From an uncultured Atopobiaceae bacterium (GTDB lineage Bacteria > Actinomycetota > Coriobacteriia > Coriobacteriales > Atopobiaceae): DNA of 64,000 nt. A program made the position numbers and the translations under genes. The stretch is taken from assembly GCA_944322145.1 (NCBI GenBank), contig CALUNW010000005.1, forward strand, positions 62,001 through 126,000, given 5' to 3'. This document shows, one piece after another, positions 1 through 64,000 of the stretch. A model generated the notes under the pieces. It had not been told where the DNA came from and searched no databases. It was given only the letters and a program-made list of their open reading frames with translations. The stretch's first letter is position 1; every line of letters begins with the position of its first letter.

Positions 1-92
1 TCTTTGTCATCGTGGTCATCTGGTTCTTCGTGCGCGGCGGGAAGATCCACATCGAGTTCCCCGGGCGCGACGACCACGACCGGCTCGACTAG
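1..92 (+). CDS. C-terminal end of a membrane protein (partial)
   Basis: Only the last 29 codons plus a TAG stop are in the window (frame from base 3). They encode a hydrophobic stretch (FVIVVIWFFV), then RGGK and a polar acidic tail ending in DDHDRLD, the pattern of a final transmembrane helix with a short cytoplasmic tail. The stop lies 15 bases before the NUDIX start, so the two genes are probably co-transcribed. Family cannot be told from this fragment. Confidence 0.55.
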   Translation, partial: FVIVVIWFFVRGGKIHIEFPGRDDHDRLD

Positions 93-107
93 GGAGGCGA
101 GAAGGAC

Positions 108-611
108 ATGGCGACGCCCGAGTTCATCCTTCGTCTGCGCGAGAAGATCGGCCACGACCTGCTGTGGCTCATCGGCGTGACGGCCTATGTCGAGGATTCC
201 GAGGGGCGCGTCCTTCTCGGCCGACGTGCCGACACCGGCGAGTGGGCGCTCGTCTACGGCATCAACGAGCCGGGCGAGGAGCCTGCTGACACCGTGATTC
301 GCGAGGTCGCCGAGGAGACGGGTGTCGACGTGGTGCCCGTCGCGCTGGCGAGCGTGAAGGCGGGGCGCCGCATGACGGTCTACGCCAACGGCGACCAGAC
401 GCAGTACCTGGACCTGAGCTTCGTCTGCCGGCTTGCCGAGGGCGGCAGCGCAGAGCCGCGCGTGGCCGACGACGAGAGCCTGGAGGTGGGCTGGTTTTCG
501 CCGGACGCGCTGCCCGAGCCGCTCGCCGCGTCGACGGTCGAGCGCATGGCGCGCATCGCCGCGTGGCGCGAGGCGGGCGCCGGAGCCGCGCTCTTCTCGT
601 TTGGCGGCTAG
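108..611 (+). CDS. NUDIX hydrolase, 167 aa
   Basis: Hydrolyses a nucleoside diphosphate linked to another group; the substrate cannot be predicted. A complete NUDIX box runs over about residues 51-73: Gly51, five residues, Glu57, then REVAEETGV (the REUXEEXGU part that binds the catalytic metal). Length and single-domain layout fit ADP-ribose or NTP-type NUDIX enzymes. The ATG at 108 follows GGGAGG with the recurrent GAGAAGGAC sequence between it and the start. A second copy of that sequence, on the other strand, lies within codons 34-37 (VLLG). A partial membrane-protein gene ends just upstream. Downstream is a convergent intergenic hairpin. Confidence 0.9.
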   Translation: MATPEFILRLREKIGHDLLWLIGVTAYVEDSEGRVLLGRRADTGEWALVYGINEPGEEPADTVIREVAEETGVDVVPVALASVKAGRRMTVYANGDQTQYLDLSFVCRLAEGGSAEPRVADDESLEVGWFSPDALPEPLAASTVERMARIAAWREAGAGAALFSFGG

Positions 612-648
612 CCGGGCGGCCGACATCCTTTCCGCTGTCGAGGGCTTC

Positions 649-791
649 TGAGGGTATGTACACCTGCCCCCGAGGGTATGTACACCCCGCACGGAAAGCC
701 CTCCGCGTTCTCGCAGGTCAGAGGCCTGACGAAAATCAGCGGAGGGCTTGCGAGTGTACATACCCTCGTGGGCAGGTGTACATACCCTCAG
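649..791. repeat. TGTACA inverted-repeat array, copy 1
   Basis: Two direct copies of GAGGGTATGTACACC spaced 22 bases apart (from about 651 and 673) face two inverted copies (GTGTACATACCCTC) ending at 791. An inner inverted repeat (AAGCCCTCCGC with GCGGAGGGCTT) lies in the loop. The element sits between convergent genes, so it could terminate both, but a 22-bp period (about two helical turns) of near-palindromic GGTATGTACACC units also looks like a protein-binding array. Related copies lie at 17928-18096 and 52474-52615. Confidence 0.8.
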
Positions 792-817
792 AGGACGTCT
801 GGCTGGGGCCGGGAGCG

Positions 818-1216
818 CTACCAGCGGATCGTGTACGGGTCGGCCGTGAACGAGCAGAACGTGGCCGTGACGTTCTCCAGCGCAAAGACCTCGCAGTTGC
901 CGTCGTCGGCGGCGTACATGGGCTGCAGCTCGGGATACTCCGCGAGCACGGCCTCGCGCGCCTCCAGGCGGTCGTCGAGCACGGCGTCGGCCGTGATGCG
1001 CAGCCACGTGCCGTCGGTGCAGGTCGCGCAGATGGCCACGCGCGGGTGGGCGAGCATCTGCTCGGAGACCGGCTTCACGCGCCCGGTCTGGATGTAGAGC
1101 TTGCCCTCGAACTTGGCGATGGTTCCAAAGGGGCGGACCTGCGGGTTGCCCGCCTCGTCGACGGTTGCCAGGAAGTAGGTGGGGTTGGCCTTGAGGTAGG
1201 CGAGGACCTCGTCCAT
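818..1216 (-). CDS. pyridoxamine 5'-phosphate oxidase-like FMN-binding protein, 132 aa
   Basis: Small single-domain protein of the PNPOx-like split-barrel fold, which binds FMN as a dimer. It starts with a short helix (MDEVLAYLKANP), then the FLATVDEAGNPQVRPF strand pair and KLYIQTGRVKPV, all typical of the family of general-stress or F420/FMN-dependent reductases. The sequence supports the fold, not a particular substrate, and true PdxH activity is unlikely because the protein is about 80 residues shorter than PdxH. The start has GAGAGGAGC upstream. The gene is convergent with the NUDIX gene. Confidence 0.85.
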   Translation of the reverse strand: MDEVLAYLKANPTYFLATVDEAGNPQVRPFGTIAKFEGKLYIQTGRVKPVSEQMLAHPRVAICATCTDGTWLRITADAVLDDRLEAREAVLAEYPELQPMYAADDGNCEVFALENVTATFCSFTADPYTIRW

Positions 1217-1255
1217 GGGTGCTCCTCTCGCGCGGGAACGGCTGTTGGCGCTACT

Positions 1256-1750
1256 TTACTCTGCCTCGGGGGCGGCAAGGCGCCGCTTGTAGTAGATCTT
1301 CACGCCGAGCAGGACGAGCGCGAGAAAAACCAGCGTGGCCGCCACGGTGACCATGGACTCAAAGCTCACGAGCGCCCCGGCGAGGACGGCGACCACGGCA
1401 AGGGCGGGCATCAGCTGAACGTAGGCGCGCGCGGTCTCGCGCTCCGTGTGGGCGCGCAGCTCGTCGTGCTCTCGTGCCTGGAAGCGGCGCAGCTCGGCGT
1501 CGTCTGAGAGGGCGCGCTGAAGGCTGTGGGCCTGGCGCGCGGTAATGGCTCCGGCGACGATGAAGATGCCCATCATGAATCCCGAGAGAAAGCCCGAGGC
1601 GCGCAGGTCCGCGTGCAGGGCGGGGAGCTGGTCGGACAGGGTGAGAGCGAGCAGGGCCGCCCACGCAACGAGGATGACGGCGAGCAAGATCCTCTCGCGA
1701 CGCAGGCGACGGCGGACGGTGGCGCGCAGCGCTTCGGCAGTCTTCTTCAT
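1256..1750 (-). CDS. four-helix membrane protein paired with an XRE regulator
   Basis: About 164 residues with a basic N-terminus (KKTAEALRATVRRRLRRER), two membrane helices near residues 20-65, a charged middle section rich in Glu/Arg/His (about 70-105) and two more helices before a basic C-terminus. I do not recognise a named family, but small XRE regulators are often paired with such proteins. A GTG start at 1759 would overlap the XRE stop codon; the ATG at 1750 lies eight bases after that stop's first base. The two genes are clearly translationally close and share the promoter at 2013-2041. Confidence 0.75.
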   Translation of the reverse strand: MKKTAEALRATVRRRLRRERILLAVILVAWAALLALTLSDQLPALHADLRASGFLSGFMMGIFIVAGAITARQAHSLQRALSDDAELRRFQAREHDELRAHTERETARAYVQLMPALAVVAVLAGALVSFESMVTVAATLVFLALVLLGVKIYYKRRLAAPEAE

Positions 1751-1755
1751 GGCAA

Positions 1756-1965
1756 TCACAGCTCCTCGTCTATCTCGGAAAAGTCAAAGACGTCCTCGAT
1801 CGCAAGGCCAAAGTGCCGGGCGATCTTGTAGGCGAGCGGCAGCGAGGCGGTGTACTTCTCGACCTCGATGGAGGTGATGGTCTGCCGCGTGGTGCCCACT
1901 GCCTCGGCGAGCTCGGCCTGGCTCATCTTGCGCTCACGGCGCAGCTCCTTGATGCGCGTTCGCAT
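1756..1965 (-). CDS. XRE/Cro-type small transcriptional regulator, 69 aa
   Basis: A stand-alone helix-turn-helix protein. ELRRERKMSQAELAEAVG and TRQTITSIEVEKY form the recognition helices, followed by SLPLAYKIARHFG and the typical ending IEDVFDF. The ATG at 1965 is chosen because GAGGAGG precedes it by the right distance; an upstream in-frame extension would run through the operator and promoter and has no family support. It is the first gene of a two-gene operon with the membrane protein. The CTTTGCA sites in its own promoter make negative autoregulation likely (inference). Confidence 0.93.
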   Translation of the reverse strand: MRTRIKELRRERKMSQAELAEAVGTTRQTITSIEVEKYTASLPLAYKIARHFGLAIEDVFDFSEIDEEL

Positions 1966-1987
1966 GGGCCTCCTCTCGTGCCGGCGA

Positions 1988-2054
1988 TATGCAAAGCCAG
2001 CTTTGCATAATAAGCATAGTACGCTTTGCAAGATATGACAAGTAGACTTTGCAA
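1988..2054. promoter_or_regulatory. operator array for the XRE protein
   Basis: A perfect 10-bp inverted repeat (TATGCAAAGC, 2-base gap, GCTTTGCATA) lies at 1988-2009. The half-site CTTTGCA recurs at 2001, 2024 and 2047, exactly 23 bases apart each time. The sites straddle the -35/-10 elements of the promoter reading into the XRE gene, so binding should block it. Confidence 0.8.
2013..2041 (-). promoter_or_regulatory. sigma70-type promoter of the XRE operon
   Basis: On the minus strand, TTGTCA (2036-2041) and TATGCT (2013-2018) are separated by 17 bases and lie about 50 bases before the XRE start. One CTTTGCA half-site lies in the spacer and another just downstream of the -10. Confidence 0.7.
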
Positions 2055-2110
2055 TCCCCTTTTCGAGGAGGAATCGTCGTCGCACGCTCGCGGAGAGGTG
2101 AGGTTTACCC

Positions 2111-2339
2111 TGCAAAATGAGGCTTCGATTCATTTTTCTCGCCCGGCGGACGCAAAACCGCCCTTCAATCCATGGATAATCTCGAGTTCTGCCGAGATAA
2201 TTGTCCACCGATTAAACCTTAAGGCAAACTATGTAATAATAATAGAGTCAAAGGTTCGATGGACAACCATTTTTTCATGGATCGAAGGGCGGTTTTGCAT
2301 CCAGCGGGAAGGCAATATGGACTGACGGCCAAAAATGCA
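2111..2339. repeat. nested triple-hairpin element, copy 1
   Basis: Three inverted repeats sit inside one another. The outer pair is TGCAAAATGAGGCTTCGATT (2111) with ATATGGACTGACGGCC then AAAAATGCA (ending 2339). The middle pair is GCAAAACCGCCCTTCAATCC (2152) with CATGGATCGAAGGGCGG then TTTTGC (ending 2298). The core GATAATCTCG/CGAGATAAT lies near 2175-2201. A second copy of the same design, with diverged sequence, is at 32833-33061. AT-rich sequence (2205-2265) fills the large loop. Together with the operator above, this accounts for the 1966-2372 gap; I see no gene there. Confidence 0.8.
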
Positions 2340-2372
2340 CGGCCTCGCGCGCTGCGCGGGGTATCACAACGG

Positions 2373-3014
2373 CTATCGCGCGTAGTGGTCGAGGCACATC
2401 CCGATGAAGTCGCGCATCTCGGCACGGAAGTTTGTCTCGGGGCGCTCAATCCGGAGCCGCTCGAGCGCCTCGGCGATGAGCGGGTTGCTCCAGCAGCCGC
2501 TGACCAGGCCGGTGGCGTGGTAGTAGATGGCGAGGAGCAGGGGCTCAACGCGCTCGGGCGCGATGTCGAGGATGAGGGGCAGGTGCTCGCGCATCTGCGC
2601 CACGTGGTCGTAGTAGGCGCGCTTGAAGACCATAAGGCGCTCGATGGTGACGTTGGTCTCCACGATCGTGGTGAGCAGGTCGCCCAGGCGGAAGTACTCC
2701 TGATGCGCGTTGGCGATGCCCGCCCAGACCTCGGCCACGGTGTCCGGAGCGAGGCCGCAGCCCTCGGGCAGGGCGGTGAGCAGCGCATTGAAGTACGAGT
2801 CCATCTCGTCGGCGGTCAGGAGCAGGAAGACCTCCTCCTTGGTGCTGACGTACTTGTACAGGTTGGCGCGCGACCAGCCGAGCTCGTCGGCGATCGTGGT
2901 GAGCGTGATCTCGTGGTAGGGGCGCTCGGCAAACTGCCTGCGGACGGCCCCCTTGATCTGATCGAGGCGCTGCCCCTTCTGCTCGGCGCTGCGCGCTCGG
3001 ATGAACTCTGCCAT
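2373..3014 (-). CDS. TetR-family transcriptional regulator, 213 aa
   Basis: The N-terminal HTH is clear: KGAVRRQFAERPYHEITLTT, then IADELGWSRANLYKYVSTKE at about residues 40-60. The C-terminal 150 residues form the helical ligand-binding and dimerisation half, with short segments like those of QacR/YsiA-type regulators; the ligand is unknown. The start follows GGAGGAGTC. The probable target is itself or the flavoprotein gene encoded just upstream on the same strand. A TATACT -10 lies about 40 bases before the start with no good -35, as expected of a regulated promoter. Confidence 0.9.
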   Translation of the reverse strand: MAEFIRARSAEQKGQRLDQIKGAVRRQFAERPYHEITLTTIADELGWSRANLYKYVSTKEEVFLLLTADEMDSYFNALLTALPEGCGLAPDTVAEVWAGIANAHQEYFRLGDLLTTIVETNVTIERLMVFKRAYYDHVAQMREHLPLILDIAPERVEPLLLAIYYHATGLVSGCWSNPLIAEALERLRIERPETNFRAEMRDFIGMCLDHYAR

Positions 3015-3152
3015 GACTCCTCCAAACCGTGTACGAGGAAAGTATACCGCAGCTTATCGAGCATGTAGGAAAACTCGCGTCACTAAGCGATATGCGATGG
3101 AGCAGTTGGCACCGTGCAGGGGAGTGGCCGTGAGCTGCTCTCGCGGCAGTCC

Positions 3153-3788
3153 CTACCGGATGAAGTTCGTCGCCTGGCCGGCCTCCTGCGCAGGCAGCTC
3201 CACGCCCGCCGCGCGGCCCGCCTCCAGGCACTTGAGCATCCACGCCATGTTGCGGCCCAGCTGGCGCATGGTCCAGAGGCCCTCGGCATCCTGTTCGGTT
3301 TCCGTGGCCGCGTTGCCGTGAACGTTGTTCCAGTAGCGCGAGCTCACCACGGGCATCTGCGCGATGGTGAAGAACTTGTTGATGTCATCGAAGGCCGAGG
3401 TGGTGCCGCCGCGTCGGGCGCTCGCCACGGCCGCCGCCGGCTTGTACGCGAGCACGTTCTTCTCGCCCGCGCGGCCGTTGCTGTAGAAGAGACGGTCCAT
3501 GAAGCCCAGCAGCGACGCCGCAGCGTGGGCGTAGTGCACCGGCGCGCCGAAGACGAAGCCGTCCGCCTCCGCCGCCTTGGGACGGAACTCGTTCACCACG
3601 TCGTCGAACGCGCAGCGGCCGAGCTTGGCGCAGCCGCTGCAGGCCACGCAGCCGCCCACGGGCCGCGCGCCGATCCAGAAGATCTCCGCCTCGACGCCCT
3701 CTGACTCGAGGGTGCGCGCCACTTCCTCGAGCGCGCGGTTGGTGCTCCCCGCCTTGTGCGGGCTGCCGTTCACGAGCATGACCTTCAT
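3153..3788 (-). CDS. NAD(P)H-dependent FMN reductase / flavodoxin-fold oxidoreductase, 211 aa
   Basis: MKVMLVNGSPHKAGSTNRAL at the start is the phosphate-binding loop of the NADPH-dependent FMN reductase family. GGCVACSGCAKLGRC (about residues 45-60) is the cysteine cluster of iron-sulfur-flavoprotein-like members, and FVFGAPVHYAHAAASLLGF is the second FMN contact region. It probably reduces quinones, azo or nitro compounds, or a flavin, in the cytoplasm; the cluster may be redox active or structural. It is read toward the TetR gene 138 bases downstream, which may control it. Confidence 0.9.
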   Translation of the reverse strand: MKVMLVNGSPHKAGSTNRALEEVARTLESEGVEAEIFWIGARPVGGCVACSGCAKLGRCAFDDVVNEFRPKAAEADGFVFGAPVHYAHAAASLLGFMDRLFYSNGRAGEKNVLAYKPAAAVASARRGGTTSAFDDINKFFTIAQMPVVSSRYWNNVHGNAATETEQDAEGLWTMRQLGRNMAWMLKCLEAGRAAGVELPAQEAGQATNFIR

Positions 3789-3823
3789 GGGATTCCCCTC
3801 TTCCTATGGTGAGTGTGACGTTG

Positions 3824-4093
3824 TTAGCGATCTTCGTAGTGGCCTCGACAGGAGACGATGCGCACCACGTCTCCGTCGACTCTGTAAGTGAGTCGGTTCT
3901 TCCCGTCTATGCGAACGCTGCTCAGGCTCTCCTTTGAGTGTCTGAGCAGCTCGGACTTGCCGATTCCAGGTTCGGCTCCGCCGGTTCGCGCGATGTCCTT
4001 GAGCAGAGCGTTGATGCGGCGGAGGGTCCTCTTGTCCTGCGTGAGCCAGTACTGGTAGTCCGCCCAGGCCTGGTCGTCCCAGAGGTACGGCAT
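3824..4093 (-). CDS. YoeB/Txe-type mRNA interferase toxin, 89 aa
   Basis: RelE-superfamily ribosome-dependent RNase. It shows the YoeB pattern: N-terminal WDDQAWADYQYWLTQD, central RINALLKDI, GKSELLRH, then NRLTYRVDGDVVRIVSCRGH with the terminal HY that in YoeB contributes to catalysis. Length matches the family (84-90). The start ATG lies only two bases after the antitoxin stop and its ribosome site lies inside the antitoxin's last codons, the usual coupling that keeps toxin below antitoxin. It looks intact. Confidence 0.92.
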   Translation of the reverse strand: MPYLWDDQAWADYQYWLTQDKRTLRRINALLKDIARTGGAEPGIGKSELLRHSKESLSSVRIDGKNRLTYRVDGDVVRIVSCRGHYEDR

Positions 4094-4095
4094 CC

Positions 4096-4356
4096 CTAGA
4101 CCTCCACGAGGTCATGCGCGGTCTCGTTTCCGTCGCGCATGGCGCGATAGCGGGCGTCCATCTCCGCCGAGTACTCAGCCTCGCTTGGTGTGCGTCGGCG
4201 CACGTCAAAGGGGAAGCCGCCGTCTTCGACGAAGCGCTTCATGAAGACCGTGAGTGCCGATGTGGCGCTGAGCCCGAGTTCCTCCGCCGTTGCCTCGAAC
4301 GCTCGCTTGAGGTTGACGTCAACGCGGTTGCCGAGAGGTGCGGTCGTGGTAGCCAT
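4096..4356 (-). CDS. RelB/DinJ-family antitoxin, 86 aa
   Basis: Ribbon-helix-helix antitoxin. VDVNLKRAFEATAEELGLSA forms the DNA-binding N-terminal part, TSALTVFMKRFVEDGGFPFD the family-typical second helix and following Pro-Phe, and the acidic C-terminal tail (YRAMRDGNETAHDLVEV) would wrap the toxin. It is first in the operon. The palindrome and flanking CAATTG repeats upstream (4372-4408) are the likely autoregulatory site. GTAAGGAG precedes the ATG. Confidence 0.92.
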   Translation of the reverse strand: MATTTAPLGNRVDVNLKRAFEATAEELGLSATSALTVFMKRFVEDGGFPFDVRRRTPSEAEYSAEMDARYRAMRDGNETAHDLVEV

Positions 4357-4371
4357 GTCGACTCCTTACTG

Positions 4372-4408
4372 CAATTGAGTTTGTACAAAGTCTATCCAAT
4401 ATCAATTG
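4372..4408 (-). promoter_or_regulatory. probable operator/promoter of the relB-yoeB operon
   Basis: A perfect 10-bp palindrome, TTTGTACAAA (4380-4389), is flanked by CAATTG at 4372 and 4403. It lies 16-50 bases upstream of the antitoxin start in a short AT-rich stretch, as expected for an RHH antitoxin operator. TTGATA (minus strand, about 4399-4404) could be the -35, but no convincing -10 is visible. Confidence 0.55.
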
Positions 4409-4411
4409 ACT

Positions 4412-5323
4412 TCAAACGGCGACGTCTGATTCTGACTGCTGTTTTTCGCGAACGAGCTCCAGGAACCGGCGCGCGGCGTCGCCGAGGGGGACGTCGCGCT
4501 TCCAGGCGAGGTCGATGACCGAGACGAGCGGCGGGAAGAGCAGGCGAAACTCCAGACCCGTTCCCGTTCCCACCGTCGTGAGCCCGTCGAAGGAGAGCAT
4601 GCGGCCCACGTCCTCGCGCACGAGCAGCGCGCCGTTGTAGGCGAGGTTGTACGTTGCTGCGATGACGGCCTCGGCGGCATGCTCGCTAAACCACGTGGCG
4701 AGAAGCCCGGTGAGCCTGTCGCCCTTGGCGTGGCGCTCCGGCACGATTAGGGGCGCGTCGAGAAGGTCGGCGGGGCTCACGGCCTCGCGCGCGACCAGCG
4801 GGTCGTCGTCGCGCATGAGGACGCCCCAGGCGTCGGTGGGAGAGAGGCGCAGGTGGGCATAGCGGTCCACGTCGGGGTAGCTCATGAGCACGGAGAAGTC
4901 GTCGACGCCGTGCTCCAGGCGCTCGATGAGGTCCGGCGCGTTGCCGCTGTGCAGGTGAAAGCGCACGCCGGGGTACTTCTCGCGAAAGGCGTGCACGTGG
5001 CGGGCGATGACGCGCAGGCCCTCTGACTCGCCGGCGCCGATGAAGACGTCGCCCTCCACGATGTCCTCGCCGTGCGCGAGGTCAGAGGTGGTCTGGTCCG
5101 CGAGATCGACGATCTCCTGTGCGCGACGTCGCAGGTAGAGGCCCTTCTCGGTAAGCTCCACACGGCGCGCTCCACGTACGAGCAGAGTAGTCCCTAGCTC
5201 GCGCTCCAGCTGGGCGATCTGGCGTGAGAGTGCCGGCTGCGTCACGTGCAGCGCCTCCGCGGCGCGCGACATCGTGCCGTGCTCGCATACGGACAGAAAG
5301 TATCGCAAGACTCGGATGTCCAT
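4412..5323 (-). CDS. LysR-family transcriptional regulator, about 303 aa
   Basis: The N-terminal winged HTH is standard (MDIRVLRYFLSVCEHGTMSR, AAEALHVTQPALSRQIAQLE, then ELGTTLLVRG). It is followed by the linker helix and a periplasmic-binding-like effector domain (about residues 90-295). The ATG at 5323 is preferred over a GTG at 5332 because AGGTGG is better placed. It is transcribed away from the cyclophilin-like/CMD-cupin/AKR genes with about 290 bases between them, the usual geometry for a LysR protein controlling a divergent metabolic operon. The effector is unknown. Confidence 0.9.
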   Translation of the reverse strand: MDIRVLRYFLSVCEHGTMSRAAEALHVTQPALSRQIAQLERELGTTLLVRGARRVELTEKGLYLRRRAQEIVDLADQTTSDLAHGEDIVEGDVFIGAGESEGLRVIARHVHAFREKYPGVRFHLHSGNAPDLIERLEHGVDDFSVLMSYPDVDRYAHLRLSPTDAWGVLMRDDDPLVAREAVSPADLLDAPLIVPERHAKGDRLTGLLATWFSEHAAEAVIAATYNLAYNGALLVREDVGRMLSFDGLTTVGTGTGLEFRLLFPPLVSVIDLAWKRDVPLGDAARRFLELVREKQQSESDVAV

Positions 5324-5419
5324 AGTGGCCACCTATGCAAAAAACGAATACTTAGAATAAATTATAAGCAATTGTATTCGCTTGGGCTCTCGAACATACT
5401 GATGTCAGGGCAAAGAATC

Positions 5420-5543
5420 GGTTGTGTGCAGTTTTTCTCTGGGACCTCGAGTACAAGACGTCATGTAAGCAGAAGAGTTGCAGGTAGAGTGTCTGTCCAA
5501 ACATGCCGTACTCGACCCCTCTCCAAAAAACCACACACAACTC
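5420..5543. repeat. imperfect long inverted repeat between LysR and the cyclophilin-like gene
   Basis: GGTTGTGTGCAGTTTTTCTC and GTACTCGACCCCTC then TCCAAAAAACCACACACAAC pair imperfectly (core GTTGTGTG/CACACAAC, plus CTCGAGTAC/GTACTCGA). AT-rich sequence lies upstream at 5335-5375 and could hold the divergent promoters. No gene is seen in 5333-5610. Confidence 0.5.
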
Positions 5544-5566
5544 CAGCGAGACGAAGGGCAGAGCGT

Positions 5567-5589
5567 GACAAAGGGGCTGTCCCTTTGTC
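5567..5589. repeat. GGACA-type palindrome
   Basis: GACAAAGGG, GCTGT and CCCTTTGTC form a hairpin of the same core type (GGGxxxGTCCC) as the other palindromes listed here. Confidence 0.6.
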
Positions 5590-5637
5590 TCAGGGGAGGC
5601 GGACGTGTGAATAGAGCTGCGGATAGGCGAGGTTGCG

Positions 5638-5976
5638 GTGCCGGTGGAGCTGAACGGGTCCGCCGCCGCCCGCGCGCTTGCCGCACGGATCCCGCAGGAG
5701 CTTTCCATGAGCGTCTCGAGCGTGGGGTGCTGCGGGCAGCTGCCCTTTTCGCTGCCGCATGATGCCGCCGACGTCCATCCCGGCTGGTCCGACGGCGATC
5801 TCAACTACAAACCCGAGGGCGACTGGCTCGCGCTCTTCTTTGACGACGAGCGCAACTCCGCGCGCTACGGTGGTCAGGTCACGCTGGGCCACGCGGTGGG
5901 CCCGCTCGACGCGCTGCTCGGTCAGACGCGGACGTGCAAGGTGAATGTGATTCAAAAGGGGACAGACCCCTTTTGA
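5638..5976 (+). CDS. cyclophilin-like fold protein, about 112 aa
   Basis: Resembles the cyclophilin-like domain family found beside aldo/keto reductases and flavodoxins: PVELNGSAAARALAARIPQE, LPFSLPHDA, WSDGDLNYKPEGDWLALFFD, then YGGQVTLGHAVGPLDAL. The frame is open back to 5611 and reads IELRIGEVAV, which looks like the expected first beta-strand, but the codon there is ATA rather than ATG. The first conventional start is GTG 5638, which would lose that strand; GGGGAGG sits at 5592-5599. The last residues (IQKGTDPF) and the TGA come from the palindrome at 5948-5980, so the native C-terminus may have been replaced. Confidence 0.7.
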   Translation: MPVELNGSAAARALAARIPQELSMSVSSVGCCGQLPFSLPHDAADVHPGWSDGDLNYKPEGDWLALFFDDERNSARYGGQVTLGHAVGPLDALLGQTRTCKVNVIQKGTDPF

Positions 5977-5980
5977 ATCA
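5948..5980. repeat. GGGGACAGACCCC palindrome at a stop codon
   Basis: TGATTCAAAA and TTTTGAATCA flank GGGGACAGACCCC. The TGA that ends the cyclophilin-like gene (5974-5976) lies in the right arm. The recurrent GAGAAGAAC follows at 5986. Confidence 0.85.
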
Positions 5981-6033
5981 TGACCGAGAAGAACGGGTGC
6001 TCGGCTAGGGCGCCAGGAGGAAAGGAGATCAAC

Positions 6034-6783
6034 ATGGCAGTCAAGCAGACGGCGGGACGCGACCAGCTGGGCGAGCTCGCCCCTAAGTTCGCGCAGCTCA
6101 ACGATGACGTGCTCTTTGGCGAGGTATGGAGCCGCGAGGGGCAGCTCAGCCTCAAGATGCGCTCGATCGTGACCATGGTGACGCTCGTGGCCAAGGGCAT
6201 GGTGGACAGCTCGTTCGAGTATCACATGGCAACGGCGCGCAAGAACGGCGTCACGCGCGAGGAGATGGCGGAGATCCTCACACACGAGGCGTTCTATGCC
6301 GGCTGGCCCAACGCGTGGGCGGCGTTCCGCGTGGCGCTCAAGGTCTATGGGGACGAGGCGGACGCCGGCGAGGGCTCGTCCTTCTCGCCCATGTTCGGCC
6401 TGGGCAGCCCCAACGACGCGTACGCCCAGTACTTCATCGGCAACTCGTACCTGAACCCGCTGACCAGCGCGGACGAGTGCGGCGTGGGGCTCTCCAACGT
6501 CACCTTCGAGCCGGGCTGCCGCAACAACTGGCACGTGCACAATGCCGAGAAGGGCGGCGGGCAGATTCTCATCTGCACCGACGGGCGCGGCTGGTACCAG
6601 GAGTGGGGCAAGGACCCGCAGGAGCTCACGCCGGGCACCGTCGTGGTGATTCCGGCTGGCGTCAAGCACTGGCACGGCGCCGCGCGCGACGGCTGGTTCA
6701 GCCACATCGCCTTCGAGGCGCCGGGCGAGAACTGCAGCAACGAGTGGCTCGAGCCCGTCACCGACGAGCACTACCCCGCGTAA
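6034..6783 (+). CDS. carboxymuconolactone decarboxylase-cupin fusion protein, 249 aa
   Basis: Residues about 1-115 are an AhpD/CMD-type helical domain (RSIVTMVTLVAKGMVDSSFE, then YHMATARKNGVTREEMAEIL, ending in EAFYAGWPNAWAAF). Residues about 140-245 are a cupin barrel with metal-ligand motifs NNWHVHN, QILICTDGRGWYQ and GVKHWHGA. The CMD half lacks the CxxC of peroxidase-active AhpD, so a hydratase, lyase or isomerase role is more likely. The ATG at 6034 has a strong AGGAGGAAAGGAG site; an earlier ATG (5980) lies in the palindrome. The gene precedes an aldo/keto reductase, a common pairing in gut actinobacteria. Confidence 0.9.
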   Translation: MAVKQTAGRDQLGELAPKFAQLNDDVLFGEVWSREGQLSLKMRSIVTMVTLVAKGMVDSSFEYHMATARKNGVTREEMAEILTHEAFYAGWPNAWAAFRVALKVYGDEADAGEGSSFSPMFGLGSPNDAYAQYFIGNSYLNPLTSADECGVGLSNVTFEPGCRNNWHVHNAEKGGGQILICTDGRGWYQEWGKDPQELTPGTVVVIPAGVKHWHGAARDGWFSHIAFEAPGENCSNEWLEPVTDEHYPA

Positions 6784-6787
6784 CGGC

Positions 6788-6910
6788 ACGTCGGGGACGT
6801 GTTTTTTCGTGCAGACGCTTTGGGACAGGTTATCTGCACGAAATAACACGTCCCCTTTTGACACACGAAATAACACGTCCCCTTTTGACACACGAAATAA
6901 CACGTCCCCA
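6788..6910. repeat. hairpin plus three direct repeats of a CACGTCCCC unit
   Basis: CGGGGACGTGTTTTTTCGTG then CAGA pairs with TCTGCACGAAATAACACGTC then CCC. The unit ACACGAAATAACACGTCCCC is then repeated, giving three tandem copies 27 bases apart before the AKR gene. It is related in style to the GGGGAC palindromes but has a different centre. Confidence 0.75.
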
Positions 6911-6930
6911 ATCGACAGAAGGGTTTCATC

Positions 6931-7956
6931 ATGGCAGAGATGACGTACACGGCGCTCGGTCACTCCGGCATCAAGATCTCGCGGCTGTGCCTGGGCGGAA
7001 TGAGCTTCGGCAAGCCCTCGGCGGACTTCCACCAGTGGACGATCGGCCCGGATGAGACGCGCGCGGTGATCGCCCGTGCGCTCGAGCTGGGCGTGAACTT
7101 CATCGACACGGCCAACTGCTACGCGCACGGCACGAGCGAGGAGTACATCGGTGCCGCCCTGCGCGACCTGGGCGTGCCGCGCGACCAGGTGGTCCTGGCC
7201 AGCAAGGTCTTCTTCAACGAGGGCGGTCTCTCGCGCGAGGCGATCAACCGCGAGATCGACGGCACGCTCGCGCGCCTGGGCACCGACTACCTGGACCTCT
7301 ACATCATCCACCGCTTCGACTACGCCACGCCGATAGAGGAGACCATGGAGGCACTGGATGCCCTCGTGCGCGCGGGCAAGGTGCGCGCCCTCGGCGCGAG
7401 CGCGATGTACGCCTACCAGCTCCACAACATGCAGGTCGTGGCCGAGAAGAACGGCTGGACCCCGTTCACGAGCATGCAGTGCCACTACAACCTGCTCTAC
7501 CGCGAGGATGAACGCGAGATGATTCCCGTGTGCCGCCAGTATGACATGGCGCTGACGCCCTACAGCCCGCTCGCGTCCGGGCATCTGTGCCGTCCCACCT
7601 GGGACTCCGCGTCCAAGCGATCGACGACCGACGCCACGATGCGCAACAAGTACGACGCTGACCGAGAGCGCGACATGCCCATCGTCGAGCGCGCGGCCGA
7701 GCTGGCAGAGCGCCACGGCGTCCCCATGTCGCGCATCGCGCTCGCCTGGCATTGGGCGCGCGGCGTGGAGGCTCCCATCGTGGGCTGCGCCAAGCCCGAG
7801 CGCGTGGACGACGCGGTGGCCGCGCTCGACGTGACGCTCACGCCGGATGAGGTCGCCTACCTCGAGGAGCCCTACGTGGCGCACGAGCTCGTGGGCCCGG
7901 CCGCACGCCCCGGCGAGAAGCCCCTGGCGGGCACCACGAACCCCAACGCAAAGTAG
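6931..7956 (+). CDS. aldo/keto reductase, 341 aa
   Basis: NADPH-dependent carbonyl reductase of the (beta/alpha)8 AKR superfamily. The catalytic tetrad is visible as Asp59 and Tyr64 (FIDTANCYAHG), Lys92 (LASKVFF) and His127 (YIIHRFD). The C-terminal cofactor region reads PIVGCAKPERVDDAVAALD. Length fits the YajO/IolS-like branch. It lies 147 bases after the CMD-cupin gene behind the direct repeats and 31 bases before the metallo-hydrolase. The substrate is unknown; the neighbours suggest sugar, lactone or aromatic metabolism (inference). Confidence 0.93.
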   Translation: MAEMTYTALGHSGIKISRLCLGGMSFGKPSADFHQWTIGPDETRAVIARALELGVNFIDTANCYAHGTSEEYIGAALRDLGVPRDQVVLASKVFFNEGGLSREAINREIDGTLARLGTDYLDLYIIHRFDYATPIEETMEALDALVRAGKVRALGASAMYAYQLHNMQVVAEKNGWTPFTSMQCHYNLLYREDEREMIPVCRQYDMALTPYSPLASGHLCRPTWDSASKRSTTDATMRNKYDADRERDMPIVERAAELAERHGVPMSRIALAWHWARGVEAPIVGCAKPERVDDAVAALDVTLTPDEVAYLEEPYVAHELVGPAARPGEKPLAGTTNPNAK

Positions 7957-7987
7957 GCCGGTCGGGTGTGTCAATTGGGGACGTGCC

Positions 7988-8803
7988 ATGGAAATGAAGA
8001 GCGTCGTCACAAACGAGAAGAACCAGGCGGTGCCGGCTGGCGTCGTGCCCCTGGGCCCAGAGGCGTTCGCGGCCCGCGCGGACACGGCGGTGACGTGGCT
8101 CGGCGGCGCGGGCATCCTGCTCAACGCCCGCGGCACGCGTGTCATGGTCGACCCCGTGCTCGAGGGCTTTGACATGCCCGTGCTCTTTGACGCGCCGGTG
8201 GCGCCCGCGAACGTGCCCGCGCTCGACGCGGTCCTGGTCACGCACATCGACAACGACCACTTCAGCCGTCCCACCTGCCATGACCTCGCCGGCGTGTGCC
8301 CCGCCTACCACGCTCCGCGCTACGTGGCAGAGGTCGCGCGCGAGGAAGGCCTGCCCGGCGTCGGCCACGACATCGGAGAGTCCTTCTCGGTGGGCGCGGT
8401 GACGGCACGTCTCACGCCCGCATGGCACACCTGGCAAAACGAGTCCAGCAAGTGGGCCTGGCGCACGTGGGCGCGCGAGGACTACTGCGGCTACTGGCTC
8501 GACACGCCGGACGGATCGATTTGGCTGCCCGGCGACTCCCGGCTTCTCCCGGAGCACTTGGAGATGCCAGAGCCCGGACTCATCCTCCTGGACTTCTCCG
8601 ACAACGAGTGGCACATCACCTTCGACGGGGCGGTGCTCCTTGCCAACACCTATCCGAGCGCGCGGCTGCTGTGCATCCACTGGGGCACGGTCGACGCCCC
8701 GGACTGGTCGACCTTCAACGGCGACCCTCGGGCGCTTGCCGCGCACGTGGACAATCCGGGTCGCGTGCTTGCTCCGCTGCCCGGCGAGCCGGTCGTCCTG
8801 TAG
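7988..8803 (+). CDS. metallo-beta-lactamase-fold hydrolase (UlaG-like), 271 aa
   Basis: WLGGAGILLNARGTRVMVDP is the first strand pair of the UlaG/COG2220 branch, followed by VLVTHIDNDHF in place of the usual THxHxDH. His86, Asp90 and His91 remain, but the second histidine is Asp88. Later ligands are plausible (TPAWHTW, PGDSRL, CIHWG). Chemistry would be hydrolysis of a phosphorylated sugar lactone or similar; the Asp substitution could change metal choice. The ATG at 7988 is chosen because the reading frame before it overlaps the AKR gene. It is co-directional with the AKR. Confidence 0.85.
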   Translation: MEMKSVVTNEKNQAVPAGVVPLGPEAFAARADTAVTWLGGAGILLNARGTRVMVDPVLEGFDMPVLFDAPVAPANVPALDAVLVTHIDNDHFSRPTCHDLAGVCPAYHAPRYVAEVAREEGLPGVGHDIGESFSVGAVTARLTPAWHTWQNESSKWAWRTWAREDYCGYWLDTPDGSIWLPGDSRLLPEHLEMPEPGLILLDFSDNEWHITFDGAVLLANTYPSARLLCIHWGTVDAPDWSTFNGDPRALAAHVDNPGRVLAPLPGEPVVL

Positions 8804-8838
8804 GGCGGGATCGGGAGCCGCGTTCTTCTCGGCATTGT

Positions 8839-9030
8839 TCAAGACGATGCCCGCACTTATGAGTGCGGGCATCGAGTGCGGGCGGTTTTGGCCGTCTTGA
8901 CTGGCAAGTGCGGGCAGACTCTCGGCGTTTCTTCTCAAGTGCGGGCATCGAGTGCGCTCCAGCCCGCACTTCTTGCGCAGGGCGAGAAGTGCGGGCGCGC
9001 TCTCGGGTGACGCCGAGAAGTGCGCGCCGC
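8839..9030. repeat. GTGCGGGC palindrome cluster, copy 1
   Basis: A perfect 22-bp palindrome (GCCCGCACTTA at 8849, ending 8870) is followed by further GTGCGGGC/GCCCGCAC units in both orientations to about 9030, with GTTCTTCTC at 8822 just before. It lies between the convergent metallo-hydrolase and GNAT genes. A close relative is at 59080-59264. Confidence 0.8.
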
Positions 9031-9049
9031 GGCGCCCGTTTCGTGCCGG

Positions 9050-9322
9050 CTACGCCAGCAACGCGGCGTGCTCCGGGTGCTTCTCGAACCAGCTGACGGC
9101 GTACGAGCACGTGGGGCGTGCGCAGTAGCCGCTCGCGGCGATGCTCGCAACGGCGCGGCCCAGCAGCTCTCCCGCGACGCCCTGGCCGCGCAGGCTCTCG
9201 TCCACGAAGGTGTGGTCGATCTCTACGATACCCGGCTCCACCTGCGGGAAGGTGACCTCGGCCAGCACGTTCCAGCTCTCGTCCAGCACCTGCACGCGGT
9301 CGCGCTCCATGATCCAGTCCAT
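9050..9322 (-). CDS. small GNAT-type N-acetyltransferase, 90 aa
   Basis: Belongs to the short single-domain acetyltransferase group (YjdJ/COG2388 type). DHTFVDESLRGQGVAGELLG is the acetyl-CoA pyrophosphate-binding motif A, and CARPTCSYAVSWFEKHPEHA is the characteristic C-terminus. The protein is about half the size of a normal GNAT, as usual for this group. The acceptor is unknown. Confidence 0.9.
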   Translation of the reverse strand: MDWIMERDRVQVLDESWNVLAEVTFPQVEPGIVEIDHTFVDESLRGQGVAGELLGRAVASIAASGYCARPTCSYAVSWFEKHPEHAALLA

Positions 9323-9360
9323 GTGTGTCTCCTTCGGTTGCGGTCTGCGGGGCTATTGTC

Positions 9361-9909
9361 TCACACCCAGCCGCGCTGTCGCAGCTCGGCGAGCAGCGGC
9401 TCCAGGTAGCTGCGGTCGCAGCCGTCGTAGCCCTTGCGCATCTGGGCGAGGGCGGTGGCGGAGCGCTCGCTGCCCTTTCTTGCCTCGCTCTCGAGCATCT
9501 TGAAGTAGAGGCGCATCATGATCTTGTCGCCCACGCCCAGACGATCAAAGTGGAAACCACCCTGACAGTAGCACCACGGAAGGTCGGGATAGGGCCCCGC
9601 GGGAAAGCTGCGTCGGAACGCCTCCTCGTGCTCGGCTGCCGGCCAGAGCTCGGATGGCATGGGCGTGGCGCCTACGGCCACCACGGCATAGCGTTTCTCG
9701 GGGTGCGCGGCCATGAGAGCCTGAAACCTCTTTGCGCCCTTCAGCGAGGCGGCGTGAAACCAGCTGCAGAGAATCACGACGCCTGCGCGCGCTGCCGCAG
9801 CCTCGACCTGCTCGAGCGGCACGGCATTGCAGCCGAGGTCCTCCGCGAGCCAGCCTGCGTACCTCTTTGCGGAGCCTGTCTGTGAGCAAAAGACGACGAC
9901 GGCGCCCAT
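9361..9909 (-). CDS. flavodoxin-like protein, 182 aa
   Basis: VVVFCSQTGSAKRYAGWLAE is the FMN phosphate loop of flavodoxins, then VVILCSWFHAASLKGAKRFQ for the second loop. The C-terminal helical extension (DKIMMRLYFKMLESEARKG) is seen in flavodoxin-domain proteins of the protoporphyrinogen-oxidase/HemG-like type. The start at 9909 follows AAGGGAGACC; the longer upstream frame is not supported. Probably a low-potential electron carrier or a small reductase. It stands alone, 38 bases after the GNAT gene on the same strand. Confidence 0.82.
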   Translation of the reverse strand: MGAVVVFCSQTGSAKRYAGWLAEDLGCNAVPLEQVEAAAARAGVVILCSWFHAASLKGAKRFQALMAAHPEKRYAVVAVGATPMPSELWPAAEHEEAFRRSFPAGPYPDLPWCYCQGGFHFDRLGVGDKIMMRLYFKMLESEARKGSERSATALAQMRKGYDGCDRSYLEPLLAELRQRGWV

Positions 9910-9918
9910 GGTGGTCTC

Positions 9919-9943
9919 CCTTGGCGAGAAGAACGTCCTTCTC
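9919..9943. repeat. head-to-head pair of the GAGAAGRAC motif
   Basis: GGCGAGAAGAAC is followed at once by GTCCTTCTCGCC, so the two copies form a small inverted repeat immediately upstream of the flavodoxin start and before the sdpI-like gene. It shows the paired arrangement of the recurrent motif at its clearest. Confidence 0.7.
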
Positions 9944-10097
9944 GCCAGTGTACGTGGTGCCGACCCTGATCGACGTAACCCGTACCGAGCCCTTACGTTG
10001 CCGGCGGACGGTGGTTCCGCAGCGGCGTGCGGCTTGGTTGCAAGGCGGCCGTGGAAAGGGGTATAAACGCGCATCATGTTCGTCTGAGGAGGCTGAC

Positions 10098-10787
10098 ATG
10101 GCTGGATTGAACCTCGAGACGCGCGACAAGGCGCTGTGGGCGGTCCTTCTCGTCCTGGTTTTGGCGAGCTCGGCGGCCTACCTTTTCTGGGCGCTGCCCG
10201 CGATGCCGGAGACCGTGCCCACGCACTGGGGCGTGGACGGCTCCGTCGACGGCTGGAGCGACAAGGGCTCCACGGTCTTCATGGGCGTCGTCATGCCGCT
10301 GCTCATGCTTGCCCTGCTCTTCGCGGTGCCGTACTTTGATCCGCGCGGGGCCAGCTTCAACCGCTTCAAGGGTATCTACCAGGGGTTCTCGGCAGCCTTT
10401 ACCGTGTTCATGATCGCCGTGGGCTGGCTCACGCCTGCCACGGCGCTCGGTCTCGTCCCGGAGAGCGGGTCTGCCGTGGGAGCGCTCGTCTTTGGCTTCA
10501 TGGGACTGCTCCTCGTGGGCCTTGGCATTGCGATGCCGCGCATCGAGCCCAACTACACGTTCGGCGTCCGCGTTCCGTGGGCGCTCGACGACCCGGAGAA
10601 CTGGCGGCGCACGCATCGCTTTGCCGGCCCGGTCTTCGTGGTCATGGGCGCGGTGATGTGCGCGATGGCGTTTCTCGGGTCGACGCTGCCCGAGGCGGCG
10701 CTGGTGGCGACGCTGCTTGTGACGCTTCTCGGCGGCCTGGCGCTGGTCACCCTCTACAGCTTCCTGATCTGGAGGCGCGTTCTGTAA
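10098..10787 (+). CDS. SdpI/DUF1648-family membrane protein, 229 aa
   Basis: The N-terminal section carries the DUF1648 signature (PETVPTHWGVDGSVDGWSDK) after a first helix, with six predicted helices overall. The SdpI signature PNYTFGVRVPWALDDPENWR (about residues 153-172) precedes THRFAG. In Bacillus, SdpI confers immunity to the SdpC killing factor and takes part in signalling; here no sdpC-like gene is seen. The ATG at 10098 has GAGGAGG upstream. It is followed by a two-component pair, so it may be a target or partner of that system. Its TAA (10785-10787) lies inside the palindrome. Confidence 0.88.
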   Translation: MAGLNLETRDKALWAVLLVLVLASSAAYLFWALPAMPETVPTHWGVDGSVDGWSDKGSTVFMGVVMPLLMLALLFAVPYFDPRGASFNRFKGIYQGFSAAFTVFMIAVGWLTPATALGLVPESGSAVGALVFGFMGLLLVGLGIAMPRIEPNYTFGVRVPWALDDPENWRRTHRFAGPVFVVMGAVMCAMAFLGSTLPEAALVATLLVTLLGGLALVTLYSFLIWRRVL

Positions 10788-10854
10788 ATTGGGGACAGTC
10801 CCCAACTAACAGAAATCTTTTATGTGAATTGGGGACTGTCCCCAATTTACAGAA
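10780..10854. repeat. long GGGGACAGTCCCC inverted repeat
   Basis: TTCTGTAAATTGGGGACAGT then CCCC (from 10780) and its exact complement ending 10854 form 24-bp arms around a loop of about 27 bases; each arm also contains its own GGGGACWGTCCCC palindrome. The sdpI-like stop codon is in the left arm. Confidence 0.85.
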
Positions 10855-10917
10855 CCCGTTAGGGAACCGTTAGACGGGCCTGATACGCTGTCCCCAGACG
10901 CGAGAGAGGGGACGGCG

Positions 10918-11592
10918 ATGGCGCGGATTCTGGTGGTGGACGACGAGCGGGCGATCACGGAGACGCTCGAGCGGGTGCTCGCGCTCGACGGGCACGTGGT
11001 GACGTCCGTGTGCGACCCCGCGCGCGTGCCGGGCATGGACCTCGACCGCTACGACCTGCTGATTCTTGACGTCATGATGCCGGGGCTCGACGGCTTTGAG
11101 CTGCTGCGGACCATCCGCTCGCGCGTGGACGCGCCGGTGCTGTTTCTCACGGCGCGCATTGCCGAGAAGGACGCGGTGCTGGGTCTCGGCCTGGGCGCGG
11201 ACGACTACCTCCGCAAGCCCTTCGGGGTCGACGAGCTGCGCGCCAAGGTGGCGGCGCACCTGCGCCGGGAGCGTCGTCCGCGCGTGAGCGCGCTCGCCTT
11301 TGACGCGGGCGGCACGGAGCTGCGCGTCCTTCTCGCTTCCAAGCAGATCGAGGCGGGCGGACAGGTCGTGCCGCTCACTGCCACCGAATACGAGATCTGC
11401 GAGTTTCTCGCCCGACGCCCTGGGCAGGTGTTCTCGCGCTCCCAGCTGCGCGAGCACGTGCTCGGCTGGGAGAGCGCCGCGGGCGACGACGCCATCTCGA
11501 TGCACGTGAGCCGCGCGCGCAGAAAGCTCGCGGCCGCCGGGGTGGACCCGATCGAAACCGTCTGGAAGGTGGGATACAAATGGCAGCTGTGA
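10918..11592 (+). CDS. OmpR-family response regulator, 224 aa
   Basis: The receiver domain (1-115) has the acidic pocket VVDDE, phospho-acceptor Asp51 (LLILDVMMPG), the conserved Thr/Ala at LFLTARI and Lys at YLRKPFG. The C-terminal winged helix (about 130-224) ends EYEICEFLARRPGQVFSRSQ...VSRARRKL...VWKVGYKW. It is intact and should bind DNA. Its last 13 bases overlap the start of the kinase gene. GAGAGGGGAC precedes the ATG. Likely targets include the SdpI-like gene just upstream (inference). Confidence 0.95.
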   Translation: MARILVVDDERAITETLERVLALDGHVVTSVCDPARVPGMDLDRYDLLILDVMMPGLDGFELLRTIRSRVDAPVLFLTARIAEKDAVLGLGLGADDYLRKPFGVDELRAKVAAHLRRERRPRVSALAFDAGGTELRVLLASKQIEAGGQVVPLTATEYEICEFLARRPGQVFSRSQLREHVLGWESAAGDDAISMHVSRARRKLAAAGVDPIETVWKVGYKWQL

Positions 11593-12554
11593 ATGAGACC
11601 ACCGGGCGGCGCGCCTGGCGTGGCCTGCCGATGGGCTTTGTGGTCGGCCGCTACTTCGTGTACGTGATCGTGGGGCTTCTGGCGATCGTGCTCTGGGCGC
11701 AGCTTGCGCTCAAGGGGATGCTGCGGTCGGGCGAGGTCTATGCGGCGGACTACGGCTCCGAGCACGTCGAGGAGGTGCTGCAGAGGCTTGCCGCGCAGAG
11801 CGAGTTCGACCCGGAGGCGATACCCTCGGCGTACTGGTACCTGTTGGTGGACGAGAAGGGCAACGAGCTTGCGAGCGACCTGGGCGACGAGTACTCGATT
11901 CTGCGCTCTGTGGCGGAGAGCCTCAAGGGGACGACGTCGTTTCCCGGCTGGTACGTCGAGGAGCTGCCGCGCTACTACGACATCTGGGGGAGCGCCGTGC
12001 ACCACTACCGGTACGCCCGGCTCGACAACGGCACCATCGTCCTTCTCGCGTACCAGAACCTGCCGCAGTACGCTACGCGCGAGCTGCGCGACAGCCGGCC
12101 GAACGTCCTGGTGCAGCTGGGGTGGACCTGCGTGGGAGCGGGCGCGGCGCTGATCGTGGGCGTGGGCGCCTGGGCCGCGCACGTGATCTCGCGCAAGCTC
12201 CGGCTGGCGGTCGAGGCTGCGGCGCGCATCGAGGCCTCCGACCTGGACTCCCCGGTGGGCCGCTCCAACGTGCGCCAGGTGAACGACCTGCTTGCTGCGA
12301 TGGAGCGCATGCGGGCGGCCCTGCGCGAGACGCTCGACGCGCGCTGGCGGGCCGAGGAGGAACGCCGCGAAACCGTGACGCAGCTCGCGCACGAGCTCAA
12401 GACGCCGCTCACGGTGGTGAGCGCCAACGCGGAGCTGCTCGCGCGGGGCGAGGCCACGGGCCCGGACGCCGAGGCCGCGGCCGCCGCGGTGGTCGACGCC
12501 GCCCGCGAGCTCGACGATTGTGCCTCCCGCATCATGTCCGCCGCCTTCGAATGA
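11580..12554 (+). CDS. sensor histidine kinase lacking the ATP-binding domain, 324 aa
   Basis: Two membrane helices (about 24-44 and 180-200) enclose a 135-residue extracytoplasmic sensor region. A HAMP-like linker follows, then the dimerisation/phosphoacceptor helix with His271 in QLAHELKTPLTVVSANAELL. The protein ends about 50 residues later (RIMSAAFE). The whole HATPase_c domain with N, G1 and G2 boxes, normally about 110 more residues, is missing. The TGA lies at the edge of the palindrome 12551-12585, beyond which the opposite-strand ABC-F gene begins. It therefore cannot autophosphorylate alone. It may be a pseudogene remnant, or phosphorylated in trans. Confidence 0.9.
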   Translation: MAAVNETTGRRAWRGLPMGFVVGRYFVYVIVGLLAIVLWAQLALKGMLRSGEVYAADYGSEHVEEVLQRLAAQSEFDPEAIPSAYWYLLVDEKGNELASDLGDEYSILRSVAESLKGTTSFPGWYVEELPRYYDIWGSAVHHYRYARLDNGTIVLLAYQNLPQYATRELRDSRPNVLVQLGWTCVGAGAALIVGVGAWAAHVISRKLRLAVEAAARIEASDLDSPVGRSNVRQVNDLLAAMERMRAALRETLDARWRAEEERRETVTQLAHELKTPLTVVSANAELLARGEATGPDAEAAAAAVVDAARELDDCASRIMSAAFE

Positions 12555-12585
12555 TCCAAAAGGGGACAGTCCCCTTTTGGATCAT
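12551..12585. repeat. 35-bp GGGGACAGTCCCC palindrome shared by two stop codons
   Basis: ATGATCCAAAA and TTTTGGATCAT flank GGGGACAGTCCCC with no mismatch. It contains both the TGA of the truncated kinase (12552-12554, plus) and the TGA of the ABC-F gene (12582-12584, minus). It may act as a bidirectional terminator. Confidence 0.9.
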
Positions 12586-14084
12586 TTCTCGCGCACACGG
12601 CCGTCGCGAACCTCCCAGGTGCGTGTGGTGCAGGCATCGAGGAACCGCCGGTCGTGGCTCACCAGCAAAAGCGCCCCGGGATAGGCCGCGAGCGCGCGCT
12701 CGAGCGCCTCGGTCGAGTGCAGGTCCAGGTGGTTGGTCGGCTCGTCCATGACGATGAGCGCGGGGTGGCGCAGGATGCCCTCGGCGAGCAGCAGCTTGCG
12801 GAGCTCGCCGGGGCTCGTGCGCCCGCCCTCGAGGATGCGGTCCGGGTCGGAGTTGAGCTGCGCCACGGTCGAGAGCACGTGCCCGCGCTCGGCGGGGGAG
12901 AGGCCTGCCGCGCGCGCCGTCACGGCGTCACGGGCGTCTGCCGGGAGCTCCTGCGGGATGTCCAGCACCTCCAGGGTGAGTCCCGCCTCGGCCGCCCGGG
13001 CGAGAAGGACCCGCAGGTGCGCGAGCAGCGTTGACTTGCCGGCTCCGTTGGGGCCGACGATTCCCACGTGATCGGTGCTCCCCACCCAGAGCTCGGGTAT
13101 CTCGAGCGTGCCCTCCGGGCCGCAGGGGATGGTCACGGGCGGTACGTGCAGCACCGTGCGCCTCCGCGCGGGCTCTGCGTCCATCCAGAGGTCGCCGTCG
13201 TAGCGCTTGATCACGCGGGCGGCCGCTAGGCGCTCCTGTGCGGCGGCAAGGCGCGCGTCCATCTGGGAGGAGAGGCGCCCCGCCTGCCCGTCCTTGCCGG
13301 TGAAGATGGCAAGGTCGATTCTCCCGCGGGCGTCGCGGTCGCGCGGGTCCAGGTTCCTCTTGCTCCGCCGAGCGTCCGCCCGCGCCGCCTCGTGGGCCCG
13401 CTTGTCCTTCTCGGCCGCCAGGCGTGCGAGCTCGCGCTTGGCGTTCTGACGCTCCGCCGCCACCGAGCCGCGCTCGAGCTCTGCTTGGGCGCGCGCGGAG
13501 CTGTAGCCTCCCGGGCGCACGACGATGCCGCCGGGCTCAAAGGACGCGCAGCGCGCGGCGAGAAGGTCCACCAGCTCGCGGTCGTGGCTCACGAGAATCC
13601 CGATGCCGCGGAAGCGTGCGAGCGCCGCGCCCAGCTGCTCGCGGGCGTCCGCGTCCAGGTGGTTGGTGGGCTCGTCTGCCACGAGGACGTCCGGACCGCT
13701 CCAGAGCGCGACCGCCGCCTGCAGCTTCTTGCGCTCGCCAAAGGAGAGCTCGTCCCAGCGCCACGGCAGGTCGTCAGCTATGCGGAAGCCCTCGCGCAGC
13801 TCCCGGGCAGCTCGGCCGTAGTCCAGCGCAAAGTCGGCGAGCGCCTCGGGCGGCTCGTCGGCGTCCTGCGCGACGTAGGCGCAGACGAGGTCGCGCGTGA
13901 CCGAGCCGGCATCCGGACGCAGGAGCCCGCACGCGATCTTGGCCAGCGTGGTCTTGCCGCAGCCGTTGTCGCCCAGAAGCGTGGTCCAGCCGATGGGGAA
14001 GGTGATGGTGAGGTTGTTGATGACGGCCTCGCGGGCCGCGGGATAGGCGTACGTGACGCCGGAGAGCACCAGCTGCATAGACAT
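12582..14084 (-). CDS. ABC-F family ATP-binding protein, about 500 aa
   Basis: Two ABC domains in one chain without membrane segments. The first Walker A is LGDNGCGKTTLA (about residue 37), with signature LSFGERKK and Walker B VLVADEPTNHLDADAR. The second is GPNGAGKSTL (about 335), with signature TSPGELRK and VMDEPTNHLDL. A basic, Ala/Arg-rich linker of about 90 residues separates them. ABC-F proteins act on the ribosome, and some protect it from antibiotics (Lsa, Vga, Msr types) while others are housekeeping factors. Size and layout fit a resistance-type ABC-F but do not prove it. ATG 14084 or 14078 is the start; the upstream extension lies in a palindrome. Confidence 0.9.
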   Translation of the reverse strand: MSMQLVLSGVTYAYPAAREAVINNLTITFPIGWTTLLGDNGCGKTTLAKIACGLLRPDAGSVTRDLVCAYVAQDADEPPEALADFALDYGRAARELREGFRIADDLPWRWDELSFGERKKLQAAVALWSGPDVLVADEPTNHLDADAREQLGAALARFRGIGILVSHDRELVDLLAARCASFEPGGIVVRPGGYSSARAQAELERGSVAAERQNAKRELARLAAEKDKRAHEAARADARRSKRNLDPRDRDARGRIDLAIFTGKDGQAGRLSSQMDARLAAAQERLAAARVIKRYDGDLWMDAEPARRRTVLHVPPVTIPCGPEGTLEIPELWVGSTDHVGIVGPNGAGKSTLLAHLRVLLARAAEAGLTLEVLDIPQELPADARDAVTARAAGLSPAERGHVLSTVAQLNSDPDRILEGGRTSPGELRKLLLAEGILRHPALIVMDEPTNHLDLHSTEALERALAAYPGALLLVSHDRRFLDACTTRTWEVRDGRVREK

Positions 14085-14093
14085 CTCTTCTCT

Positions 14094-14122
14094 GATGAAA
14101 AGGGACAGTCCCTTTCCATCAT
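14094..14122. repeat. GGGACAGTCCC palindrome upstream of ABC-F
   Basis: GATGAAAAGGGACAGTCCC then TTTCCATC forms a nearly perfect hairpin 10 bases upstream of the ABC-F start, within its leader rather than at a gene end. Confidence 0.75.
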
Positions 14123-14204
14123 CGGGGTTCATGGCTGAGGATGTCTAGCGAATGCGCAAGGCTCCGGGTCCTTTCGACGGGGTCACGACGTTGCCAGTAT
14201 ACCC

Positions 14205-14237
14205 TATGATGAAAAGGGACTGTCCCTTTTCATCATA
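14205..14237. repeat. GGGACTGTCCC palindrome upstream of the TetM-like gene
   Basis: TATGATGAAAAGGGACTGTC then CCTTTTCATCATA is a perfect palindrome ending 12 bases before the GTG start of the TetM-like gene. Its AGGAGG ribosome site follows directly, so a hairpin in the RNA could affect access to it. Confidence 0.85.
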
Positions 14238-14249
14238 GGAGGTTGACGC

Positions 14250-16253
14250 GTGAGACAGGCGGTCGTGGGTCTTCTGGCGCACGTCGACGCGGGCAAGACC
14301 ACGCTCGCGGAGGCCATGCTCGCCGACGCGGGCGCCATCCGCAACCCCGGCCGCGTGGACAGCGGCGACTCGCACCTTGACACCGACGCCATGGAGCGCG
14401 AGCGTGGCATCACGATCTTCTCGTCCAGCGCCGCCCTTAACTGGGACGACGCCCACCTCATGCTTGTGGATGCGCCCGGCCACGTGGACTTCTCCGCCGA
14501 GGCGGAGCGCACGTTGCAGGCCCTCGACTACGCGATCCTCGTGGTGGGCGCCAACGACGGCGTCCAGGGCCACGCCGAGACGCTCTGGGACCTGCTCGAG
14601 CGCCACTCGATCCCGACCTTCGTCTTCGTGAACAAGTGCGACCTGGAAAACCCCGGGCGAGAAGAACTTCTCGCCGAGCTCTCCGCGCGCCTCTCGACGG
14701 GCTGCGTCGACGCGGCCGTGCTGCTTGCCGGCGACCCGGCGGCCACGGAGGAGGCGGCCGCAAGCGACGAGGCAGCTCTGGACGAGTATCTGGAGAGCGG
14801 CGAGCTCGCTCCCGCAACGCTCGCGCGCATCGTGGCCGCCCGCGGGGTCTTCCCGTGCTTTTTCGGCGCGGCGCTGCGCGACGACGGCGTGCGCGAGCTG
14901 CTCGACGGCGTCTCCCGCCTCATCGCCGAGAAGGACTGGCCCACGGAGTTTGCTGCCCGCGTCTACCGCGTGAGTCGCGGCGCCCGCGGCGAGCGGCTCG
15001 CCTGGGTGAAGGTGACGGGCGGCTCGCTGCGCGCTAAGATGCAGCTCGCAGGCAGCGACCGCGGCGTCGCGTGGCAGGAGAAGGTCAACGAGGTGCGCCT
15101 CTATCAGGGCGCGAGCTTCGAGACCGTCGCCGAGGTGCCCGCGGGGCGGATCTGCGCCGTCACGGGCCTCACGCGCGTGGTGCCCGGGAGCCCCCTCGGC
15201 GCCGAGCCTGCCGGCGAGCGCCCGGTGCTTGCGCCCGTCCTGTCCTACCAGGTGATTCCCGAGCCTGGGGCGGATGTCTCCGCGCTCGTGCGGGCGTTGC
15301 GCGAGCTTGCGAGCGAGGACCCGATGCTCGGCGTGACCTGGCATGAGCAGCTGCAGGAGGCGCACGTCCAGCTCATGGGCGAGGTTCAGCAGGACGTGAT
15401 CGCCGAGCTGCTGCGCGAGCGCTACGGCATGAGCGTCGCCTTCGGACCGGGCGGCATCCTCTACAAGGAGACCGTGACCGCACCCGCCGAGGGCGTGGGC
15501 CACTTCGAGCCGCTGCGCCACTACGCCGAGGCGCGCCTCTCCGTGGAGCCGCTTCCGCGCGGCGCCGGCGTGGAGTTTGGCACTCGCTGCTCCACTGACG
15601 ATCTGGACCTCAACTGGCAGCGCCTCGTCCTCACCAACGCGATGGAACGCGACCACCTGGGGACCCTCACGGGCGCGCCGCTCACCGACGTGCGCATCAC
15701 GCTGCTCGCGGGCCGCGCGCACCCCAAGCACACCGAGGGCGGCGACTTCCGTCAGGCAACCTACCGCGCCGTCCGTCAGGCGCTCATGGGCGCGCGCGAG
15801 CGCGGGGAGTGCCTGCTTCTGGAACCGTGGTACCGCTTCCGCCTGACCGTGCCGGCCGACCGCGTGGGCCGCGCGCTCACGGACCTCACGCGCATGGCGG
15901 CCGTCTTCGAGGCCCCCGCGGCGTCCGGCGAGACGGCGCGCATCGTGGGCGAGTTGCCGGCTTCCGAGGTGGGGGAGTACGCGCTCGAGGTGGCTCGCTA
16001 CACGGGCGGGCGCGGGCGGCTCTCGCTGGAACTCGCGGGCTACCGGCCGTGCCACAACGCCGACGAGATCATTGCCGCCGCGGCCTACGACCCCGAGGCC
16101 GACCTCCCCAACACACCGGACTCTGTCTTCTGCAGCCACGGTGCCGGCCACACCGTCAAGTGGTACGACGTCCCGGAGCACGCCCACACCGTCGCCGACC
16201 CCGCGCGGCTGCGCCCGTACCGCCCCGCCGACGCCGCGTTCTTCTCGAAATGA
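14250..16253 (+). CDS. EF-G-like translational GTPase related to TetM/TetO, 667 aa
   Basis: The G domain is complete: AHVDAGKTTL (G1), ERGITI (switch region), DAPGHVDF (G3), NKCD (G4). The N-terminus GLLAHVDAGKTTLAEAML and spacing follow the tetracycline ribosomal protection group rather than EF-G. Domains II-V follow, including the C-terminal EF-G IV/V-like part. At 667 residues it is slightly longer than TetM (639). Many Firmicutes and Actinobacteria carry chromosomal relatives of unknown role that give no resistance, so tetracycline resistance is possible but unproven. It starts at GTG 14250 after AGGAGG, divergent from ABC-F. The stop is in a palindrome. Confidence 0.9.
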   Translation: MRQAVVGLLAHVDAGKTTLAEAMLADAGAIRNPGRVDSGDSHLDTDAMERERGITIFSSSAALNWDDAHLMLVDAPGHVDFSAEAERTLQALDYAILVVGANDGVQGHAETLWDLLERHSIPTFVFVNKCDLENPGREELLAELSARLSTGCVDAAVLLAGDPAATEEAAASDEAALDEYLESGELAPATLARIVAARGVFPCFFGAALRDDGVRELLDGVSRLIAEKDWPTEFAARVYRVSRGARGERLAWVKVTGGSLRAKMQLAGSDRGVAWQEKVNEVRLYQGASFETVAEVPAGRICAVTGLTRVVPGSPLGAEPAGERPVLAPVLSYQVIPEPGADVSALVRALRELASEDPMLGVTWHEQLQEAHVQLMGEVQQDVIAELLRERYGMSVAFGPGGILYKETVTAPAEGVGHFEPLRHYAEARLSVEPLPRGAGVEFGTRCSTDDLDLNWQRLVLTNAMERDHLGTLTGAPLTDVRITLLAGRAHPKHTEGGDFRQATYRAVRQALMGARERGECLLLEPWYRFRLTVPADRVGRALTDLTRMAAVFEAPAASGETARIVGELPASEVGEYALEVARYTGGRGRLSLELAGYRPCHNADEIIAAAAYDPEADLPNTPDSVFCSHGAGHTVKWYDVPEHAHTVADPARLRPYRPADAAFFSK

Positions 16254-16280
16254 TGAAAAGGACTGTCCCTTTTTGATCAT
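16250..16280. repeat. GGACTGTCC palindrome at the TetM-like stop
   Basis: ATGATGAAAAGGACTGTCCC then TTTTTGATCAT. The TGA (16251-16253) of the TetM-like gene lies in the left arm; the GNAT ribosome site follows 12 bases later. Confidence 0.8.
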
Positions 16281-16299
16281 TTGACCACGGAGGCAAGAG

Positions 16300-16785
16300 A
16301 TGAGCAATGAACCCGAGTTCAGATGTGCTAGGCGCGCGGATGTGCCGCTGATCCTTCAGTTCATTCGCGAGCTGGCCGACTACGAGGGCATGCTCGACGA
16401 GGTCGTGGCGGACGAGCCCACGCTCGAGGAGTGGATCTTCGACCGCGGGCGCGCCGAGGTGATCTTTGCGCTGGAAGACGACTGTGAGGTGGGCTTTGCC
16501 CTCTTCTTTCACAATTTCTCGACCTTCCTGGGTCGGGCGGGCATCTACCTGGAGGACCTCTACGTTCGTCCCGAGCACCGCGGCAAGGGCTACGGAAAGG
16601 CGCTGCTCAGACGGCTTGCGCAGATTGCGGTGGAGCGCGGGTGTGGCCGGCTCGAGTGGTGGTGTCTCGACTGGAACCGCCCGAGCATCGATTTCTACCT
16701 CGCGATGGGTGCCGAACCCATGAGCGACTGGACGGTCTATCGCGTGACCGGCGAGGCCCTCAATACTCTCGCTCGGCCAGTGTGA
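16300..16785 (+). CDS. GNAT-family N-acetyltransferase, 161 aa
   Basis: Complete GNAT fold. The N-terminal segment CARRADVPLILQFIRELADY resembles the diamine (spermidine/spermine-type) acetyltransferase group. Motif A is DLYVRPEHRGKGYGKALLRR, with ERGCGRLEWWCLDWNRPSID next and FYLAMGAEPMSDWTVYRV at the end, also typical of that group. A polyamine or thialysine-type amine is a likely acceptor (family knowledge). Start after GGAGGCAAGAG. Confidence 0.92.
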   Translation: MSNEPEFRCARRADVPLILQFIRELADYEGMLDEVVADEPTLEEWIFDRGRAEVIFALEDDCEVGFALFFHNFSTFLGRAGIYLEDLYVRPEHRGKGYGKALLRRLAQIAVERGCGRLEWWCLDWNRPSIDFYLAMGAEPMSDWTVYRVTGEALNTLARPV

Positions 16786-16830
16786 CTCAAAAGCGGGGCA
16801 GATGCTCCGGCGGCTTCTCTCCTCCGCGAC

Positions 16831-17826
16831 CTAGACAAGGTCGTAGGGCATCGCTCGCATCACGAGGTAGAAGAGCGCAAGAATCGGCCACGCCAGCGGG
16901 AAGAAGAAGTACGCCCCGCCCAGCACCACGACGCGCAGCACGTAGAACACTGCCCGGCGCCCGCCCATGCGCTCCTGGGTCTCGCACGACATGCGCACGA
17001 AGGAGCCGCCCGGCGTCGATCCGCCGTGACGCCAGGGCACCACGAGCTCCACCCACGCAAACGCCGCGTAGAGCACGACGTCCATGACGTGCCCGCGCAC
17101 GCCCTCGGAGACGCCGAGCATCGCCAGCGCCAGGACGATGGCGCCGCCCACCACGATCGAAAGAAGCGCGACGAGCAGCGTGTCCAGCCAAAACGCGACG
17201 CAGCGGCGCACGAAGCCCGGCGCGTGCGTGACCTCGCCCTCCTCGGCCAGCGCCCCGGGCGGCAGCACGCGCGCCAGCGCCGACGCGCACAGCCATCCCA
17301 CCGTAGCTCCGGTCGTGTTGTAGATGAGGTCGTCGACGTCGGCCGTGCGGTAGGCGTACCGGTAGATGCCAAAGAGTCCCGTGCCCTGCGCCGCCTCGAT
17401 GCAAAGAGACGCCAGCAGACCCACGATCACCGACCGCCAGAAGCCCCAGCGCAGCAGGCGCCCCGCGATGAAGCCGAGCGGCATGAACAACACGACGTTG
17501 AACACTATCTGCGGCAGCGTGCTCACGCCCTCGCGCCGGAAGTCGCCCACGAAGGCGAGCGGGTCCAGCTGCCAGGGCACGCCGTAGGTGATGCCGAGGC
17601 CGGAGGTTCCGCTCGGCAGCGGGTAGAGCGTGAAGCACCCCAGGCCCAGCACATAGAGCACGGCGAGGTAGGTGGAGATCACCGTCCCAACCCGCAGCCG
17701 ACCGTCGCGGTGGTAGACCCACGCCAGGATCGGCAGCGTGAGCACCACCGAGGCCAGCGGCCAGAGCACCAGCGCCATGAGGAAGTTGTCCGTGTACCCG
17801 GAGAGGAAGCGCCTGATGAGGTTCAT
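16831..17826 (-). CDS. VanZ-family/RDD-like fusion membrane protein, 331 aa
   Basis: The first 190 residues are VanZ-like: several helices with RVGTVISTYLAVLYVLGLGC then FTLYPLP, and NVVLFMPLGFIAGRL then ADVDDLIYNTTGATVGW, the conserved acidic signature. The last about 130 residues form an RDD-type module (RRCVAFWLDTLLVALLSIVV, ending RAMPYDLV). VanZ domains are linked to teicoplanin or lipoglycopeptide tolerance in some contexts, but most members are uncharacterised. The ATG at 17826 marks the first membrane domain; the frame continues upstream only through repeat DNA. Confidence 0.88.
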   Translation of the reverse strand: MNLIRRFLSGYTDNFLMALVLWPLASVVLTLPILAWVYHRDGRLRVGTVISTYLAVLYVLGLGCFTLYPLPSGTSGLGITYGVPWQLDPLAFVGDFRREGVSTLPQIVFNVVLFMPLGFIAGRLLRWGFWRSVIVGLLASLCIEAAQGTGLFGIYRYAYRTADVDDLIYNTTGATVGWLCASALARVLPPGALAEEGEVTHAPGFVRRCVAFWLDTLLVALLSIVVGGAIVLALAMLGVSEGVRGHVMDVVLYAAFAWVELVVPWRHGGSTPGGSFVRMSCETQERMGGRRAVFYVLRVVVLGGAYFFFPLAWPILALFYLVMRAMPYDLV

Positions 17827-17927
17827 GTCGTCCGCTCTTCTCGAATGTGTTGCTGGGCTCATTGTGAGGGAACTGACGGCGCGCTGCCATCGACGTGCCT
17901 TACGGTTTTGCAAGAGTCGGCCTCGTC

Positions 17928-18096
17928 CTGAGGGTATGTACACCCAGCCTTGAGGGTATGTACACCCAGCCTTGAGGGTATGTACACCCAGCCCCGAGGT
18001 TCTTCTCGCAAAGCCGCAGGTCAGCGCCACGGCCGAGAAGAACAAGCGGGTTGGGACGTGCACATACCCTCAAGGGGTGCTGTACACACCCTCATC
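17928..18096. repeat. TGTACA inverted-repeat array, copy 2
   Basis: Three direct copies of GAGGGTATGTACACCCAGCC at exactly 22-base spacing (17930, 17952, 17974) face inverted copies CACATACCCTC and TGTACACACCCTC. Between them lie GTTCTTCTC (18000) and GAGAAGAAC (18034), an inverted pair of the recurrent motif. This copy lies between divergent genes, so it is not simply a terminator. Confidence 0.85.
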
Positions 18097-18110
18097 ACGG
18101 AGCAAATAGG

Positions 18111-18125
18111 GGGGATGACATCCCC
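18111..18125. promoter_or_regulatory. GGGGATGACATCCCC palindrome
   Basis: A perfect 6-bp inverted repeat around GAC, flanked on both sides by AAATAG, upstream of the MFS gene. It may be an operator or part of a small hairpin. Confidence 0.4.
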
Positions 18126-18147
18126 AAATAGGCGCGCTATCATGTGA

Positions 18148-18161
18148 TGGAAACGTTTCCA
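18148..18161. promoter_or_regulatory. LacI-type operator TGGAAACGTTTCCA
   Basis: A perfect 14-bp palindrome matching the GGAAACGTTTCC operator class bound by many LacI/GalR regulators. It is 42 bases upstream of the MFS start, so the transporter is probably repressed by a LacI protein. No LacI gene is in this window. Confidence 0.7.
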
Positions 18162-18203
18162 CGCCAGCAACTAGCGCCGACAAGTGAAGGGGGAGCGCCC
18201 CGC

Positions 18204-19403
18204 ATGACTATCGTTCTTCTCGTCGTCATCTACGTGGCCTTTGTTGGCCTGGGCATTCCCGACTCGCTCCTGGGTGCGGCGTGGCCCGCCATGCACGCCG
18301 ACCTCGGGCTTCCGGTCTCGATGGGCAGCGTCATCACGATGATCGTCAGCTGCGGGACCATCGTCTCCAGCCTCTCCTCGGCCGCCGTGATCAACCGCTT
18401 TGGGACCGGCCGCGTGACGGCGTTCTCCACCACGCTCACGACGCTCGCCCTCCTGGGCTTTGCGCTCGCGCCCAACATCGCGTGGCTCTGCGCGCTCTCC
18501 ATACCGCTTGGCCTGGGCGCCGGCTCCATCGACACGGCGCTCAACAACTACGTGGCGCTGCACTACAAGGCCACGCACATGAACTTCCTGCACTGCGCCT
18601 ACGGCGTGGGCGTGACCATCAGCCCGTTCATCATGTCCGTGGCGCTTTCCGCCGGGACGTGGCGCGAGGGCTATCTCGGCGCAACGGCCTGCCAGGCGGC
18701 GATCGCGCTGCTCACGATTGCGATCCTGCCGCTCTGGGGCAAGGTCGCGCACGTCCAGGAGGCTCAGGGCGAGCAGGACGTGGAGCCCCGCACGGAGAGC
18801 CCCCTCAAGCTGGTCCGCCGCCGCGACGTGCGCCTGGCCTGCCTCGTCTTCCTGGCGTCCGTCGCGATCGAGGGCATCTGCAACACCTGGTGCACGAGCT
18901 ACCTCGTCGGGGCGCGCGGCATGGGCGCCGGCGAGGCCGCGGGTATGGTGACCGTCTACTACGTGGGCGTGACCGCCGGACGCTTCCTGTCCGGCGTGCT
19001 CGCCAACCGGCTCTCGAGCAAGCAGCTCGTGGGGCTGGGGCAGGCGATCACCCTAGCGGCGGTGCTCGTCCTTCTCGCCCCGCTGCCCGTGTCCGCCGCG
19101 CCCGTGGGGCTCTTTCTGGTGGGCTTTGGCAACAGCCCGCTCTATCCCAACATGCTGCACCTGACGCCGCGCCTCTTTGGCCGCGAGCTCTCCCAGTCGG
19201 TCATCGGCGTGCAGATGGCCGCGTCCTACGTGGGCTCGCTCGCGATCGCGCCGCTGTTTGGCGTGGTGGGGCAGGCCTTTGGCTTCTGGCTCTTCCCGGT
19301 GGCGCTGCTCGTGCTGGGGCTCGTGGTCACAGGCGCGTTTCTCGTGCTCATGCGCCTCAAGGGCTGGAGGCCGCGCGAGTATGCCCGCCGCATCCGCGGA
19401 TAG
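18204..19403 (+). CDS. MFS transporter, 399 aa
   Basis: Twelve hydrophobic segments with the sugar-transporter-like layout: VVIYVAFVGLGIPDSLLGAA at the start, AAVINRFGTGRVTAFSTTLT at the loop 2-3 region, a central cytoplasmic loop (about 195-215) and GNSPLYPNMLHLTPRLFG in the C half, reminiscent of FucP/Bsc6-like members. The substrate is probably a sugar or related organic molecule, in keeping with the LacI-type operator. The ATG at 18204 follows GAAGGGGGA; the earlier ATG at 18144 would place the operator inside the coding region and is rejected. Confidence 0.88.
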   Translation: MTIVLLVVIYVAFVGLGIPDSLLGAAWPAMHADLGLPVSMGSVITMIVSCGTIVSSLSSAAVINRFGTGRVTAFSTTLTTLALLGFALAPNIAWLCALSIPLGLGAGSIDTALNNYVALHYKATHMNFLHCAYGVGVTISPFIMSVALSAGTWREGYLGATACQAAIALLTIAILPLWGKVAHVQEAQGEQDVEPRTESPLKLVRRRDVRLACLVFLASVAIEGICNTWCTSYLVGARGMGAGEAAGMVTVYYVGVTAGRFLSGVLANRLSSKQLVGLGQAITLAAVLVLLAPLPVSAAPVGLFLVGFGNSPLYPNMLHLTPRLFGRELSQSVIGVQMAASYVGSLAIAPLFGVVGQAFGFWLFPVALLVLGLVVTGAFLVLMRLKGWRPREYARRIRG

Positions 19404-19423
19404 CGACGTCGCCTTCGGCGGGG

Positions 19424-19490
19424 TTCTCCGCGAAAATACGGCGGTTTGAGTCCTATGGTAACGTTATCAACTGCCAGAATTTCGCGGAGA
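19424..19490. terminator. hairpin after the MFS gene
   Basis: TTCTCCGCGAAAAT and ATTTCGCGGAGAA form the arms, with inner GGCGGTT/AACTGCC. It may terminate MFS transcription and separates it from the PH-domain gene. It lacks a T-run, so assignment is tentative. Confidence 0.5.
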
Positions 19491-19547
19491 ACGTGCCTGG
19501 CGGCGATTGGGGCGCCGCATGCGGTGAAGCGAGAGGGGCGGTGGCGC

Positions 19548-20021
19548 ATGCGCATCTACAAGGGCAATCCCGAGCTCGTCTTTCGCGGCAGGGTCGCGCC
19601 GTGGTACGGGGCGCTCTCGGGCATCGTCTGCGTGGCTGCCGCGGTGCTGGCGCTGCAGCCGGGGATGCCCGCGGTGGTGCCGGCGGCCGTGCTCGTCGTC
19701 GGGGCGGTCGCGCTCTGGCCCGTGGTGGTGCGCAACCGCGTCGAGCTCTACGGCGACCGCCTGGAGATCGTCTTTGGTTGGGGCCGCACGATCATCCCGT
19801 ACGACCACGTGCGTGACGTGCGTCGCTCCGCCGGGGCGCTCGCGTCTGACGAGTTCACCGGGCACGTGGCGGCAGCCTCGACGGACACCGTCTATATCGA
19901 CGCGCCGATCGACGGCGACGCCGTGGTCTCGGTGCTCGGCAACGACCACCTGGTGACGGAGCTGCGCCGCCGCGCGAGGCTCGACGCGGCGGGTGCGCCT
20001 GGGCAAGACGGCGCCGAGTAA
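19548..20021 (+). CDS. PH-like domain membrane protein, 157 aa
   Basis: After a short cytoplasmic start (MRIYKGNPELVFRGRVAPWY), two membrane helices span about residues 22-60 and are followed by a bacterial pleckstrin-homology-like domain (RVELYGDRLEIVFGWGRTII, then PYDHVRDVRRS). The layout follows YdbT/bPH-type membrane proteins. Function unknown. ATG 19548 has GAGAGGGGCGG upstream. It converges with the methyltransferase gene across a long terminator hairpin. Confidence 0.75.
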   Translation: MRIYKGNPELVFRGRVAPWYGALSGIVCVAAAVLALQPGMPAVVPAAVLVVGAVALWPVVVRNRVELYGDRLEIVFGWGRTIIPYDHVRDVRRSAGALASDEFTGHVAAASTDTVYIDAPIDGDAVVSVLGNDHLVTELRRRARLDAAGAPGQDGAE

Positions 20022-20083
20022 GAGCAATCTGCCAAAAGCGCCCTCCCGAGGGGCCTGTTTTGGCAGAAAACTCTTACTCGGCG
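20012..20083. terminator. bidirectional terminator hairpin
   Basis: CGCCGAGTAAGAG and CTCTTACTCGGCG form the outer arms, CTGCCAAAA and TTTTGGCAG the inner arms, and CCCTC/GAGGGG the tip. It lies exactly between two convergent genes and includes the stop codon region of the PH-domain gene. GAGAAGGAC and GAGAAGAAC follow at 20092 and 20110. Confidence 0.75.
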
Positions 20084-20125
20084 GGATGTGCCGAGAAGGA
20101 CATGTAGTCGAGAAGAACGCGCCGC

Positions 20126-20965
20126 CTACGCCGGGCGCCGCGCCACGACGGCAAACGTGAGCGGGATGCGCGGCGCGCCTTCGGGCATGGTCCAGCCGTC
20201 GGGCGTCTCGACCAGGCAGGGAAGCGACTGCCACTCGGCAAACGGGCTCTCGCGGAAGTCCTCGATCAAAAGGCCGGCCGCCAGCAGGCTGCCCAGGATC
20301 TCCTGGAAGTCGTGGCTCCAGTTGTGCGCGCTCGCGTGCGCGATGGCGCCGGCCGACCCGGGCACGTAGCTTCCGTCGTCCTCGTAGTCGTCGCAGAAGC
20401 CGGAGAGGTAGTCGGCGTGCACCTCGAGCGACTCGTAGAGCAGGGCGCCCAGCAGCGGGTGGTCGTCGCGGACCAGGAGAATGCCGCCGGGCGCAAGCAG
20501 TTGCGCAATCGATCGCGCCCAATCCGCGAGCTCCGGCAGCCACTGGAGCGCGCCCGTGCCGGTGACCACGACGTCGAACTGCCGGCCGATGGCGTCGGCG
20601 GCGCGCCGCGCGTCGCCCTCGACGTAGGTGACGCGTGCGTCCGCTCGCGCCGTGATCTCGCGCGCCCGCTCGAGCGAGGCGGGGGAGAAGTCCAGGCCCC
20701 AGACCTCGGCGGCGCCGAGGCGCTCCCAGCAGAGCGTGTCCGTGCCGATGTGGCACTGCAGGTGAAGCACAGAGCGGCCGTCGAGCTCGTCTGGGCCCAG
20801 GTGCGGGCGCAGGACCTCAAAGTCGCGCCGCGCCACCGGCGAGACGTACGATCGGTCCGCAACCAGCCGCTCCACCTCGTAGAACGGCGAGGCGGTGTGC
20901 ACCCCCGCCCGGTCGTCCCAGTTGGCGCGGTTCTCGGCCACGCGCCAGTCGTTCTTCTCGTCCAT
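20126..20965 (-). CDS. class I SAM-dependent methyltransferase, 279 aa
   Basis: Rossmann-type methyltransferase with motif I VLHLQCHIGTDTLCWERLGA, motif II VWGLDFSPASLERAREI, GDARRAADAIG for the post-II acidic loop and FDVVVTGTGALQWLPELADW for motif IV. The leading ENRANWDDRAGVHTASPFYE segment is typical of a group annotated only as class I methyltransferases. The acceptor is unknown. The gene starts 16 bases before a GGGACAG palindrome, and the kinase-like gene ends upstream of it on the same strand. Confidence 0.9.
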   Translation of the reverse strand: MDEKNDWRVAENRANWDDRAGVHTASPFYEVERLVADRSYVSPVARRDFEVLRPHLGPDELDGRSVLHLQCHIGTDTLCWERLGAAEVWGLDFSPASLERAREITARADARVTYVEGDARRAADAIGRQFDVVVTGTGALQWLPELADWARSIAQLLAPGGILLVRDDHPLLGALLYESLEVHADYLSGFCDDYEDDGSYVPGSAGAIAHASAHNWSHDFQEILGSLLAAGLLIEDFRESPFAEWQSLPCLVETPDGWTMPEGAPRIPLTFAVVARRPA

Positions 20966-20980
20966 GCGTCTCTCCCTGAC

Positions 20981-21007
20981 GTGGAAAAGGGACAGTCTCT
21001 ATTCCAC
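20981..21007. repeat. GGGACAGTCTC palindrome at a stop codon
   Basis: GTGGAAAAGGGACAGTCTC then TATTCCAC. The TAG that ends the kinase-like gene (minus strand, 20999-21001) is inside it. Confidence 0.75.
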
Positions 21008-21532
21008 AGATTCGGCTAACGGGGTGGCGAGCTTCCAAAGGAGCCCGCCCGGTATGATGGCACGCTCGACGTCCTCTCGAGAGCGCAGCTCGACGAGCCG
21101 GCATCCCGGCGGGCGGGCGCCAAGGATCTCGCGGATTCGCGGCAGCTGCTCGTCCGGGAAGCGCCTCACGTAGTCGGCAAACTCGGGGTCGAGCTCCGTC
21201 TCCTGCCAGGGCAGGTCCTCGCGCGTCGTGCCGATGCGCGCCCAAACTCCCTCGAGGCACGTCTCGAGCGGCAGGTCGAGAAGCACGACCAGGTCGGCGC
21301 GCTCGATGCGCTCGGGAAGCGTCCTCAGGTAGGTCCCGTCGATGATCCAGCGTTCCCGGGACACGAGCTCGGCGTGCGCGGCATCAAACTCGGCTCTCGT
21401 GACGTGGTCGCCGTCGGGAAGGTGCCAGAGCATGTCGAGGTAGTGGAGCGGGAGGCCGGAGAGGTCGCGGAGGCGGCGCGCGAGCGTCGACTTGCCCGAG
21501 CCCGGGCTCCCTATGATGGCGACGCGTCTCAA
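20999..21532 (-). CDS. P-loop kinase / DNA topology modulation (FlaR-like) protein, 177 aa
   Basis: RRVAIIGSPGSGKSTLARRL carries the Walker A. PLHYLDMLWHLPDGDHVTRA, then ERWIIDGTYLRTLPERIERA and LVVLLDLPLETCLEGVWARI, are the pattern of the adenylate-kinase-like FlaR/topology modulation family, whose true substrate is uncertain. The best start is TTG 21532, preceded by AAGGAAGGGAC; no ATG or GTG is suitably placed, and a long open frame continuing upstream is antisense to neighbouring genes. The last residues (ESVE) are encoded at the edge of a palindrome. Confidence 0.85.
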   Translation of the reverse strand: MRRVAIIGSPGSGKSTLARRLRDLSGLPLHYLDMLWHLPDGDHVTRAEFDAAHAELVSRERWIIDGTYLRTLPERIERADLVVLLDLPLETCLEGVWARIGTTREDLPWQETELDPEFADYVRRFPDEQLPRIREILGARPPGCRLVELRSREDVERAIIPGGLLWKLATPLAESVE

Positions 21533-21625
21533 AGTCCCTTCCTTTGCCGGCAACGAACGGGGCAGAGAGTATACATTGGCCTTGGTCGCGCTACAATGCC
21601 GGCAGAGCGGCGAAGGGAGCTCATC

Positions 21626-22537
21626 ATGGCAATCGAGCGCGTGGCGATTCTGGGCAGGGGAGCGGTGGGCCTGCTCTACGGGACCATTGCCGAGAAGAAC
21701 CTCGGGCCGCAGGCCGTCGAGTACGTGATGGACGACGAGCGCTACGCGCGCCACGCCGGCGAGCTGCCCACCGTGAACGGCGAGCCGTGCCGAATCCGCA
21801 CCGTTTCCGCAAGCGAGGCAGAGCCCGTCGACCTGGTGGTCCTTGCGATCAAGGCACCGGGGATGCCCGAGGCGCTCGACACCATGGAGCGCCTCGTGGG
21901 GCCGCGCACCGCCATCGCGTCGCTGGTCAACGGCGTCACGAGCGAGGAGCGCATTGCCGAGCGCTTTGGCTGGGAGCGCACCGTGCTCTCCGTGGCGCAG
22001 GGCATGGACGCGGTCTTCATCGGGACGGACATGACCTATAGCCACCCCGGCGAGATCCGCTTTGGCGCGGCGCCGGGGACGGCCGCGGGCGTGGTCGAGG
22101 ACGTCGCCGACCTCTACGCCCGCGCGGGCATCCCGCACGTGGTGGAGGCCGACATCCGCCACCGCATGTGGACGAAGCTCATGCTCAACGTTGGGATAAA
22201 CCAGGTCTGCATGGTCTACGGCGGCACCTACGGGTCTGCAAGCGAGCCCGGCAGCGAGCAGAACCGCTGCTTCGTGGCTGCCATGCGCGAGGCCCTGGCC
22301 GTGGCCCGCGCCGAGGGAGTGGACGTCACGGAGGCGGACCTCGCGCAGATGGCAGCGCTCGTGGCCTCGCTCGACCCGGAGGGCATGCCGTCGATGGCGC
22401 AGGACCGCATCAACGAGAAGCTCACCGAGGTCGAGGAGTTCTCCGGCACGATCATTCGGCTTGCCGAGAGGCACGGCCTGCTCGTGCCCACCAACCGCTG
22501 GCTCTACGAGCGCATCCGCGCGCTCGAGGTCTGTTAA
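21626..22537 (+). CDS. ketopantoate reductase-family dehydrogenase (ApbA/PanE-like), 303 aa
   Basis: RVAILGRGAVGLLYGTIAEK is the NADP-binding glycine motif. VVLAIKAPGMPEAL and IASLVNGVTSEERIAERFGW correspond to the second Rossmann part. WTKLMLNVGINQVCMVYGGT contains the family's catalytic Lys-Asn pair. Members of this family are not all PanE, so the substrate (2-dehydropantoate or another 2-oxo acid) is not assigned. Start at 21626 follows GAAGGGAG. The TAA is inside the palindrome that follows. Confidence 0.88.
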   Translation: MAIERVAILGRGAVGLLYGTIAEKNLGPQAVEYVMDDERYARHAGELPTVNGEPCRIRTVSASEAEPVDLVVLAIKAPGMPEALDTMERLVGPRTAIASLVNGVTSEERIAERFGWERTVLSVAQGMDAVFIGTDMTYSHPGEIRFGAAPGTAAGVVEDVADLYARAGIPHVVEADIRHRMWTKLMLNVGINQVCMVYGGTYGSASEPGSEQNRCFVAAMREALAVARAEGVDVTEADLAQMAALVASLDPEGMPSMAQDRINEKLTEVEEFSGTIIRLAERHGLLVPTNRWLYERIRALEVC

Positions 22538-22562
22538 TTGGGGACTGTCCCCAATTAACAGA
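22530..22562. repeat. GGGGACTGTCCCC palindrome between convergent genes
   Basis: TCTGTTAATTGGGGACTGTC then CCCAATTAACAGA is perfect. The left arm carries the TAA of the dehydrogenase; the antiporter's stop is two bases beyond the right arm. It is well placed as a two-way terminator. Confidence 0.88.
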
Positions 22563-22563
22563 C

Positions 22564-23532
22564 TCACCGCAGGACGGACGTGGCGATGTAGGCGGCGTAG
22601 AGCACCACGAAGACGACGCCGTTGGCGCGGCTCATCTCGTGCCGGCGTCCGATGAAGGCAAACCCCACGAGCGCGAGCGAGAAGATCGCGAGCAGCGCCA
22701 GGTCGACGTTGTACGCGGCGTCGTAGGGGATGTTGGCGACGAGCGCCGGCCCGCCCATGACGAGCAGCAGGTTGGAGATGTTGGAGCCCACCACGTTGCC
22801 GACGGCGATGTCGGAGTTGCCGCGGAAGGCGGCGACCACGCTCGTCACGAGCTCGGGCAGGCAGGTGCCCAGCGCCACCACGGTGATGCCGATGATGCGC
22901 TCGGAGATGCCCAGGGCGCTCGCGATCTCGACGGAGTTGTCGACGACGAAGTCCGCGCCGAACTTGAGCATCGCGATGCCGAGCACGACCATGATCGCGC
23001 TGCGGAAGACGAGGGGCTCGGCCACGGGGTCCGCGTCGGCGGCCTCCGCCTCGGTCTCCGCGTCCTTCTCGCCCGCGCCCTCGGCAAGGCCCACGACGGC
23101 GGTGCGCACGACGAAGGCGGCAAACGCCACGAGCAAGATGACGCCCTCCACCAGCGTGACCTGCCCGTCGGTGTTGGCGAAGAGGGCGAGCAGGGCGGTG
23201 GCCGCCACGCTCACCGGGATCTCGAAGCGCTGCGTGCTGCGCGAGAGCGTCACCGGCGCGATCACGGCGGAGAGGCCGAGGATGAGCAGCAGGTTGGCGA
23301 GGCAGCTGCCCACCACGTTGCCGAAGGCCATGTCGGCGTGGCCGCCGGCGGCCGAGGTGATGCTCACGACGAGCTCGGGCAGGGAGGTGCCGATGGCCAC
23401 GATGGTGAGGCCCGCCACGCGGTCGGGCATGCCGAGGCGCCGCGCGATGCTGCAGGCGCCGTCCACGAGGAAGTTGGCGCCAAAGACGAGAAGGGCGAAT
23501 CCGATTGCAATGATGATGAGGCTGAGGAGCAC
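22564..23532 (-). CDS. CaCA-family sodium/calcium antiporter, 322 aa
   Basis: Ten predicted helices in two inverted halves, each with an alpha-repeat: GLTIVAIGTSLPELVVSITS with GNVVGSCLANLLLILG, and GITVVALGTCLPELVTSVVA with GNVVGSNISNLLLVMG. A cytoplasmic loop rich in Glu/Ala/Asp (about 145-170) separates the halves. It matches the YrbG/CaX-like bacterial Na+/Ca2+ exchangers. The GTG at 23532, preceded by AAAGGA, begins the first helix (LLSLIIIAIGFALLVFGANF); the open frame upstream runs into repeat DNA. Confidence 0.92.
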   Translation of the reverse strand: MLLSLIIIAIGFALLVFGANFLVDGACSIARRLGMPDRVAGLTIVAIGTSLPELVVSITSAAGGHADMAFGNVVGSCLANLLLILGLSAVIAPVTLSRSTQRFEIPVSVAATALLALFANTDGQVTLVEGVILLVAFAAFVVRTAVVGLAEGAGEKDAETEAEAADADPVAEPLVFRSAIMVVLGIAMLKFGADFVVDNSVEIASALGISERIIGITVVALGTCLPELVTSVVAAFRGNSDIAVGNVVGSNISNLLLVMGGPALVANIPYDAAYNVDLALLAIFSLALVGFAFIGRRHEMSRANGVVFVVLYAAYIATSVLR

Positions 23533-23635
23533 GTCGGTCCTTTCGGGATCGGGGCTGATACCACATCCAGTATTCCATGGGCCGACAGCGCTCCAATCCG
23601 AGTCGCGGACCGACTCCCAAGCGAATCCATAGATG

Positions 23636-23706
23636 GGCCGACCGCGCATACCTTCCATTGTTAACGTTGCCAACAGCGCAAAATGGCGAGGTATGCGCGG
23701 TCGGCC
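23636..23706. terminator. long inverted repeat downstream of the surface-protein gene
   Basis: GGCCGACCGCGCATACCT and its exact complement AGGTATGCGCGGTCGGCC (18-bp arms) enclose a 35-base loop with an inner CCATT/AATGG. It lies 14 bases after the surface-protein stop, so it probably ends that long transcript. Confidence 0.7.
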
Positions 23707-23719
23707 AAAGTACACGAGC

Positions 23720-26700
23720 CTAGAAGCGGCGACGGATGACCAGGGCGACGGCTGCGACGACCGCTCCGGTCAGGAGCGTGCCGAGAAGAACGACGGGGCC
23801 GGTCGAGGCGTCGCCGGCGGAGGGGAGCTCGTCGGGCGCCTGGTCGGAGTCCTGCTGGTCGCCGGACGGGCGCTCCTCGGGGGCCTGGTCGGGGGCGGCG
23901 TCGGGATCGGGCTCTGGCTCGGGGTCCGGCGTGGGCTCCGGCTCGGGCGTGGGCTCCGGGTCCGGCTCCGGCTCGGGATCGGGTTCCGGAGTGGGGTCGG
24001 GATCGGGATCCGGGTCTGGCGTCGGCTCCGGATCGGGCGTCGGCTTCGGATCGGGGTCCGGGTCAGGCTCCGGGTCCGGATCGGGCTCCGGCTCGGGATT
24101 CGGCGTCGGCTCCGGGTCCACCACGGGAGGCTCCTCGGTTCCCGCCGGCAGCACGAGCACTCCGTTGTTGCCCAGACGTGACGCCAGACGCACGCCGCCG
24201 CCTTCGACGTCGGTCACGCCGAGGCGCTCCACGTAGGGGGCGCTGCCCGTTGCGTTGGGGTCCTTCTCGAGCGTGCCCAGCTCGACGGGCCGCACGTAGC
24301 GCGGCGTCCCCGCGAGCGCCACGCACTGACCGTCGCTCATCACAAAGCGGGCGTCGATCTGGTCGGTGTCGAGCGCCACGACGTAGGGAACCCACTGCTG
24401 CTCAGCCTTTGCGTCCGCCACGGCGTCGGCCGAGGGCAGGCTCGCCGTGTACACGGTCCGCTGGAAGTAGTAGGTCTCGCCCGCCTCGGGAAGCGACGCC
24501 AGCGGCTCGTAGCCGCCCTCGCCGCGCACGTAGAGCGGAGTGTCGCGTGAGAACGCGTAGTAGGAGTTGGTCTGGGCCGCCCAGGCGCTCGCAACGGTCC
24601 CGGCCTGCGCGTCCGCGCCCGTTCCGGAAAACGCGCTCGCGAACAGCAGTCGCTTCCCGCCTGCCCCTCCGACGACCGGCTCGCCCGTCGCCGCCGAGAG
24701 CTCCTCGTCGCTCACGAGCTCGCCCGCGTCCATGCGCCCGAGCAGTGCCTCCACGTCCGGCGTCGGCTCGACCTCGTAGGCAAACCGCAGCGGCGCCACG
24801 TCCTGCCCGCCGTCGAGCGCCATCGTCGCCGAGCCGTCGGCGGCCACGGTCACGTCGACCCTCCGCGCGGGCACCGCCTCTACGGGCACGGATAGCAGCA
24901 GCGTCTGGCGTCCGGAGGAGAGGTCCGTCTCGACCATCACCACGAAGTCGTACAGGGTGACGTCGCCGCCGGAGTACTGGTTGGGCAGGTTGCCGATGTA
25001 GAAGTACGTCTCGCACACGGCGGTGGCCCCGGCCGCCTGGGCCGCCTCAATCTTGGAGCGCACGTCCTCGGGGGCGCGCTCCTGCCAGCTTCCGTCCGCC
25101 GCGGCGTCGACCTCGGCCTGCGTGGCAAAGGCGTACGGCCGCCCGTCGAGCGGCACCATCTCGTGCGCGGGGTTAACGTACCAGCTCGCGTGGTTGGAGA
25201 AGGTCGCGTCGTCGGCGTAGGAGAACTGCCCGTCCTGCAGCGCGTCGTAGAAGAGGTCGTAGGCGGCATACCCCAGGTCGTAGCGCGCGTTCATGGCCTC
25301 GACCAGGTAGGCGAACTCGTGCGTGGCCTCAATGTCGTTAGGGTCTTCCAGGCTGATCTCAACCGCCTGCGCCGCCAGCGCTCCGTCGAGCAGACGGTCG
25401 CCGTACACGATGCCGCTCACGCGCGCGATCTCCATGCCGGCCCCCACCTGGTCCGACACCGTGACGCGGCTGCCGCCCGGGCGCTCGTCGCCGGGCCCGC
25501 CGGAGGCCGGCGCGGTGTAGACGATGCCCAGGCAGCGGTCGACCACGGTGCCAAAGGCCCACGAGAGCGCGGCGGCGCTGTGGGCGGAGAGGTAGTCGTC
25601 GACGACGCTGAGCCGCGTGGGATCGCCGGCGTCGAGCAGGCCCGGCGCGGTCGCCAACGTCACGTCCTCCGGGACGATGCTGTAGCTCCCGGACCCATAG
25701 AGCGAAAGCGTCACGCTCTTCTCGCCCTGGGCCGAGGCGTCCTCGAAGGCCCGCGCGGCCGCGGCCAGGTTGTCGTTCAGGTTGACCCCCGAGGTCACGA
25801 GCGGGTGATGCGCCTGCTCGTGCGCGGTCTCCAGCAGGTAGGCCGCCGCGTCGCTGGTGTCCAGCCCGGTCGAGAAGAACGTGAGCTCGCGGCCCGCGCC
25901 CCAGGCGGCGTTCACGCGCGAGACCGCGTCGCGCATGGTGAGCATGGTCGCGAACAGGGCGTCTGTGCCGTAGCCGTTCTCGCGGCTGCCCGGCAGAGGG
26001 CCCAGGAAGCCGGTCGGGTCGCCGTCGTAGGCGGGAGGGTTCGCATAGTCGACGCTCGCCATGGGCGGGATCGAGCGACCCATCACGCAGAGCACGGGCA
26101 GGCGCCCCTCCGAGCCCGGGTCGTCGGCTGCGTCCGCGAGCGCAGAGCCAGCAACGCTCACGGCCCGCTGCAGGTAGGAGCCGTTGCCGAGCGGCGCCGA
26201 TGCCGTCTGGGCGCCGCTTGCCGCGGTGGCCGTGACCGTGAGCGAGCCGTTCTCATAGGCGAGGTAGCGGCCATCGGCGTCCGGCTCGTAGGCGTCGAGC
26301 GGCATGAGGGTCGCGACCTGGGAGTCGTAGCCGATGACGCCCACGCGCGTGGGCGCGGCGGCACCGTCGTTCTCGGCCATGAGACGTGCGATTGCGCTGT
26401 TGAGCGCGTCGACGAGGTAGCCCGCCTGGGGCCGGCCCCCATAGGTCATGTCCGCGAGCAGCCGGTTGGTGCTCACCACGAAGACCACGTCGTGGGCGGG
26501 GCCGCCCTCCTGCCGCACCGACGCAGCGGACGAGAGCGCGGAGAGCCCCACGAGAAAGCCGTGGTCGGAGACGTCGATCTTCACGGGCAGCCCGGCGGCG
26601 CGCGCCTCCTCGGCGCTGCCGTAGACGGACTTGTCGGCCCAGATGCGACCGGCCTGCTCGGTGGAGTAGGTGCCGGCGCCCGACCCGAAGACCTCCTCCC

Positions 26701-26821
26701 AGCGCGCGGAGGTGTCCGGGTCCGTGAGCCTGGAGACGACTGCGGCACGGGCGGTGAGCGGGGAGAGCGCAAGGACGAGGGCGAGAAGGACGGCGAGAAG
26801 GGCGCGCGGATGGCGGAGCAT
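23720..26821 (-). CDS. large secreted surface protein with Pro-Glu-Asp stalk, 1033 aa
   Basis: An N-terminal signal peptide (LLAVLLALVLALSPLTARA, cleavage near residue 26) leads into about 850 residues of extracellular domain. The N half resembles a degenerate von Willebrand A-type module (DVVFVVSTNRLLADMTYGGR, VGVIGYDSQVATLMPLDAYE). A stalk of about 95 residues of PEPDPDP/PTPEPEP repeats follows. The tail reads ELPSAGDASTGP, a hydrophobic helix and RRRF. LPSAG (999-1003) sits where an LPXTG sortase motif would be, with Ala for Thr. Probably wall- or membrane-attached, adhesin-like; the ligand is unknown. Neighbours give no pilus operon or sortase. Confidence 0.85.
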   Translation of the reverse strand: MLRHPRALLAVLLALVLALSPLTARAAVVSRLTDPDTSARWEEVFGSGAGTYSTEQAGRIWADKSVYGSAEEARAAGLPVKIDVSDHGFLVGLSALSSAASVRQEGGPAHDVVFVVSTNRLLADMTYGGRPQAGYLVDALNSAIARLMAENDGAAAPTRVGVIGYDSQVATLMPLDAYEPDADGRYLAYENGSLTVTATAASGAQTASAPLGNGSYLQRAVSVAGSALADAADDPGSEGRLPVLCVMGRSIPPMASVDYANPPAYDGDPTGFLGPLPGSRENGYGTDALFATMLTMRDAVSRVNAAWGAGRELTFFSTGLDTSDAAAYLLETAHEQAHHPLVTSGVNLNDNLAAAARAFEDASAQGEKSVTLSLYGSGSYSIVPEDVTLATAPGLLDAGDPTRLSVVDDYLSAHSAAALSWAFGTVVDRCLGIVYTAPASGGPGDERPGGSRVTVSDQVGAGMEIARVSGIVYGDRLLDGALAAQAVEISLEDPNDIEATHEFAYLVEAMNARYDLGYAAYDLFYDALQDGQFSYADDATFSNHASWYVNPAHEMVPLDGRPYAFATQAEVDAAADGSWQERAPEDVRSKIEAAQAAGATAVCETYFYIGNLPNQYSGGDVTLYDFVVMVETDLSSGRQTLLLSVPVEAVPARRVDVTVAADGSATMALDGGQDVAPLRFAYEVEPTPDVEALLGRMDAGELVSDEELSAATGEPVVGGAGGKRLLFASAFSGTGADAQAGTVASAWAAQTNSYYAFSRDTPLYVRGEGGYEPLASLPEAGETYYFQRTVYTASLPSADAVADAKAEQQWVPYVVALDTDQIDARFVMSDGQCVALAGTPRYVRPVELGTLEKDPNATGSAPYVERLGVTDVEGGGVRLASRLGNNGVLVLPAGTEEPPVVDPEPTPNPEPEPDPDPEPDPDPDPKPTPDPEPTPDPDPDPDPTPEPDPEPEPDPEPTPEPEPTPDPEPEPDPDAAPDQAPEERPSGDQQDSDQAPDELPSAGDASTGPVVLLGTLLTGAVVAAVALVIRRRF

Positions 26822-26984
26822 TGGGCCTCGATTCGACGGAGGGCAAATGGTAGCCGTATACCCGCATATCGGGCCCGCGGGCGGGCGTCACGACATCCCC
26901 GCATCGCTTCGCGCGGCCTGAAGGCGCGCGTTCTTCTCGCCCGACGGCGTATAGTTGATGCAAGCCCAAGGAGAGGAGACGATC

Positions 26985-28934
26985 ATGACGTCCGAGAAGT
27001 ACCCGCTGCTGTTCTCGCCCCTGAAGGTCGGGACGCAGGAGGTGAGAAACCGCGTCTTCATGCCGCCCGTCTCCACCAACCTGGCAGACCACGGCTACGT
27101 GACCGCCGCGCTGATCGACCACTACACGGCGCGCGCGGCCGGCGGCGTGGGCCTGATCGTCACCGAGGTCGTGACCGTGGAGCCCACCTACGTCTACCTG
27201 CCCGGGGACATGTGCGTCGCGGATGACTCCTACGTGCCCGGCTGGGAGCGCCTGGCGGCCTCGGTCCACGAGCACGGCGCCAAGATCTTGCCGCAGCTCT
27301 TCCACCCGGCCTACATGGCCTTCCCGATTCCCGGGACTCCTCAGCTCATCGCCCCGTCCAACGTGGGCCCCTACTATGCGCGCGAGGCGCCGCGCCCGGT
27401 CACGCGCGAGGAGCTCTCCGTGCTCGTGCGCCAGTTCGGCGACGCGGCCGAGCGCATGCGGCGCGCCGGCACCGACGGCGTCGAGATCCACGCAGCGCAC
27501 GCTCATGGGCTGCTCGGCGGCTTCCTGAGTCCGCTCTACAACAAGCGCACCGACGAGTACGGCGGCGACATCGACGGCCGCCTGCGCCTCACGCTGGAGG
27601 TCGTCCGCGAGGTGCGCGAGCGCTGCGGCGAGGACTTCATCATCGACGTGCGCATCTCCGGCGACGAGTACTCCGAGGGCGGCCTAACCATCACCGACAT
27701 GTGCCACGTGGCGCGCGAGCTCGAGCGCGCGGGCGTGGACCTGCTGCACGTCTCCGGCGGCACCACGATCAAGCGCGGCTCGGCGATCCCCGCCGCGGGC
27801 ACGCGCCAGGGCAGCCACGCCGACGTCGCGCGTCAGATAAAGCGCTGCGTGAGCATACCCGTGGCAACGGTCGGCCGCATCAACGAGGCCTGGATCGCCG
27901 AGGAGCTCCTCGAGGAGGGCGTGGCGGACGCCTGCATGATGGGCCGCGCCAACCTCTGCGACGCCGAGTTCTGCAACAAGGCCGCCGCGGGCGCGACCGA
28001 CGACATCCGCCCGTGCATCGGCTGTTTGCGCTGTCTCACGGGCATCATGTTCGGCAAGCCCATCGCCTGCACGGTGAACCCGGACGTCGAGCACGACGAC
28101 GGGGCGGTGGAGCCGGCGAGAAAGAAGCGCGACGTGCTGGTCATCGGCGCGGGCCCGGCCGGCATGGAGGCCGCCTTCGTGGCGGCGCGCCGCGGGCATC
28201 ACGTGGTTCTCGTGGACGCGGCCGACGAGCCGGGCGGCACCATGCGCATCGCCGCGGTGCCCATTGCCAAGCAGGACCTCACGCGCGTGATCAAGTTCCA
28301 GGCGCGCCGCCTCGCCGCCGCTGGCGTGGAGCTGCGCCTGGGCGTGCGCCTGACTGCGGCCGACGTCGCGCGCGACTATGCCGGGTATGAGGTGGTTCTC
28401 GCCACGGGCGCCGAGCCGATCGTTCCGGCATGGGCGGGCGCCTTCAAGCAGGCCGTGACCGCCGATGACATCCTCGCCGGCCGCGCCTTCCCCGGCAAGA
28501 AGATCGTGGTCGTGGGCGGCGGGTCGGTGGGCTGCGAGGTCGCCGACTACCTCGCGCCGCTGGTGAACGACCTTGCCAAGGGCAACCGCGACATCACGCT
28601 CGTGGAGATGGGGCCCACGCTGGCTCCCACGGAGGGCGCCGCCGGCCGCGCCGCGCTGATCACCCGCATGCTCGGCAAGGGCGTGCACGTTCTCACGGAC
28701 ACCATGGTCACCGACGTCACCGAGGGCACGATCGTGTGCGAGCGCGCGGGCGAGAAGGTCGTGCTCGAGGGCGCCGACACGATGATCCTGGCGCTCGGGT
28801 ACCGTCCGGACGGCTCGCTCGCCGAGGAGCTCGCCGCCGCCGGCGCGAGCGTCCACGTGATCGGCGACGCCGAGAAGCCTGGCAACATCAAGGACGCGAT
28901 GGCCGCCGCCTACGCCCTGGCCCGCGAGCTGTAA
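26985..28934 (+). CDS. old-yellow-enzyme/2,4-dienoyl-CoA reductase-type flavoprotein, 649 aa
   Basis: Residues about 1-330 form the FMN TIM barrel (HAAHAHGLLGGFLSPLYNKR and DEYGGDIDGRLRLTLEVVRE, with substrate and FMN contacts). CIGCLRCLTGIMFGKPIACT (about 345-365) gives the four cysteines of the 4Fe-4S cluster. The C-terminal half binds FAD and NAD(P)H (VIGAGPAGMEAAFVAARRGH and VVGGGSVGCEVADYL). The family reduces enoyl-CoA, enones, bile-acid and plant-derived double bonds; gut actinobacteria have many paralogues, so the substrate is open. ATG 26985 follows AAGGAGAGGAG. A GTATAGTT -10 lies near 26949. Confidence 0.92.
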   Translation: MTSEKYPLLFSPLKVGTQEVRNRVFMPPVSTNLADHGYVTAALIDHYTARAAGGVGLIVTEVVTVEPTYVYLPGDMCVADDSYVPGWERLAASVHEHGAKILPQLFHPAYMAFPIPGTPQLIAPSNVGPYYAREAPRPVTREELSVLVRQFGDAAERMRRAGTDGVEIHAAHAHGLLGGFLSPLYNKRTDEYGGDIDGRLRLTLEVVREVRERCGEDFIIDVRISGDEYSEGGLTITDMCHVARELERAGVDLLHVSGGTTIKRGSAIPAAGTRQGSHADVARQIKRCVSIPVATVGRINEAWIAEELLEEGVADACMMGRANLCDAEFCNKAAAGATDDIRPCIGCLRCLTGIMFGKPIACTVNPDVEHDDGAVEPARKKRDVLVIGAGPAGMEAAFVAARRGHHVVLVDAADEPGGTMRIAAVPIAKQDLTRVIKFQARRLAAAGVELRLGVRLTAADVARDYAGYEVVLATGAEPIVPAWAGAFKQAVTADDILAGRAFPGKKIVVVGGGSVGCEVADYLAPLVNDLAKGNRDITLVEMGPTLAPTEGAAGRAALITRMLGKGVHVLTDTMVTDVTEGTIVCERAGEKVVLEGADTMILALGYRPDGSLAEELAAAGASVHVIGDAEKPGNIKDAMAAAYALAREL

Positions 28935-28940
28935 CCACCG

Positions 28941-28977
28941 GGTCTGTTAATTGGGGACAGTCCCCGATTAACAGACC
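28941..28977. repeat. GGGGACAGTCCCC palindrome
   Basis: GGTCTGTTAATTGGGGACAG then TCCCCGATTAACAGACC; one mismatch. Seven bases after the flavoprotein TAA, co-directional with the GDSL gene. Confidence 0.85.
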
Positions 28978-29000
28978 ACACCCTTCGGACGGAGAAGAAC

Positions 29001-29651
29001 GTGCGCCAGGACATGGCCTACAATCCGCGCTTCTTCCAGCTGCGCCGCCCGCAGCTGGAGCGCATGCTCGAGATCGTGTGCGGCACCGAGGCCGCGGAGC
29101 CGGGCGGCGTGGTCTTCTACGGCGACTCGCTCACGCAGCTCCTCCCCGCTGAGCGGCTCTTCCCGGAGCTGCCGGGCGTCCAGAACTGCGGCGTGGCGGG
29201 CGCGGTCTCCGAGGAGCTGCTGTGGCTCGCGGACGAGGCGGTCATCAGGCGCCGCCCGCGTCTGGTCGTGCTCATGGTGGGCACCAACGACCTGGGAAAC
29301 ACCGTCATGGCGAGCCCGCGCGACGTGGCCTGCAACGTGCGCGACCTCGTCGACCTCGTGCTGGGCAACCTGCCGGAGGCGCGCGTGCTGCTGTGGAGCC
29401 CGCTGCCGTGCGTGGAGGAGGTCGACGGCTACCGAGCCAAGCCGTGCGCGCGCAGCAACGACCTCCTGCGCATGATCTTGGGCCAGGAGCGCGAGCTCAT
29501 CCGCGACGGGCGCGTGAGCTTCCTCGACGTCTTCGATGCGTTTCTCGACGAGCGCGGCCGCACGCGCGCCGAGCTCTACGTCGACGGCCTGCACCTGAAC
29601 GAGGAGGGCTTCAGCCGCCTGGCCGACCTCATGCGCCCCGAGCTTCTGTGA
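29001..29651 (+). CDS. SGNH/GDSL-type esterase, 216 aa
   Basis: All four SGNH blocks are visible: VVFYGDSLTQLL (Ser in block I), NCGVAGAVSEELLW (Gly, block II), LMVGTNDLGN (Asn, block III) and YVDGLHLNEEGF (Asp-x-x-His, block V). No signal peptide, so cytoplasmic. Similar proteins are platelet-activating-factor-acetylhydrolase-like or carbohydrate deacetylases; the substrate is unknown. Start GTG 29001 or ATG 29013; GGAGAAGAAC (the recurrent motif) immediately precedes the GTG and may serve as ribosome site. The TGA lies in the following palindrome. Confidence 0.9.
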   Translation: MRQDMAYNPRFFQLRRPQLERMLEIVCGTEAAEPGGVVFYGDSLTQLLPAERLFPELPGVQNCGVAGAVSEELLWLADEAVIRRRPRLVVLMVGTNDLGNTVMASPRDVACNVRDLVDLVLGNLPEARVLLWSPLPCVEEVDGYRAKPCARSNDLLRMILGQERELIRDGRVSFLDVFDAFLDERGRTRAELYVDGLHLNEEGFSRLADLMRPELL

Positions 29652-29677
29652 ATTGGGGACTGTCCCCAATTCACAGA
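29645..29677. repeat. GGGGACTGTCCCC palindrome at a stop codon
   Basis: TCTGTGAATTGGGGACTGTC then CCCAATTCACAGA is perfect. The TGA of the GDSL gene (29649-29651) is in the left arm. Confidence 0.88.
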
Positions 29678-29682
29678 CTGCT

Positions 29683-29850
29683 ACACTGGGGTCTCCATTT
29701 GAATAGAGGGCACGGCTCGATCAGCTGCCACGTCATGTTGAAAACGGCTCCGGTTTGACTCCGGATCAGCACCCGGCTGTGTCTTGAGGCGGCGACCGCC
29801 CGGTCGCCCGTCCTGCCTTGCCCTCCTGACGCCCTGGTCCCAGGGAGAGA
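29683..29850 (+). promoter_or_regulatory. probable cobalamin riboswitch
   Basis: The core CCGGTTTGACTCCGG (about 29751-29765) followed by ATCAGCACCCGGCTGTG resembles the conserved cobalamin-riboswitch segment CCGGUG..AAUCCGG..aCuG.CCCGC.aCUGU. A GGCGACC/GGTCGCC hairpin and CCTGCC follow in the expected order, then CCTGG/CCAGG near the ribosome site of the DUF4430 gene. Some elements (a clear GCCACUG) are not obvious, so it would be a variant class. Context (DUF4430 plus ECF genes) supports it. Confidence 0.5.
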
Positions 29851-29860
29851 GCGAGGCACC

Positions 29861-30343
29861 ATGTCCATGCGCAACCTTGCACAGATCAACCACGCCGAGA
29901 AGAACCTGCTCACGAGGCTCGCCGCGGGCGCCGCGGCCGTCGCGCTGGCGCTGACCGTCGCGGCCTGCGGCGGCACGCCGGCCTCGAGCGCTGGTGACGC
30001 GACCGCCGATGCCGGCCAGGAGCAGCAGGCAACCATCGAGGCCACCGTGGAGATCGACGCCACGGCCGGCGAGGGCGAGCTCTCGAGCTACGACGTCGAG
30101 CTCGACGAGGGCGCGACGGTCTACGACGCGCTGGTCGCGACCGGCGCCGACGTCAACGCGTCCGACTCCGACTACGGCATGTACGTTGCCGGCATCAACG
30201 GCCTCGCCGGCGGGGACTTCGGCGACATGAGCGGCTGGATGTTCGAGGTCAACGGAGAGATGGCCGAGGTCGGCTGCTCCCAGCTCGAGGTCGCGGACGG
30301 CGACGTCATCGCCTGGACCTACGTGACCGAGTTCACCGAGTAG
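29861..30343 (+). CDS. DUF4430-domain lipoprotein, 160 aa
   Basis: Signal peptide with lipobox (ALALTVAACGG, Cys near residue 36), a short Ala/Ser/Gln linker, then a DUF4430 domain of about 95 residues (YDVELDEGATVYDALVATGA, GMYVAGINGLAGGDFGDMSG, then WMFEVNGEMAEVG). DUF4430 resembles the C-terminal domain of vertebrate intrinsic factor/transcobalamin. Such lipoproteins precede ECF transporter genes under B12 control in Gram-positive bacteria, where they are thought to hand corrinoid to the transporter. First gene of the transporter set here. Confidence 0.88.
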   Translation: MSMRNLAQINHAEKNLLTRLAAGAAAVALALTVAACGGTPASSAGDATADAGQEQQATIEATVEIDATAGEGELSSYDVELDEGATVYDALVATGADVNASDSDYGMYVAGINGLAGGDFGDMSGWMFEVNGEMAEVGCSQLEVADGDVIAWTYVTEFTE

Positions 30344-30358
30344 CAAGGCGAGAAGAGC

Positions 30359-31303
30359 GTGGCGCCCGCGCGTCCCACACCCTTCGACTCCTGGCACGTG
30401 GCAGTCCCCGCGACTCTCTTCGCGGGGACTGCCCTGCTGTCCATGTTGGCGGTCCAGCCCGTCCTCGTGGCGCTGTCGCTCGGCGGCGCGTTCGCGTTCT
30501 CGCTGCTTTCGCGCGGCGTGCGCGCGACGGCGCGCGGGCTCGCCTGGCAGCTGCCGCTGCTCGCGCTCGTATGCGTGCTCAACCCGTTCTTCTCGGCGTC
30601 GGGCTCCACGCTGCTTTTCAAGGTGGGGCCGCGCAGCGTCTACGCGGAGAGCCTCGCGTACGGCGCGACGATGGGCGCGCTGCTGGTGGCGACGGTGCTG
30701 TGGTTCGAGGGTGCGGCGACGGCCCTGACCCAGGACCGCCTGCTCGCGCTGTCGGGGCGACGCGCGCGAGCCCTTCCAATCGTTGCGTCGATGGCGTCGC
30801 AGCTCGTGCCGCAGATGCTCGGCCGGGCTAAGACGGCGCGCGCGACCGTCGCCGCCTGCACGGCCGCCGGGCGGCGCCCGGGGCTTCGCGACGAGCTCAC
30901 GCGCACTTCGACGATGCTGCTCGCCTGGTCGCTCGAGGACTCGGTCGAGCGCGCGGACGTCATGCGGGCCCGCGGCTGGGAGTCGGGCCGTCCGCGCACG
31001 AGCTATCGGCTCGAGCGGCTGCGCAGACGCGACGCCGCCGCGCTCGTGGGCATCGCGGGGCTGCTCGTTGCCTGCGCGGCGTGTGCGTGGCAGCTGTGCG
31101 CGACCTGGCGCTTCTATCCCACGATGGGGGAGCTCGGGCCGTGGTGGGCCTACGCGCCGTGGGTCGTCCTTGTCACCCTGCCGAGCCTGGAGCAGGTGTC
31201 CCAAAGGGGGACAGGTTCAAATTGGGACACGCCCGCAGTGTCCCAATTTGAACCTGTCCCCCTTTGGGACACCCGTCCCACCCGCAAGGGAGGCATCCGA
31301 TGA
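30359..31303 (+). CDS. ECF transporter transmembrane (T) component, 314 aa
   Basis: Membrane protein with five to six helices and the two EcfT coupling-helix motifs: RATVAACTAAGRRPGL (a divergent Ala-Arg-Gly box) and RADVMRARGWESGRPRTSY. GTG 30359 is the start. The last about 36 residues (from EQVSQRG to the end) are translated from the 79-bp palindrome at 31195-31273 and are not expected in the family; the natural protein probably ended near TLPSLEQ. The stop overlaps the ATPase start (ATGA). With the ATPases and the S component it would form an ECF importer, most likely for a corrinoid. Confidence 0.88.
   Translation: MAPARPTPFDSWHVAVPATLFAGTALLSMLAVQPVLVALSLGGAFAFSLLSRGVRATARGLAWQLPLLALVCVLNPFFSASGSTLLFKVGPRSVYAESLAYGATMGALLVATVLWFEGAATALTQDRLLALSGRRARALPIVASMASQLVPQMLGRAKTARATVAACTAAGRRPGLRDELTRTSTMLLAWSLEDSVERADVMRARGWESGRPRTSYRLERLRRRDAAALVGIAGLLVACAACAWQLCATWRFYPTMGELGPWWAYAPWVVLVTLPSLEQVSQRGTGSNWDTPAVSQFEPVPLWDTRPTRKGGIR
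31195..31273. repeat. 79-bp double palindrome read in frame through ecfT
   Basis: Two perfectly complementary 36-base arms (GGTGTCCCAAAGGGGGACAG onward, and ending CCCCTTTGGGACACC) enclose a 7-base loop (GCCCGCA). It joins two smaller units, GTCCCAAAGGGGGAC-like and TCAAATTGGGACA-like. It carries no stop in the ecfT frame and so extends the protein. Confidence 0.9.
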
Positions 31304-32808
31304 GCGCGCTTGAGTTCGACCACGTGTCCTTCTCGTATGCGGGCGCGACGTCGCCCGTCCTTCTCGATGTCTCGCTCGAGGTGCCTGAGGGGGCGTTTGC
31401 GCTGCTGGTGGGTGACACGGGCTCGGGCAAGTCCACGCTTCTGCGCCTGGCCAAGCCCGAGATCGCGCCCGCGGGCAAGCTCGGCGGCTCGGTCCGCGTC
31501 TTCGGGACGGACCCGCGCGAACTTGGCGCGCAGGCCTCGGCCCGCGCCGTCGGCTACGTCTTCCAGAGCCCGGACGCGCAGATCGTCTGCGACACCGTGT
31601 GGCACGAGCTGGCCCTCGGCCTGGAGAACCTCGGCGCCCCCGAGCCCGAGATGCGCCGCCGCGTGGCCGAGACCTGCAACTTCCTCGGCATCGAGCCGTG
31701 GTTTCGCGCGCGCACCGCGGAGCTCTCCGGCGGGCAGCGCCAGGTGCTCGCTCTGGCCTCGGCGCTCGCGATGCGCCCGCGCCTGCTTCTGCTCGACGAG
31801 CCCACGAGCATGCTCGACCCCTTGGCCGAGAAGAGCTTTCTCTCGCTGCTCTTCCGCGCAAACCGCGAGCTCGGCGTCACCGTGGTGGTGGCAACGCACA
31901 CGCCCTGGTCGATGGCCGGCTACGCCACCTGCGCGCTCGCGATCGAGGGCGGGTCCGTGCGCGCGGTGCCGCTCGCCGAGGTTGCGACCGAGGCTCCCTT
32001 GTGCGTGCCGGGCCGCGACAGGTCGCGCGTCGTTGCGCGGCGCCCGCCCTCCGCTCGCTCATCGCGCCCAAACGACCAGAAGCACCCCGTTTTTCTCCGA
32101 AAAGTGGTCGAAAAAGCGCGGCCAATGACGGAGAGTCCGGTCGCTGATACCGAGAAGGACGCGATGCTCGCGGACGACGTCTGGTACCGCTACGACCGCG
32201 ACGCACGCTGGGTCCTGCGCGAGCTCGACCTCGCGGTGGGGGAGGGGGAGGTCCGCGCGCTCGTGGGGTCCAACGGCTGCGGCAAGTCCACGCTGCTCGC
32301 GACCCTTGCCGGCGTGGCACGGCCTGCTCGCGGCCGTGTGCGCAACGGGCTCGCCGCCTCCCAGGCGCTCCTGCCGCAGGCCCCCAAGGCGCTGCTCTCC
32401 TGCGAGACCGTGGCGGACGAGCTCATGGCATGGTCGCGCGTCGGCGGCTACGGACGCGCGGAGGTGGCGGACGCCCTTGCGCGCCTCGGCCTCGAAGACG
32501 CGGCGGACCGTCACCCCTACGACCTCTCCGGCGGGCAGCAGCAGCTGCTTGCGTTGGAGAAGCTGCTGCTCGTGCGCCCGCGCCTGCTGCTTCTGGACGA
32601 GCCGACCAAGGGGCTCGACTGCGCGGAGCGCGAGCGGGTCGCGCGGCGCCTGGCCGAGGTTCGCGATGACGGGGCGACCGTCCTTCTCGCCACGCACGAC
32701 ATGGGGTTCGTCCGTGCCGTCGCCGACCGCGTCTCGCTCATGTTCGACGGCGGCATCACCTGCACGGAGCCGACTGACGAGTACTTTGCCAACTCGTGGC
32801 TCTGGTAA
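31300..32808 (+). CDS. fused ECF ATPase (EcfA-EcfA), 502 aa
   Basis: Two complete ABC ATPase domains in one chain. The first (1-225) has GDTGSGKSTLLRL, Q-loop VFQSPDAQIV, signature LSGGQRQVLAL, Walker B LLLLDEPTSML. The second (about 285-502) has GSNGCGKSTLLATL, LSGGQQQLLAL and LLLLDEPTKGLD. Most ECF systems use two separate ATPases; tandem fusions are known. The linker of about 60 residues is Arg/Ser/Pro-rich. It energises the importer with EcfT. ATG 31300 overlaps the ecfT stop. Confidence 0.92.
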   Translation: MSALEFDHVSFSYAGATSPVLLDVSLEVPEGAFALLVGDTGSGKSTLLRLAKPEIAPAGKLGGSVRVFGTDPRELGAQASARAVGYVFQSPDAQIVCDTVWHELALGLENLGAPEPEMRRRVAETCNFLGIEPWFRARTAELSGGQRQVLALASALAMRPRLLLLDEPTSMLDPLAEKSFLSLLFRANRELGVTVVVATHTPWSMAGYATCALAIEGGSVRAVPLAEVATEAPLCVPGRDRSRVVARRPPSARSSRPNDQKHPVFLRKVVEKARPMTESPVADTEKDAMLADDVWYRYDRDARWVLRELDLAVGEGEVRALVGSNGCGKSTLLATLAGVARPARGRVRNGLAASQALLPQAPKALLSCETVADELMAWSRVGGYGRAEVADALARLGLEDAADRHPYDLSGGQQQLLALEKLLLVRPRLLLLDEPTKGLDCAERERVARRLAEVRDDGATVLLATHDMGFVRAVADRVSLMFDGGITCTEPTDEYFANSWLW

Positions 32809-32832
32809 ACCGCGCTCGAGCCTGTGCTTATA

Positions 32833-33061
32833 TGCAAAAAAGCGCTTCAGTCCATAACATGCACTGTCGTCATGCAAAAGTCGCCTTCAGTCCATGAGAA
32901 ACCGACTCCCTCAAAGCACTTCGGAGCTTGATGATAAGCCTACACATTAATTCTGGTCCTCAAGAGGGACGAGAGCGCCTCTTGAGAGCCAGAATTCCAT
33001 GGACTGAAGTGCGATTTTGCACTCGCTGTCAGCCAAATATGGACTGAAGGGCAAAAATGCA
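32833..33061. repeat. nested triple-hairpin element, copy 2
   Basis: Outer pair TGCAAAAAAGCGCTTCAGTC/ATATGGACTGAAGGGC then AAAAATGCA; middle pair ATGCAAAAGTCGCCTTCAGT (32872)/CCATGGACTGAAGTGCGATT (32997); core AATTCTGGTCCTCAAGAG/CTCTTGAGAGCCAGAATT at 32949-32996. Same plan and length (229 bases) as the copy at 2111-2339 but many sequence differences, most of them compensated. It fills the gap after the ATPase gene. Confidence 0.85.
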
Positions 33062-33094
33062 GCGGGACGGGCGTTGCCCGACTCGCCTCGACCA

Positions 33095-33523
33095 CTAGAA
33101 CAGCAGGAACGGCTCGCTCTCGGACATGACGTCCTCGTCGATGTCATCGAGGTCGTCGTAGTGGGCGTGCTCGTCCTCGTCATCCTCCTCGCCCCAGCCG
33201 TAGGCATTGGCAAAGTCGCTGTCCTCGTCGGTCACGGGCAGGGCGCTCGTGATCGAGCACAGGCCGTCCATGGCAGGGACGATCTTCTGCCATTGGCAGA
33301 TGACCGGCTCGGAGGGCGCGCCCTCCAGCTCGCAGAGGGAGTCGAGGAAGATCTCATGAGCGCCGTCGAGCAGGTCGGAGCCCTTGCGGATCTGCTGGAA
33401 GTGGTCGGCGAACTTCTCCATCGCCTCGTCGGCGTTCTCGGCCTCCACGACGCAGGGCATGAGGCAGTAGTTGTCCTTGCTGTCCGAGTCGTCGTTGTAG
33501 CTGAAGTTCCCGATGTACAGCAT
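33095..33523 (-). CDS. acidic conserved-style hypothetical protein, 142 aa
   Basis: I do not recognise a family. The protein starts MLYIGNFSYNDD, has a short amphipathic section ENADEAMEKFADHFQQIRKG then SDLLDGAHEIFLDSLCELEG, and ends in a strongly acidic tail (about 105-142; GEEDDEDEHAHYDDLDDIDE) finishing SEPFLLF. No signal peptide or membrane helix. It lies on the minus strand between the ECF ATPase and S-component genes and starts after GAGGACACC, with good codon use, so it is probably real. Confidence 0.75.
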   Translation of the reverse strand: MLYIGNFSYNDDSDSKDNYCLMPCVVEAENADEAMEKFADHFQQIRKGSDLLDGAHEIFLDSLCELEGAPSEPVICQWQKIVPAMDGLCSITSALPVTDEDSDFANAYGWGEEDDEDEHAHYDDLDDIDEDVMSESEPFLLF

Positions 33524-33579
33524 GGTGTCCTCCTCAAACGTCGCCGGCCCTGCGGAGCCCCTATGGCAAACTGGTACCC

Positions 33580-34290
33580 ATGAACGCCCAGAAGCAAACG
33601 CGCCGGCCGCTCGCCGGCCTCATCCGCGCCGCCGAGGTGCCCGCGCTCGCGGCGGTGCCCGCGGCCATGGTCGTGCTCGCGCTGGCGGGGGTGCGCGCCA
33701 CCGCCGGGCTCACGCTCGTCGTGGCAGTGCTCGCGGTGGCCCTCGTGTTCGCGGGCTTTGAGGCCTCGCGCCCCGCGCTGCGCCAGCTCATGCCCACCGC
33801 CGTGCTCGCCGCCGCGGCCGCCGCGGGACGCGTGCTCTTCGCGCCGCTCCCCGACGTCAAGCCGGTCTCGGCGATCGCCATCGTGGCGGGCGCTGCGCTG
33901 GGGCGGCGCAGCGGCTTCGTGGTCGGCGCGCTCGCGGCGCTGCTCTCCAACCTCTTCTTTGGGCAGGGGCCGTGGACGCCCTGGCAGATGTACGCATGGG
34001 GTCTCGTGGGCTACGTCGGTGGCGTCCTGGGCGAGAAGGACCTGCTCTCCCGCGCGCCGGTTCTCTACGGGTGGGGCCTTCTCTCCGGCCTGGTCTACGG
34101 CCTCATCCTGAACGGCTACCACGTCCTCGGCTACGTCCAGCCGCTCACCTGGCCCGCCGCGCTCGCGGCCTGCGCGGCGTCGCTGCCGCTGGACGTGACG
34201 CACGGCGTGGCGACGGTCGCGTTTCTCGCTGCGATCTGGCTGCCCTGGGGTCGCGCGATTCGCCGCGTGGTGGCCAAGTACGACCTGTGA
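33580..34290 (+). CDS. ECF transporter substrate-binding (S) component, 236 aa
   Basis: Six to seven helices. The section VKPVSAIAIVAGAALGRRSG then LLSNLFFGQGPWTPWQMYAW, ending WGLVGYVGG, is characteristic of the ECF S components that accompany DUF4430 lipoproteins and the fused ATPase, a group that includes cobalamin transporter CbrT. Asp/Asn-rich ends suggest the substrate pocket faces outward. Specificity for cobalamin or cobinamide is inferred from the cluster and the upstream riboswitch. It is separated from the rest of the cluster by the acidic protein on the opposite strand and so has its own promoter. Confidence 0.88.
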   Translation: MNAQKQTRRPLAGLIRAAEVPALAAVPAAMVVLALAGVRATAGLTLVVAVLAVALVFAGFEASRPALRQLMPTAVLAAAAAAGRVLFAPLPDVKPVSAIAIVAGAALGRRSGFVVGALAALLSNLFFGQGPWTPWQMYAWGLVGYVGGVLGEKDLLSRAPVLYGWGLLSGLVYGLILNGYHVLGYVQPLTWPAALAACAASLPLDVTHGVATVAFLAAIWLPWGRAIRRVVAKYDL

Positions 34291-34330
34291 GGCGCGCGCC
34301 CTTCTCGCCCGCCGCCCGGGGTTATCTCCA

Positions 34331-34408
34331 CATGGTTTTGCAGTAGGGAATGGGACCAGAAGGCCCGCAAAAGCTGTGCTGGGCCCCGTTACCTACTGCA
34401 AAACCATG
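34331..34408. terminator. long inverted repeat between ecfS and yebC
   Basis: CATGGTTTTGCAGTAGG and CCTACTGCAAAACCATG (17 bp, perfect) enclose an inner GGGACC/GGGCC-rich stem. GTTCTTCTC follows at 34460. Probably ends the ecfS transcript. Together these explain most of the 294-base gap. Confidence 0.65.
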
Positions 34409-34584
34409 CGCCAATGGGGTATTTCGTGGGGTCGCCCCGCGTCCTGCCCCGGCCTCGCGTTCTTCTCGCTTTGCCCTTTACAACCCAACGACACTTGGCT
34501 ATCGTAGGCATGTTTCATGCCACGAATCACTGTCGAGGGCTTCGCCGGCGGGGGCAGCCGCCGCGGGGCAAGAAGGAGATGTAC

Positions 34585-35382
34585 ATGTCCGGACACTCTA
34601 AGTGGGCAACCACCAAGCACAAGAAGGCCGCCATCGACGCCAAGCGCTCGTCGCTCTTCTCCAAGCTCTCCCGCAACATCACCGTTGCGGCCAAGCTCGG
34701 CGGCGACCCCAACCCGGACAACAACGCCACCCTCGCGGCCGCCGTTGCCCGCGCCCGCATGGTCTCCATGCCCAACGCCAAGATCAAGGCTGCCATCGAC
34801 AAGGCCTTCGGCTCCGGCTCCGACGCCGCCAACTACGCCGAGATTACCTACGAGGGCTACGGTCCCGCCGGCGTGGCCGTCTACGTCGACTGCCTGACCG
34901 ACAACAAGAACCGCACCGCCGCCGACGTGCGCTCCGCCTTCTCCCACTCCGGCGGCTCGCTCGGCACCTCCGGCTCCGTCGCGTTCCAGTTCGAGCGCAA
35001 GGGCTCCATCGCCGTCGAGAAGATCATCAAGTCCGAGGACAAGAAGGTTGCCGACAAGGAGAACGCTGTCGACGAGGACGAGTTCATGATGGCCGTCGCC
35101 GAGGCCGGCGGCGAGGACTACGAGGACGCCGGCGACGAGTGGATCGTCTGGACCGCCTACGACAAGATGCAGGACGTCCAGAAGTCCCTCGAGGAGCAGG
35201 GCATCGAGGTCAAGGGCTCCGAGCTCACCATGGTCCCCACGACCCCGACGCAGGTCTCCGTGGCCGACGCCAAGAAGGTCCAGCGTCTCGTCGACCGCCT
35301 CGACGAGCTGGAGGACGTCCAGAACGTCTACCACACCATGGACATGACCGACGAGATCGTGGCCGCCCTCGACGAGGAGTAG
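34585..35382 (+). CDS. yebC: YebC/PmpR-family protein, 265 aa
   Basis: Begins MSGHSKWATTKHKKAAIDAK, the universal YebC start, and has VSMPNAKIKAAIDKAFGSGS, ITYEGYGPAGVAVYVDCLTD and NKNRTAADVRSAFSHSGGSL in the family order, with the acidic C-terminal domain ending in VYHTMDMTD. Originally described as a transcriptional regulator; recent work shows YebC proteins help ribosomes through proline stretches. 265 residues is slightly longer than usual (about 245). ATG 34585 is set by AAGGAG and by the conserved start; the frame upstream is non-coding. Confidence 0.96.
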   Translation: MSGHSKWATTKHKKAAIDAKRSSLFSKLSRNITVAAKLGGDPNPDNNATLAAAVARARMVSMPNAKIKAAIDKAFGSGSDAANYAEITYEGYGPAGVAVYVDCLTDNKNRTAADVRSAFSHSGGSLGTSGSVAFQFERKGSIAVEKIIKSEDKKVADKENAVDEDEFMMAVAEAGGEDYEDAGDEWIVWTAYDKMQDVQKSLEEQGIEVKGSELTMVPTTPTQVSVADAKKVQRLVDRLDELEDVQNVYHTMDMTDEIVAALDEE

Positions 35383-35395
35383 GCAGCGCTCGTCT

Positions 35396-35493
35396 CATAC
35401 GAACCTGGGGGGCGCCCCCGTTCTTCTCTCCGGCTCACTGCGCTGCGCGCAGAAGTCGCCGGGCGAGAAGAACGGGGGCGCCCGTGTCGTATG
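35396..35493. terminator. bidirectional terminator carrying a motif pair in its stem
   Basis: CATACGA and TCGTATG at the base, then GGGCGCCCCCGTTCTTCTC paired with GAGAAGAACGGGGGCGCCC. The recurrent motif forms part of both arms. It lies between the convergent yebC and hypothetical genes, the placement seen for uptake-sequence terminators in Neisseria. Confidence 0.75.
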
Positions 35494-35539
35494 TGCCGAA
35501 AGGTCGCCGACCGGGAAATGGGGCCCGCGCCTCCGCCTG

Positions 35540-35806
35540 CTACTCCACGGTGCCGTAGACGCCGGCCCAGCCGTGTCCCACGAGGATGGAGTTGATCTGG
35601 TCGCAGAGGCGCTGGCGCGTGTAGGTGCGCGAGGGGAGGGCCTCCACGACCTCGGCGAGGTCGGTGCTCAGGTCGAAGATCTCCGCGCGCGTCACCACGT
35701 CGAGCTTGGAGCACGTGGCGGCCGACGAGATGCCCGGCACAAAGATGGCGTCGACGAGCCGCTGCAGCTCGCCGTAGTCCTCGCTGCGGACGTCCGACCC
35801 GAACAT
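35540..35806 (-). CDS. small hypothetical protein, 88 aa
   Basis: No family recognised. MFGSDVRSEDYGELQRLVDA begins a mostly helical chain with KLDVVTRAEIFDLSTDLAEV, then RTYTRQRLCDQINSILVGHG. No signal peptide or membrane helix. ATG 35806 follows AGGGAGG; an open frame continues upstream but lacks a ribosome site. The gene diverges from the aminotransferase gene, whose start is about 100 bases away. Confidence 0.7.
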   Translation of the reverse strand: MFGSDVRSEDYGELQRLVDAIFVPGISSAATCSKLDVVTRAEIFDLSTDLAEVVEALPSRTYTRQRLCDQINSILVGHGWAGVYGTVE

Positions 35807-35904
35807 GTGGCCTCCCTGTAAGCGCTTCTTTTCGTCCCAAACATGGTAGCAGCCGCGCGGCGGATTGCATCTATACTCAGTCTGGACCCTACAGAGGAGG
35901 AACC

Positions 35905-37191
35905 ATGACATCCGCGTATCAGAACATGACCGACGCCGAGCTCGACGCCGCGCTCGCCGACCTCGAGCGCCAGGCGGACGAGCTGCGCGCCCTGAACCTC
36001 AAGCTCGACATGGCCCGCGGCAAGCCGAGCCCCGAGCAGACCGCGCTCTCCAAGCCCATGCTCGACCTCGTGACCAGCGAGACCGATCTCACCGACGGCG
36101 GCGCCTCGGTGGACAACTACGGCAACCCCGACGGCCTGCCCTCCGCGCGCGCCCTTGCCGCGGAGCTGCTCGGCGTCGACCCCGCCAACGTGAGCGTCAT
36201 CGGCTCCTCGAGCCTCAACCTCATGTACGACTGCGTCGAGAACGGCTACGTCCATGGCATCGCCGGCTGCAAGCCCTGGTGCCAGCAGGGGACCGTCAAG
36301 TTCCTCTGCCCCGCGCCCGGCTACGACCGCCACTTCACCGTGACCGAGAGCTTCGGCATCGAGAACGTGCCGGTGCCCATGTGCGAGGACGGCCCCGACA
36401 TGGACGTCGTGCGTGAGCTGGTCGAGAAGGACCCGCAGGTCAAGGGCATCTGGTGCGTGCCCAAGTACGCCAACCCCACCGGCGTGACCTACTCCGACGA
36501 GGTCGTGCGCGCCTTCGCGGCCCTGAAGCCCGCCGCCCCCGACTTCCGCATCTTCTGGGACAACGCCTACGCCGTGCACACCTTCGCCGGCGAGGGTGAC
36601 GAGCTCCTCAACATCTTCGACGCCCTCGCCGAAGCAGGCGCCGACAACCTCGTCTACGAGTTCGCGTCCACGGCCAAGGTGACCTTCCCGAGCTCCGGCA
36701 TGGCGTGGGTCACGGCGTCCCCGGCCGACATGGCGGAGCTGCGCCGCGCGTTCTCTGCCATGCGCGTCTCCCCGGAGAAGGTCTCCCAGCTCGCGCACGT
36801 CAAGTTCCTCAAGGATGCCGCGGGCGTGGCCGAACACATGAGAAAGCACGCCGCCGTGGTGGCGCCGCGCTTCGCCCTGGTGGAGGAGAGGCTCTCCGCC
36901 GGCCTCGGGGAGCTGGGCGTTGCCACGTGGACGCACCCCAAGGGCGGCTACTTCGTGAGCTTCGAGGGCCCGGAGGGGTCGGCAAAGGCGATTGTGGCCC
37001 TCGCCAAGGAACTGGGCGTCACGCTGACCGGCGCTGGCGCGCCCTGGCCCTACGGCCGCGACCCGCGTGACACCAACATCCGCATCGCGCCGACCTACCC
37101 CTCGCTCGAGGAGCTCGGCCGGGCGCTCGACGTGTTCGTGGTGGCGGTCAAGCTCGTGTCCGCACGTCTGGCCAAGGCCGAGCGCGCCTAA
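35905..37191 (+). CDS. PLP-dependent aminotransferase of the MocR-like class I group, 428 aa
   Basis: Matches the group annotated as aspartate/alanine aminotransferases with a MocR-type domain: LKLDMARGKPSPEQTALSKP near the N-terminus, DNYGNPDGLPSARALAAELL, VPKYANPTGVTYS, WDNAYAVHTF and EFASTAKVTFPSSGMAWVTA, in which Lys (about 253) binds PLP. The C-terminus RDTNIRIAPTYPSLEELGRA contains the substrate-carboxylate Arg. There is no DNA-binding domain. The amino donor is probably alanine or aspartate. ATG follows GAGGAGGAACC. Confidence 0.93.
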   Translation: MTSAYQNMTDAELDAALADLERQADELRALNLKLDMARGKPSPEQTALSKPMLDLVTSETDLTDGGASVDNYGNPDGLPSARALAAELLGVDPANVSVIGSSSLNLMYDCVENGYVHGIAGCKPWCQQGTVKFLCPAPGYDRHFTVTESFGIENVPVPMCEDGPDMDVVRELVEKDPQVKGIWCVPKYANPTGVTYSDEVVRAFAALKPAAPDFRIFWDNAYAVHTFAGEGDELLNIFDALAEAGADNLVYEFASTAKVTFPSSGMAWVTASPADMAELRRAFSAMRVSPEKVSQLAHVKFLKDAAGVAEHMRKHAAVVAPRFALVEERLSAGLGELGVATWTHPKGGYFVSFEGPEGSAKAIVALAKELGVTLTGAGAPWPYGRDPRDTNIRIAPTYPSLEELGRALDVFVVAVKLVSARLAKAERA

Positions 37192-37355
37192 GGGGCGTCG
37201 GCCGTCGTCGGCGCTGTCCGCCGGGTTTTTCGCCGCCGCGGAATTCTGGTATTGTCGTCGGACGTGGCCTTGCCCTCCCCGGCGGAGGGTCGATGCCCTA
37301 TGCTTAGAGTTTCCGGGCGCATGCCCGAGCAACGTACGTGAGGAGTGTCCAGCAG

Positions 37356-38087
37356 ATGGCGGGAGCCAAGAAGAACGGCGATAAACGCAGGAAGACTGCC
37401 GAGAAGGACCAGGCAAAGGCGCAGAAGCAGCGCAAGCCGGGCGAGCTCTCGCGCTTCCAGAAGGCCGTCATCATCATCTTCATCGTGATCTTTGCCGGCT
37501 CGACGCTCGCAGGGGCGCTGGCCTCTGTGGTCCAGAGCCAGAACAGCCAGAGCCAGGAGCTCACCGTCGAGACGATGGACGAGAGCTACGAGGGCGCCGT
37601 CGCGGACCTCGAGGCCAAGGTGGCCGAGAACCCCGACGACACCGAGTCGCTCCTCTCGCTCGCGCAGAACTGCTCCTCGTGGGGCACGAGCGTCCTCATG
37701 CTCGCCACGACCGACGACGAGGTGGCTCACGGCAACGAGCTGCTCGAGAAGGCCGTGGGATACTACGACGACTACCTCGAGCGCGAGGACTCCCCCTCGG
37801 CGAGCGTGAGCCGGGCGCTGTGCCTGTACTACCAGGGCAAGACCGACGAGGCCACGACGGCGCTCGAGGGGGTCACGACCGACCATCCCGACTATGCGCC
37901 CGGCTGGTACAGCCTCGGCGCGCTCTACGAGGGGCAGGGCAAGACCGACGAGGCTAAGTCCGCCTACGAGAAGGCCGTCGAGCTCGACCCCGATGACGAG
38001 GAGGGCGTGAAGAGCTCCGCAGAGTCTCGCCTCGAGGCGCTCGCGGACTCGGACGCCGACGACACCACCGACGACACGGCCGAGTAG
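37356..38087 (+). CDS. membrane-anchored TPR protein, 243 aa
   Basis: A Lys/Arg-rich cytoplasmic N-terminus (about 1-40), one membrane helix (AVIIIFIVIFAGSTLAGALA) and an extracytoplasmic region with tetratricopeptide repeats (ADLEAKVAENPDDTESLLSL; then APGWYSLGALYEGQGKTDEA, followed by a helix ending AVELDP). The acidic tail is DSDADDTTDDTAE. It probably scaffolds other envelope proteins. It heads a run (STAS, tat genes, topA) with short spacers. ATG 37356 has GAGGAG upstream; a GTG at 37338 is an alternative. Confidence 0.85.
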   Translation: MAGAKKNGDKRRKTAEKDQAKAQKQRKPGELSRFQKAVIIIFIVIFAGSTLAGALASVVQSQNSQSQELTVETMDESYEGAVADLEAKVAENPDDTESLLSLAQNCSSWGTSVLMLATTDDEVAHGNELLEKAVGYYDDYLEREDSPSASVSRALCLYYQGKTDEATTALEGVTTDHPDYAPGWYSLGALYEGQGKTDEAKSAYEKAVELDPDDEEGVKSSAESRLEALADSDADDTTDDTAE

Positions 38088-38106
38088 CACGGCCAGAGGA
38101 GAACAC

Positions 38107-38430
38107 ATGAGTCTTTCCATTGACATCAGGAGCGGGGCGGCCGGCGCGGCGAGCGTTGTCGTCTCGGGCGAGGTCGACGTCTCCAACGCCGACGAGCTGC
38201 GTACTGCCCTCGACCAGTGCCTCGCGGGGGACGTGACCGACCTCACGGTCGACCTTGCCGAGGTGCCCTACATCGACTCGACGGGCATCGGCGTCCTGGT
38301 GGGCGCGGCGCACCGCGCGGCCGAGAAGAACGTGCGCCTCGAGGTCGCGCGCCCGCAGAGAAACGTCGCCCGCGTGCTCGGGCTGCTCGGCGTCACCGCC
38401 GAGCTCAACATCAGCGAGGACGCCCGCTAG
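38107..38430 (+). CDS. STAS-domain anti-sigma factor antagonist, 107 aa
   Basis: Single STAS domain of the SpoIIAA/RsbV type: VVSGEVDVSNADELRTALDQ and VPYIDSTGIGVLVGAAHRAA, with Ser58 in DSTG as the expected phosphorylation site of a partner kinase. By family it would bind an anti-sigma factor/kinase when unphosphorylated and so free a sigma factor. Neither partner is within the window. It lies 19 bases after the TPR gene and 19 before tatA/B, so it is in the same operon. Confidence 0.93.
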   Translation: MSLSIDIRSGAAGAASVVVSGEVDVSNADELRTALDQCLAGDVTDLTVDLAEVPYIDSTGIGVLVGAAHRAAEKNVRLEVARPQRNVARVLGLLGVTAELNISEDAR

Positions 38431-38449
38431 GGCAGGGGAGGAGAGGCAC

Positions 38450-39127
38450 GTGTTTGGCATCGGAGGAACTGAGCTCTTCCTCATCCTGCTGTTTGCGTTC
38501 ATGATCTTCGGCCCGGACAAGCTCCCGGGCATGGGCAGGACGATCGGCCGCGCCCTGCGCCAGTTCAAGCAGGCGCAGGAGGGCTTCACGCAGGTGGTCC
38601 AGAGCGAGGTGCTCGACCCCGCCGCAGAGGCGATGAACGCGAGCGCCGGCAAGCCCAACCGCAAGCGTGCCGCCGAGCTCGACGAGGACGCCGACCTCGA
38701 GGGCGCCGCGAGCGAGGACGGCGCGGCCCCGCGCCGCACTGAGACCTTCGCCGAGCGCAAGAAGCGCCTCGCCGCCGAGAAGGCGGCCCGCGACGCCGAG
38801 GCCGCCGCAGCCCGCGAGGCCGCAGCGGAGACCGCCTCGCCCACCGACCCCAACGATGACGATGCCGACATCGCCGAGGGCGCATCGGAGCAGCCGGCGC
38901 CCGAAGGCGCAAACGAGCCCGCGGCCAAGACAACCCCCGCCAGCAAGCCGTCGGCCTCCGATCTCTACTCAATGAAGCGTCCCTCTCGCTCGGAGAGCGC
39001 CGTCGCCGGCGGGGACAGCCCCGCCGCGAGTCGCGAAGCGAGCGAGGAGCGCAGCGACGAGCGTGGAGCGGGCGGGGCTGTCCCCGCCGGCGACGGCGCC
39101 ACCCCCGACAACGTGAAGGAGGCCTAA
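38450..39127 (+). CDS. Sec-independent translocase TatA/TatB-type protein, 225 aa
   Basis: GGTELFLILLFAFMIFGPDK then LPGMGRTIGRALRQFKQAQE is the membrane anchor, FGP hinge and amphipathic helix of TatA/TatB. The Glu in the helix (GGTELFL) favours TatB. The rest is a long hydrophilic Glu/Ala/Lys tail. Residues about 184-216 are encoded by a palindrome, so the tail has been extended by repeat DNA. Starts at GTG 38450 after GGGGAGGAGAGG. It works with TatC, whose gene follows four bases later, in export of folded proteins. Confidence 0.9.
   Translation: MFGIGGTELFLILLFAFMIFGPDKLPGMGRTIGRALRQFKQAQEGFTQVVQSEVLDPAAEAMNASAGKPNRKRAAELDEDADLEGAASEDGAAPRRTETFAERKKRLAAEKAARDAEAAAAREAAAETASPTDPNDDDADIAEGASEQPAPEGANEPAAKTTPASKPSASDLYSMKRPSRSESAVAGGDSPAASREASEERSDERGAGGAVPAGDGATPDNVKEA
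38999..39097. repeat. GGCGGGGACAGCCCCGCC inverted repeat inside the tatA/B gene
   Basis: Two perfect 27-base arms (GCCGTCGCCGGCGGGGACAG onward at 38999-39025; complement at 39071-39097) surround a 45-base loop. Each arm has its own GGCGGGGACAGCCCCGCC palindrome. It keeps the tat frame open and encodes AVAGGDSPAA ... GGAVPAGDGA. Confidence 0.9.
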
Positions 39128-39130
39128 GCC

Positions 39131-39919
39131 ATGCCGATCGGACCAGCACGCATGCCCATCATGGATCACCTGGGCGAGCTCAGGCGTCGCATCACGATCA
39201 TCGTGGTCGCCATCATCGTTGGCGCGCTCGTCGTCTACATGGCCACGCCGACCCTCATCGCGATGATGATCGACCAGATCCGCTCTGCCATGCGCGGCGG
39301 CGACCTCTACGTCTTCAGCGCGCTCGGCGGCTTCACCATTCGCTTCAAGGTCGCCCTGTTCTTCTCGGTGATCGTGTGCTCGCCCATCATCATCTGGCAG
39401 GTCATGGGCTTCTTCCTGCCGGCGCTCAAGCCCAACGAGCGCAAGTGGGTCGTGCCCACCGTGGGCGCGATGGTGGCCCTGTTCTTCCTGGGCATGATCT
39501 TCTGCTACTTCGTCATCCAGCCGGCGGCCTTTGGCTGGCTGCTCGACCAGACCTTCGAGTTCGCTCAGTCCATGGCGGACGCCGAGGACTACCTCAACAT
39601 CTACATGCTGCTCGAGATCGGCTTTGGCCTGGCGTTCCAGCTTCCGCTGGTCATCTTCTACCTGTCGATCTTCCACCTGGTGCCGTACAAGACGTTCCGC
39701 TCGCAGTGGAGGACCGTCTACGTGGCGCTCATGGTGCTCTCGGCCTGCGTGACCCCCGACGCCTCGCCGGTCACGATGGTCCTGATGTTCGCCGTCCTCA
39801 TCGCCCTGTACGAGGCCGCCCTGGCCGTGGCCCGCTACATCATCATCGCGCGCGACGGCAAGGCCGCTCTCAAGTGGGGCCGCGAGGACTACGAGCAGCG
39901 CGACCTCGACCGTCTCTAG
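39131..39919 (+). CDS. tatC: Sec-independent translocase TatC, 262 aa
   Basis: Six-helix TatC with the conserved cytoplasmic N-terminus MPIMDHLGELRRRI (the Glu and Arg needed for signal-peptide recognition) and ALKPNERKWV between helices, FQLPLVIFYLSIFHLVPYKT and the Pro-rich CVTPDASPVTMVLMF near the C-terminus. It is the twin-arginine signal receptor and forms the translocon with the TatA/B protein encoded just upstream. Position 8 is a second possible start (MPIMDH), but the ATG at 39131 has GAAGGAGG. Confidence 0.95.
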   Translation: MPIGPARMPIMDHLGELRRRITIIVVAIIVGALVVYMATPTLIAMMIDQIRSAMRGGDLYVFSALGGFTIRFKVALFFSVIVCSPIIIWQVMGFFLPALKPNERKWVVPTVGAMVALFFLGMIFCYFVIQPAAFGWLLDQTFEFAQSMADAEDYLNIYMLLEIGFGLAFQLPLVIFYLSIFHLVPYKTFRSQWRTVYVALMVLSACVTPDASPVTMVLMFAVLIALYEAALAVARYIIIARDGKAALKWGREDYEQRDLDRL

Positions 39920-39931
39920 GCAGGTGATGTC

Positions 39932-42448
39932 GTGAGGCTGATCGTCACCGAGAAGAACGACGCGGCGCAGCAGATCGCGCGCCTGCTCTCCGAGTCCGGC
40001 AAGCCGACGGCGGACAAGGTCTACAACACGCCGGTCTACCGCTTCCGCGTGGGCGGGGAGGACAACGTCACGATCGGCCTGCGCGGACACATCCTCAAGG
40101 TGGACTTCCCGGTCCAGCTGACCTTCAGCGACGCGCAGGGCTGGCAGGGCCTCACCGCCGACGGCGAGCTGCTGCCGGCCGACGTGCCGGACGGCCTGGC
40201 CCGCCCGCCCTACAAGTCCAAGCGCAAGCCCTACCTCGCGGACGGCATTGACCTCAAGGGCTGGAAGATCGCGAGCCTGCCGTATCTGGTGTGGGCGCCC
40301 ATCGAGAAGCTCCCTGCCGAGAAGGAGATCATCCGCGCCCTCAAGAACCTGGCCAAGAAGGCCGACAGCGTGGTCATCGGCACGGACTTCGACCGCGAGG
40401 GCGAGCTCATCGGCTCCGACGCCCTGCGCCAGATCCGCGAGGTGGCGCCCGCGGTGCCCGTTTCGCGCGCCCGCTACTCCGCCTTCACCAAGGCCGAGAT
40501 TGACCACGCCTTCGCCAATCTCGTTGAGCTCGACCAGGACCTCGCCGACGCCGGCGAGTCGCGCCAGTACATCGACCTCATCTGGGGCGCCGTCCTCACG
40601 CGCTACCTCACAGCCGCCCGCTGGTCGGGCCTCGGCAACGTGCGCTCGGCCGGACGCGTGCAGACGCCCACGCTCGCCCTGGTGGTGGAGCGCGAGCGCG
40701 AGCGCCTGGCCTTCAAGCCGGACGACTACTGGGTGATTCAGGGACAGGCCGAGAAGGACGGCGACGCCGCGGGCCCCTTCCGCATCACGCACGCGACCGG
40801 CCGCTTCTGGGAGAAGCCCGCCGCCGACGCGGCGTTTGCCCGCGTCGCGGACGCCACCGAGGGCCGCGTCACGGCCGTGGAGCGCAAGAGCCGCACGCAG
40901 CGGCCGCCCGCGCCGTTCAACACCACGAGCCTGCAGGCCGCCGCGGCCGCCGAGGGCATCTCGCCGGCGCGCACGATGCGTCTCGCCGAGAGCCTCTACA
41001 TGGACGGCCTCATCTCGTACCCGCGCGTGGACAACACCGTCTACCCGAGCTCGCTCGACCTGCGCGACTGCGTGCGCACGCTCGCCAAGGTCCCGCAGTA
41101 CGCCGCCACCTGCCAGGCACTTCTCGCCCAGCCCAAGCTCACCGCCACGCGCGGCAAGGAGGAGACGACTGACCACCCGCCCATCTACCCCACAGCGGCG
41201 GCCTCGCCCGACGGCATGCAGCCCGCGGCGTGGAAGCTCTACAACCTCATCGCGCGGCGCTTCTTGGCCACGCTCATGGGCCCCGCCACGATCGAGGGCA
41301 CCAAGGTCTCGATCGACGTGGCGGGCGAGCCGTTCACGGTCTCCGGCAGCGTGCTCGCGAGCCCGGGCTTCCGCGCGGTCTACCCCTACGGCCTCAAGAA
41401 GGACGACCAGCTCCCCGCGTTGGCGGAGGGCGACGTGGTGGCCGTGTCGGACATGGAGCAGCTGGCCAAGCAGACCGAGCCGCCCGCGCGCTACAGCCAG
41501 GGCAAGCTCATCCAGGAGATGGAGAAGCGGGGCCTGGGCACCAAGTCCACGCGCGCGAGCATCATCGACACGCTCTACGAGCGCAAGTACTTCAAGAACG
41601 ACCCGGTGGAGCCGAGCCAGCTGGGCATGGCGATCATCGACGCCCTGCACACCTACGCGCCGCGCATCACCTCCGCCGACATGACGGCCGAGCTCGAGGA
41701 CGACATGACGCAGGTCGCTGACGGCAAGAGCACCCAGGAGCAGGTGGTCAACCACTCGCGGGCGCTGCTCGCCGGCCTCATGGACGCGCTCGTGGAGCAC
41801 GTGGACGACCTCTCTGAGTCCATCGCCGACGCCGTAACGGCCGACGCCAAGATCGGCACCTGCCCCAAGTGCGGCAAGGACCTCGTGGTCAAGACCTCGG
41901 CCAAGACGCGCGGCAGCTTCGCGGGCTGCATGGGCTGGCCGGAGTGCGACGTCACCTACCCGCTGCCCCAGGGCAAGATCTCCGCGCTCGAGGGCGATGC
42001 CGCGGTCTGCCCGGAGTGCGGCGCGCCGCGCGTGAAGGTGCAGCCGTTCCGCAGCCGGGCGTACGAGACCTGCATCAACCCGGCATGCCCCACCAACCGC
42101 GAGCCCGACGTGGACGTGGGCGCCTGTCCCGCGTGCGCGGAGGCCGGCCGCGAGGGGCGCCTCGTGGCGCACAAGTCCGAGAAGAGCGGCAAGCGCTTCA
42201 TCCGCTGCACCAACTACGACGACTGCGGGACGAGCTATCCGCTGCCCGCCCGCGGCAAGCTCGAGGCCACGGGCGAGACCTGCCCGGACTGCGGCGCGCC
42301 GATGGTCGTGGTGACCACCGCCCGCGGCCCCTGGAAGCTCTGCCCCAACATGAGCTGCCCCAGCCGCGAGAAGAAGGAGGCGGCGCGGGGGGCGCGCGGT
42401 CGCGGACGGGCGGGCGGCGCCCGACGCGGCACAAAGAGGAAGTCCTAG
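39932..42448 (+). CDS. topA: type IA DNA topoisomerase I, 838 aa
   Basis: Relaxes negative supercoils. The Toprim domain is visible (MRLIVTEKNDAAQQIARLLS; VVIGTDFDREGELIGSDALR). The catalytic tyrosine is Tyr363 in DGLISYPRVDNTVYPSSLDL. The C-terminus has four zinc-ribbon-like modules (CPKCGKD, CPECGAP, CPACAEA, CPDCGAP) and a basic tail. The N-terminus and the active-site context resemble archaeal TopA more than E. coli TopA. GTG 39932 starts 13 bases after tatC, with AGGTGAT. Confidence 0.93.
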   Translation: MRLIVTEKNDAAQQIARLLSESGKPTADKVYNTPVYRFRVGGEDNVTIGLRGHILKVDFPVQLTFSDAQGWQGLTADGELLPADVPDGLARPPYKSKRKPYLADGIDLKGWKIASLPYLVWAPIEKLPAEKEIIRALKNLAKKADSVVIGTDFDREGELIGSDALRQIREVAPAVPVSRARYSAFTKAEIDHAFANLVELDQDLADAGESRQYIDLIWGAVLTRYLTAARWSGLGNVRSAGRVQTPTLALVVERERERLAFKPDDYWVIQGQAEKDGDAAGPFRITHATGRFWEKPAADAAFARVADATEGRVTAVERKSRTQRPPAPFNTTSLQAAAAAEGISPARTMRLAESLYMDGLISYPRVDNTVYPSSLDLRDCVRTLAKVPQYAATCQALLAQPKLTATRGKEETTDHPPIYPTAAASPDGMQPAAWKLYNLIARRFLATLMGPATIEGTKVSIDVAGEPFTVSGSVLASPGFRAVYPYGLKKDDQLPALAEGDVVAVSDMEQLAKQTEPPARYSQGKLIQEMEKRGLGTKSTRASIIDTLYERKYFKNDPVEPSQLGMAIIDALHTYAPRITSADMTAELEDDMTQVADGKSTQEQVVNHSRALLAGLMDALVEHVDDLSESIADAVTADAKIGTCPKCGKDLVVKTSAKTRGSFAGCMGWPECDVTYPLPQGKISALEGDAAVCPECGAPRVKVQPFRSRAYETCINPACPTNREPDVDVGACPACAEAGREGRLVAHKSEKSGKRFIRCTNYDDCGTSYPLPARGKLEATGETCPDCGAPMVVVTTARGPWKLCPNMSCPSREKKEAARGARGRGRAGGARRGTKRKS

Positions 42449-42648
42449 CGAGCGCGGGGTCGAGGTTCTTCTCGGCCCCGCGTCATTTCTTGTCCGGGAC
42501 GTCGGCGCCCCTTCGGAGCCCCGGGCATAATTCCACAGGGGCCTCACCCTGACATACAGGCGCAGCACCCAAGCGCGTCGGCAACGCCCGATTTACGTAT
42601 CATGAAGTGACGAACCTGACGTCAGCGCCGTGCCGGGAGGGGATGACC
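42449..42648. other. intergenic region topA-GH2
   Basis: Contains GTTCTTCTC (42467), a GGGGCTCC-type inverted repeat around 42505-42525 (GCGCCCC/GGAGCCCC) and a probable -10 (TACGTATCAT near 42596). No gene seen. Confidence 0.4.
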
Positions 42649-44499
42649 ATGCTCGACATCAAGCGCGTTCTCGCGAGCAAGCCCAGGAAGCCCGAACACG
42701 TCGAGCTCACGACGCTTCTGACGCCGTGGGGAGAGAGGGTCGCGGCGGGCGAGAAGGACCCGTCTGCCGCCTCGCACCCCCGCCCGCAGCTGGCGCGCGA
42801 CGCATGGACCTCGCTCGACGGAATCTGGGAGTGCGCATTCGTCTTTGCGCCGGACGCCGCTAGCGCCTGGCGGGCCTCCACGCCCCCGGCGGGAGGGTGG
42901 CAGGCCATCCGCGTGCCCTTCTCGCCCGAGGCGCCGCTCTCCGGCGTGGGAAGGCAGCTCCAGCCGAGCGAGCTGCTCTGGTACCGGCGGACGTTCGACG
43001 CCCCCGAGCTCGCCGCGGACGAGCGGCTCATACTGCACTTCGAGGCCGTGGACTGGGCCTGCTCCGTCTTTGTCAACGGCGTCCCCGTCTGCGAGCACGT
43101 GGGCGGCTACCTGCCCTTCTCGGCGGACGTCACCGAGGCGCTGCGCCCGGGGGCCAACCATCTCATGCTCTGCGTCTTTGACCCCAGCGACGCGGGCACG
43201 CAGCTGCGTGGCAAGCAGCGCCTGGAGCGCGGAGGCATCTGGTACACGGCCCAGAGCGGCATCTGGCAGGACGTGTGGTGCGAGGTCGTGCCCGCGGCGC
43301 ACGTGAGCTCGCTCGTGGTGGACGCGCGCATGGGCGCGGACGGCGGGGAGCTCGTGCTTCTTGCCGGCGTGGAGGGCGAGGGCACGCTCATCGCCCGCGT
43401 GCTCGACGAGGGGCGCGAGGTCGCGCGCGCCTCCGTGCGGACCGCGGGCGCCCGCGAGGCGCGCCTGCGGCTCAAGGTGGACGAGCCCCACCTCTGGCGC
43501 CCGAGCGACCCGCACCTCTATGACATCGAGCTCATGTTCGGCGCCGACCGCGCGCGCAGCTACTGCGGCTTCAGAACCGTGGAGGTGCGCCCGGACGAGT
43601 CGGGCGTGCCGCGCGTGCACCTCAACGGCAAGGCGCTCTTCCTGCGCGGGGTTCTCGACCAGGGCTACTGGCCGGACGGCCTCATGACCGCCCCCTCCGA
43701 GGCGGCCTTCGCGCACGACATCCTCGCTGCGCGCGAGCTGGGCTTCAACATGCTGCGCATGCACATCAAGGTGGAGTCGAGGCGCTTCTATGCGCTCTGC
43801 GACCGGCTGGGCATCCTCGTGTGGCAGGACATGGTCTCGGGCGGCGGCGCGTACGGGGCCTGGCAGACGAGCTACAAGCCCACGCTCTTCCGCGCGAGCT
43901 GGTCGATGGCGACCGACGAGGGCCCGCGCGCCGCGCGCCGGCTCGCGGCCGACGACCCCGGCTATCGGCGCGAGTGGCGCGAGACCTGCGTCGCGACGGT
44001 TCGCCTGCTGCGCGGGCATCCCAGCGTGGTGGGTTGGACGCTCTTCAACGAGGGCTGGGGCCAGTTCGACGCCCGCGCCGCCTGCGACGACGTGCGCGCG
44101 ATGGATCCCACGCGCCTTATCAGCGCGACGAGCGGCTGGTACGACCGCCTCTGCGGCGACATCCACAGCGTGCACAACTACTTCCGGCCGCTCGAGGTGT
44201 GGCGCGACGTCGCCCGGGAGCCGCGCGCCTTCGTGATCTCCGAGTTCGGGGGCGTGAGCTGGGCGGTCCCGGACCATGTGAGCCTTGCGACGTCGTACGG
44301 CTACGAGGCGGCGGCGGACGGCGCGGCGTATGCGCGCGAGGTGCGCGGACTTCTGGACCGGGCGCTCTCGCTGAGGGCCGGCGGCCTCGCCGGCTACGTC
44401 TACACGCAGCTCAGCGACGTCGAGGAGGAGACCAATGGCCTGCTCACCTACGACCGCCGCGTGAACAAGCTGGCTGCCTCCTCGGACGAGCCCCGGTGA
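42649..44499 (+). CDS. glycoside hydrolase family 2 enzyme, 616 aa
   Basis: Three-domain GH2 layout: jelly-roll sugar-binding domain (about 40-210; WYRRTFDAPELA, HVGGYLPFSADVTEALRPGA), Ig-like domain (about 215-330) and TIM barrel. The acid/base is Glu468 (TLFNEGWGQFD) and the nucleophile Glu532 (FVISEFGG). RMHIKVESRRFYALCDRLGI and LVWQDMVSGGGAYGAWQTSY fit the beta-galactosidase/beta-glucuronidase branch; no signal peptide, so it acts on imported substrate. The residues that fix specificity are not evident. ATG 42649 is chosen from GGGAGG spacing. Confidence 0.9.
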   Translation: MLDIKRVLASKPRKPEHVELTTLLTPWGERVAAGEKDPSAASHPRPQLARDAWTSLDGIWECAFVFAPDAASAWRASTPPAGGWQAIRVPFSPEAPLSGVGRQLQPSELLWYRRTFDAPELAADERLILHFEAVDWACSVFVNGVPVCEHVGGYLPFSADVTEALRPGANHLMLCVFDPSDAGTQLRGKQRLERGGIWYTAQSGIWQDVWCEVVPAAHVSSLVVDARMGADGGELVLLAGVEGEGTLIARVLDEGREVARASVRTAGAREARLRLKVDEPHLWRPSDPHLYDIELMFGADRARSYCGFRTVEVRPDESGVPRVHLNGKALFLRGVLDQGYWPDGLMTAPSEAAFAHDILAARELGFNMLRMHIKVESRRFYALCDRLGILVWQDMVSGGGAYGAWQTSYKPTLFRASWSMATDEGPRAARRLAADDPGYRREWRETCVATVRLLRGHPSVVGWTLFNEGWGQFDARAACDDVRAMDPTRLISATSGWYDRLCGDIHSVHNYFRPLEVWRDVAREPRAFVISEFGGVSWAVPDHVSLATSYGYEAAADGAAYAREVRGLLDRALSLRAGGLAGYVYTQLSDVEEETNGLLTYDRRVNKLAASSDEPR

Positions 44500-44569
44500 C
44501 GTCGCGCCCCGGGCCGCGCGCCAAATCCAGGCCCCGCGCCAAGTCCGGGCCCCGCGCCAGCAAAACCCG

Positions 44570-44674
44570 GAGAAATGTACGACCTTGCTGAGAAGAACCT
44601 CGACGGTTCTTCTCGCCACCTGCGGTTTTGTCGTCCGGCGTCACTGGCACTGCAGCGGACTTCGTACATTTCTC
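44570..44674. terminator. hairpin with paired motif after the GH2 gene
   Basis: GAGAAATGTACGA and TCGTACATTTCTC are the outer arms. Inside lie GAGAAGAACC (44590) and GGTTCTTCTC (44605), a second nested hairpin formed by the recurrent motif. Upstream (44505-44568) are three short GGCCCCGCGCCAA-type direct repeats. The element precedes tmk and explains the 293-base gap. Confidence 0.7.
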
Positions 44675-44792
44675 AGCTGGCCGCCGACCGGACGCCGCGC
44701 GTGGCCCGAGGACCACCCCTCGCGACATGGCGTTCTCGTGGGGCGGCCCCGGAGGCGCTACCATGGAAGGGCTATCTGACGAGAGGGGGCGC

Positions 44793-45416
44793 ATGGGCGC
44801 ACGAGGCATCTTCATCACGCTCGAGGGGGCGGACGGCTGCGGCAAGTCGACGCAGGCCGCGCTGCTCGCCGACGCGCTCGCCGCACGGGGCCGCGATGTC
44901 GTGCGCCTGCGCGAGCCCGGTGGCACGCCCATCTCGGAGAAGATCCGCGCGCTGCTGCTGGACCCCGCCAACGCCGAGATGGCCCCGGAGTGCGAGCTCT
45001 TGCTCTACGAGGCCAGTCGCGCCCAGCTCGTCCGCCAGGTGATCGAGCCCGCGCTCGCCCGCGGCGCCGTGGTGCTGTGCGACCGCTACTACGACTCCAC
45101 CTACGCCTACCAGGCCGGCGGCCGCGGCCTTGACGAGACGCTCGTGAACCGGTCCAACCTGCTCGGAAGCTGCGGGTGCGTCCCTGACCGCACGCTGGTG
45201 CTCGACCTCGACCCCGCCGAGGCCTTCGCTCGCGCCACCGCCGGCGGCGTCGACCGCATGGAGGCCGAGGGCCTTGCGTTCCAGGAGCGCGTGCGCGGAG
45301 CCTACCTGCGCCTCGCGGCGGGGGAGCCCTGTCGCGTGCACGTGGTCGACGCGTCGGGAAAGGCGGACGAGGTCACCGCTCGCCTGCTCGCCGCCGTCGC
45401 GGACCTGTGGGAGTGA
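44793..45416 (+). CDS. tmk: thymidylate kinase, 207 aa
   Basis: Phosphorylates dTMP to dTDP. IFITLEGADGCGKSTQAALL is the P-loop, REPGGTPISEKIRALLL the conserved DRx/RExGGT segment, and VVLCDRYYDSTYAYQAGGRG the catalytic base and substrate site. RVRGAYLRLAA and VVDASGKADEV follow. ATG 44793 has GAGAGGGGG upstream; an earlier in-frame ATG lies in the hairpin region. It overlaps or abuts holB, as in many bacteria. Confidence 0.96.
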   Translation: MGARGIFITLEGADGCGKSTQAALLADALAARGRDVVRLREPGGTPISEKIRALLLDPANAEMAPECELLLYEASRAQLVRQVIEPALARGAVVLCDRYYDSTYAYQAGGRGLDETLVNRSNLLGSCGCVPDRTLVLDLDPAEAFARATAGGVDRMEAEGLAFQERVRGAYLRLAAGEPCRVHVVDASGKADEVTARLLAAVADLWE

Positions 45417-45421
45417 GCGCC

Positions 45422-46579
45422 GTGACCTCAGCCCCCGGCCCCGCCGCCTCCCGCCCCGCCGCCCTCGACGCGCTCTCCGACCAGCACCGCGTGCGCGACT
45501 TTCTCGCCCGCGCCCTGGCCGAGGGCTGCCTCAGCCACGCCTATCTCTTCGTGGGCGCGCCCGGCTCGGGCAAGCACGAGGCCGCCGAGGCCCTCGCCAA
45601 GTGCGTCGTCTGCCCGCGGGGCGGCGACGGAACCTGCGACGAGTGCCGGCGCGTGGCGCACCGCACCCACCCGGACGTCCACTGGCTGGAGCCGGGGAGT
45701 GCCACCGGCTACCTCGTGGCGCAGGTCCGCGAGCTCATCGAGGACGCAAGCCTCACCCCCGTGCGCGCCAAGACCAAGCTCTACGTTCTCGAGCGCGCAG
45801 AGCTGCTGCGGGGCGCTGCCGCAAATGCGCTGCTCAAGACCCTCGAGGAGCCGCCCGAGGGCGTGATGTTCGTCCTGTGCGCCCGCACGACCGCGGCCAT
45901 GCTGCCCACCATCGTCTCGCGCTGCCAGCAGGTGCCCTTCCGCGCGGCCTCCGCGCGCTCCGGCGTCGAGGCGGTCCGCCGCGCGGTCCCCGCGACCGAG
46001 GCGGAGGCGCGCGTGGCGCTCGCCGTCGCGGGCACCCCGGCGCGCGCAGCCGAGTTCCTGCAGTCCACGAGCCGCCGGCAGGTCCGGCGCCTGGTGGTCT
46101 CCGCGCTCGACGCGCTCCCCCGCGACGACGCCTGGGACGTCCTTCTCGCCGCGCGCGAGATCGTGTCCGCCGTGGCCGTGCCGCTGGCAGACGTCAAGCA
46201 GGCGCAGGAGGACGCGCTCAAGGAGAGTCAGGACTTCCTCACCTCGGCCGCGCTCAAGCAGGTTGCCGACGCCAACAAGCGCGAGCTCACCGCCCGGGAG
46301 CGTTCGGGTATGATGGAAGCCCTGGCGGCAGCCGAGTCCCTCCTGCGCGACGCGCTCGTACGCAGCGAGGGCGTGGACGAGGACATCGTCAACGACGACG
46401 CGGCGGCCACCGTGGACCGCATCGCCGCCGCGAGCGACACACCGGCCGTCCTGCGCGCGCTCGACGCCGTGGCGCGCGCCGCGGACGACCTTTCGCACAA
46501 CGTATCACCCCAGCTGACCCTCGAGGTCATGCTGCTCCGCATCAAGGAGGCACTCGCATGCCCACCATCATCCCGGTGA
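45422..46579 (+). CDS. holB: DNA polymerase III delta' subunit, about 385 aa
   Basis: Clamp-loader subunit. AYLFVGAPGSGKHEAAEALA is the (non-hydrolysing) P-loop region. CVVCPRGGDGTCDECRRVAH gives the zinc-finger cysteines. THPDVHWLEP, then KLYVLERAELLRGAAANALL and KTLEEPPEGVMFVLCA, complete the AAA+ core. Possible starts are GTG 45407, 45413 and 45422; the last fits the GGGAG spacing. It overlaps ricT by 22 bases. Runs in the tmk-holB-ricT order known from Firmicutes. Confidence 0.93.
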   Translation: MTSAPGPAASRPAALDALSDQHRVRDFLARALAEGCLSHAYLFVGAPGSGKHEAAEALAKCVVCPRGGDGTCDECRRVAHRTHPDVHWLEPGSATGYLVAQVRELIEDASLTPVRAKTKLYVLERAELLRGAAANALLKTLEEPPEGVMFVLCARTTAAMLPTIVSRCQQVPFRAASARSGVEAVRRAVPATEAEARVALAVAGTPARAAEFLQSTSRRQVRRLVVSALDALPRDDAWDVLLAAREIVSAVAVPLADVKQAQEDALKESQDFLTSAALKQVADANKRELTARERSGMMEALAAAESLLRDALVRSEGVDEDIVNDDAAATVDRIAAASDTPAVLRALDAVARAADDLSHNVSPQLTLEVMLLRIKEALACPPSSR

Positions 46580-48084
46580 GGTTTACCTATGCCGCCCGCG
46601 ACCTGTGGTTCGACCCCGCGGGCACCGGCGCCCAGGAGGGCGACCACGTCATCTGCGCCACCGAGCGCGGCCAGGAGTTCGGCCTGGCCACGGGCGACGC
46701 GCGCGAGGTCACGGGCGCCGAGCTCGAGGAGACCATCGGCCACGCGCAGCTGCGCGACGTGGTGCGCATCGCCACCGACGATGACGTCGCCCGTGCCGAG
46801 GAGCTCGAGCGCCGCGGCGAGGAGTCCATGCCGGCCTTCCGCCGCCACGTGGCGGCCTCCGGCCTGGACATGAAGCCCGTGGGCGTGGAGTACCTCTTCG
46901 ACGGCGACAAGGCCGTCTGCTACTTCGCCGCCGAGGAGCGCGTCGACTTCCGCCAGCTCGTGCGCGACCTCGCGCGCGAGTTCCACGTGCGCATCGACAT
47001 GCGCCAGATCGGCGTGCGCGAGGAGGCCGCCATCGTGGGCGGCTACGGCCACTGCGGCCAGGAGCTCTGCTGCCGTCGCTTTGCGATGGGATTCGACCCG
47101 GTCTCCATCCGCATGGCCAAGGAGCAGGACCTGCCCCTCAACTCCACCAAGATCTCGGGCGCGTGCGGCCGCCTCATGTGCTGCCTGCGCTACGAGTTCG
47201 AGGCCTATCGCGACTTCAAGGGACGCGCGCCCAAGCGCAACGCCGTGATCGACACGCCGCTCGGCAAGGGCAAGATCATCGAGTACGACACGCCCAAGGA
47301 GCAGATCGTCCTGCGCCTGGAGAGCGGCAAGCAGATCCGCGTGGCGCTCGCCGACATGACGGCCTCCGAGGCCGCGCACAAGAAGTCCGAGGAGCTGGGC
47401 TGCCCGTGCCGCCCGGACACCGTGACGCGCGAGGTGCTGGACCGCCTGGAGTCCCCGGACGTGCAGATGGCCCTGGCCGAGCTTGACCGCAAGATGGGCG
47501 TGACCGCGGAGCCCGAGGTCGACGCCGCGGACCTCTTCGTGGAGACGCGCCGCAAGCGCCGCCGCTCATCCGGTGCGCAGGGCGAGAAGGACCGCGAGGC
47601 CGCGGGCTCTTCCGCCGCAGTCGCGGAGGAGGGCGCCACGCGCCGCCGCCGCAAGCGCCGCCCGGGCGACGGGGGGGCCGGCAACGCCGCCGCTCCCGCC
47701 GAGGCCGCGGCGGGAGCGCAGCCGGGCACGAGGCGCCGTCGCCACCACCAGGCCGCAGAGGGCGGCGCGGGGGCACAGGCCTCCAGCAACGGTGCCGAGT
47801 CCGGCGCGCAGCCGGCCAAGCGCACGCGCCGACCGGGCGACAAGGGCGGCCAGGCCGCGGCCGAGAAGGGCACGGCGCCGCGCGGCATGCAGCCGTCGCG
47901 CCGCAAGCGCTCCGCGCAGGGTCAGGGCGGCGCGGCCCAGGCCCAGGACGGACAGCGCCCGGCGCCCAAGCACCTGCAGGGCGGCGAGGACGCTCCCAAG
48001 GCGCGCCGCCGCCGTCGCCGCGGCGGTCGCGGGCGCGGCGGTGCCGGCTCCGATGGCGGCTCGCCCGCCGGCGGCGGCGAGTAG
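46558..48084 (+). CDS. ricT: PSP1-domain protein RicT (YaaT), 508 aa
   Basis: The N-terminal 290 residues are the RicT/PSP1 protein: GDHVICATERGQEFGLATGD, the cysteine clusters GGYGHCGQELCCRR and GACGRLMCCLRYEFEAYRDF, and LGKGKIIEYDTPKEQIVL. In B. subtilis RicT is part of an iron-sulfur complex (with RicA/RicF) that controls RNase Y-dependent mRNA processing. The extra about 190 residues are a highly basic Arg/Gly/Ala-rich tail (RRRRKRR, RRRRRRGGRGRGGAG), suited to RNA binding. RicT homologues are normally about 275 residues. ATG 46558 follows AAGGAGG. Confidence 0.92.
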   Translation: MPTIIPVRFTYAARDLWFDPAGTGAQEGDHVICATERGQEFGLATGDAREVTGAELEETIGHAQLRDVVRIATDDDVARAEELERRGEESMPAFRRHVAASGLDMKPVGVEYLFDGDKAVCYFAAEERVDFRQLVRDLAREFHVRIDMRQIGVREEAAIVGGYGHCGQELCCRRFAMGFDPVSIRMAKEQDLPLNSTKISGACGRLMCCLRYEFEAYRDFKGRAPKRNAVIDTPLGKGKIIEYDTPKEQIVLRLESGKQIRVALADMTASEAAHKKSEELGCPCRPDTVTREVLDRLESPDVQMALAELDRKMGVTAEPEVDAADLFVETRRKRRRSSGAQGEKDREAAGSSAAVAEEGATRRRRKRRPGDGGAGNAAAPAEAAAGAQPGTRRRRHHQAAEGGAGAQASSNGAESGAQPAKRTRRPGDKGGQAAAEKGTAPRGMQPSRRKRSAQGQGGAAQAQDGQRPAPKHLQGGEDAPKARRRRRRGGRGRGGAGSDGGSPAGGGE

Positions 48085-48137
48085 CTGCCGCAGGTCCTTC
48101 TCGGCCACGCGCGCTCGCCCTGGTGCCTGTGCTCTCC

Positions 48138-48260
48138 CTGGTGCCTAAATCCCGGCATCTGCGTGAAATGGTGCCTGATTTCCGAGATATGCGTGTATTC
48201 GTGCCAAATTCGGGCCATCTGCGTGTTCTTGCCACGCAGATGGCCCGATTTCGGCACCAG
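48138..48260. repeat. CATCTGCGTG repeat element, left copy
   Basis: Three direct units of about 30 bases (CTGGTGCCTAAATCCCGGCA..., GGTGCCTGATTTCCGAGATA..., CGTGCCAAATTCGGGCCATC...) are followed by one inverted unit, so the third and fourth form a hairpin (GGGCCATCTGCGTG/CACGCAGATGGCCC). It is the reverse complement of the element at 49697-49818, on the other side of the LuxR-PASTA gene. Confidence 0.88.
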
Positions 48261-48290
48261 GAAAAATGCGCCGAGAAGGACCTCCCGCTG

Positions 48291-49523
48291 CTATCCGAGG
48301 GGCCGGTCGAAGACGATCTTCACTTCGTCGCCCACACGCACCGTCTCGCCGCAGGGAGGGTCGGTCCCGATGGCTACGGGGGTGCCCTCGTTGCCGTATT
48401 CCCACTCCGTGACATGCGGATTGGGCGTGAGCCCCGCGAGGTAGAGCTTGCTCGACGCGTCGACGGGCGTCATGCCGGCGACGCTCGGTACCGTCACGTC
48501 GCTCGTGACCGTAATGGTCACGAGCTCGTCGGGCAGGGCCCACGCGCCCGACGCCGGTTGCGTCAGGATGACCCGGTTGGCGTGCGCGTCGACGTCCCCG
48601 CGATAGGCGGCCTCGACGTTCGAGAACCCTGCGTCGTCCAGCAGCTCCCGTACCTCTCGCTCCGAGTGGTTGAGTACGAGCTGAGGGGGAACCTGCCGCA
48701 TGCCCGAGACGCCCAGTATCGCCTCGGCCTTCCAGCTGGCGCCGGCGAGCTCGTCATGAACGACGCCGCTTGGGTCACACGGCGCAGCCTGGTAGCTGCT
48801 GGATAGTTCATCGATGCTGATCTCTGCCACGGTGCCTGGATTCTCGACAGAGCGGGCTTGGCGGACGACGGGGAGAAATCCCTCGTCGACGAGGGCCTCC
48901 CACGCAGCCTGTGGGTCCATGCCCACGACGTTGGGAATCGTACCGAGCAGAGTGTCCAACGTGGCGGGACGTTGGGGCATTGCGGCCAGGGCAAAGACGG
49001 CGACGACCGCCAGCGCCACCGCCGCGCACATGAGCGCTGCCCACGGCGCCTTCCGGTCGGTTGACGCTCCGGCCCCTTCCTCAAGAAGGCGGGCGAGCTC
49101 GGTACGCGAGTGGATCCCCAGCAACCGGTAACCTGCCGCTCGCGCCGCGCTCACGGAGCCAGCGGCCAGGTGCAGTTCCTCGGCGATCTGGGCAGTCGAG
49201 CGACCGGCTGCAATGCGGGCGAGCACCTCTGCCTGGGTATTGCTCAGCCCGTGGCCGAGAAGGGCGGTGAGGGCCGCCCCGTCGACCTCCGCTTGCCCGT
49301 CAGGGGCGTAGCGGCCCTTGAGCTCTCGTGCGCTGGAGATCCCAAGCTTTTGGTAGGCGTGCTGCCGGAAGCTGCCGACGGTCGAGGCGCTCACGCCCAT
49401 CTCGGATGCCGCCTCCTCTGCCGTCATTCCCGCCAGCACGGAGCGGACGGCGTCCCTCTCGCGTCCGGTGAGAGCACGGGTGTCGAATTCCTTCTCGGCC
49501 TCTGGGGATGCAACGGGAATCAT
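48291..49523 (-). CDS. double LuxR-HTH, single-pass membrane protein with PASTA domains, 410 aa
   Basis: Residues 16-70 form a LuxR/GerE HTH (LTGRERDAVRSVLAGMTAEE ... YQKLGISSARELKG), and 85-147 a second, more diverged one (LSNTQAEVLARIAAGRSTAQ). A membrane helix (161-181) follows. The outside part holds three PASTA-type modules at about 194-235, 278-340 and 343-407 (IPNVVGMDPQAAWEALVDEG; then VTVPSVAGMTPVDASSKLYL). PASTA domains bind muropeptides or beta-lactams and normally sit on PknB kinases or PBPs. This looks like a one-component transmembrane regulator that senses cell wall. GGAGG precedes the ATG. I know of no named family with this layout. Confidence 0.85.
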   Translation of the reverse strand: MIPVASPEAEKEFDTRALTGRERDAVRSVLAGMTAEEAASEMGVSASTVGSFRQHAYQKLGISSARELKGRYAPDGQAEVDGAALTALLGHGLSNTQAEVLARIAAGRSTAQIAEELHLAAGSVSAARAAGYRLLGIHSRTELARLLEEGAGASTDRKAPWAALMCAAVALAVVAVFALAAMPQRPATLDTLLGTIPNVVGMDPQAAWEALVDEGFLPVVRQARSVENPGTVAEISIDELSSSYQAAPCDPSGVVHDELAGASWKAEAILGVSGMRQVPPQLVLNHSEREVRELLDDAGFSNVEAAYRGDVDAHANRVILTQPASGAWALPDELVTITVTSDVTVPSVAGMTPVDASSKLYLAGLTPNPHVTEWEYGNEGTPVAIGTDPPCGETVRVGDEVKIVFDRPLG

Positions 49524-49696
49524 GCCTGCCTCCGACCGTCTGGCATGCCCGCCAGTATAGGGACGGCGGCCTGTCGAGTGAATGGCAACCTCGCGTGCAC
49601 TCGAGTTTCTATGCCGCCATGTTTGTCGAGGCGGGACGGTGGGACGTGGGGCGGAGACCTCCGGGGCGCCTGCCCCGGGTCCTCCCGCATTTGCCC

Positions 49697-49818
49697 AGGT
49701 GCCTGAATCGGGCCATCTGCGTGGCAAGAACACGCAGATGGCCCGAATTTGGCACGAATACACGCATATCTCGGAAATCAGGCACCATTTCACGCAGATG
49801 CCGGGATTTAGGCACCAG
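49697..49818. repeat. CATCTGCGTG repeat element, right copy
   Basis: Same four-unit element as 48138-48260, in reverse orientation, so the pair brackets the LuxR-PASTA gene with about 1.4 kb between them. The remainder of 49524-49844 holds the short leader (GTATAGGG near 49555 may be a -10 in the other direction); no gene is seen. Confidence 0.88.
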
Positions 49819-49844
49819 GGCAAAGGTGGGAGGCGCGGGACGCC

Positions 49845-52406
49845 CTACGCCAGGGCGGCGAGGCGCTCCATGAGCTCGACGGTGCCCACCGCGTAGCCGC
49901 CGCGGGCGAAGAGGCCAACGGGCTCGCCGCCCCGACAGTCGAGCAGGACTGCCAGCGGCAGCAGCTCCGGGTTGGCGAACATGCGGCGCGCGAGGCGTTC
50001 CGGCAGCTCGGAGAAGTCGTCGCGCGCGAGCGTCACGGCGGCGTCGGCGCCGCGCAGGGCAGAGAGGCAGCGTGCGAACGTGGGATCGGCCTCGGCAGTC
50101 GCCGCGTCCTCGCGCGCGACCAGCGTGAGCGCGATCTTCTGGTCCGCGAGCGCGTCGGCGGCGTCCGCGAGCTCGTTCTCCAGGTGCTCCGTGGGCTCCT
50201 CGGCAAGCTCCAGGAAGGCGAGCACCGCCAGGCCCTCACCTCCCACGAGCCCCGCGGCGTCCGGCAGCGGGATGCGCTGCAGCATCTGGTCCGCTCGAGG
50301 CTCGCGCAGGCGCAGCTCCACGCTCGTGGGGCCGCATACCTCGAAGGCCCGCTCGCTCGCCTGCTGGTTGCCGTTGGGAAGGCGCGTCGTCGTGGTCACG
50401 CGATAGGTCCCTGCCGGCACCTCCAGGTGCGCGGGGTCCTGCCCCCACAGGTCGAGCTCGTGGAAGCCGTAGAGCTCCTGCCCGCTCACCTGCATCGAGC
50501 TTCCCAGCCGCGCCACCGTGACGTCGGTGCCGTATGCGAGCGCACGCCCCTCGGGAGCGACTAGGCTCAGCGGGAAGGTTCGCTCGGATGCGGCGGTGCC
50601 CTCCACGCAGGTCCACGCACCGCCAAGAAGGACCTCGGCGCGCAGGTCCGCCGGCGCCAGGCGCGCGGGAACCCCCAGCGTGCGGCAGACGGCGACGAAC
50701 AGGGTCCGCAGCGTGATCTGGGACGCCTGGCCCGAGGCCAGCGCACCGACGGGCGTGCCCACGAGCTTGGCCACGTGCTCGGCGGGCGAGAAGGACATGC
50801 GGCTCGCAAGCAGCTGCCACACAGCTGACGGGTCGCTCGCCACCAGCTGACGAAGCTCGTCGTCGATCATGTCCGCGAGCTGCGGGCGCCATGCGCTCAG
50901 GTGCTCGAGGTGCACGCGCGGGCAGAGCACGTAGCGCTCCCAGGTCGCGCGGTCGAGCCCATGACAGGGACCGGACTCGCGCGCGGCCAGCGCCGCGATG
51001 AGGTGCCCCTCCAGCACGTCGGCGGAGAGGTCGAGCCAGTCCTTCTCGGCAAGGGTCTCAAGGAGCGCGCGCCGCTCCGGCTCGGGTCCGGCGGTCAGAA
51101 ACGAGAAGACCTCGTCCGCGTTGCCCAGGGCGCCCTCCAGGATGCGCGCGACGGCAGCTCCGTCATCGCCCGGGCGCAGCCCAGCGGCACACGCGACGAG
51201 CTCGGCGGCGTGCGCGCGCATCGCCTCGACGCGGCTGCGGCGCAGCTCGTCGGCCGCGCGCTTGCGGTCCCGGCCGCGCGCGGCGGCCTCTTCGGAGAGC
51301 GCCTGCGTGCGCGCGGGGTGGTCCTCGGGCGCACGGACGTCGAGGTCGCGCCAGTCCCCGGCCGCGGGCGCCGCCGCGAGCACGAGCGTCACCTCGGAGA
51401 CCTCCGCGACGTCCACGTCCTTCTCGGCCATGAGCCCGCCGGCAGACGCGTGTACGCGCACCGTCCCCTTGCCGAGCGTCACGGCGCAGCTGCCGCACGC
51501 GTCGGTCGCAAGCGTCACGAGCGGGCGCCAGCCGGCCATGTTGAGCACCTCGAGCGAGACCGTCGCTCCCGGGACGGCCGTGCCGTCAGCGCCAACCACG
51601 CGCACTGCGAGCTGCGTCGCGTCCGCATAGGAGCTCGTGACGTTGACCACGTACGCGCATCCGCTGCGCATGAGGACGTCCTCGGGCGCGCAGCCAAAGT
51701 CGGAGAAGAGCCTCGTGCTCACCATCGGCGCGCGACCGGACGCGGCGGTGAACCAGCCGCGGTCGAGCGCCTCCTCCGGCTCGCAGGCGCCCAGGTAGTG
51801 CCATGCGCCGTCGGCGTATGCCTCCACCCAGGCGTGGTTGTCGTCACAGTGCGCCCACCAGGGCGCGTAGAGCTGGCGCGCCGGGATGCCCGTCGCGCGC
51901 AGGGCCGTCACGAGCAGCGTGGACTCCTCGCCGCAGCGCCCTGCCGCCGCGGAGATCACGCCGCGCGTGCCGAGCGTACGTCCGTCGGTTGTCTGGTAGG
52001 TTGCCATCTCGGCGCACCAGTAGTTGACCTCGATCACGGCGCGCTCCGCGGAAAGCCCCGCCACGCGCGGCGCCAGCTCGGCCCAGAGCGCGGGGCGCAC
52101 GTCCTCGAGCGGCTCGTTGTTGATGCGCGGGCACGCCACGTAGTGGATGAAGACGTTCTCGGGAAGCTCTGCCGCCGGTCCCTCGCGCAGCATGAGGGCG
52201 TGGCGCGCGTATGAGAGCAGCAGCGGCAACGGCGTGTCAAAGACGTCCGTCAGCGGCAGCGTCGCCACGAAGAAGCGGGTGAGCAGCTCCTCGTCACGCG
52301 GCAGGGAGGCGAGAAACGCCTCGACCTCGCGGTCCTTCTCGCCCAGCAGGGAACGGCGCGCGGCGTAGCGCGCGGCGGCATGTTCGGCAAAGCTCCGGGA
52401 AAGCAT
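49845..52406 (-). CDS. double transglutaminase-like protein, 853 aa
   Basis: Domain 1 (about 60-215) is a transglutaminase/protease-fold domain with Cys158 (AAGRCGEESTLLVTALRATG), His191 (DDNHAWVEAYADGAW) and a plausible third residue after it. An Ig/carboxypeptidase-regulatory-like domain follows (about 250-345: VRVVGADGTAVPGATVSLEV). The C half repeats the plan (RYVLCPRVHLEHLSAWRPQL mirrors HYVACPRINNEPLEDVRPAL; then SQITLRTLFVAVCRTLGVPA), but Cys and His are lost. The last 100 residues could be thioredoxin-like. No signal peptide. Function unknown; probably a peptidase acting on protein or cell-wall peptides. Confidence 0.82.
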   Translation of the reverse strand: MLSRSFAEHAAARYAARRSLLGEKDREVEAFLASLPRDEELLTRFFVATLPLTDVFDTPLPLLLSYARHALMLREGPAAELPENVFIHYVACPRINNEPLEDVRPALWAELAPRVAGLSAERAVIEVNYWCAEMATYQTTDGRTLGTRGVISAAAGRCGEESTLLVTALRATGIPARQLYAPWWAHCDDNHAWVEAYADGAWHYLGACEPEEALDRGWFTAASGRAPMVSTRLFSDFGCAPEDVLMRSGCAYVVNVTSSYADATQLAVRVVGADGTAVPGATVSLEVLNMAGWRPLVTLATDACGSCAVTLGKGTVRVHASAGGLMAEKDVDVAEVSEVTLVLAAAPAAGDWRDLDVRAPEDHPARTQALSEEAAARGRDRKRAADELRRSRVEAMRAHAAELVACAAGLRPGDDGAAVARILEGALGNADEVFSFLTAGPEPERRALLETLAEKDWLDLSADVLEGHLIAALAARESGPCHGLDRATWERYVLCPRVHLEHLSAWRPQLADMIDDELRQLVASDPSAVWQLLASRMSFSPAEHVAKLVGTPVGALASGQASQITLRTLFVAVCRTLGVPARLAPADLRAEVLLGGAWTCVEGTAASERTFPLSLVAPEGRALAYGTDVTVARLGSSMQVSGQELYGFHELDLWGQDPAHLEVPAGTYRVTTTTRLPNGNQQASERAFEVCGPTSVELRLREPRADQMLQRIPLPDAAGLVGGEGLAVLAFLELAEEPTEHLENELADAADALADQKIALTLVAREDAATAEADPTFARCLSALRGADAAVTLARDDFSELPERLARRMFANPELLPLAVLLDCRGGEPVGLFARGGYAVGTVELMERLAALA

Positions 52407-52473
52407 GGCGGCTCCTTCGTGTCATGTTGTGCCCGGACATGGTACCCCAACGGCGGACTGTCGGTCTGCCTTT

Positions 52474-52615
52474 GAGGGTATGTACACCCGCCCATGAGGG
52501 TATGTACACCTCGTCAGATGGTTCTTCTCGCATCTCAGCAGCTCACGGGCCTAGCGAGAAGAGCGGGCGGGTCTGGCGACCGTACATACCCTCATGGGCG
52601 GGTGCACATACCCTC
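52474..52615. repeat. TGTACA inverted-repeat array, copy 3
   Basis: Two direct GAGGGTATGTACACC units 22 bases apart face GTACATACCCTC and GTGCACATACCCTC at the same spacing. The loop carries GTTCTTCTC (52521) and GAGAAGAGC (52556), an inverted motif pair with one mismatch. Between divergent genes, like copy 2. Confidence 0.85.
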
Positions 52616-52697
52616 GCGGGGCCTTGATCGACTTCGAGGACGGCCTAGCCCGCTGCGCGTTACCATGGAGCTCCACACAAGACCCGAAAGGACCCTC

Positions 52698-53120
52698 ATG
52701 TACGGACTCAAGACCGAGGCCAGCTTCGACTCCGCGCACTTCCTCGCGGACTACCACGGCAAGTGCGAGAACCTCCACGGCCACCGCTGGCGCGTCGTGG
52801 CCTACCTGCGCACGCCCGAGCTGGGCGCTGCCGGCACCGAGCGCGACATGGTCTGCGACTTCGGCGTCTTCAAGCGCGCGGTCCGCGAGCTGGCGGAGGA
52901 GTTCGACCACACCTTTCTCGTGGAGGAGGGCACCCTGCGCCCTGCCACGATCGAGGCCCTGGAGGGGGAGGGCTTCAGCCTCACCATCCTGCCCTTCCGC
53001 ACCACGGCCGAGAACCTCGCGCGCCACTTCTGCGAACGCCTGCGCGAGCGCGGGCTGCCGTGCGCGCAGATGGACGTCTACGAGACGCCGCTCAACTGCG
53101 CCACGTACCTGGCTGACTAG
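52698..53120 (+). CDS. queD: QueD/6-pyruvoyl-tetrahydropterin synthase family protein, 140 aa
   Basis: 6-carboxy-5,6,7,8-tetrahydropterin synthase-type fold. FDSAHFLADYHGKCENLHGH contains the three zinc-binding histidines and catalytic Cys; EFDHTFLVEEG, FRTTAENLARHFCERL and VYETPLNCATYLAD complete it. QueD supplies preQ0 for queuosine tRNA modification; no queC, queE or queF is in the window. ATG 52698 has GAAAGG upstream and gives the typical start MYGLKTEASFDSAHF. Confidence 0.92.
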   Translation: MYGLKTEASFDSAHFLADYHGKCENLHGHRWRVVAYLRTPELGAAGTERDMVCDFGVFKRAVRELAEEFDHTFLVEEGTLRPATIEALEGEGFSLTILPFRTTAENLARHFCERLRERGLPCAQMDVYETPLNCATYLAD

Positions 53121-53266
53121 GCGCTTAAACGCGCCGCAGGTCGTTGGCCTTGCCGCCTGCAGGCGGCAGCGGGCCGTCGACCACCTTGTCACCACCTTGC
53201 GCAAATAATATCCGGCGTGGTGGCTATACTTTTATGAAGAGGCATTCGGGAGAGCGGAGGTGCGTC

Positions 53267-54310
53267 ATGGGAAGCCACTCCCTTCACGGGGTTAACCTGA
53301 CGGGTTGGCTGACGCTTGAGTCGTGGGTGACGCCCGAGCTCTTTGCCGAGGCCGGGGCGCTTGACGAGCGGGCTCTCGTGACCGCGCTCGGCCCCAAGCG
53401 CTACGCCGAGTTCGTGCGCGGCCACCGCGCCGAGTTCGTGACGCGCGAGGACTTTGTCAAGATCGCCGCGCGAGGCTTCAACGCGGTGCGCCTCCAGGTC
53501 CCGTGGTACGTCTACGGCGAGCAGGGCCCCGAGCCCGGCCCGTACGTGGGCTGCATCGAGTATGTGGACCAGGCGCTCGAGTGGGCCGAGGAGATCGGCC
53601 TCAACGTGGTCTTTGCGCTGGCCATGAACCCGGGCGCGCCCTGCGGGGACGACGGCCTGGCGCCGGACAACGCGGACTGCCACGTTCCGCGCGAGCGCGT
53701 GCTCGACGTGATCTACGCGCTTGCCAAGCGCTACGCCCTGCGCGCGGGCTTCTTCGGCATCGAGCTGGCTGACGACCCCGTCGTGCAGGTCCGTCGCGGC
53801 CTCGCCCTGACCGACGGCCTGCCCATCCACCGCCTGCGCAACTACTATCGCGAGGCCTACGAGCTCATCCGCAGCGCCGCCGGCGACGACCCGGTCGTCA
53901 TCCTCCCGGACGGCGGCGTGCCCGGCGGGTGGGGCCGCTTCATGGCGCAGCGTCACTACGTCAACGTCTGGCTCGACTGCCATCTCGACCGCCCCACCGC
54001 GCGGGTCGACGTCTCCGGCCCCTCCGGCGTACGCAAGCTCGTCGCCGCGCACGGCCACTACCTGCGCGAGGCGCGGCGCTCCGGCATGCCCGTCATGGTG
54101 GGCAAGTGGTCCTCGTCGCTGCCCATCCCCGATGCGCAGATGACGCCCGAGGGCCGCATCGCCCTCGAGCGCGTCTACACCTCCGAGCAGCTGGGCGCCT
54201 ACGAGAAGTGCCCCGCGTGGTTCTTCAACACCTGGAAGACCAGCGGCATGCTCGCCGGGTGGGACGCCCGCGTCGCCCTCGCCACCTTCGAGCGCGGGAT
54301 GATCGTCTGA
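53267..54310 (+). CDS. GH5-like protein with both catalytic positions altered, 347 aa
   Basis: Clearly related to GH5 exo-beta-1,3-glucanases (HGVNLTGWLTLESWVTPELF at the start, RLQVPWYVYGEQGPEPGPYV, NPGAPCGDDGLAPDNADC, FFNTWKTSGMLAGWD). At the acid/base site the usual NEP reads GIELADDP (Asp169-Asp170 for Asn-Glu), and at the nucleophile site GEWS reads VGKWSS (Lys280). It is therefore unlikely to hydrolyse glycosides and may bind sugar or be a relic kept for another role. No signal peptide. ATG 53267 follows GGAGGTGCG; stop overlaps rsmI by one base. Confidence 0.82.
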   Translation: MGSHSLHGVNLTGWLTLESWVTPELFAEAGALDERALVTALGPKRYAEFVRGHRAEFVTREDFVKIAARGFNAVRLQVPWYVYGEQGPEPGPYVGCIEYVDQALEWAEEIGLNVVFALAMNPGAPCGDDGLAPDNADCHVPRERVLDVIYALAKRYALRAGFFGIELADDPVVQVRRGLALTDGLPIHRLRNYYREAYELIRSAAGDDPVVILPDGGVPGGWGRFMAQRHYVNVWLDCHLDRPTARVDVSGPSGVRKLVAAHGHYLREARRSGMPVMVGKWSSSLPIPDAQMTPEGRIALERVYTSEQLGAYEKCPAWFFNTWKTSGMLAGWDARVALATFERGMIV

Positions 54311-55185
54311 TGGCGCAGGCCCCCGCGGGCGGCACGCTCAGCGTCGTCGGAACCCCCATAGGAAACCTCGAGGACGCCTCGCCCCGCGTGATCCGCACGC
54401 TCGGCGAGGCGGACCTCGTGCTCTGCGAGGACACGCGCGTCACCGGCAAGCTCATGAGCGCCTTCGGCCTGCACGTGCGCCTGGAGCGCTGCGACGAGAA
54501 CGTCATGGCCGAGAAGGTCGCGGGCGTGCTGGATCGCCTGGCAGCGGGGGAGCGCGTGGCCTTCGTCTCCGACGCGGGCATGCCGGGCGTGAGCGACCCC
54601 GGCCAGCGGCTCGTCGACGCCGCGCTCGACGCGGGCCTGCGCGTGGAGGTGGTGCCGGGACCGAGCGCCGTCACCTGCGCGCTCGTGGCGTCCGGCCTTG
54701 CGAGCGAGCACTTCTTCTTCGAGGGGTTCCTTCCGCGGAAGGGCGGCGCTCAGCGCTCCCGGCTCGAGGAGCTGGCGGCGGTTCCGGGGACGCTCGTGGT
54801 CTACGAGAGCCCGCGCCGCGCGGCGGAGACGCTCGCGCGAATCGCGGAGGTGATGCCGGGCCGGCGCGTGGCGCTCGTGCGCGAGCTCACCAAGCTGCAC
54901 GAGGAGGTCGTGCGCGGGGAGGCCTCCGAGCTCGCGGAGCTGGTGGCGGCACGCGGGGAGCTCCGAGGCGAGTGCGCGATCGTGATCGGGGCGCCCGAGG
55001 CCGACGAGCTCGAGGCACGCCGCGCGGCGGCGTCCGGGCCCGAGCGGACGCTCGAGGAGGAGATCGCCGCGGGCCTGGCGTCCGGCGAGCCCAAGAGCGC
55101 GCTCGCCAAGCGGCTGGCCAAGTCCTTCTCGCTTCCCCGCGCCGAGGTCTACGACAAGGTGGTCGCCGCCGCGGCGGGGGAGTGA
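54310..55185 (+). CDS. rsmI: 16S rRNA (cytidine(1402)-2'-O)-methyltransferase, 291 aa
   Basis: Tetrapyrrole-methylase-fold RNA methyltransferase. LSVVGTPIGNLEDASPRVIR at the start, LCEDTRVTGKLMSAFGLHVR, AFVSDAGMPGVSDPGQRLVD, VVPGPSAVTCALVASGLAS and FEGFLPRKGGAQRSRLEEL are the standard RsmI blocks. It modifies C1402 of 16S rRNA in the decoding centre. ATG overlaps the preceding TGA (TGATG), so translation is coupled to the GH5-like gene. Confidence 0.95.
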   Translation: MAQAPAGGTLSVVGTPIGNLEDASPRVIRTLGEADLVLCEDTRVTGKLMSAFGLHVRLERCDENVMAEKVAGVLDRLAAGERVAFVSDAGMPGVSDPGQRLVDAALDAGLRVEVVPGPSAVTCALVASGLASEHFFFEGFLPRKGGAQRSRLEELAAVPGTLVVYESPRRAAETLARIAEVMPGRRVALVRELTKLHEEVVRGEASELAELVAARGELRGECAIVIGAPEADELEARRAAASGPERTLEEEIAAGLASGEPKSALAKRLAKSFSLPRAEVYDKVVAAAAGE

Positions 55186-55236
55186 CAGGCGGCCCGAACC
55201 ACGCTCCCCTGTTGGCTTGGTCTGCCCCACAGAGGT

Positions 55237-55435
55237 ACAAACTCGCTTACGTCTGTATTTAAACTGCGCATTCGAATGGATGAGAAAAGCTGCCGGCCCG
55301 TCTACCTGCGAATACGCGAAGAGCAAACAGGGGCGCCGAGGCTAAAGTACAGACGTATCCAAGTTCGTCGGGGCCGCGGGGCCATGGGGTCGCGGGGCCG
55401 CGGGGCCATGGGGGCCGCGGGGCCACAGGGTCGCG
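55237..55435. repeat. inverted repeat and GC-rich tandem repeats before metG
   Basis: ACAAACTCGCTTACGTCTGT (55237) pairs imperfectly with ACAGACGTATCCAAGTTCGT (ending 55368). From 55370 to 55435 short GCGGGGCCATGGGG-type units repeat three to four times. TACAAT at about 55497-55502 may be the metG -10. This explains the 355-base gap; no gene is seen. Confidence 0.65.
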
Positions 55436-55540
55436 CGCAGCTGCTGCCGCGTGGCGCCCTCGTCGGGCCGCCCGGCCCGCGGATCGGCTCGGAATAGTAC
55501 AATCGACCCCGCATGCCAAAGTCCGTCATGAGGAGCATCT

Positions 55541-57151
55541 ATGGCAGAGAAGCCGTCCTACTACGTCACCACCCCCATCTACTACGTCAACGCCGCGCCG
55601 CACCTGGGCACCGCGTACTGCACCCTGCTCGCCGACGTCCAGGCGCGCTTCCGCCGCGCCGCGGGCTACGACGTCAAGTTCCTGACCGGCATGGACGAGC
55701 ACGGCGAGAAGGTCGCCGAGGCCGCCGCCCAGCACGACATGACCCCGCAGCAGTGGTGCGACTCCCAGGCCCCGCTCTTCCAGGACCTCTGGCAAGAGCT
55801 CGAGGTCTCCAACGACGACTTCATCCGCACCACCGAGCCGCGCCAGCACCACGCGGTCCAGTACCTCTGGGACCGCATGCTCGAGTCCGGCTACCTCTAC
55901 AAGGGCTCCTACGACGGCTGGTACTGCGTGCCGGAGGAGACCTACTTCACCGAGACCCAGGTCGAGAAGGCCGACGAGGAGCGCGGCACCAAGGGCGAGC
56001 ACCTCTGCCCGGACTGCGGACGCCCGCTGGAGCGCGTCCAGGAGGAGTCCTACTTCTTCAAGCTCTCCGCCTTCCAGGACCGCCTGCTCAAGCTCTACGA
56101 CGAGCACCCCGACTTCGTCCAGCCCGACTTCCGCATGAACGAGGTGCGCAGCTTCGTCGAGGGCGGCCTGCAGGACACCTCGGTCTCCCGCACGACCTTC
56201 GACTGGGGCATCAAGGTGCCCTTTGACGACAAGCACGTCACCTACGTGTGGTTCGACGCGCTGCTCAACTACATGACCGCCGTGGGCTACAGCCTCGACG
56301 ACCCGGCCTCCGTGGCCGAGCTCGCGCATCGCTGGCCCGCGCAGTGCCACATGATCGGCAAGGACATCATCCGCTTCCACTGCATCCTCTGGCCCGCGAT
56401 GCTCATGGCCATCGGCGAGGCCCTGCCCGAGCACGTCTTCGTGCACGGCTTCCTCACGGTGCGCAACCCCGAGACCGGCCAGGCCGAGAAGATGTCCAAG
56501 TCCCGCGGCAACGCCATCGCCCCGCGCGACGTCATCAACCTGCTGGGCGTCGAGGGCTACCGCTACTACTTCATGACCGACGTCATCCACGGCGAGGACT
56601 CCGCCATCTCCTTCGAGCGCATGGAGCAGGTCTACAACGCCGACCTCGCCAACAGCTGGGGCAACCTGGTGAGCCGCTCGCTCAACATGAGCGCCAAGTA
56701 CTTCGACGGCATGACGCCGGAGTGCCCGGAGGGCTGGGCGCAGAGGGACGGCGTGCTCAAGGGAGTGGCCGAGGGCATCTACGGCCGCTACTTCGAGCGC
56801 ATGGCCGCCTTCGACTACGCGGGCGCCAAGGACGTGGTGATGGAGCTCGTCCACGCCGCCAACCACTTCATCGAGGACTCCGCGCCCTGGGCCGTGGCCA
56901 AGGACCCGGAGCGCGCCGGCGAGCTCGCCGGCATCATCCGCGACCTGCTCGAGTCCATCCGCATCTGCGCGCACCTGCTCGCGCCGTTCATGCCCGAGAC
57001 CTCTGCCGAGGTCCTGCGCCGCATGTCGCTCGAGGCCGAGGCCGGCACCGACGACCTCGAGGGCGCCTGCGCCTGGGGCGGCCTGGCGGGCGGCGTGCCC
57101 GTGACCAAGGGCGACGCGCTCTTCCCGCGCCTCGACACGGCGAAGAAGTAG
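55541..57151 (+). CDS. metG: methionyl-tRNA synthetase, 536 aa
   Basis: Class I aaRS charging tRNA-Met. The HIGH-type motif is PHLGTAY in YYVTTPIYYVNAAPHLGTAY. KMSKSRGN is the second signature. LCPDCGRPLERVQEESYFFK is a residual zinc-knuckle region, and the anticodon-binding helical domain follows. It lacks the C-terminal tRNA-binding (dimerisation) domain, as in short MetRS forms. ATG 55541 follows GAGGAGC. Upstream of rsmA and tatD, a conserved order. Confidence 0.96.
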   Translation: MAEKPSYYVTTPIYYVNAAPHLGTAYCTLLADVQARFRRAAGYDVKFLTGMDEHGEKVAEAAAQHDMTPQQWCDSQAPLFQDLWQELEVSNDDFIRTTEPRQHHAVQYLWDRMLESGYLYKGSYDGWYCVPEETYFTETQVEKADEERGTKGEHLCPDCGRPLERVQEESYFFKLSAFQDRLLKLYDEHPDFVQPDFRMNEVRSFVEGGLQDTSVSRTTFDWGIKVPFDDKHVTYVWFDALLNYMTAVGYSLDDPASVAELAHRWPAQCHMIGKDIIRFHCILWPAMLMAIGEALPEHVFVHGFLTVRNPETGQAEKMSKSRGNAIAPRDVINLLGVEGYRYYFMTDVIHGEDSAISFERMEQVYNADLANSWGNLVSRSLNMSAKYFDGMTPECPEGWAQRDGVLKGVAEGIYGRYFERMAAFDYAGAKDVVMELVHAANHFIEDSAPWAVAKDPERAGELAGIIRDLLESIRICAHLLAPFMPETSAEVLRRMSLEAEAGTDDLEGACAWGGLAGGVPVTKGDALFPRLDTAKK

Positions 57152-57156
57152 GCGTC

Positions 57157-58023
57157 GTGGCAGGGACGGGGTCTCCGCTGGCGAGCCCGGGGGCAACGAG
57201 GGCGCTCCTCGAGGCCTACGGGCTCGCCACCAAGCACAGCCTGGGACAGAACTTCCTGGTCAACAACGCCGTGATCGAGAAGATCATGGCGCTGGCGGAG
57301 CTGTCGCCCGACGAGCGCGTGCTCGAGGTGGGACCCGGCATCGGCACGCTCACACTGGCACTTCTCGCCGGGGCGGGCCGCGTGGTCTCCGTCGAGATGG
57401 ACCGCGAGCTCGAGCCCGTGCTCTCGGCCCACGCCGCGGCGCACCCGAACTTCTCGTTCATCATGGGCGACGCCCTGCGCGTCCCGGTCGAGAAGATCGC
57501 GGAGGCCGCGGGCGGCGCGCCCACCGCGCTCGTCTCGAACCTGCCCTACAACGCGGCCGCCACGATCATCCTGGCGTTCATGCAGGACATGCCGGAGCTG
57601 CGTCGCGCCGTCGTGATGGTGCAGGCCGAGGTCGCGGACCGCATCTGCGCCGCGCCGGGCAACCGCACCTACGGCGCGTACACGGCAAAGCTCGCACTTC
57701 TCGGCCGCGTGACCGGGCGCTTTGAGGTGGGCCCGGGCAACTTCATGCCGCCGCCGCACGTGAACTCCGCGGTGGTGCGCATCGACCGCGCGCCGCTCGT
57801 GGGCCCGGAGCTCGTGGCTCCCGTGTCCGCCGTGATCGACGCCGCCTTCGCGCAGCGCCGCAAGACCATCCGCAACTCCATGTCCGCCTCGGGCTATGAT
57901 AAGGTCGCGCTCGACGCGGCCTTCGGCGCCTGCGGCATCGCGCCCACCTGCCGGGCCGAGACGCTGGCGCCCGGGGACTTCGTCCGCCTCGCCGGGGCGC
58001 TTTCGTGTAGGAACCAGAGCTAG
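57157..58023 (+). CDS. rsmA: 16S rRNA dimethyladenosine transferase (KsgA), 288 aa
   Basis: Methylates A1518/A1519 of 16S rRNA. GLATKHSLGQNFLVNNAVIE is the family start. LEVGPGIGTLTLALLAGAGR is motif I, SVEMDRELEPVLSAH motif II, SNLPYNAAATIILAFM motif IV (NLPY). The C-terminal helical domain ends MSASGYDKVALDAAFGACGI. GTG 57157 starts six bases after metG. Loss of this enzyme gives kasugamycin resistance in other bacteria. Confidence 0.96.
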   Translation: MAGTGSPLASPGATRALLEAYGLATKHSLGQNFLVNNAVIEKIMALAELSPDERVLEVGPGIGTLTLALLAGAGRVVSVEMDRELEPVLSAHAAAHPNFSFIMGDALRVPVEKIAEAAGGAPTALVSNLPYNAAATIILAFMQDMPELRRAVVMVQAEVADRICAAPGNRTYGAYTAKLALLGRVTGRFEVGPGNFMPPPHVNSAVVRIDRAPLVGPELVAPVSAVIDAAFAQRRKTIRNSMSASGYDKVALDAAFGACGIAPTCRAETLAPGDFVRLAGALSCRNQS

Positions 58024-58032
58024 GAGCACATC

Positions 58033-59043
58033 ATGTCCAACCCCGTCTCCTTCGAGGACCTCTCGCTCGCCGACGGCGAGCTCTTTCACGACTACAAGGG
58101 CGTCGCGTACACGATGCCCGAGCCGCTCGCGCCGCTCGCGGACACCCACGGCCACCTCACGAGCTTCCGCGAGCTCGACCCCGCGGTCACGCTCGTGCGC
58201 GCGGCGCTCGCGGGCGTGCGCCTGCTCGTGGTGCCCATCGACCCCATCGACGACGTCCCCCGCAGGTGGGAGAGCGTCCCCGCGCTGCTGAGCTGGCTCG
58301 ACGAGCAGATCGAGCGCGCCCGTGCCGGGCTCGCCGTCTGCGCGGAGCACGGCTTCGTCCCGCCCGCCTTCGAGGGCTACGACGCGCCCGACCTCCTCGA
58401 CAACGTGCGCATCGTCGCCGGCGCGCACCCCTACGGCGCCGAGAAGTTCGACGACGAGGTCATGGCGCGTCTGCGCGAGCTGCTGGCCAGCCCCCGCTGC
58501 GTGGGCGTGGGCGAGTTCGGCCTGGACTACGGCCCCTCCAGCACGGTGCCCTACCCGGTCCAGGAGGAGGTCTTCCGCACTCACCTGCGTCTCGCGGGCG
58601 AGCTGGGGCTTCCCGTCCAGCTGCACATCCGCGACGCCGCCAACGACGTTCGCTGCGGCGCGCACCGCGACGCCGCGCGCATCCTCGAGGAGGAGGGCGT
58701 GCCCGAGGCAGGCTGCGACCTGCACTGCTTCACGAGCGGTATCAAGGTGCTCGAGGGCTTCACGCGCCTGGACTGCCGCATTGCCTTCGGCGGAGCCGTG
58801 ACGTTCATGCGCTCCGACGACATTCGCGAGGCCGCGACCTTCTGCGCCGAGCGCTACCTCCTCACGGAGACCGACAGCCCCTACATGGCGCCGGTGCCCC
58901 TGCGCGGCGCGGAGTGCGAGCCCGCGATGGTCGGCTTCACCGCCGCGACCGTCGCCGACGTGCGAGAGAAGGGCGGGCGCGGCTCGCGTCAGGAGACCTA
59001 CGACGCCCTCTGGCGCAACGCCTGCGCGCTCTTCGCGCGCTAG
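58033..59043 (+). CDS. TatD-family metal-dependent nuclease/hydrolase, 336 aa
   Basis: TIM-barrel metallohydrolase. Metal ligands are visible as ADTHGHL, Glu in GVGEFGLDYG, HIRDAANDV, LHCFTSGIKVLE and TETDSPYMAPVPLRG. The family acts as 3'-5' DNase/RNase or D-Tyr-tRNA deacylase-like enzyme. It is about 70 residues longer than E. coli TatD, with an insert between the first motif and the Glu (DDVPRRWESVPALLSWLDEQ region). It ends the metG-rsmA-tatD run; the ATG follows AGGAGC. Confidence 0.92.
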   Translation: MSNPVSFEDLSLADGELFHDYKGVAYTMPEPLAPLADTHGHLTSFRELDPAVTLVRAALAGVRLLVVPIDPIDDVPRRWESVPALLSWLDEQIERARAGLAVCAEHGFVPPAFEGYDAPDLLDNVRIVAGAHPYGAEKFDDEVMARLRELLASPRCVGVGEFGLDYGPSSTVPYPVQEEVFRTHLRLAGELGLPVQLHIRDAANDVRCGAHRDAARILEEEGVPEAGCDLHCFTSGIKVLEGFTRLDCRIAFGGAVTFMRSDDIREAATFCAERYLLTETDSPYMAPVPLRGAECEPAMVGFTAATVADVREKGGRGSRQETYDALWRNACALFAR

Positions 59044-59079
59044 GTGGGGCGTCCTTCTCGGCATCGCCCTGGGTTTCCC

Positions 59080-59264
59080 GCCCGCACTTCTCGGCATCGC
59101 TCGGGTGCCGGCCCGCACTCATGAGTGCGGGCAAGAAGTGCGGGCGGTTTTGCGTCCCAGGGGAATCGAGTGCGCGCGCCGTCTCGTCGTCTGCCCCCAA
59201 GTGCGCGCATCGAGTGCGTTCCGGCCCGCACTCATGAGTGCGGGCAAGAAGTGCGGGCGGAGGG
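59080..59264. repeat. GTGCGGGC palindrome cluster, copy 2
   Basis: Two identical perfect 22-bp palindromes (GCCCGCACTCATGAGTGC then GGGC) lie at 59111-59132 and 59224-59245, each followed by AAGAAGTGCGGGCGG. Related units lie between, and the recurrent GTCCTTCTC/GAGAAGGAC pair flanks the whole (59050 and 59272). Between convergent tatD-like and flavoprotein genes. Confidence 0.85.
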
Positions 59265-59292
59265 ACGGCCGAGAAGGACGCCCCTCCGCGGA

Positions 59293-60471
59293 TCAGCCTG
59301 CGTCCGCGGGACGCGCGTCGAGGTCGGCGCCGTGCTCGTGCGCGAGGTGACGCCACTGCGCCTCTGCCGCGAGCCTGTACGCAAACCGAGGGACGGGCGG
59401 TCGCACTTCTATTGCTCCGGCGTTCGCGCCCGCGAGCAGGGCCATTATCAGTTGGTCGATCGCCTCGGAGACGCCTCGGCGCATCATCCCCATGCGTGGC
59501 GTCTTGGCAACGGGTAGCACCATGCCGCCCGCGCCCACGGCCACCCCGCCCGACCAGCAGAGCCCCGCCGCGGTACAGAAGCCCTCGATTACCGAGAAGG
59601 ACGGCGCTATCTGCTCCGCCTCATAGAACCCCATGTTGGCGAGGGCATAGACCCGCGCGCCGGAGGCGAGCTCGTCGCGCGCGCGAACCAGCAGGTCAAC
59701 CATGCCGCTCGGCAGCGCGTCCACATAGAGCGGGTAGCCCAGGACCACGGCGTCGCAGCCGGCGAGCGCACCCACGTCGCGCACCGTCGCGCGCACGAGC
59801 TCCGGAGCGTCGACGCCGGCCATCCGCGCGTAGACGGGCAGCGCCTCGGCGAGGTCGCCGAGCAGGTGCGCGGTGGCGGAGCGGCCTCCGCGCGGGCTCG
59901 CGTTCACGAGGGCGACGCGACGAGGAACGCCTCGCGCGGGCACGGGCCGCTCGGCGGCGTCGACGGCGGGCGCGTCATTCTCGGTGCCCGCGCTCTTCTC
60001 GTTTGAGGGAAACCGGACGCCTGTCAGGCGCGCGCCCAGGTTGAGAGCGTTGGCGGCGGCGATGGTCCGGGCGCATGAGCGCTCGGCCTCCGTGGACGGT
60101 CCGTAGAGCCGGAAGTTGAGCGTCAGCTTGTGGTCAGCGTAGCGCAAGCGATGATGCATCTGGCCGTCAGCGATGCGGAAGTTAGGGTGCAGGTAGCCGA
60201 TCGAGCGGTCGAGCGCGCGCTTGGCGAGCGGGGAGAGCCATCCGAAGGTCATGCGCGACACCACCGTCAGCTCGTCCGTTCGGGCGAGAAGAACGCCGAG
60301 GTCGCCAAGGGAGTCGCGCATGACGCAGGCGCCGGGAGTGCGCACCCAGCAGCCGAAGCAGCCCGTGCAGTCATGTGCGGAGGCGAGGTCCTCGCGGCAG
60401 AGCGCGACGTCGCAGCGCACGCCCGCCGCGGCGAGCTGCGCGCGCGTGAGGTCGCAGATGAACGTGCGCAT
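59293..60471 (-). CDS. tandem flavodoxin/NADPH-dependent FMN reductase-like protein, 392 aa
   Basis: Two flavodoxin-like halves. The C half (about 190-392) has the phosphate loop VALVNASPRGGRSATAHLLG and the second contact VVLGYPLYVDALPSGMVDLL. The N half has the Cys-rich loop CTGCFGCWVRTPGACVMRDS and VVSRMTFGWLSPLAKRALDR but lacks the first strand and phosphate loop, as if its N-terminus had been lost or replaced (MRTFICDLTRAQLAAAG). Only the C half is likely to bind FMN fully. ATG 60471 has GGGAGGGG. Function as a reductase is inferred; the partner is unknown. Confidence 0.8.
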   Translation of the reverse strand: MRTFICDLTRAQLAAAGVRCDVALCREDLASAHDCTGCFGCWVRTPGACVMRDSLGDLGVLLARTDELTVVSRMTFGWLSPLAKRALDRSIGYLHPNFRIADGQMHHRLRYADHKLTLNFRLYGPSTEAERSCARTIAAANALNLGARLTGVRFPSNEKSAGTENDAPAVDAAERPVPARGVPRRVALVNASPRGGRSATAHLLGDLAEALPVYARMAGVDAPELVRATVRDVGALAGCDAVVLGYPLYVDALPSGMVDLLVRARDELASGARVYALANMGFYEAEQIAPSFSVIEGFCTAAGLCWSGGVAVGAGGMVLPVAKTPRMGMMRRGVSEAIDQLIMALLAGANAGAIEVRPPVPRFAYRLAAEAQWRHLAHEHGADLDARPADAG

Positions 60472-60646
60472 GTGGCCCCTCCCTCGTCGTCGTTGACGCA
60501 AGGGTACTCCATCGGTTGCTTGTGCGTTCCGAGCGACTGTAGACGGCCGTCCGGCAGGGGCGAATAATCTAAGCGCCTTTGCGCGCCCGCTCATGCTACA
60601 CTGCCAACACCGAGGCGACCCCCATCCGCAGGCGGAAGGGGGTCGC

Positions 60647-61378
60647 ATGCGTATCGGGCGCGTTGCCGCCGAGCTGGGGGAGGGCCTCGCCGAGGTCCTG
60701 TGGCCCACGCGCTGCGTGGGGTGCGACCAGCCTGGCGAGCTCATCTGCTCTGAGTGCCGCGCCGCGCTGCCGTGGATCGAGCAGCGCCTGGCCTGCCCCT
60801 CCTGTGGCGCGCCCTTCGGGTACCTCACCTGCACCGAGTGCGGCGGCTTGTGGCCCACGCGCGCCGCGATAGCCGCGCTCGGCTTCCACGGAACGCCCGC
60901 CCGCATGGTCACCTGCCTCAAGGACGGCCATGAGCTGCGCCTGGCTCCCGTGATTGCCGCCGCCCTGCTCACCGCCCTCGAGGAGGCGTCCGCCTGGCCC
61001 GCTCGCGACGGCCTCCCGCGCTTCTCGCCCGCCGCGACGGACGGCGTCTGCTTTGTCCCCGCGACCTCCGCCGCCTATGCGCGCCGCGGCTTTGACCACA
61101 TGGAGCTCGTGGCGCGCGAGCTCTGCGCGGCCTCGGGCCTCCCGCTCGCCGACGTGCTCGTGCGCCCCCGCGCTCGCGACCAGCGCGTCCTCGGCCGAGA
61201 AGAGCGAGCCGCCAACCTCGAGGGAACGATGTACGCCCGCGGGGACGTCGCGGGCGCGCGCCTGCTGCTGCTCGACGACGTCACCACGACGGGGGCTTCC
61301 GTCGCGGAGGCGACGCGCGCCCTGCTCGCCCGCGGCGCGGCGTCGGTCACGGCCTGCGTCCTTGCCCGCGTGTGGTAG
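60647..61378 (+). CDS. comF: ComF-family phosphoribosyltransferase-like protein, 243 aa
   Basis: N-terminal zinc ribbons (CVGCDQPGELICSEC; CPSCGAPFGYLTCTEC), then a phosphoribosyltransferase domain with GVCFVPATSAAYARRGFDHM and the PRPP loop LLLLDDVTTTGASVAEATRA. ComFC-type proteins are needed for natural transformation in B. subtilis and other bacteria, where they act with the ComFA helicase in DNA uptake; ComFA is not in this window. ATG 60647 follows GGAAGGGGG. Confidence 0.92.
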   Translation: MRIGRVAAELGEGLAEVLWPTRCVGCDQPGELICSECRAALPWIEQRLACPSCGAPFGYLTCTECGGLWPTRAAIAALGFHGTPARMVTCLKDGHELRLAPVIAAALLTALEEASAWPARDGLPRFSPAATDGVCFVPATSAAYARRGFDHMELVARELCAASGLPLADVLVRPRARDQRVLGREERAANLEGTMYARGDVAGARLLLLDDVTTTGASVAEATRALLARGAASVTACVLARVW

Positions 61379-61411
61379 CCGGGCGAGAAGAACGCGCAGT
61401 CGCGGCCATCC

Positions 61412-61470
61412 GGTGCCAGAATCCGGTCATCTGCGCACGGCGGTCACGCATTCCTCGCGAATCGGGCACC
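61412..61470. repeat. diverged CATCTGCGTG-type repeat
   Basis: GGTGCCAGAATCCGGTCATC then TGCG, and an inverted unit GCGAATCGGGCACC. It resembles half of the elements at 48138 and 49697 and follows GAGAAGAAC (61385) just after comF. Confidence 0.6.
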
Positions 61471-61530
61471 GCGCGTCTCCACCGCCCGCCGTCGCGTGCC
61501 GCCGCCCGCCGCGCACCGGCACGCCCGCGC

Positions 61531-61842
61531 GGTATACTAGGCAGACGTCTCGACCAGGTCTGTGGTTGCGGGCGCCGGCGCCGCCGGGGCCCAAGTCCAT
61601 GTCAGACGAGGACAAAGGGATCCACGTAAGCGCGGGCGTGCGCGTTCGCGCGATCATGGCTCGTCCTAGAGGTAAGTCGCACCGCCCGTCATACGCAAGA
61701 GGCATCCGGCCTCGCGGGCGAGAGGGGCTAGAGTGGAGGTGCCGCGGCGCCGCAAGCGACGTCCCCAGTGCGCGGGTGTGGGGTCAAAGACCAGGTCAGC
61801 TGGGAGAGGCGCTCGATGAGACCACGTAGACGGGAGTATGCA
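61531..61842 (+). other. leader region of the lipoprotein gene; possible RNA element or small ORF
   Basis: TATACT at 61531 looks like a -10, and the following 300 bases are rich in stems (GGCGCCGGCGCC near 61571; GCGCGTTCGCGC near 61640; GGTGCCGCGGCGCC near 61740). An ATG at 61599 opens a 76-codon frame of low plausibility (MSDEDKGIHVSAGVRVRAIM). AGTGGAGGTGCCGCGG near 61733 recalls a T-box sequence but the match is weak. Either a structured leader or nothing; not assigned. Confidence 0.3.
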
Positions 61843-62910
61843 ATGGAGCACTCGCGTTTTCACATCATGGCGGGGGCCCTCGCGGCCGCCCTCTCCCTGT
61901 CCGCCCTGACCGGCTGCTCGGGAATCGCCGACGTCCCCGGCGAGGTCGGCGGCCTCTTCCAGAGCATCGTCAAGGACGTGACCGACCCGGTCTCCGTCGC
62001 GGAGGCCCGCGCGGCGCGCCACGACTCGCTCATGGCCGCGGTGAGCGACGAGGACCTCGTCACCCCCGGGACCCTGACGGTCGGCCTTCAGGTCACGGGC
62101 ACCGCGCCGCTGGTCATAGCCGGCTCCGACGGTGAGTACGGCGGCATCGACGTCGAGACCGCCTATGCGCTCGCCGACCAGCTCGGCCTGGGCGCCGTGG
62201 AGTTCGTCCCGGTCCAGAGCGTCGCCGAGGGCGTCGAGACCTGCGACGTCGTCATGGGCGCCAGCTCTGAGGAGCCGGACTGCGCGGTCGTTGGCTCCTA
62301 CGTGCAGAGCGCGCTGGGCGTCTTCAGCGCAACGGACGTGGCGTCGGTCCCCGTGAGCGCCGCCGACCTCGGCGGGGCGACGATCGGGATGCAGGCGGGC
62401 TCGGTCTCCCAGGCGTCCCTGGGTCGCCTCAACCTCGGCAACGCCGAGCAGACCTTCTCCAACCTCAACGAGGCCTTCGAGGCGCTGGCCGCGGGCACGG
62501 TCGACTACGTCGTCTGCGACGCCTACTCGGGCGCCTACCTCGCCCACGCCTACGACGGCGTGTCCTTTGCGGGCACCATCGACGCCCCGCTGCCCGTGGG
62601 CATCGCAGTCGCGTCCGACGCCTCGTCGCTGATCGGCAACGTCCAGATGGCGCTCGACGAGATCCAGACCAACGGCGTCGCCGCAATCGGTCGCGCGCGC
62701 TGGGTCGGCGACTTCCCCGCGCTCACGGAGGCCACGGTCGTGTCCGGCCTGCCCGATCCGCAGGAGCAGGAGCAGGGCGAGCAGGACGATCAGGCCGCGG
62801 ACGATGAGGGCGAGGCAAGCTCCGACGGCGAGTCCGAGGACGGCACCCTCATCGGCACCGCGGTCGCCGACGACGGCACGGATGAGTCCGGCGATCTTCT
62901 CGCCCCGTGA
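61843..62910 (+). CDS. substrate-binding lipoprotein, probable amino acid type, 355 aa
   Basis: Lipobox SALTGCSG (Cys near residue 24) after a short signal sequence. The middle section is a periplasmic-binding type 2 domain (GTLTVGLQVTGTAPLVIAGS, YGGIDVETAYALADQLGLGA, then GGATIGMQAGSVSQASLGRL and YVVCDAYSGAYLAHAYDGVS), usually for polar amino acids. An acidic, Gln/Glu/Asp-rich tail of about 60 residues follows. No permease or ATPase gene is next to it, so it may serve a remote transporter or act as a sensor. ATG 61843 has GGGAG. Confidence 0.85.
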   Translation: MEHSRFHIMAGALAAALSLSALTGCSGIADVPGEVGGLFQSIVKDVTDPVSVAEARAARHDSLMAAVSDEDLVTPGTLTVGLQVTGTAPLVIAGSDGEYGGIDVETAYALADQLGLGAVEFVPVQSVAEGVETCDVVMGASSEEPDCAVVGSYVQSALGVFSATDVASVPVSAADLGGATIGMQAGSVSQASLGRLNLGNAEQTFSNLNEAFEALAAGTVDYVVCDAYSGAYLAHAYDGVSFAGTIDAPLPVGIAVASDASSLIGNVQMALDEIQTNGVAAIGRARWVGDFPALTEATVVSGLPDPQEQEQGEQDDQAADDEGEASSDGESEDGTLIGTAVADDGTDESGDLLAP

Positions 62911-63048
62911 CGCACGCCGAAAGGAGCATGCCGCTCAGGCTGTTGGTGACGACGTGAGGGAGGAATTGCCAGCTCGCATTTGGGTATCAATGTCCTAGGA
63001 GCGGTCGCGCCCGCCGCGCCCGCCCATGGCAATCGTTAGGAGGTTCGC

Positions 63049-63642
63049 ATGGTTGACATCAAGATCTCGGGCCGCAAGGTGGGAGTCTCCGACTCTCTTC
63101 GCGATCACGTTGAGGAGAAGGTCGGCAACGCGCTCAAGGTGTTCGATATCAAGCCCATGACCTGCGATGTCGTTCTGCGCGTCGACAAGAACCCCTCCAA
63201 CCCCGAGCGCAAGACGTGCGAGGTCACGGTGTTTGTCCGTGACAACGTCGTCCGCGTGGTCGCGAGCTCCGACGACATGTTCGCCGCCATCGACGACGCC
63301 GCCGACAAGGTCACCCGCCAGCTGCGCAAGTACAAGACCCGCGTCATCGACCGCCGCCAGCGCGTCGCCGCCGCCAAGAGCGGCACGGTCACCCAGGAGG
63401 ACCTCGCCAGCCTCATCGAGCCGGGTCCCGACGAGACCGAGGACGACCAGCTCGTGCGCGAGAAGTACATCGACCTGTTCCCCATGACGGAGGAGGAGGC
63501 CCTCGTCCAGACCGACCTCATCGGCCACGACTTCTACGTCTTCACCAACGCCACCACCGGTCTGGTCAACGTCATCTACCACCGCAAGAACGGCGGGTAC
63601 GGCATCATCAAGCCCAAGATCGAGGAAGAGAATGAGCAGTAG
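63049..63642 (+). CDS. hpf: ribosome hibernation promoting factor, long form, 197 aa
   Basis: Dimerises 70S ribosomes into inactive 100S particles in stationary phase. N-terminal domain VDIKISGRKVGVSDSLRDHV ... RVDKNPSNPERKTCEVTVFV binds the 30S; the C-terminal domain (about 135-197) has FPMTEEEALVQTDLIGHDFY then VFTNATTGLVNVIYHRKNGG, the dimerisation module of long Hpf. AGGAGG precedes the ATG. Overlaps the start of degV by 11 bases. Confidence 0.95.
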   Translation: MVDIKISGRKVGVSDSLRDHVEEKVGNALKVFDIKPMTCDVVLRVDKNPSNPERKTCEVTVFVRDNVVRVVASSDDMFAAIDDAADKVTRQLRKYKTRVIDRRQRVAAAKSGTVTQEDLASLIEPGPDETEDDQLVREKYIDLFPMTEEEALVQTDLIGHDFYVFTNATTGLVNVIYHRKNGGYGIIKPKIEEENEQ

Positions 63643-64000
63643 CGATACCACCAGCACCACCGCAATCGAGGACGCGGCCGCCGAGCAGGGGCTCGCGTCA
63701 GACACCAACGCCCAGGCGTCGCAGGAGGCTGCGCGCCTGGGCCGCGCGTATCATCGCGCGTCCAACGTGAGGATCATCGTCGACTCCTGCGCCGACTTCG
63801 CGCCCGGCGTCGCCGAGGCGCTCGGGGTGGAGGTCGTGAACTTCACCTACGTCATGGGCGGGGAGGAGCACGTCGACGACCTCTGGAAGTCCATGACCCC
63901 CAAGGAGTTCTACGACCGCATGCGCGCGGGCGAGACGGCCACCACCTCGGCCGTCACCCCGGGTCACTACCTCGAGGTCTTCGAGCGCGCGGCCGAGGAG
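63632..64000 (+). CDS. DegV-family fatty-acid-binding protein (partial, N-terminal 123 codons)
   Basis: Frame from ATG 63632, overlapping hpf, to the window end. After an Ala/Ser-rich leader of about 40 residues the DegV signature begins: VRIIVDSCADFAPGVAEALG, VEVVNFTYVMGGEEHVDD, then MTPKEFYDRMRAGETATTSA and VTPGHYLEVFERAAEE. DegV proteins bind fatty acids and, as FakB, present them to a FakA kinase. Downstream part is outside the window. Confidence 0.9.
   Translation, partial: MSSSDTTSTTAIEDAAAEQGLASDTNAQASQEAARLGRAYHRASNVRIIVDSCADFAPGVAEALGVEVVNFTYVMGGEEHVDDLWKSMTPKEFYDRMRAGETATTSAVTPGHYLEVFERAAEE

Follow-up and report, generated by a model that had tools for sequence, protein, structure and literature searches.

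An abundant, non-polar motif of Atopobiaceae genomes as a probable DNA uptake sequence

Known uptake sequences and the motif compared with them

The DNA uptake sequence (DUS) of Neisseria often occurs as inverted pairs, and the USS of Pasteurellaceae is accompanied by AT-rich flanking blocks. Other short, over-represented, asymmetric words, such as Chi sites and KOPS/SRS, are polar along replichores. The Neisseriaceae DUS is present in about 1,900 copies in 2.2-2.3 Mb, as described in PMC3630211. The receptor of the Pasteurellaceae USS, which comes in two dialects, is described as unsettled (PMC12616744). Transformation of Micrococcus luteus rests on comEA/comEC plus tad (PMC4322843); the term 'uptake sequence' is absent from the text of that paper.

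The motif described here was recognised as SCGAGAAGRAC in a window of 64,000 nt (the whole stretch of DNA analysed) from an Atopobiaceae bacterium near Thermophilibacter. Like the Neisseriaceae DUS as presented in PMC3630211, it is short, non-palindromic and of high copy number, it is tolerated best in intergenic regions while also occurring in genes, and it has a conserved core with dialects and is missing from some family members. Unlike the DUS, to which it is unrelated in sequence, it is found in high-GC Gram-positive hosts, its sites form few inverted pairs, and its uptake role is putative, with no known ComP counterpart. In the 95%-complete host genome no PilB-type T2SSE ATPase was found; those detected are one of the TadA type and one of the PilT family. 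A strict core, weaker flanks, the occurrence of dialects and genome-wide enrichment are shared with the USS (PMC12616744); the sequence differs, and AT-rich flanking blocks are not evident in the host intergenic logo (148 sites). With Micrococcus luteus, whose transformation is Flp/tad-dependent, the host shares being an actinobacterium with comEA, comEC and tad genes (PMC4322843). Unlike Chi and KOPS/SRS, the motif lacks polarity along replichores.

Abundance, core and conservation of the motif

The window contains 56 copies of SCGAGAAGRAC, 29 forward and 27 reverse (Table 1), and 33 and 34 copies of CGAGAAGRAC on the two strands. In 100 dinucleotide-preserving shuffles of the window the mean number of SCGAGAAGRAC was 0.23 and the maximum 2, so that none reached the observed count. 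The first-pass annotation had estimated about 65 copies of GAGAAGRAC, in roughly equal numbers on both strands, where chance would give about one. The count and the strand balance were borne out (35 forward, 35 reverse), and each of its 23 example positions lies no more than 9 bases from the start of a match. The chance figure was too low, an order-3 Markov model giving nearer 4, which leaves the conclusion unaffected. Under the same model, GAGAAGGAC was seen 38 times versus 2.3 expected, and GAGAAGAAC 32 times versus 1.9. SCGAGAAGRAC is a real motif that had been drawn too narrowly: the true core is CGAGAAGNNC, which occurs 123 times in the window (69 + 54) and at 1.5 per kb across the 984 kb sampled.

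Table 1. Motif sites and the ComF-like gene in the window
Feature	Position	Strand	Remark
SCGAGAAGRAC	97..107	+	
SCGAGAAGRAC	210..220	-	
SCGAGAAGRAC	3456..3466	-	
SCGAGAAGRAC	5984..5994	+	
SCGAGAAGRAC	6378..6388	-	
SCGAGAAGRAC	7442..7452	+	
CGAGAAGRAC	8014..8023	+	no S before
SCGAGAAGRAC	8380..8390	-	
SCGAGAAGRAC	8822..8832	-	
SCGAGAAGRAC	9924..9934	+	left arm of inverted (facing) pair
SCGAGAAGRAC	9935..9945	-	right arm of same pair
CGAGAAGRAC	10143..10152	-	no S
SCGAGAAGRAC	11162..11172	+	
SCGAGAAGRAC	11326..11336	-	
SCGAGAAGRAC	12039..12049	-	
SCGAGAAGRAC	13000..13010	+	
SCGAGAAGRAC	13404..13414	-	
SCGAGAAGRAC	14657..14667	+	
SCGAGAAGRAC	14926..14936	+	
CGAGAAGRAC	16238..16247	-	no S
SCGAGAAGRAC	17999..18009	-	
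SCGAGAAGRAC	18033..18043	+	
CGAGAAGRAC	18213..18222	-	no S
SCGAGAAGRAC	19068..19078	-	
SCGAGAAGRAC	20091..20101	+	
CGAGAAGRAC	20109..20118	+	no S
CGAGAAGRAC	20951..20960	-	no S
SCGAGAAGRAC	21690..21700	+	
SCGAGAAGRAC	23062..23072	-	
SCGAGAAGRAC	23781..23791	+	
CGAGAAGRAC	24260..24269	-	no S
CGAGAAGRAC	25871..25880	+	no S
SCGAGAAGRAC	26781..26791	+	
SCGAGAAGRAC	26930..26940	-	
SCGAGAAGRAC	29895..29905	+	
SCGAGAAGRAC	30586..30596	-	
CGAGAAGRAC	31326..31335	-	no S
CGAGAAGRAC	31357..31366	-	no S
SCGAGAAGRAC	32150..32160	+	
SCGAGAAGRAC	32680..32690	-	
SCGAGAAGRAC	34031..34041	+	
SCGAGAAGRAC	34459..34469	-	
SCGAGAAGRAC	35463..35473	+	
CGAGAAGRAC	36423..36432	+	no S
SCGAGAAGRAC	37399..37409	+	
SCGAGAAGRAC	38321..38331	+	
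SCGAGAAGRAC	39358..39368	-	
SCGAGAAGRAC	39948..39958	+	
SCGAGAAGRAC	40749..40759	+	
SCGAGAAGRAC	42465..42475	-	
SCGAGAAGRAC	42749..42759	+	
SCGAGAAGRAC	44606..44616	-	
SCGAGAAGRAC	46139..46149	-	
SCGAGAAGRAC	47582..47592	+	
SCGAGAAGRAC	48094..48104	-	
SCGAGAAGRAC	48271..48281	+	
SCGAGAAGRAC	50786..50796	+	
SCGAGAAGRAC	51039..51049	-	
SCGAGAAGRAC	51417..51427	-	
SCGAGAAGRAC	52332..52342	-	
SCGAGAAGRAC	52521..52531	-	within MITE-like repeat (52474-52593)
SCGAGAAGRAC	55122..55132	-	
SCGAGAAGRAC	59051..59061	-	
SCGAGAAGRAC	59269..59279	+	
SCGAGAAGRAC	59592..59602	+	
SCGAGAAGRAC	60284..60294	+	
ComF-like gene	60647..61378	+	Pfam DZR_2 (double zinc ribbon) and Pribosyltran (phosphoribosyltransferase) over cut-off
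SCGAGAAGRAC	61383..61393	+	directly beyond ComF-like gene end

In the whole host genome there are 1,055 copies of SCGAGAAGRAC (535/520 by strand) versus 18 of the reversed control, a ratio of about 59, and 2,513 of SCGAGAAGNNC (control, 297). All 31 genomes of the genus that were examined are enriched in the motif, one of them weakly, with 149-1,151 copies of SCGAGAAGRAC per genome. GGCGAGAAG occurs 370-1,462 times in these genomes and only 61 and 78 times in genus g31, where TGCCGAGAA reaches 733 and 739 copies (controls 23 and 24). When gapped words were ranked, CGAGAAGNNC came first in the samples from G125, g30, g43, g49, g17 and g28, and also in that from G026 (family f3). Sister genera keep the core and differ in the flanks; the intergenic logos of the dialects comprise 23-33 sites per lineage outside the genus. 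In f10/g51 genomes with low counts, the ratio of SCGAGAAGNNC to the reversed pattern rises up to about sevenfold, and moderate ratios therefore prove nothing. Across species, motif strength is graded, apparent losses included.

Sites are denser between genes than in them (1.46 versus 0.39 SCGAGAAGRAC per kb in 595 kb of the host genome; in a larger sample, 198 in 180 kb intergenic and 289 in 813 kb genic DNA, or 1.10 versus 0.36 per kb), and the core is strict in intergenic copies. Of 151 distances to a gene 3' end, 47 were shorter than 20 bp, versus 14 of 135 to a 5' end. Of 95 sites compared with a sister genome, 78 were intact, local 10-mers surviving at 0.52. Third codon positions differed in 6 of 226 cases inside the motif versus 268 of 1998 beside it (P 1.6e-7), and intergenic positions in 9 of 240 versus 175 of 1626 alongside (P 2.8e-4).

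Alternatives to DNA uptake

A Chi-like signal, read by an AddAB/AdnAB/RecBCD-type nuclease and protecting the cell's own DNA during repair, would agree with an abundant non-palindromic motif that is constrained at the DNA level and whose core is common to several genera with variation between lineages. Chi sites are shorter, enriched a few-fold only, and usually, though not universally, biased to the leading strand. Here, the sampled stretches hold 643 sites versus 8.8 expected, with an intergenic excess. Polarity was not seen in the one scaffolded relative tested, Thermophilibacter provencensis: with the scaffold order taken as given and 95 of 96 CCGAGAAGAAC sites used, the best two-arc split fitted 65% of sites and permutations 64% (P 0.34). 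We consider this explanation unlikely.

Sites are spaced almost at random on the chromosome (CV 1.01 for 430 gaps, with five motif-poor stretches omitted). This, together with the constraint on DNA, could also suit a motif that is bound by a chromosome-organising or nucleoid protein, the site preference of which drifted between genera. Such a protein would need about 1,000 strict sites of 10-11 bp, both inside genes and outside them, and we know of no protein family with sites of that number and kind. The dialect flanks would moreover demand that the protein and its numerous sites had changed together again and again in the absence of a drive, and this reading is unlikely. Recognition by a DNA methyltransferase, or another epigenetic mark, is very improbable: some methyltransferases typically recognise asymmetric sites, but restriction targets are usually avoided in genomes, and this motif is enriched about sixtyfold.

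Protein sequence and codon choice, or the spread of a repeat, might have produced the motif as a by-product. The genic copies had been said to use different reading frames. Several frames, and intergenic DNA, are indeed used, but the spread is limited, three frames holding 189 of 198 genic copies in 595 kb (EKD/EKN 99, VLL[AG] 55 and xFS 35, with 9 in the other three), and the commonest readings are the E-K-D/N and V-L-L ones that codon choice could favour. The 289 genic copies of the larger sample compare with a mean of 15.8 in codon-order shuffles and of 93 (maximum 107, 20 runs) in protein-preserving shuffles, a threefold excess over the latter, which account for a third of them. This excess and the sparing of third codon positions uphold the earlier claim of selection on DNA. 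Genic CGAGAAGNNC is owed in part to codon usage (1,141 seen; 212 in codon-order and 447 in protein-preserving shuffles). A MITE-like repeat, 2,420 bp in all, contains 16 of the 643 sites (2.5%). With 198 copies in 180 kb of intergenic DNA, the shuffles and the small share of the repeat, a by-product is refuted as the main cause and is extremely improbable.

An FtsK/SpoIIIE-orienting sequence, suggested only by the resemblance of GAGAAGG to the SRS of B. subtilis, which we take to be GAGAAGGG, is refuted for these forms and is the least credible of all, as orientation does not follow replichores: sites of the two strands are intermixed in the window (37 runs versus 28.9 expected at random) and across the T. 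provencensis scaffold, and in the sampled stretches GAGAAGGG itself is divided evenly between the strands (89/89).

A putative uptake system and its implications

We conclude that SCGAGAAGRAC probably represents a DNA uptake sequence in its local dialect, with the core CGAGAAGNNC; the sequence would be used by numerous Atopobiaceae and by one or more further Coriobacteriales lineages. Abundance, lack of polarity, selection at the DNA level and the dialects of sister genera lend partial support to the uptake reading put forward by the first-pass annotation; its argument from pairing inside hairpins proved weak. Three outcomes that the annotation had named as refuting did not appear: a genome-wide count close to expectation, a skew of strands tied to replication, and confinement to one reading frame. 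Such pairing is real and rare: among 416 CGAGAAGRAC sites, neighbours closer than 60 bp comprised 10 facing pairs, of which 3 are a single hairpin repeated almost unchanged in L082, as well as 3 back-to-back, 7 FF and 8 RR pairs. The window has one facing pair, at 9924-9945. Inverted pairs of uptake sequences may act as terminators, and sites in the host favour the first 20 bp past stops.

The ComF-like gene, cited earlier as consistent with the uptake reading and not proof of it, is competence-associated without proving competence, and its match to NCBIfam comF (TIGR00201, E 1.2e-17) is below that model's cut-off. The host genome encodes ComEA, ComEC, dprA, ComF-like and TadE proteins besides its ATPases, with a comEA-comEC and a tad locus. 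Of 140 family genomes, 137 have comEC, motif-poor ones included (the other three are 57, 73 and 88% complete), and 137 have some T2SSE ATPase. Motif-poor genera (g46, g36, g41, g24, g33) have both as often as motif-rich ones do, so that the presence of these genes gives no indication of the motif.

Relative to a mean of 0.65 sites per kb, density is 0.17-0.20 in prophage stretches (L167, L168) and 0.10-0.15 in GC-poor stretches (L177, L169). The host prophage stretch L167 is nevertheless above chance, with 4 CGAGAAGRAC versus 0.16 expected, and its relatives (L184-L186, L190) carry 7-9 sites in 17-21 kb versus 0.1-0.2 expected (0.38-0.43 per kb). Genes of atypical codon usage were not depleted of sites (0.75 and 0.80 per kb in the two lowest fifths of codon typicality, 0.60 in the two highest). 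The competence and ATPase genes of motif-poor genera, the motif in the prophage and its relatives, the lack of depletion in genes of atypical codon usage, the scarcity of inverted pairs, the share of genic CGAGAAGNNC owed to codon usage and the sites within a repeat all speak against uptake.

In the uptake system that we propose, a cell-surface or pilus DNA receptor, for which minor pilins encoded in the tad/Flp locus are candidates, as is ComEA, would prefer motif-bearing fragments. The tad pilus and ComEA-ComEC would import one strand, which DprA and a putative RecA would recombine. Motifs born by mutation would spread through the population because motif-bearing DNA is imported preferentially, and would pile up on both strands where they do little harm, namely in intergenic DNA and in codon frames reading EKD/EKN, VLLA or xFS. 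It is more likely than not that this system evolved independently, as the third DNA uptake sequence system and the first in a Gram-positive host. It would be Coriobacteriales-wide, would have a CGAGAAGNNC core and dialects in the genera, would have been lost repeatedly, and would use a tad/Flp pilus (perhaps with the lone PilT-family ATPase) plus ComEA/ComEC in place of the ComP-type T4a pilus.

If so, these bacteria would carry a self-recognition tag like those of two unrelated bacterial families. As a third case, built around a different pilus, these anaerobic Gram-positive bacteria of the gut would make uptake drive versus selection for self-recognition testable, and species of graded motif strength would provide a natural series. 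Natural transformation would be predicted in genera with few genetic tools, and adding the motif to DNA meant for transforming them may be worthwhile.

Abundance, core and placement of the motif

Our best reading of SCGAGAAGRAC is a candidate DNA uptake sequence. The host genome (G000; 2.40 Mb in 25 contigs, 95% complete), which contains the window (64 kb, 69% GC) as C5:62001-126000, encodes a KsgA with 94-96% identity to those of two uncultured Atopobiaceae MAGs; identity is 79-87% for the 16 loci ranking next, most of which belong to Thermophilibacter or 'Olsenella'. The host is therefore a member of Atopobiaceae, placed either within Thermophilibacter or beside it. The motif occurs 56 times in the window (29 forward, 27 reverse), while 100 shuffles gave a mean of 0.23 copies and a maximum of 2. 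The excess noticed there by the first-pass annotation holds genome-wide, with 535 + 520 copies compared with 9 + 9 of the same pattern read backwards (the reversed control).

The core was determined in a sample comprising the window and 50 stretches of the genome (992 kb; 8 kb was taken twice, leaving 984 kb net). The base two after CGAGAAG was C in 1,488 cases, G in 140, A in 33 and T in 25. All 16 dinucleotides in the gap of CGAGAAG-NN-C exceeded order-3 expectation, GA and AA ca. eighteenfold. Between genes, GCGAGAAGAAC was present in 86 copies (0.085 expected); its one-base variants revealed free positions at the first (C 45, A 11, T 11), ninth (G 42) and tenth (G 10) bases, all other single substitutions being found in 0-4 copies each. 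This defines CGAGAAGNNC as the core; in its full form here, the motif reads GGSCGAGAAGRACG. Gaps between sites were near-random (CV 1.01 when five motif-poor stretches are excluded); those shorter than 50 bp were slightly over-represented (20 versus 12.9 expected), and 6 gaps measured 50-100 bp versus 12.5 expected. Short tandem arrays with 13-18 bp spacing were also observed, as were three near-identical hairpins within 3.5 kb, formed by two facing motif copies with a 12-bp loop; the latter are a local repeat built upon the motif.

Gene calls made for this analysis, first on 595 kb, assigned the 325 SCGAGAAGRAC copies to intergenic DNA (123; 1.46 per kb), gene interiors (198; 0.39 per kb) and gene boundaries (4). 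A larger sample contained 198 copies in 180 kb of intergenic DNA and 289 in 813 kb of genic DNA (1.10 versus 0.36 per kb). The earlier claim that several reading frames are used is correct for EKD/EKN (99 of the 198 genic copies), VLL[AG] (55) and xFS (35), but the other three frames hold only 9; one avoided frame would require the arginine codons AGA and AGR.

Sequence constraint, strands and foreign DNA

Some coding CGAGAAGNNC copies are ordinary codon usage: 1,141 were observed in genes, versus 212 after codon-order and 447 after protein-preserving shuffles. Codon choice or repeats nevertheless make a minor explanation of the motif as a by-product, since the 289 genic SCGAGAAGRAC copies fell to a mean of 93 (maximum 107, 20 runs) in protein-preserving synonymous shuffles and to 15.8 in codon-order shuffles, and MITE-like elements hold 16 of 643 sites, within 2,420 bp. 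These dispersed elements are ca. 100-140 bp long, with inverted ends GAGGGTATGTAC...GTACATACCCTC, and several copies carry the motif mid-element.

Comparison with the sister genome G156 (92% identity over 92 kb) revealed 78 of 95 sites intact, while exact neighbouring 10-mers survived at 0.52 (reverse direction, 78 of 98 and 0.51), a difference slightly overstated because 'intact' permits R and the control does not. Third codon positions, R left out, differed at 6 of 226 in the motif and at 268 of 1,998 beside it (P 1.6e-7); intergenic positions differed at 9 of 240 versus 175 of 1,626 (P 2.8e-4). In a smaller test of the window against 18 congener loci, 32 of 50 site instances were intact versus 16.6 expected exact, and the same window sites recurred. 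Together with the protein-preserving shuffles, the spared third positions bear out the earlier proposal that selection acts on DNA and not on protein.

Among the matches listed for contig C1, those in its later portion were almost all forward, which suggested a KOPS-like polarity. This impression is probably an artefact of that listing, given the genome totals of the two strands, counts of 5/4 in C1:200001-220000 and 6/6 in C1:300001-320000, and mixed strands in T. provencensis. A two-arc strand pattern was absent for 95 CCGAGAAGAAC sites on the 2.63-Mb T. provencensis scaffold (65% versus 64% permuted, P 0.34), where strand runs numbered 51 versus 47.6 expected; strands in the window alternate slightly above random (37 runs versus 28.9 expected). 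GAGAAGGG, which we take to be the B. subtilis SRS, is divided 89/89 by strand. Sites are thus non-polar, as had been proposed from equal strand counts, which refutes a role as polar guide for the forms examined.

A prophage lies on contig C12 (major head, portal, head-tail adaptor, Dit and endolysin genes; stretch L167 and also the end of L091) and includes a protein matching an abortive-infection family. CGAGAAGRAC density was 0.17-0.20 per kb in the prophage stretch L167 and a further C12 stretch, L168, and 0.10-0.15 per kb in the GC-poor stretches L177 and L169, versus a sample mean of 0.65. In the 24 viral loci related to the prophage, 454 kb in total, there are 55 copies where 4.4 are expected (0.12 per kb); four of these loci reach 0.38-0.43 per kb. 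Phages are therefore poorer in the motif, yet not motif-free. When genes were ranked by codon typicality, those with unusual codon use did not have fewer sites; the evidence for depletion in foreign DNA is mixed.

Spread and dialects in relatives

SCGAGAAGRAC was enriched in all 31 genomes of the host's genus that were examined (reversed controls 10-30), with 450-1,151 copies in 30 of them. The sole congener with a weak motif, G125 (149 copies), is 99% complete and comEC-positive, and is a candidate for recent loss. Copy numbers were 880 and 754 in T. provencensis, 682 in T. gallinarum, 587 in T. mediterraneus, 921 in Olsenella sp. An285, 474 in Parafannyhessea umbonata, 254 in Tractidigestivibacter scatoligenes, 140 in Atopobium sp. 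BS2, 34 in Olsenella profusa F0195 and 21 in Collinsella aerofaciens. Lineages differ in the form preferred: GGCGAGAAG is present in 370-1,462 copies in the host's genus, 816-970 in genus g42, 618-884 in g43, 537-654 in g49, 253-502 in g30, and 61 and 78 in g31; TGCCGAGAA is present in 733 and 739 copies in g31 (controls 23 and 24), 71-412 in the host's genus and 40-73 in g42.

Locations and sequence forms of individual features (intergenic dialect forms derive from 25-33 sites each)
Feature	Location	Form	Remark
MITE-like element	window 650-789, 17930-17985, 52474-52593; L081, L087, L173, others		17930-17985, one side only
Tandem motif arrays	G000:C1:50220-50298, C1:277486-277522; L094:11472-11511		
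Motif hairpins	L082:114-145, 2209-2240, 3578-3609		
Abortive-infection family match	L167:16348-17331		
PilT-family ATPase	L165:8869-9930		
Intergenic form, g42		CGGGCGAGAAG-NR-CG	
Intergenic form, g43		CGGCGAGAAG-NN-CGT	
Intergenic form, g30		TGGCGAGAAG-NA-C	samples of 45 and 54% GC
Intergenic form, g31		TGCCGAGAAACCC	
GAGTGGCAGTG + complement clusters, G081	L134:3027-3827, L135:11157-11402, L136:17843-17898		

Words consisting of a 7-mer, NN and a base, with at least 10 copies, were ranked. CGAGAAGNNC was first in samples of G125, g30, g43, g49, g17 and g28, second in G000 and g31, third in g42 and fifth in G156; in G000 and G156 the higher-ranked words belong to a repeat element, and g42 has two others above it. 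It ranked lower in g44 (12th), g41 (42nd), g36 (1,079th), a mix of 11 Collinsella-type loci from one gene region (120th) and G046 of g20, also in Atopobiaceae (35th). Outside the family, it led 3,337 words in 95 kb sampled from G026 (family f3, 49% GC), where 23 sites gave the intergenic form TGCCGAGAAG; it was second among 193 words in 29 kb sampled from G039 (f9) and 39th in G233 (f10, g82). In G233 (L228-L232), the words GCGGGGANNA, TCAGCGGNNA and CCGCTGANNC were strongly enriched beside the CGAGAAGNNC signal. GAGTGGCAGTG in G081 (g36) was considered as a further dialect and rejected as a local repeat, because its copies are confined to three spots at 18-64 bp spacing.

A survey of the looser SCGAGAAGNNC in 297 genomes of the order gave high counts in four f10/g82 genomes (1,290-1,517, controls 181-219), G039 (965, control 225) and G026 (790, control 121). 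Counts in f2 ranged from below control to ca. fourfold; those in f10/g51 were low (36-446) and up to ca. sevenfold over control, a ratio that such a loose pattern may reach through codon usage alone.

Import genes and the candidate uptake sequence

The host genome contains dprA, and on L166 comEA (SLBB and helix-hairpin-helix domains; TIGR00426 over cut-off) adjoins comEC (Competence and metallo-beta-lactamase domains; TIGR00360 over cut-off). A ComF-like gene in the window has Pfam domains over cut-off and the NCBIfam comF match below it; NCBIfam profiles on seven window ORFs added little. A tad locus on L164 encodes TadE and an ATPase whose best NCBIfam match, scoring below cut-off, is of the TadA type. 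PilB was not found in this 95%-complete genome, because its only T2SSE matches are the TadA-type ATPase and a PilT-family retraction ATPase (TIGR01420 over cut-off); the latter could serve the tad pilus. M. luteus, according to PMC4322843, has comEA and comEC, lacks other known competence genes and strictly requires tad genes for transformation. By this precedent, the gene set makes an import route in the host plausible.

Neither comEC (137 of 140 family genomes) nor T2SSE (at least 137 of 140; the 12 best candidates per genome were scored, so ATPase counts are lower bounds) is informative as a predictor of the motif. Long, full-length PilB-like T2SSE proteins occur in motif-poor g46, yet also in the intermediate g39 and G060 of g28; there is therefore no clear contrast. 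Machinery genes do not account for which genera carry the motif.

Among the open-licence PMC papers listed, none described uptake sequences or transformation for Coriobacteriia, and an earlier report may exist; uptake sequences are known in two families only, according to a 2025 paper (PMC12616744). A Chi-like recombination signal explains some of the observations, as does a nucleoid-protein site. A candidate uptake sequence explains together the density, the use of both strands, the intergenic excess, the strict core, the dialects and the constraint. The motif resembles the DNA uptake sequences of Neisseriaceae, which, according to Frye and co-workers (PMC3630211), likewise have a fixed core and lineage-specific flanks, with some members lacking the motif.
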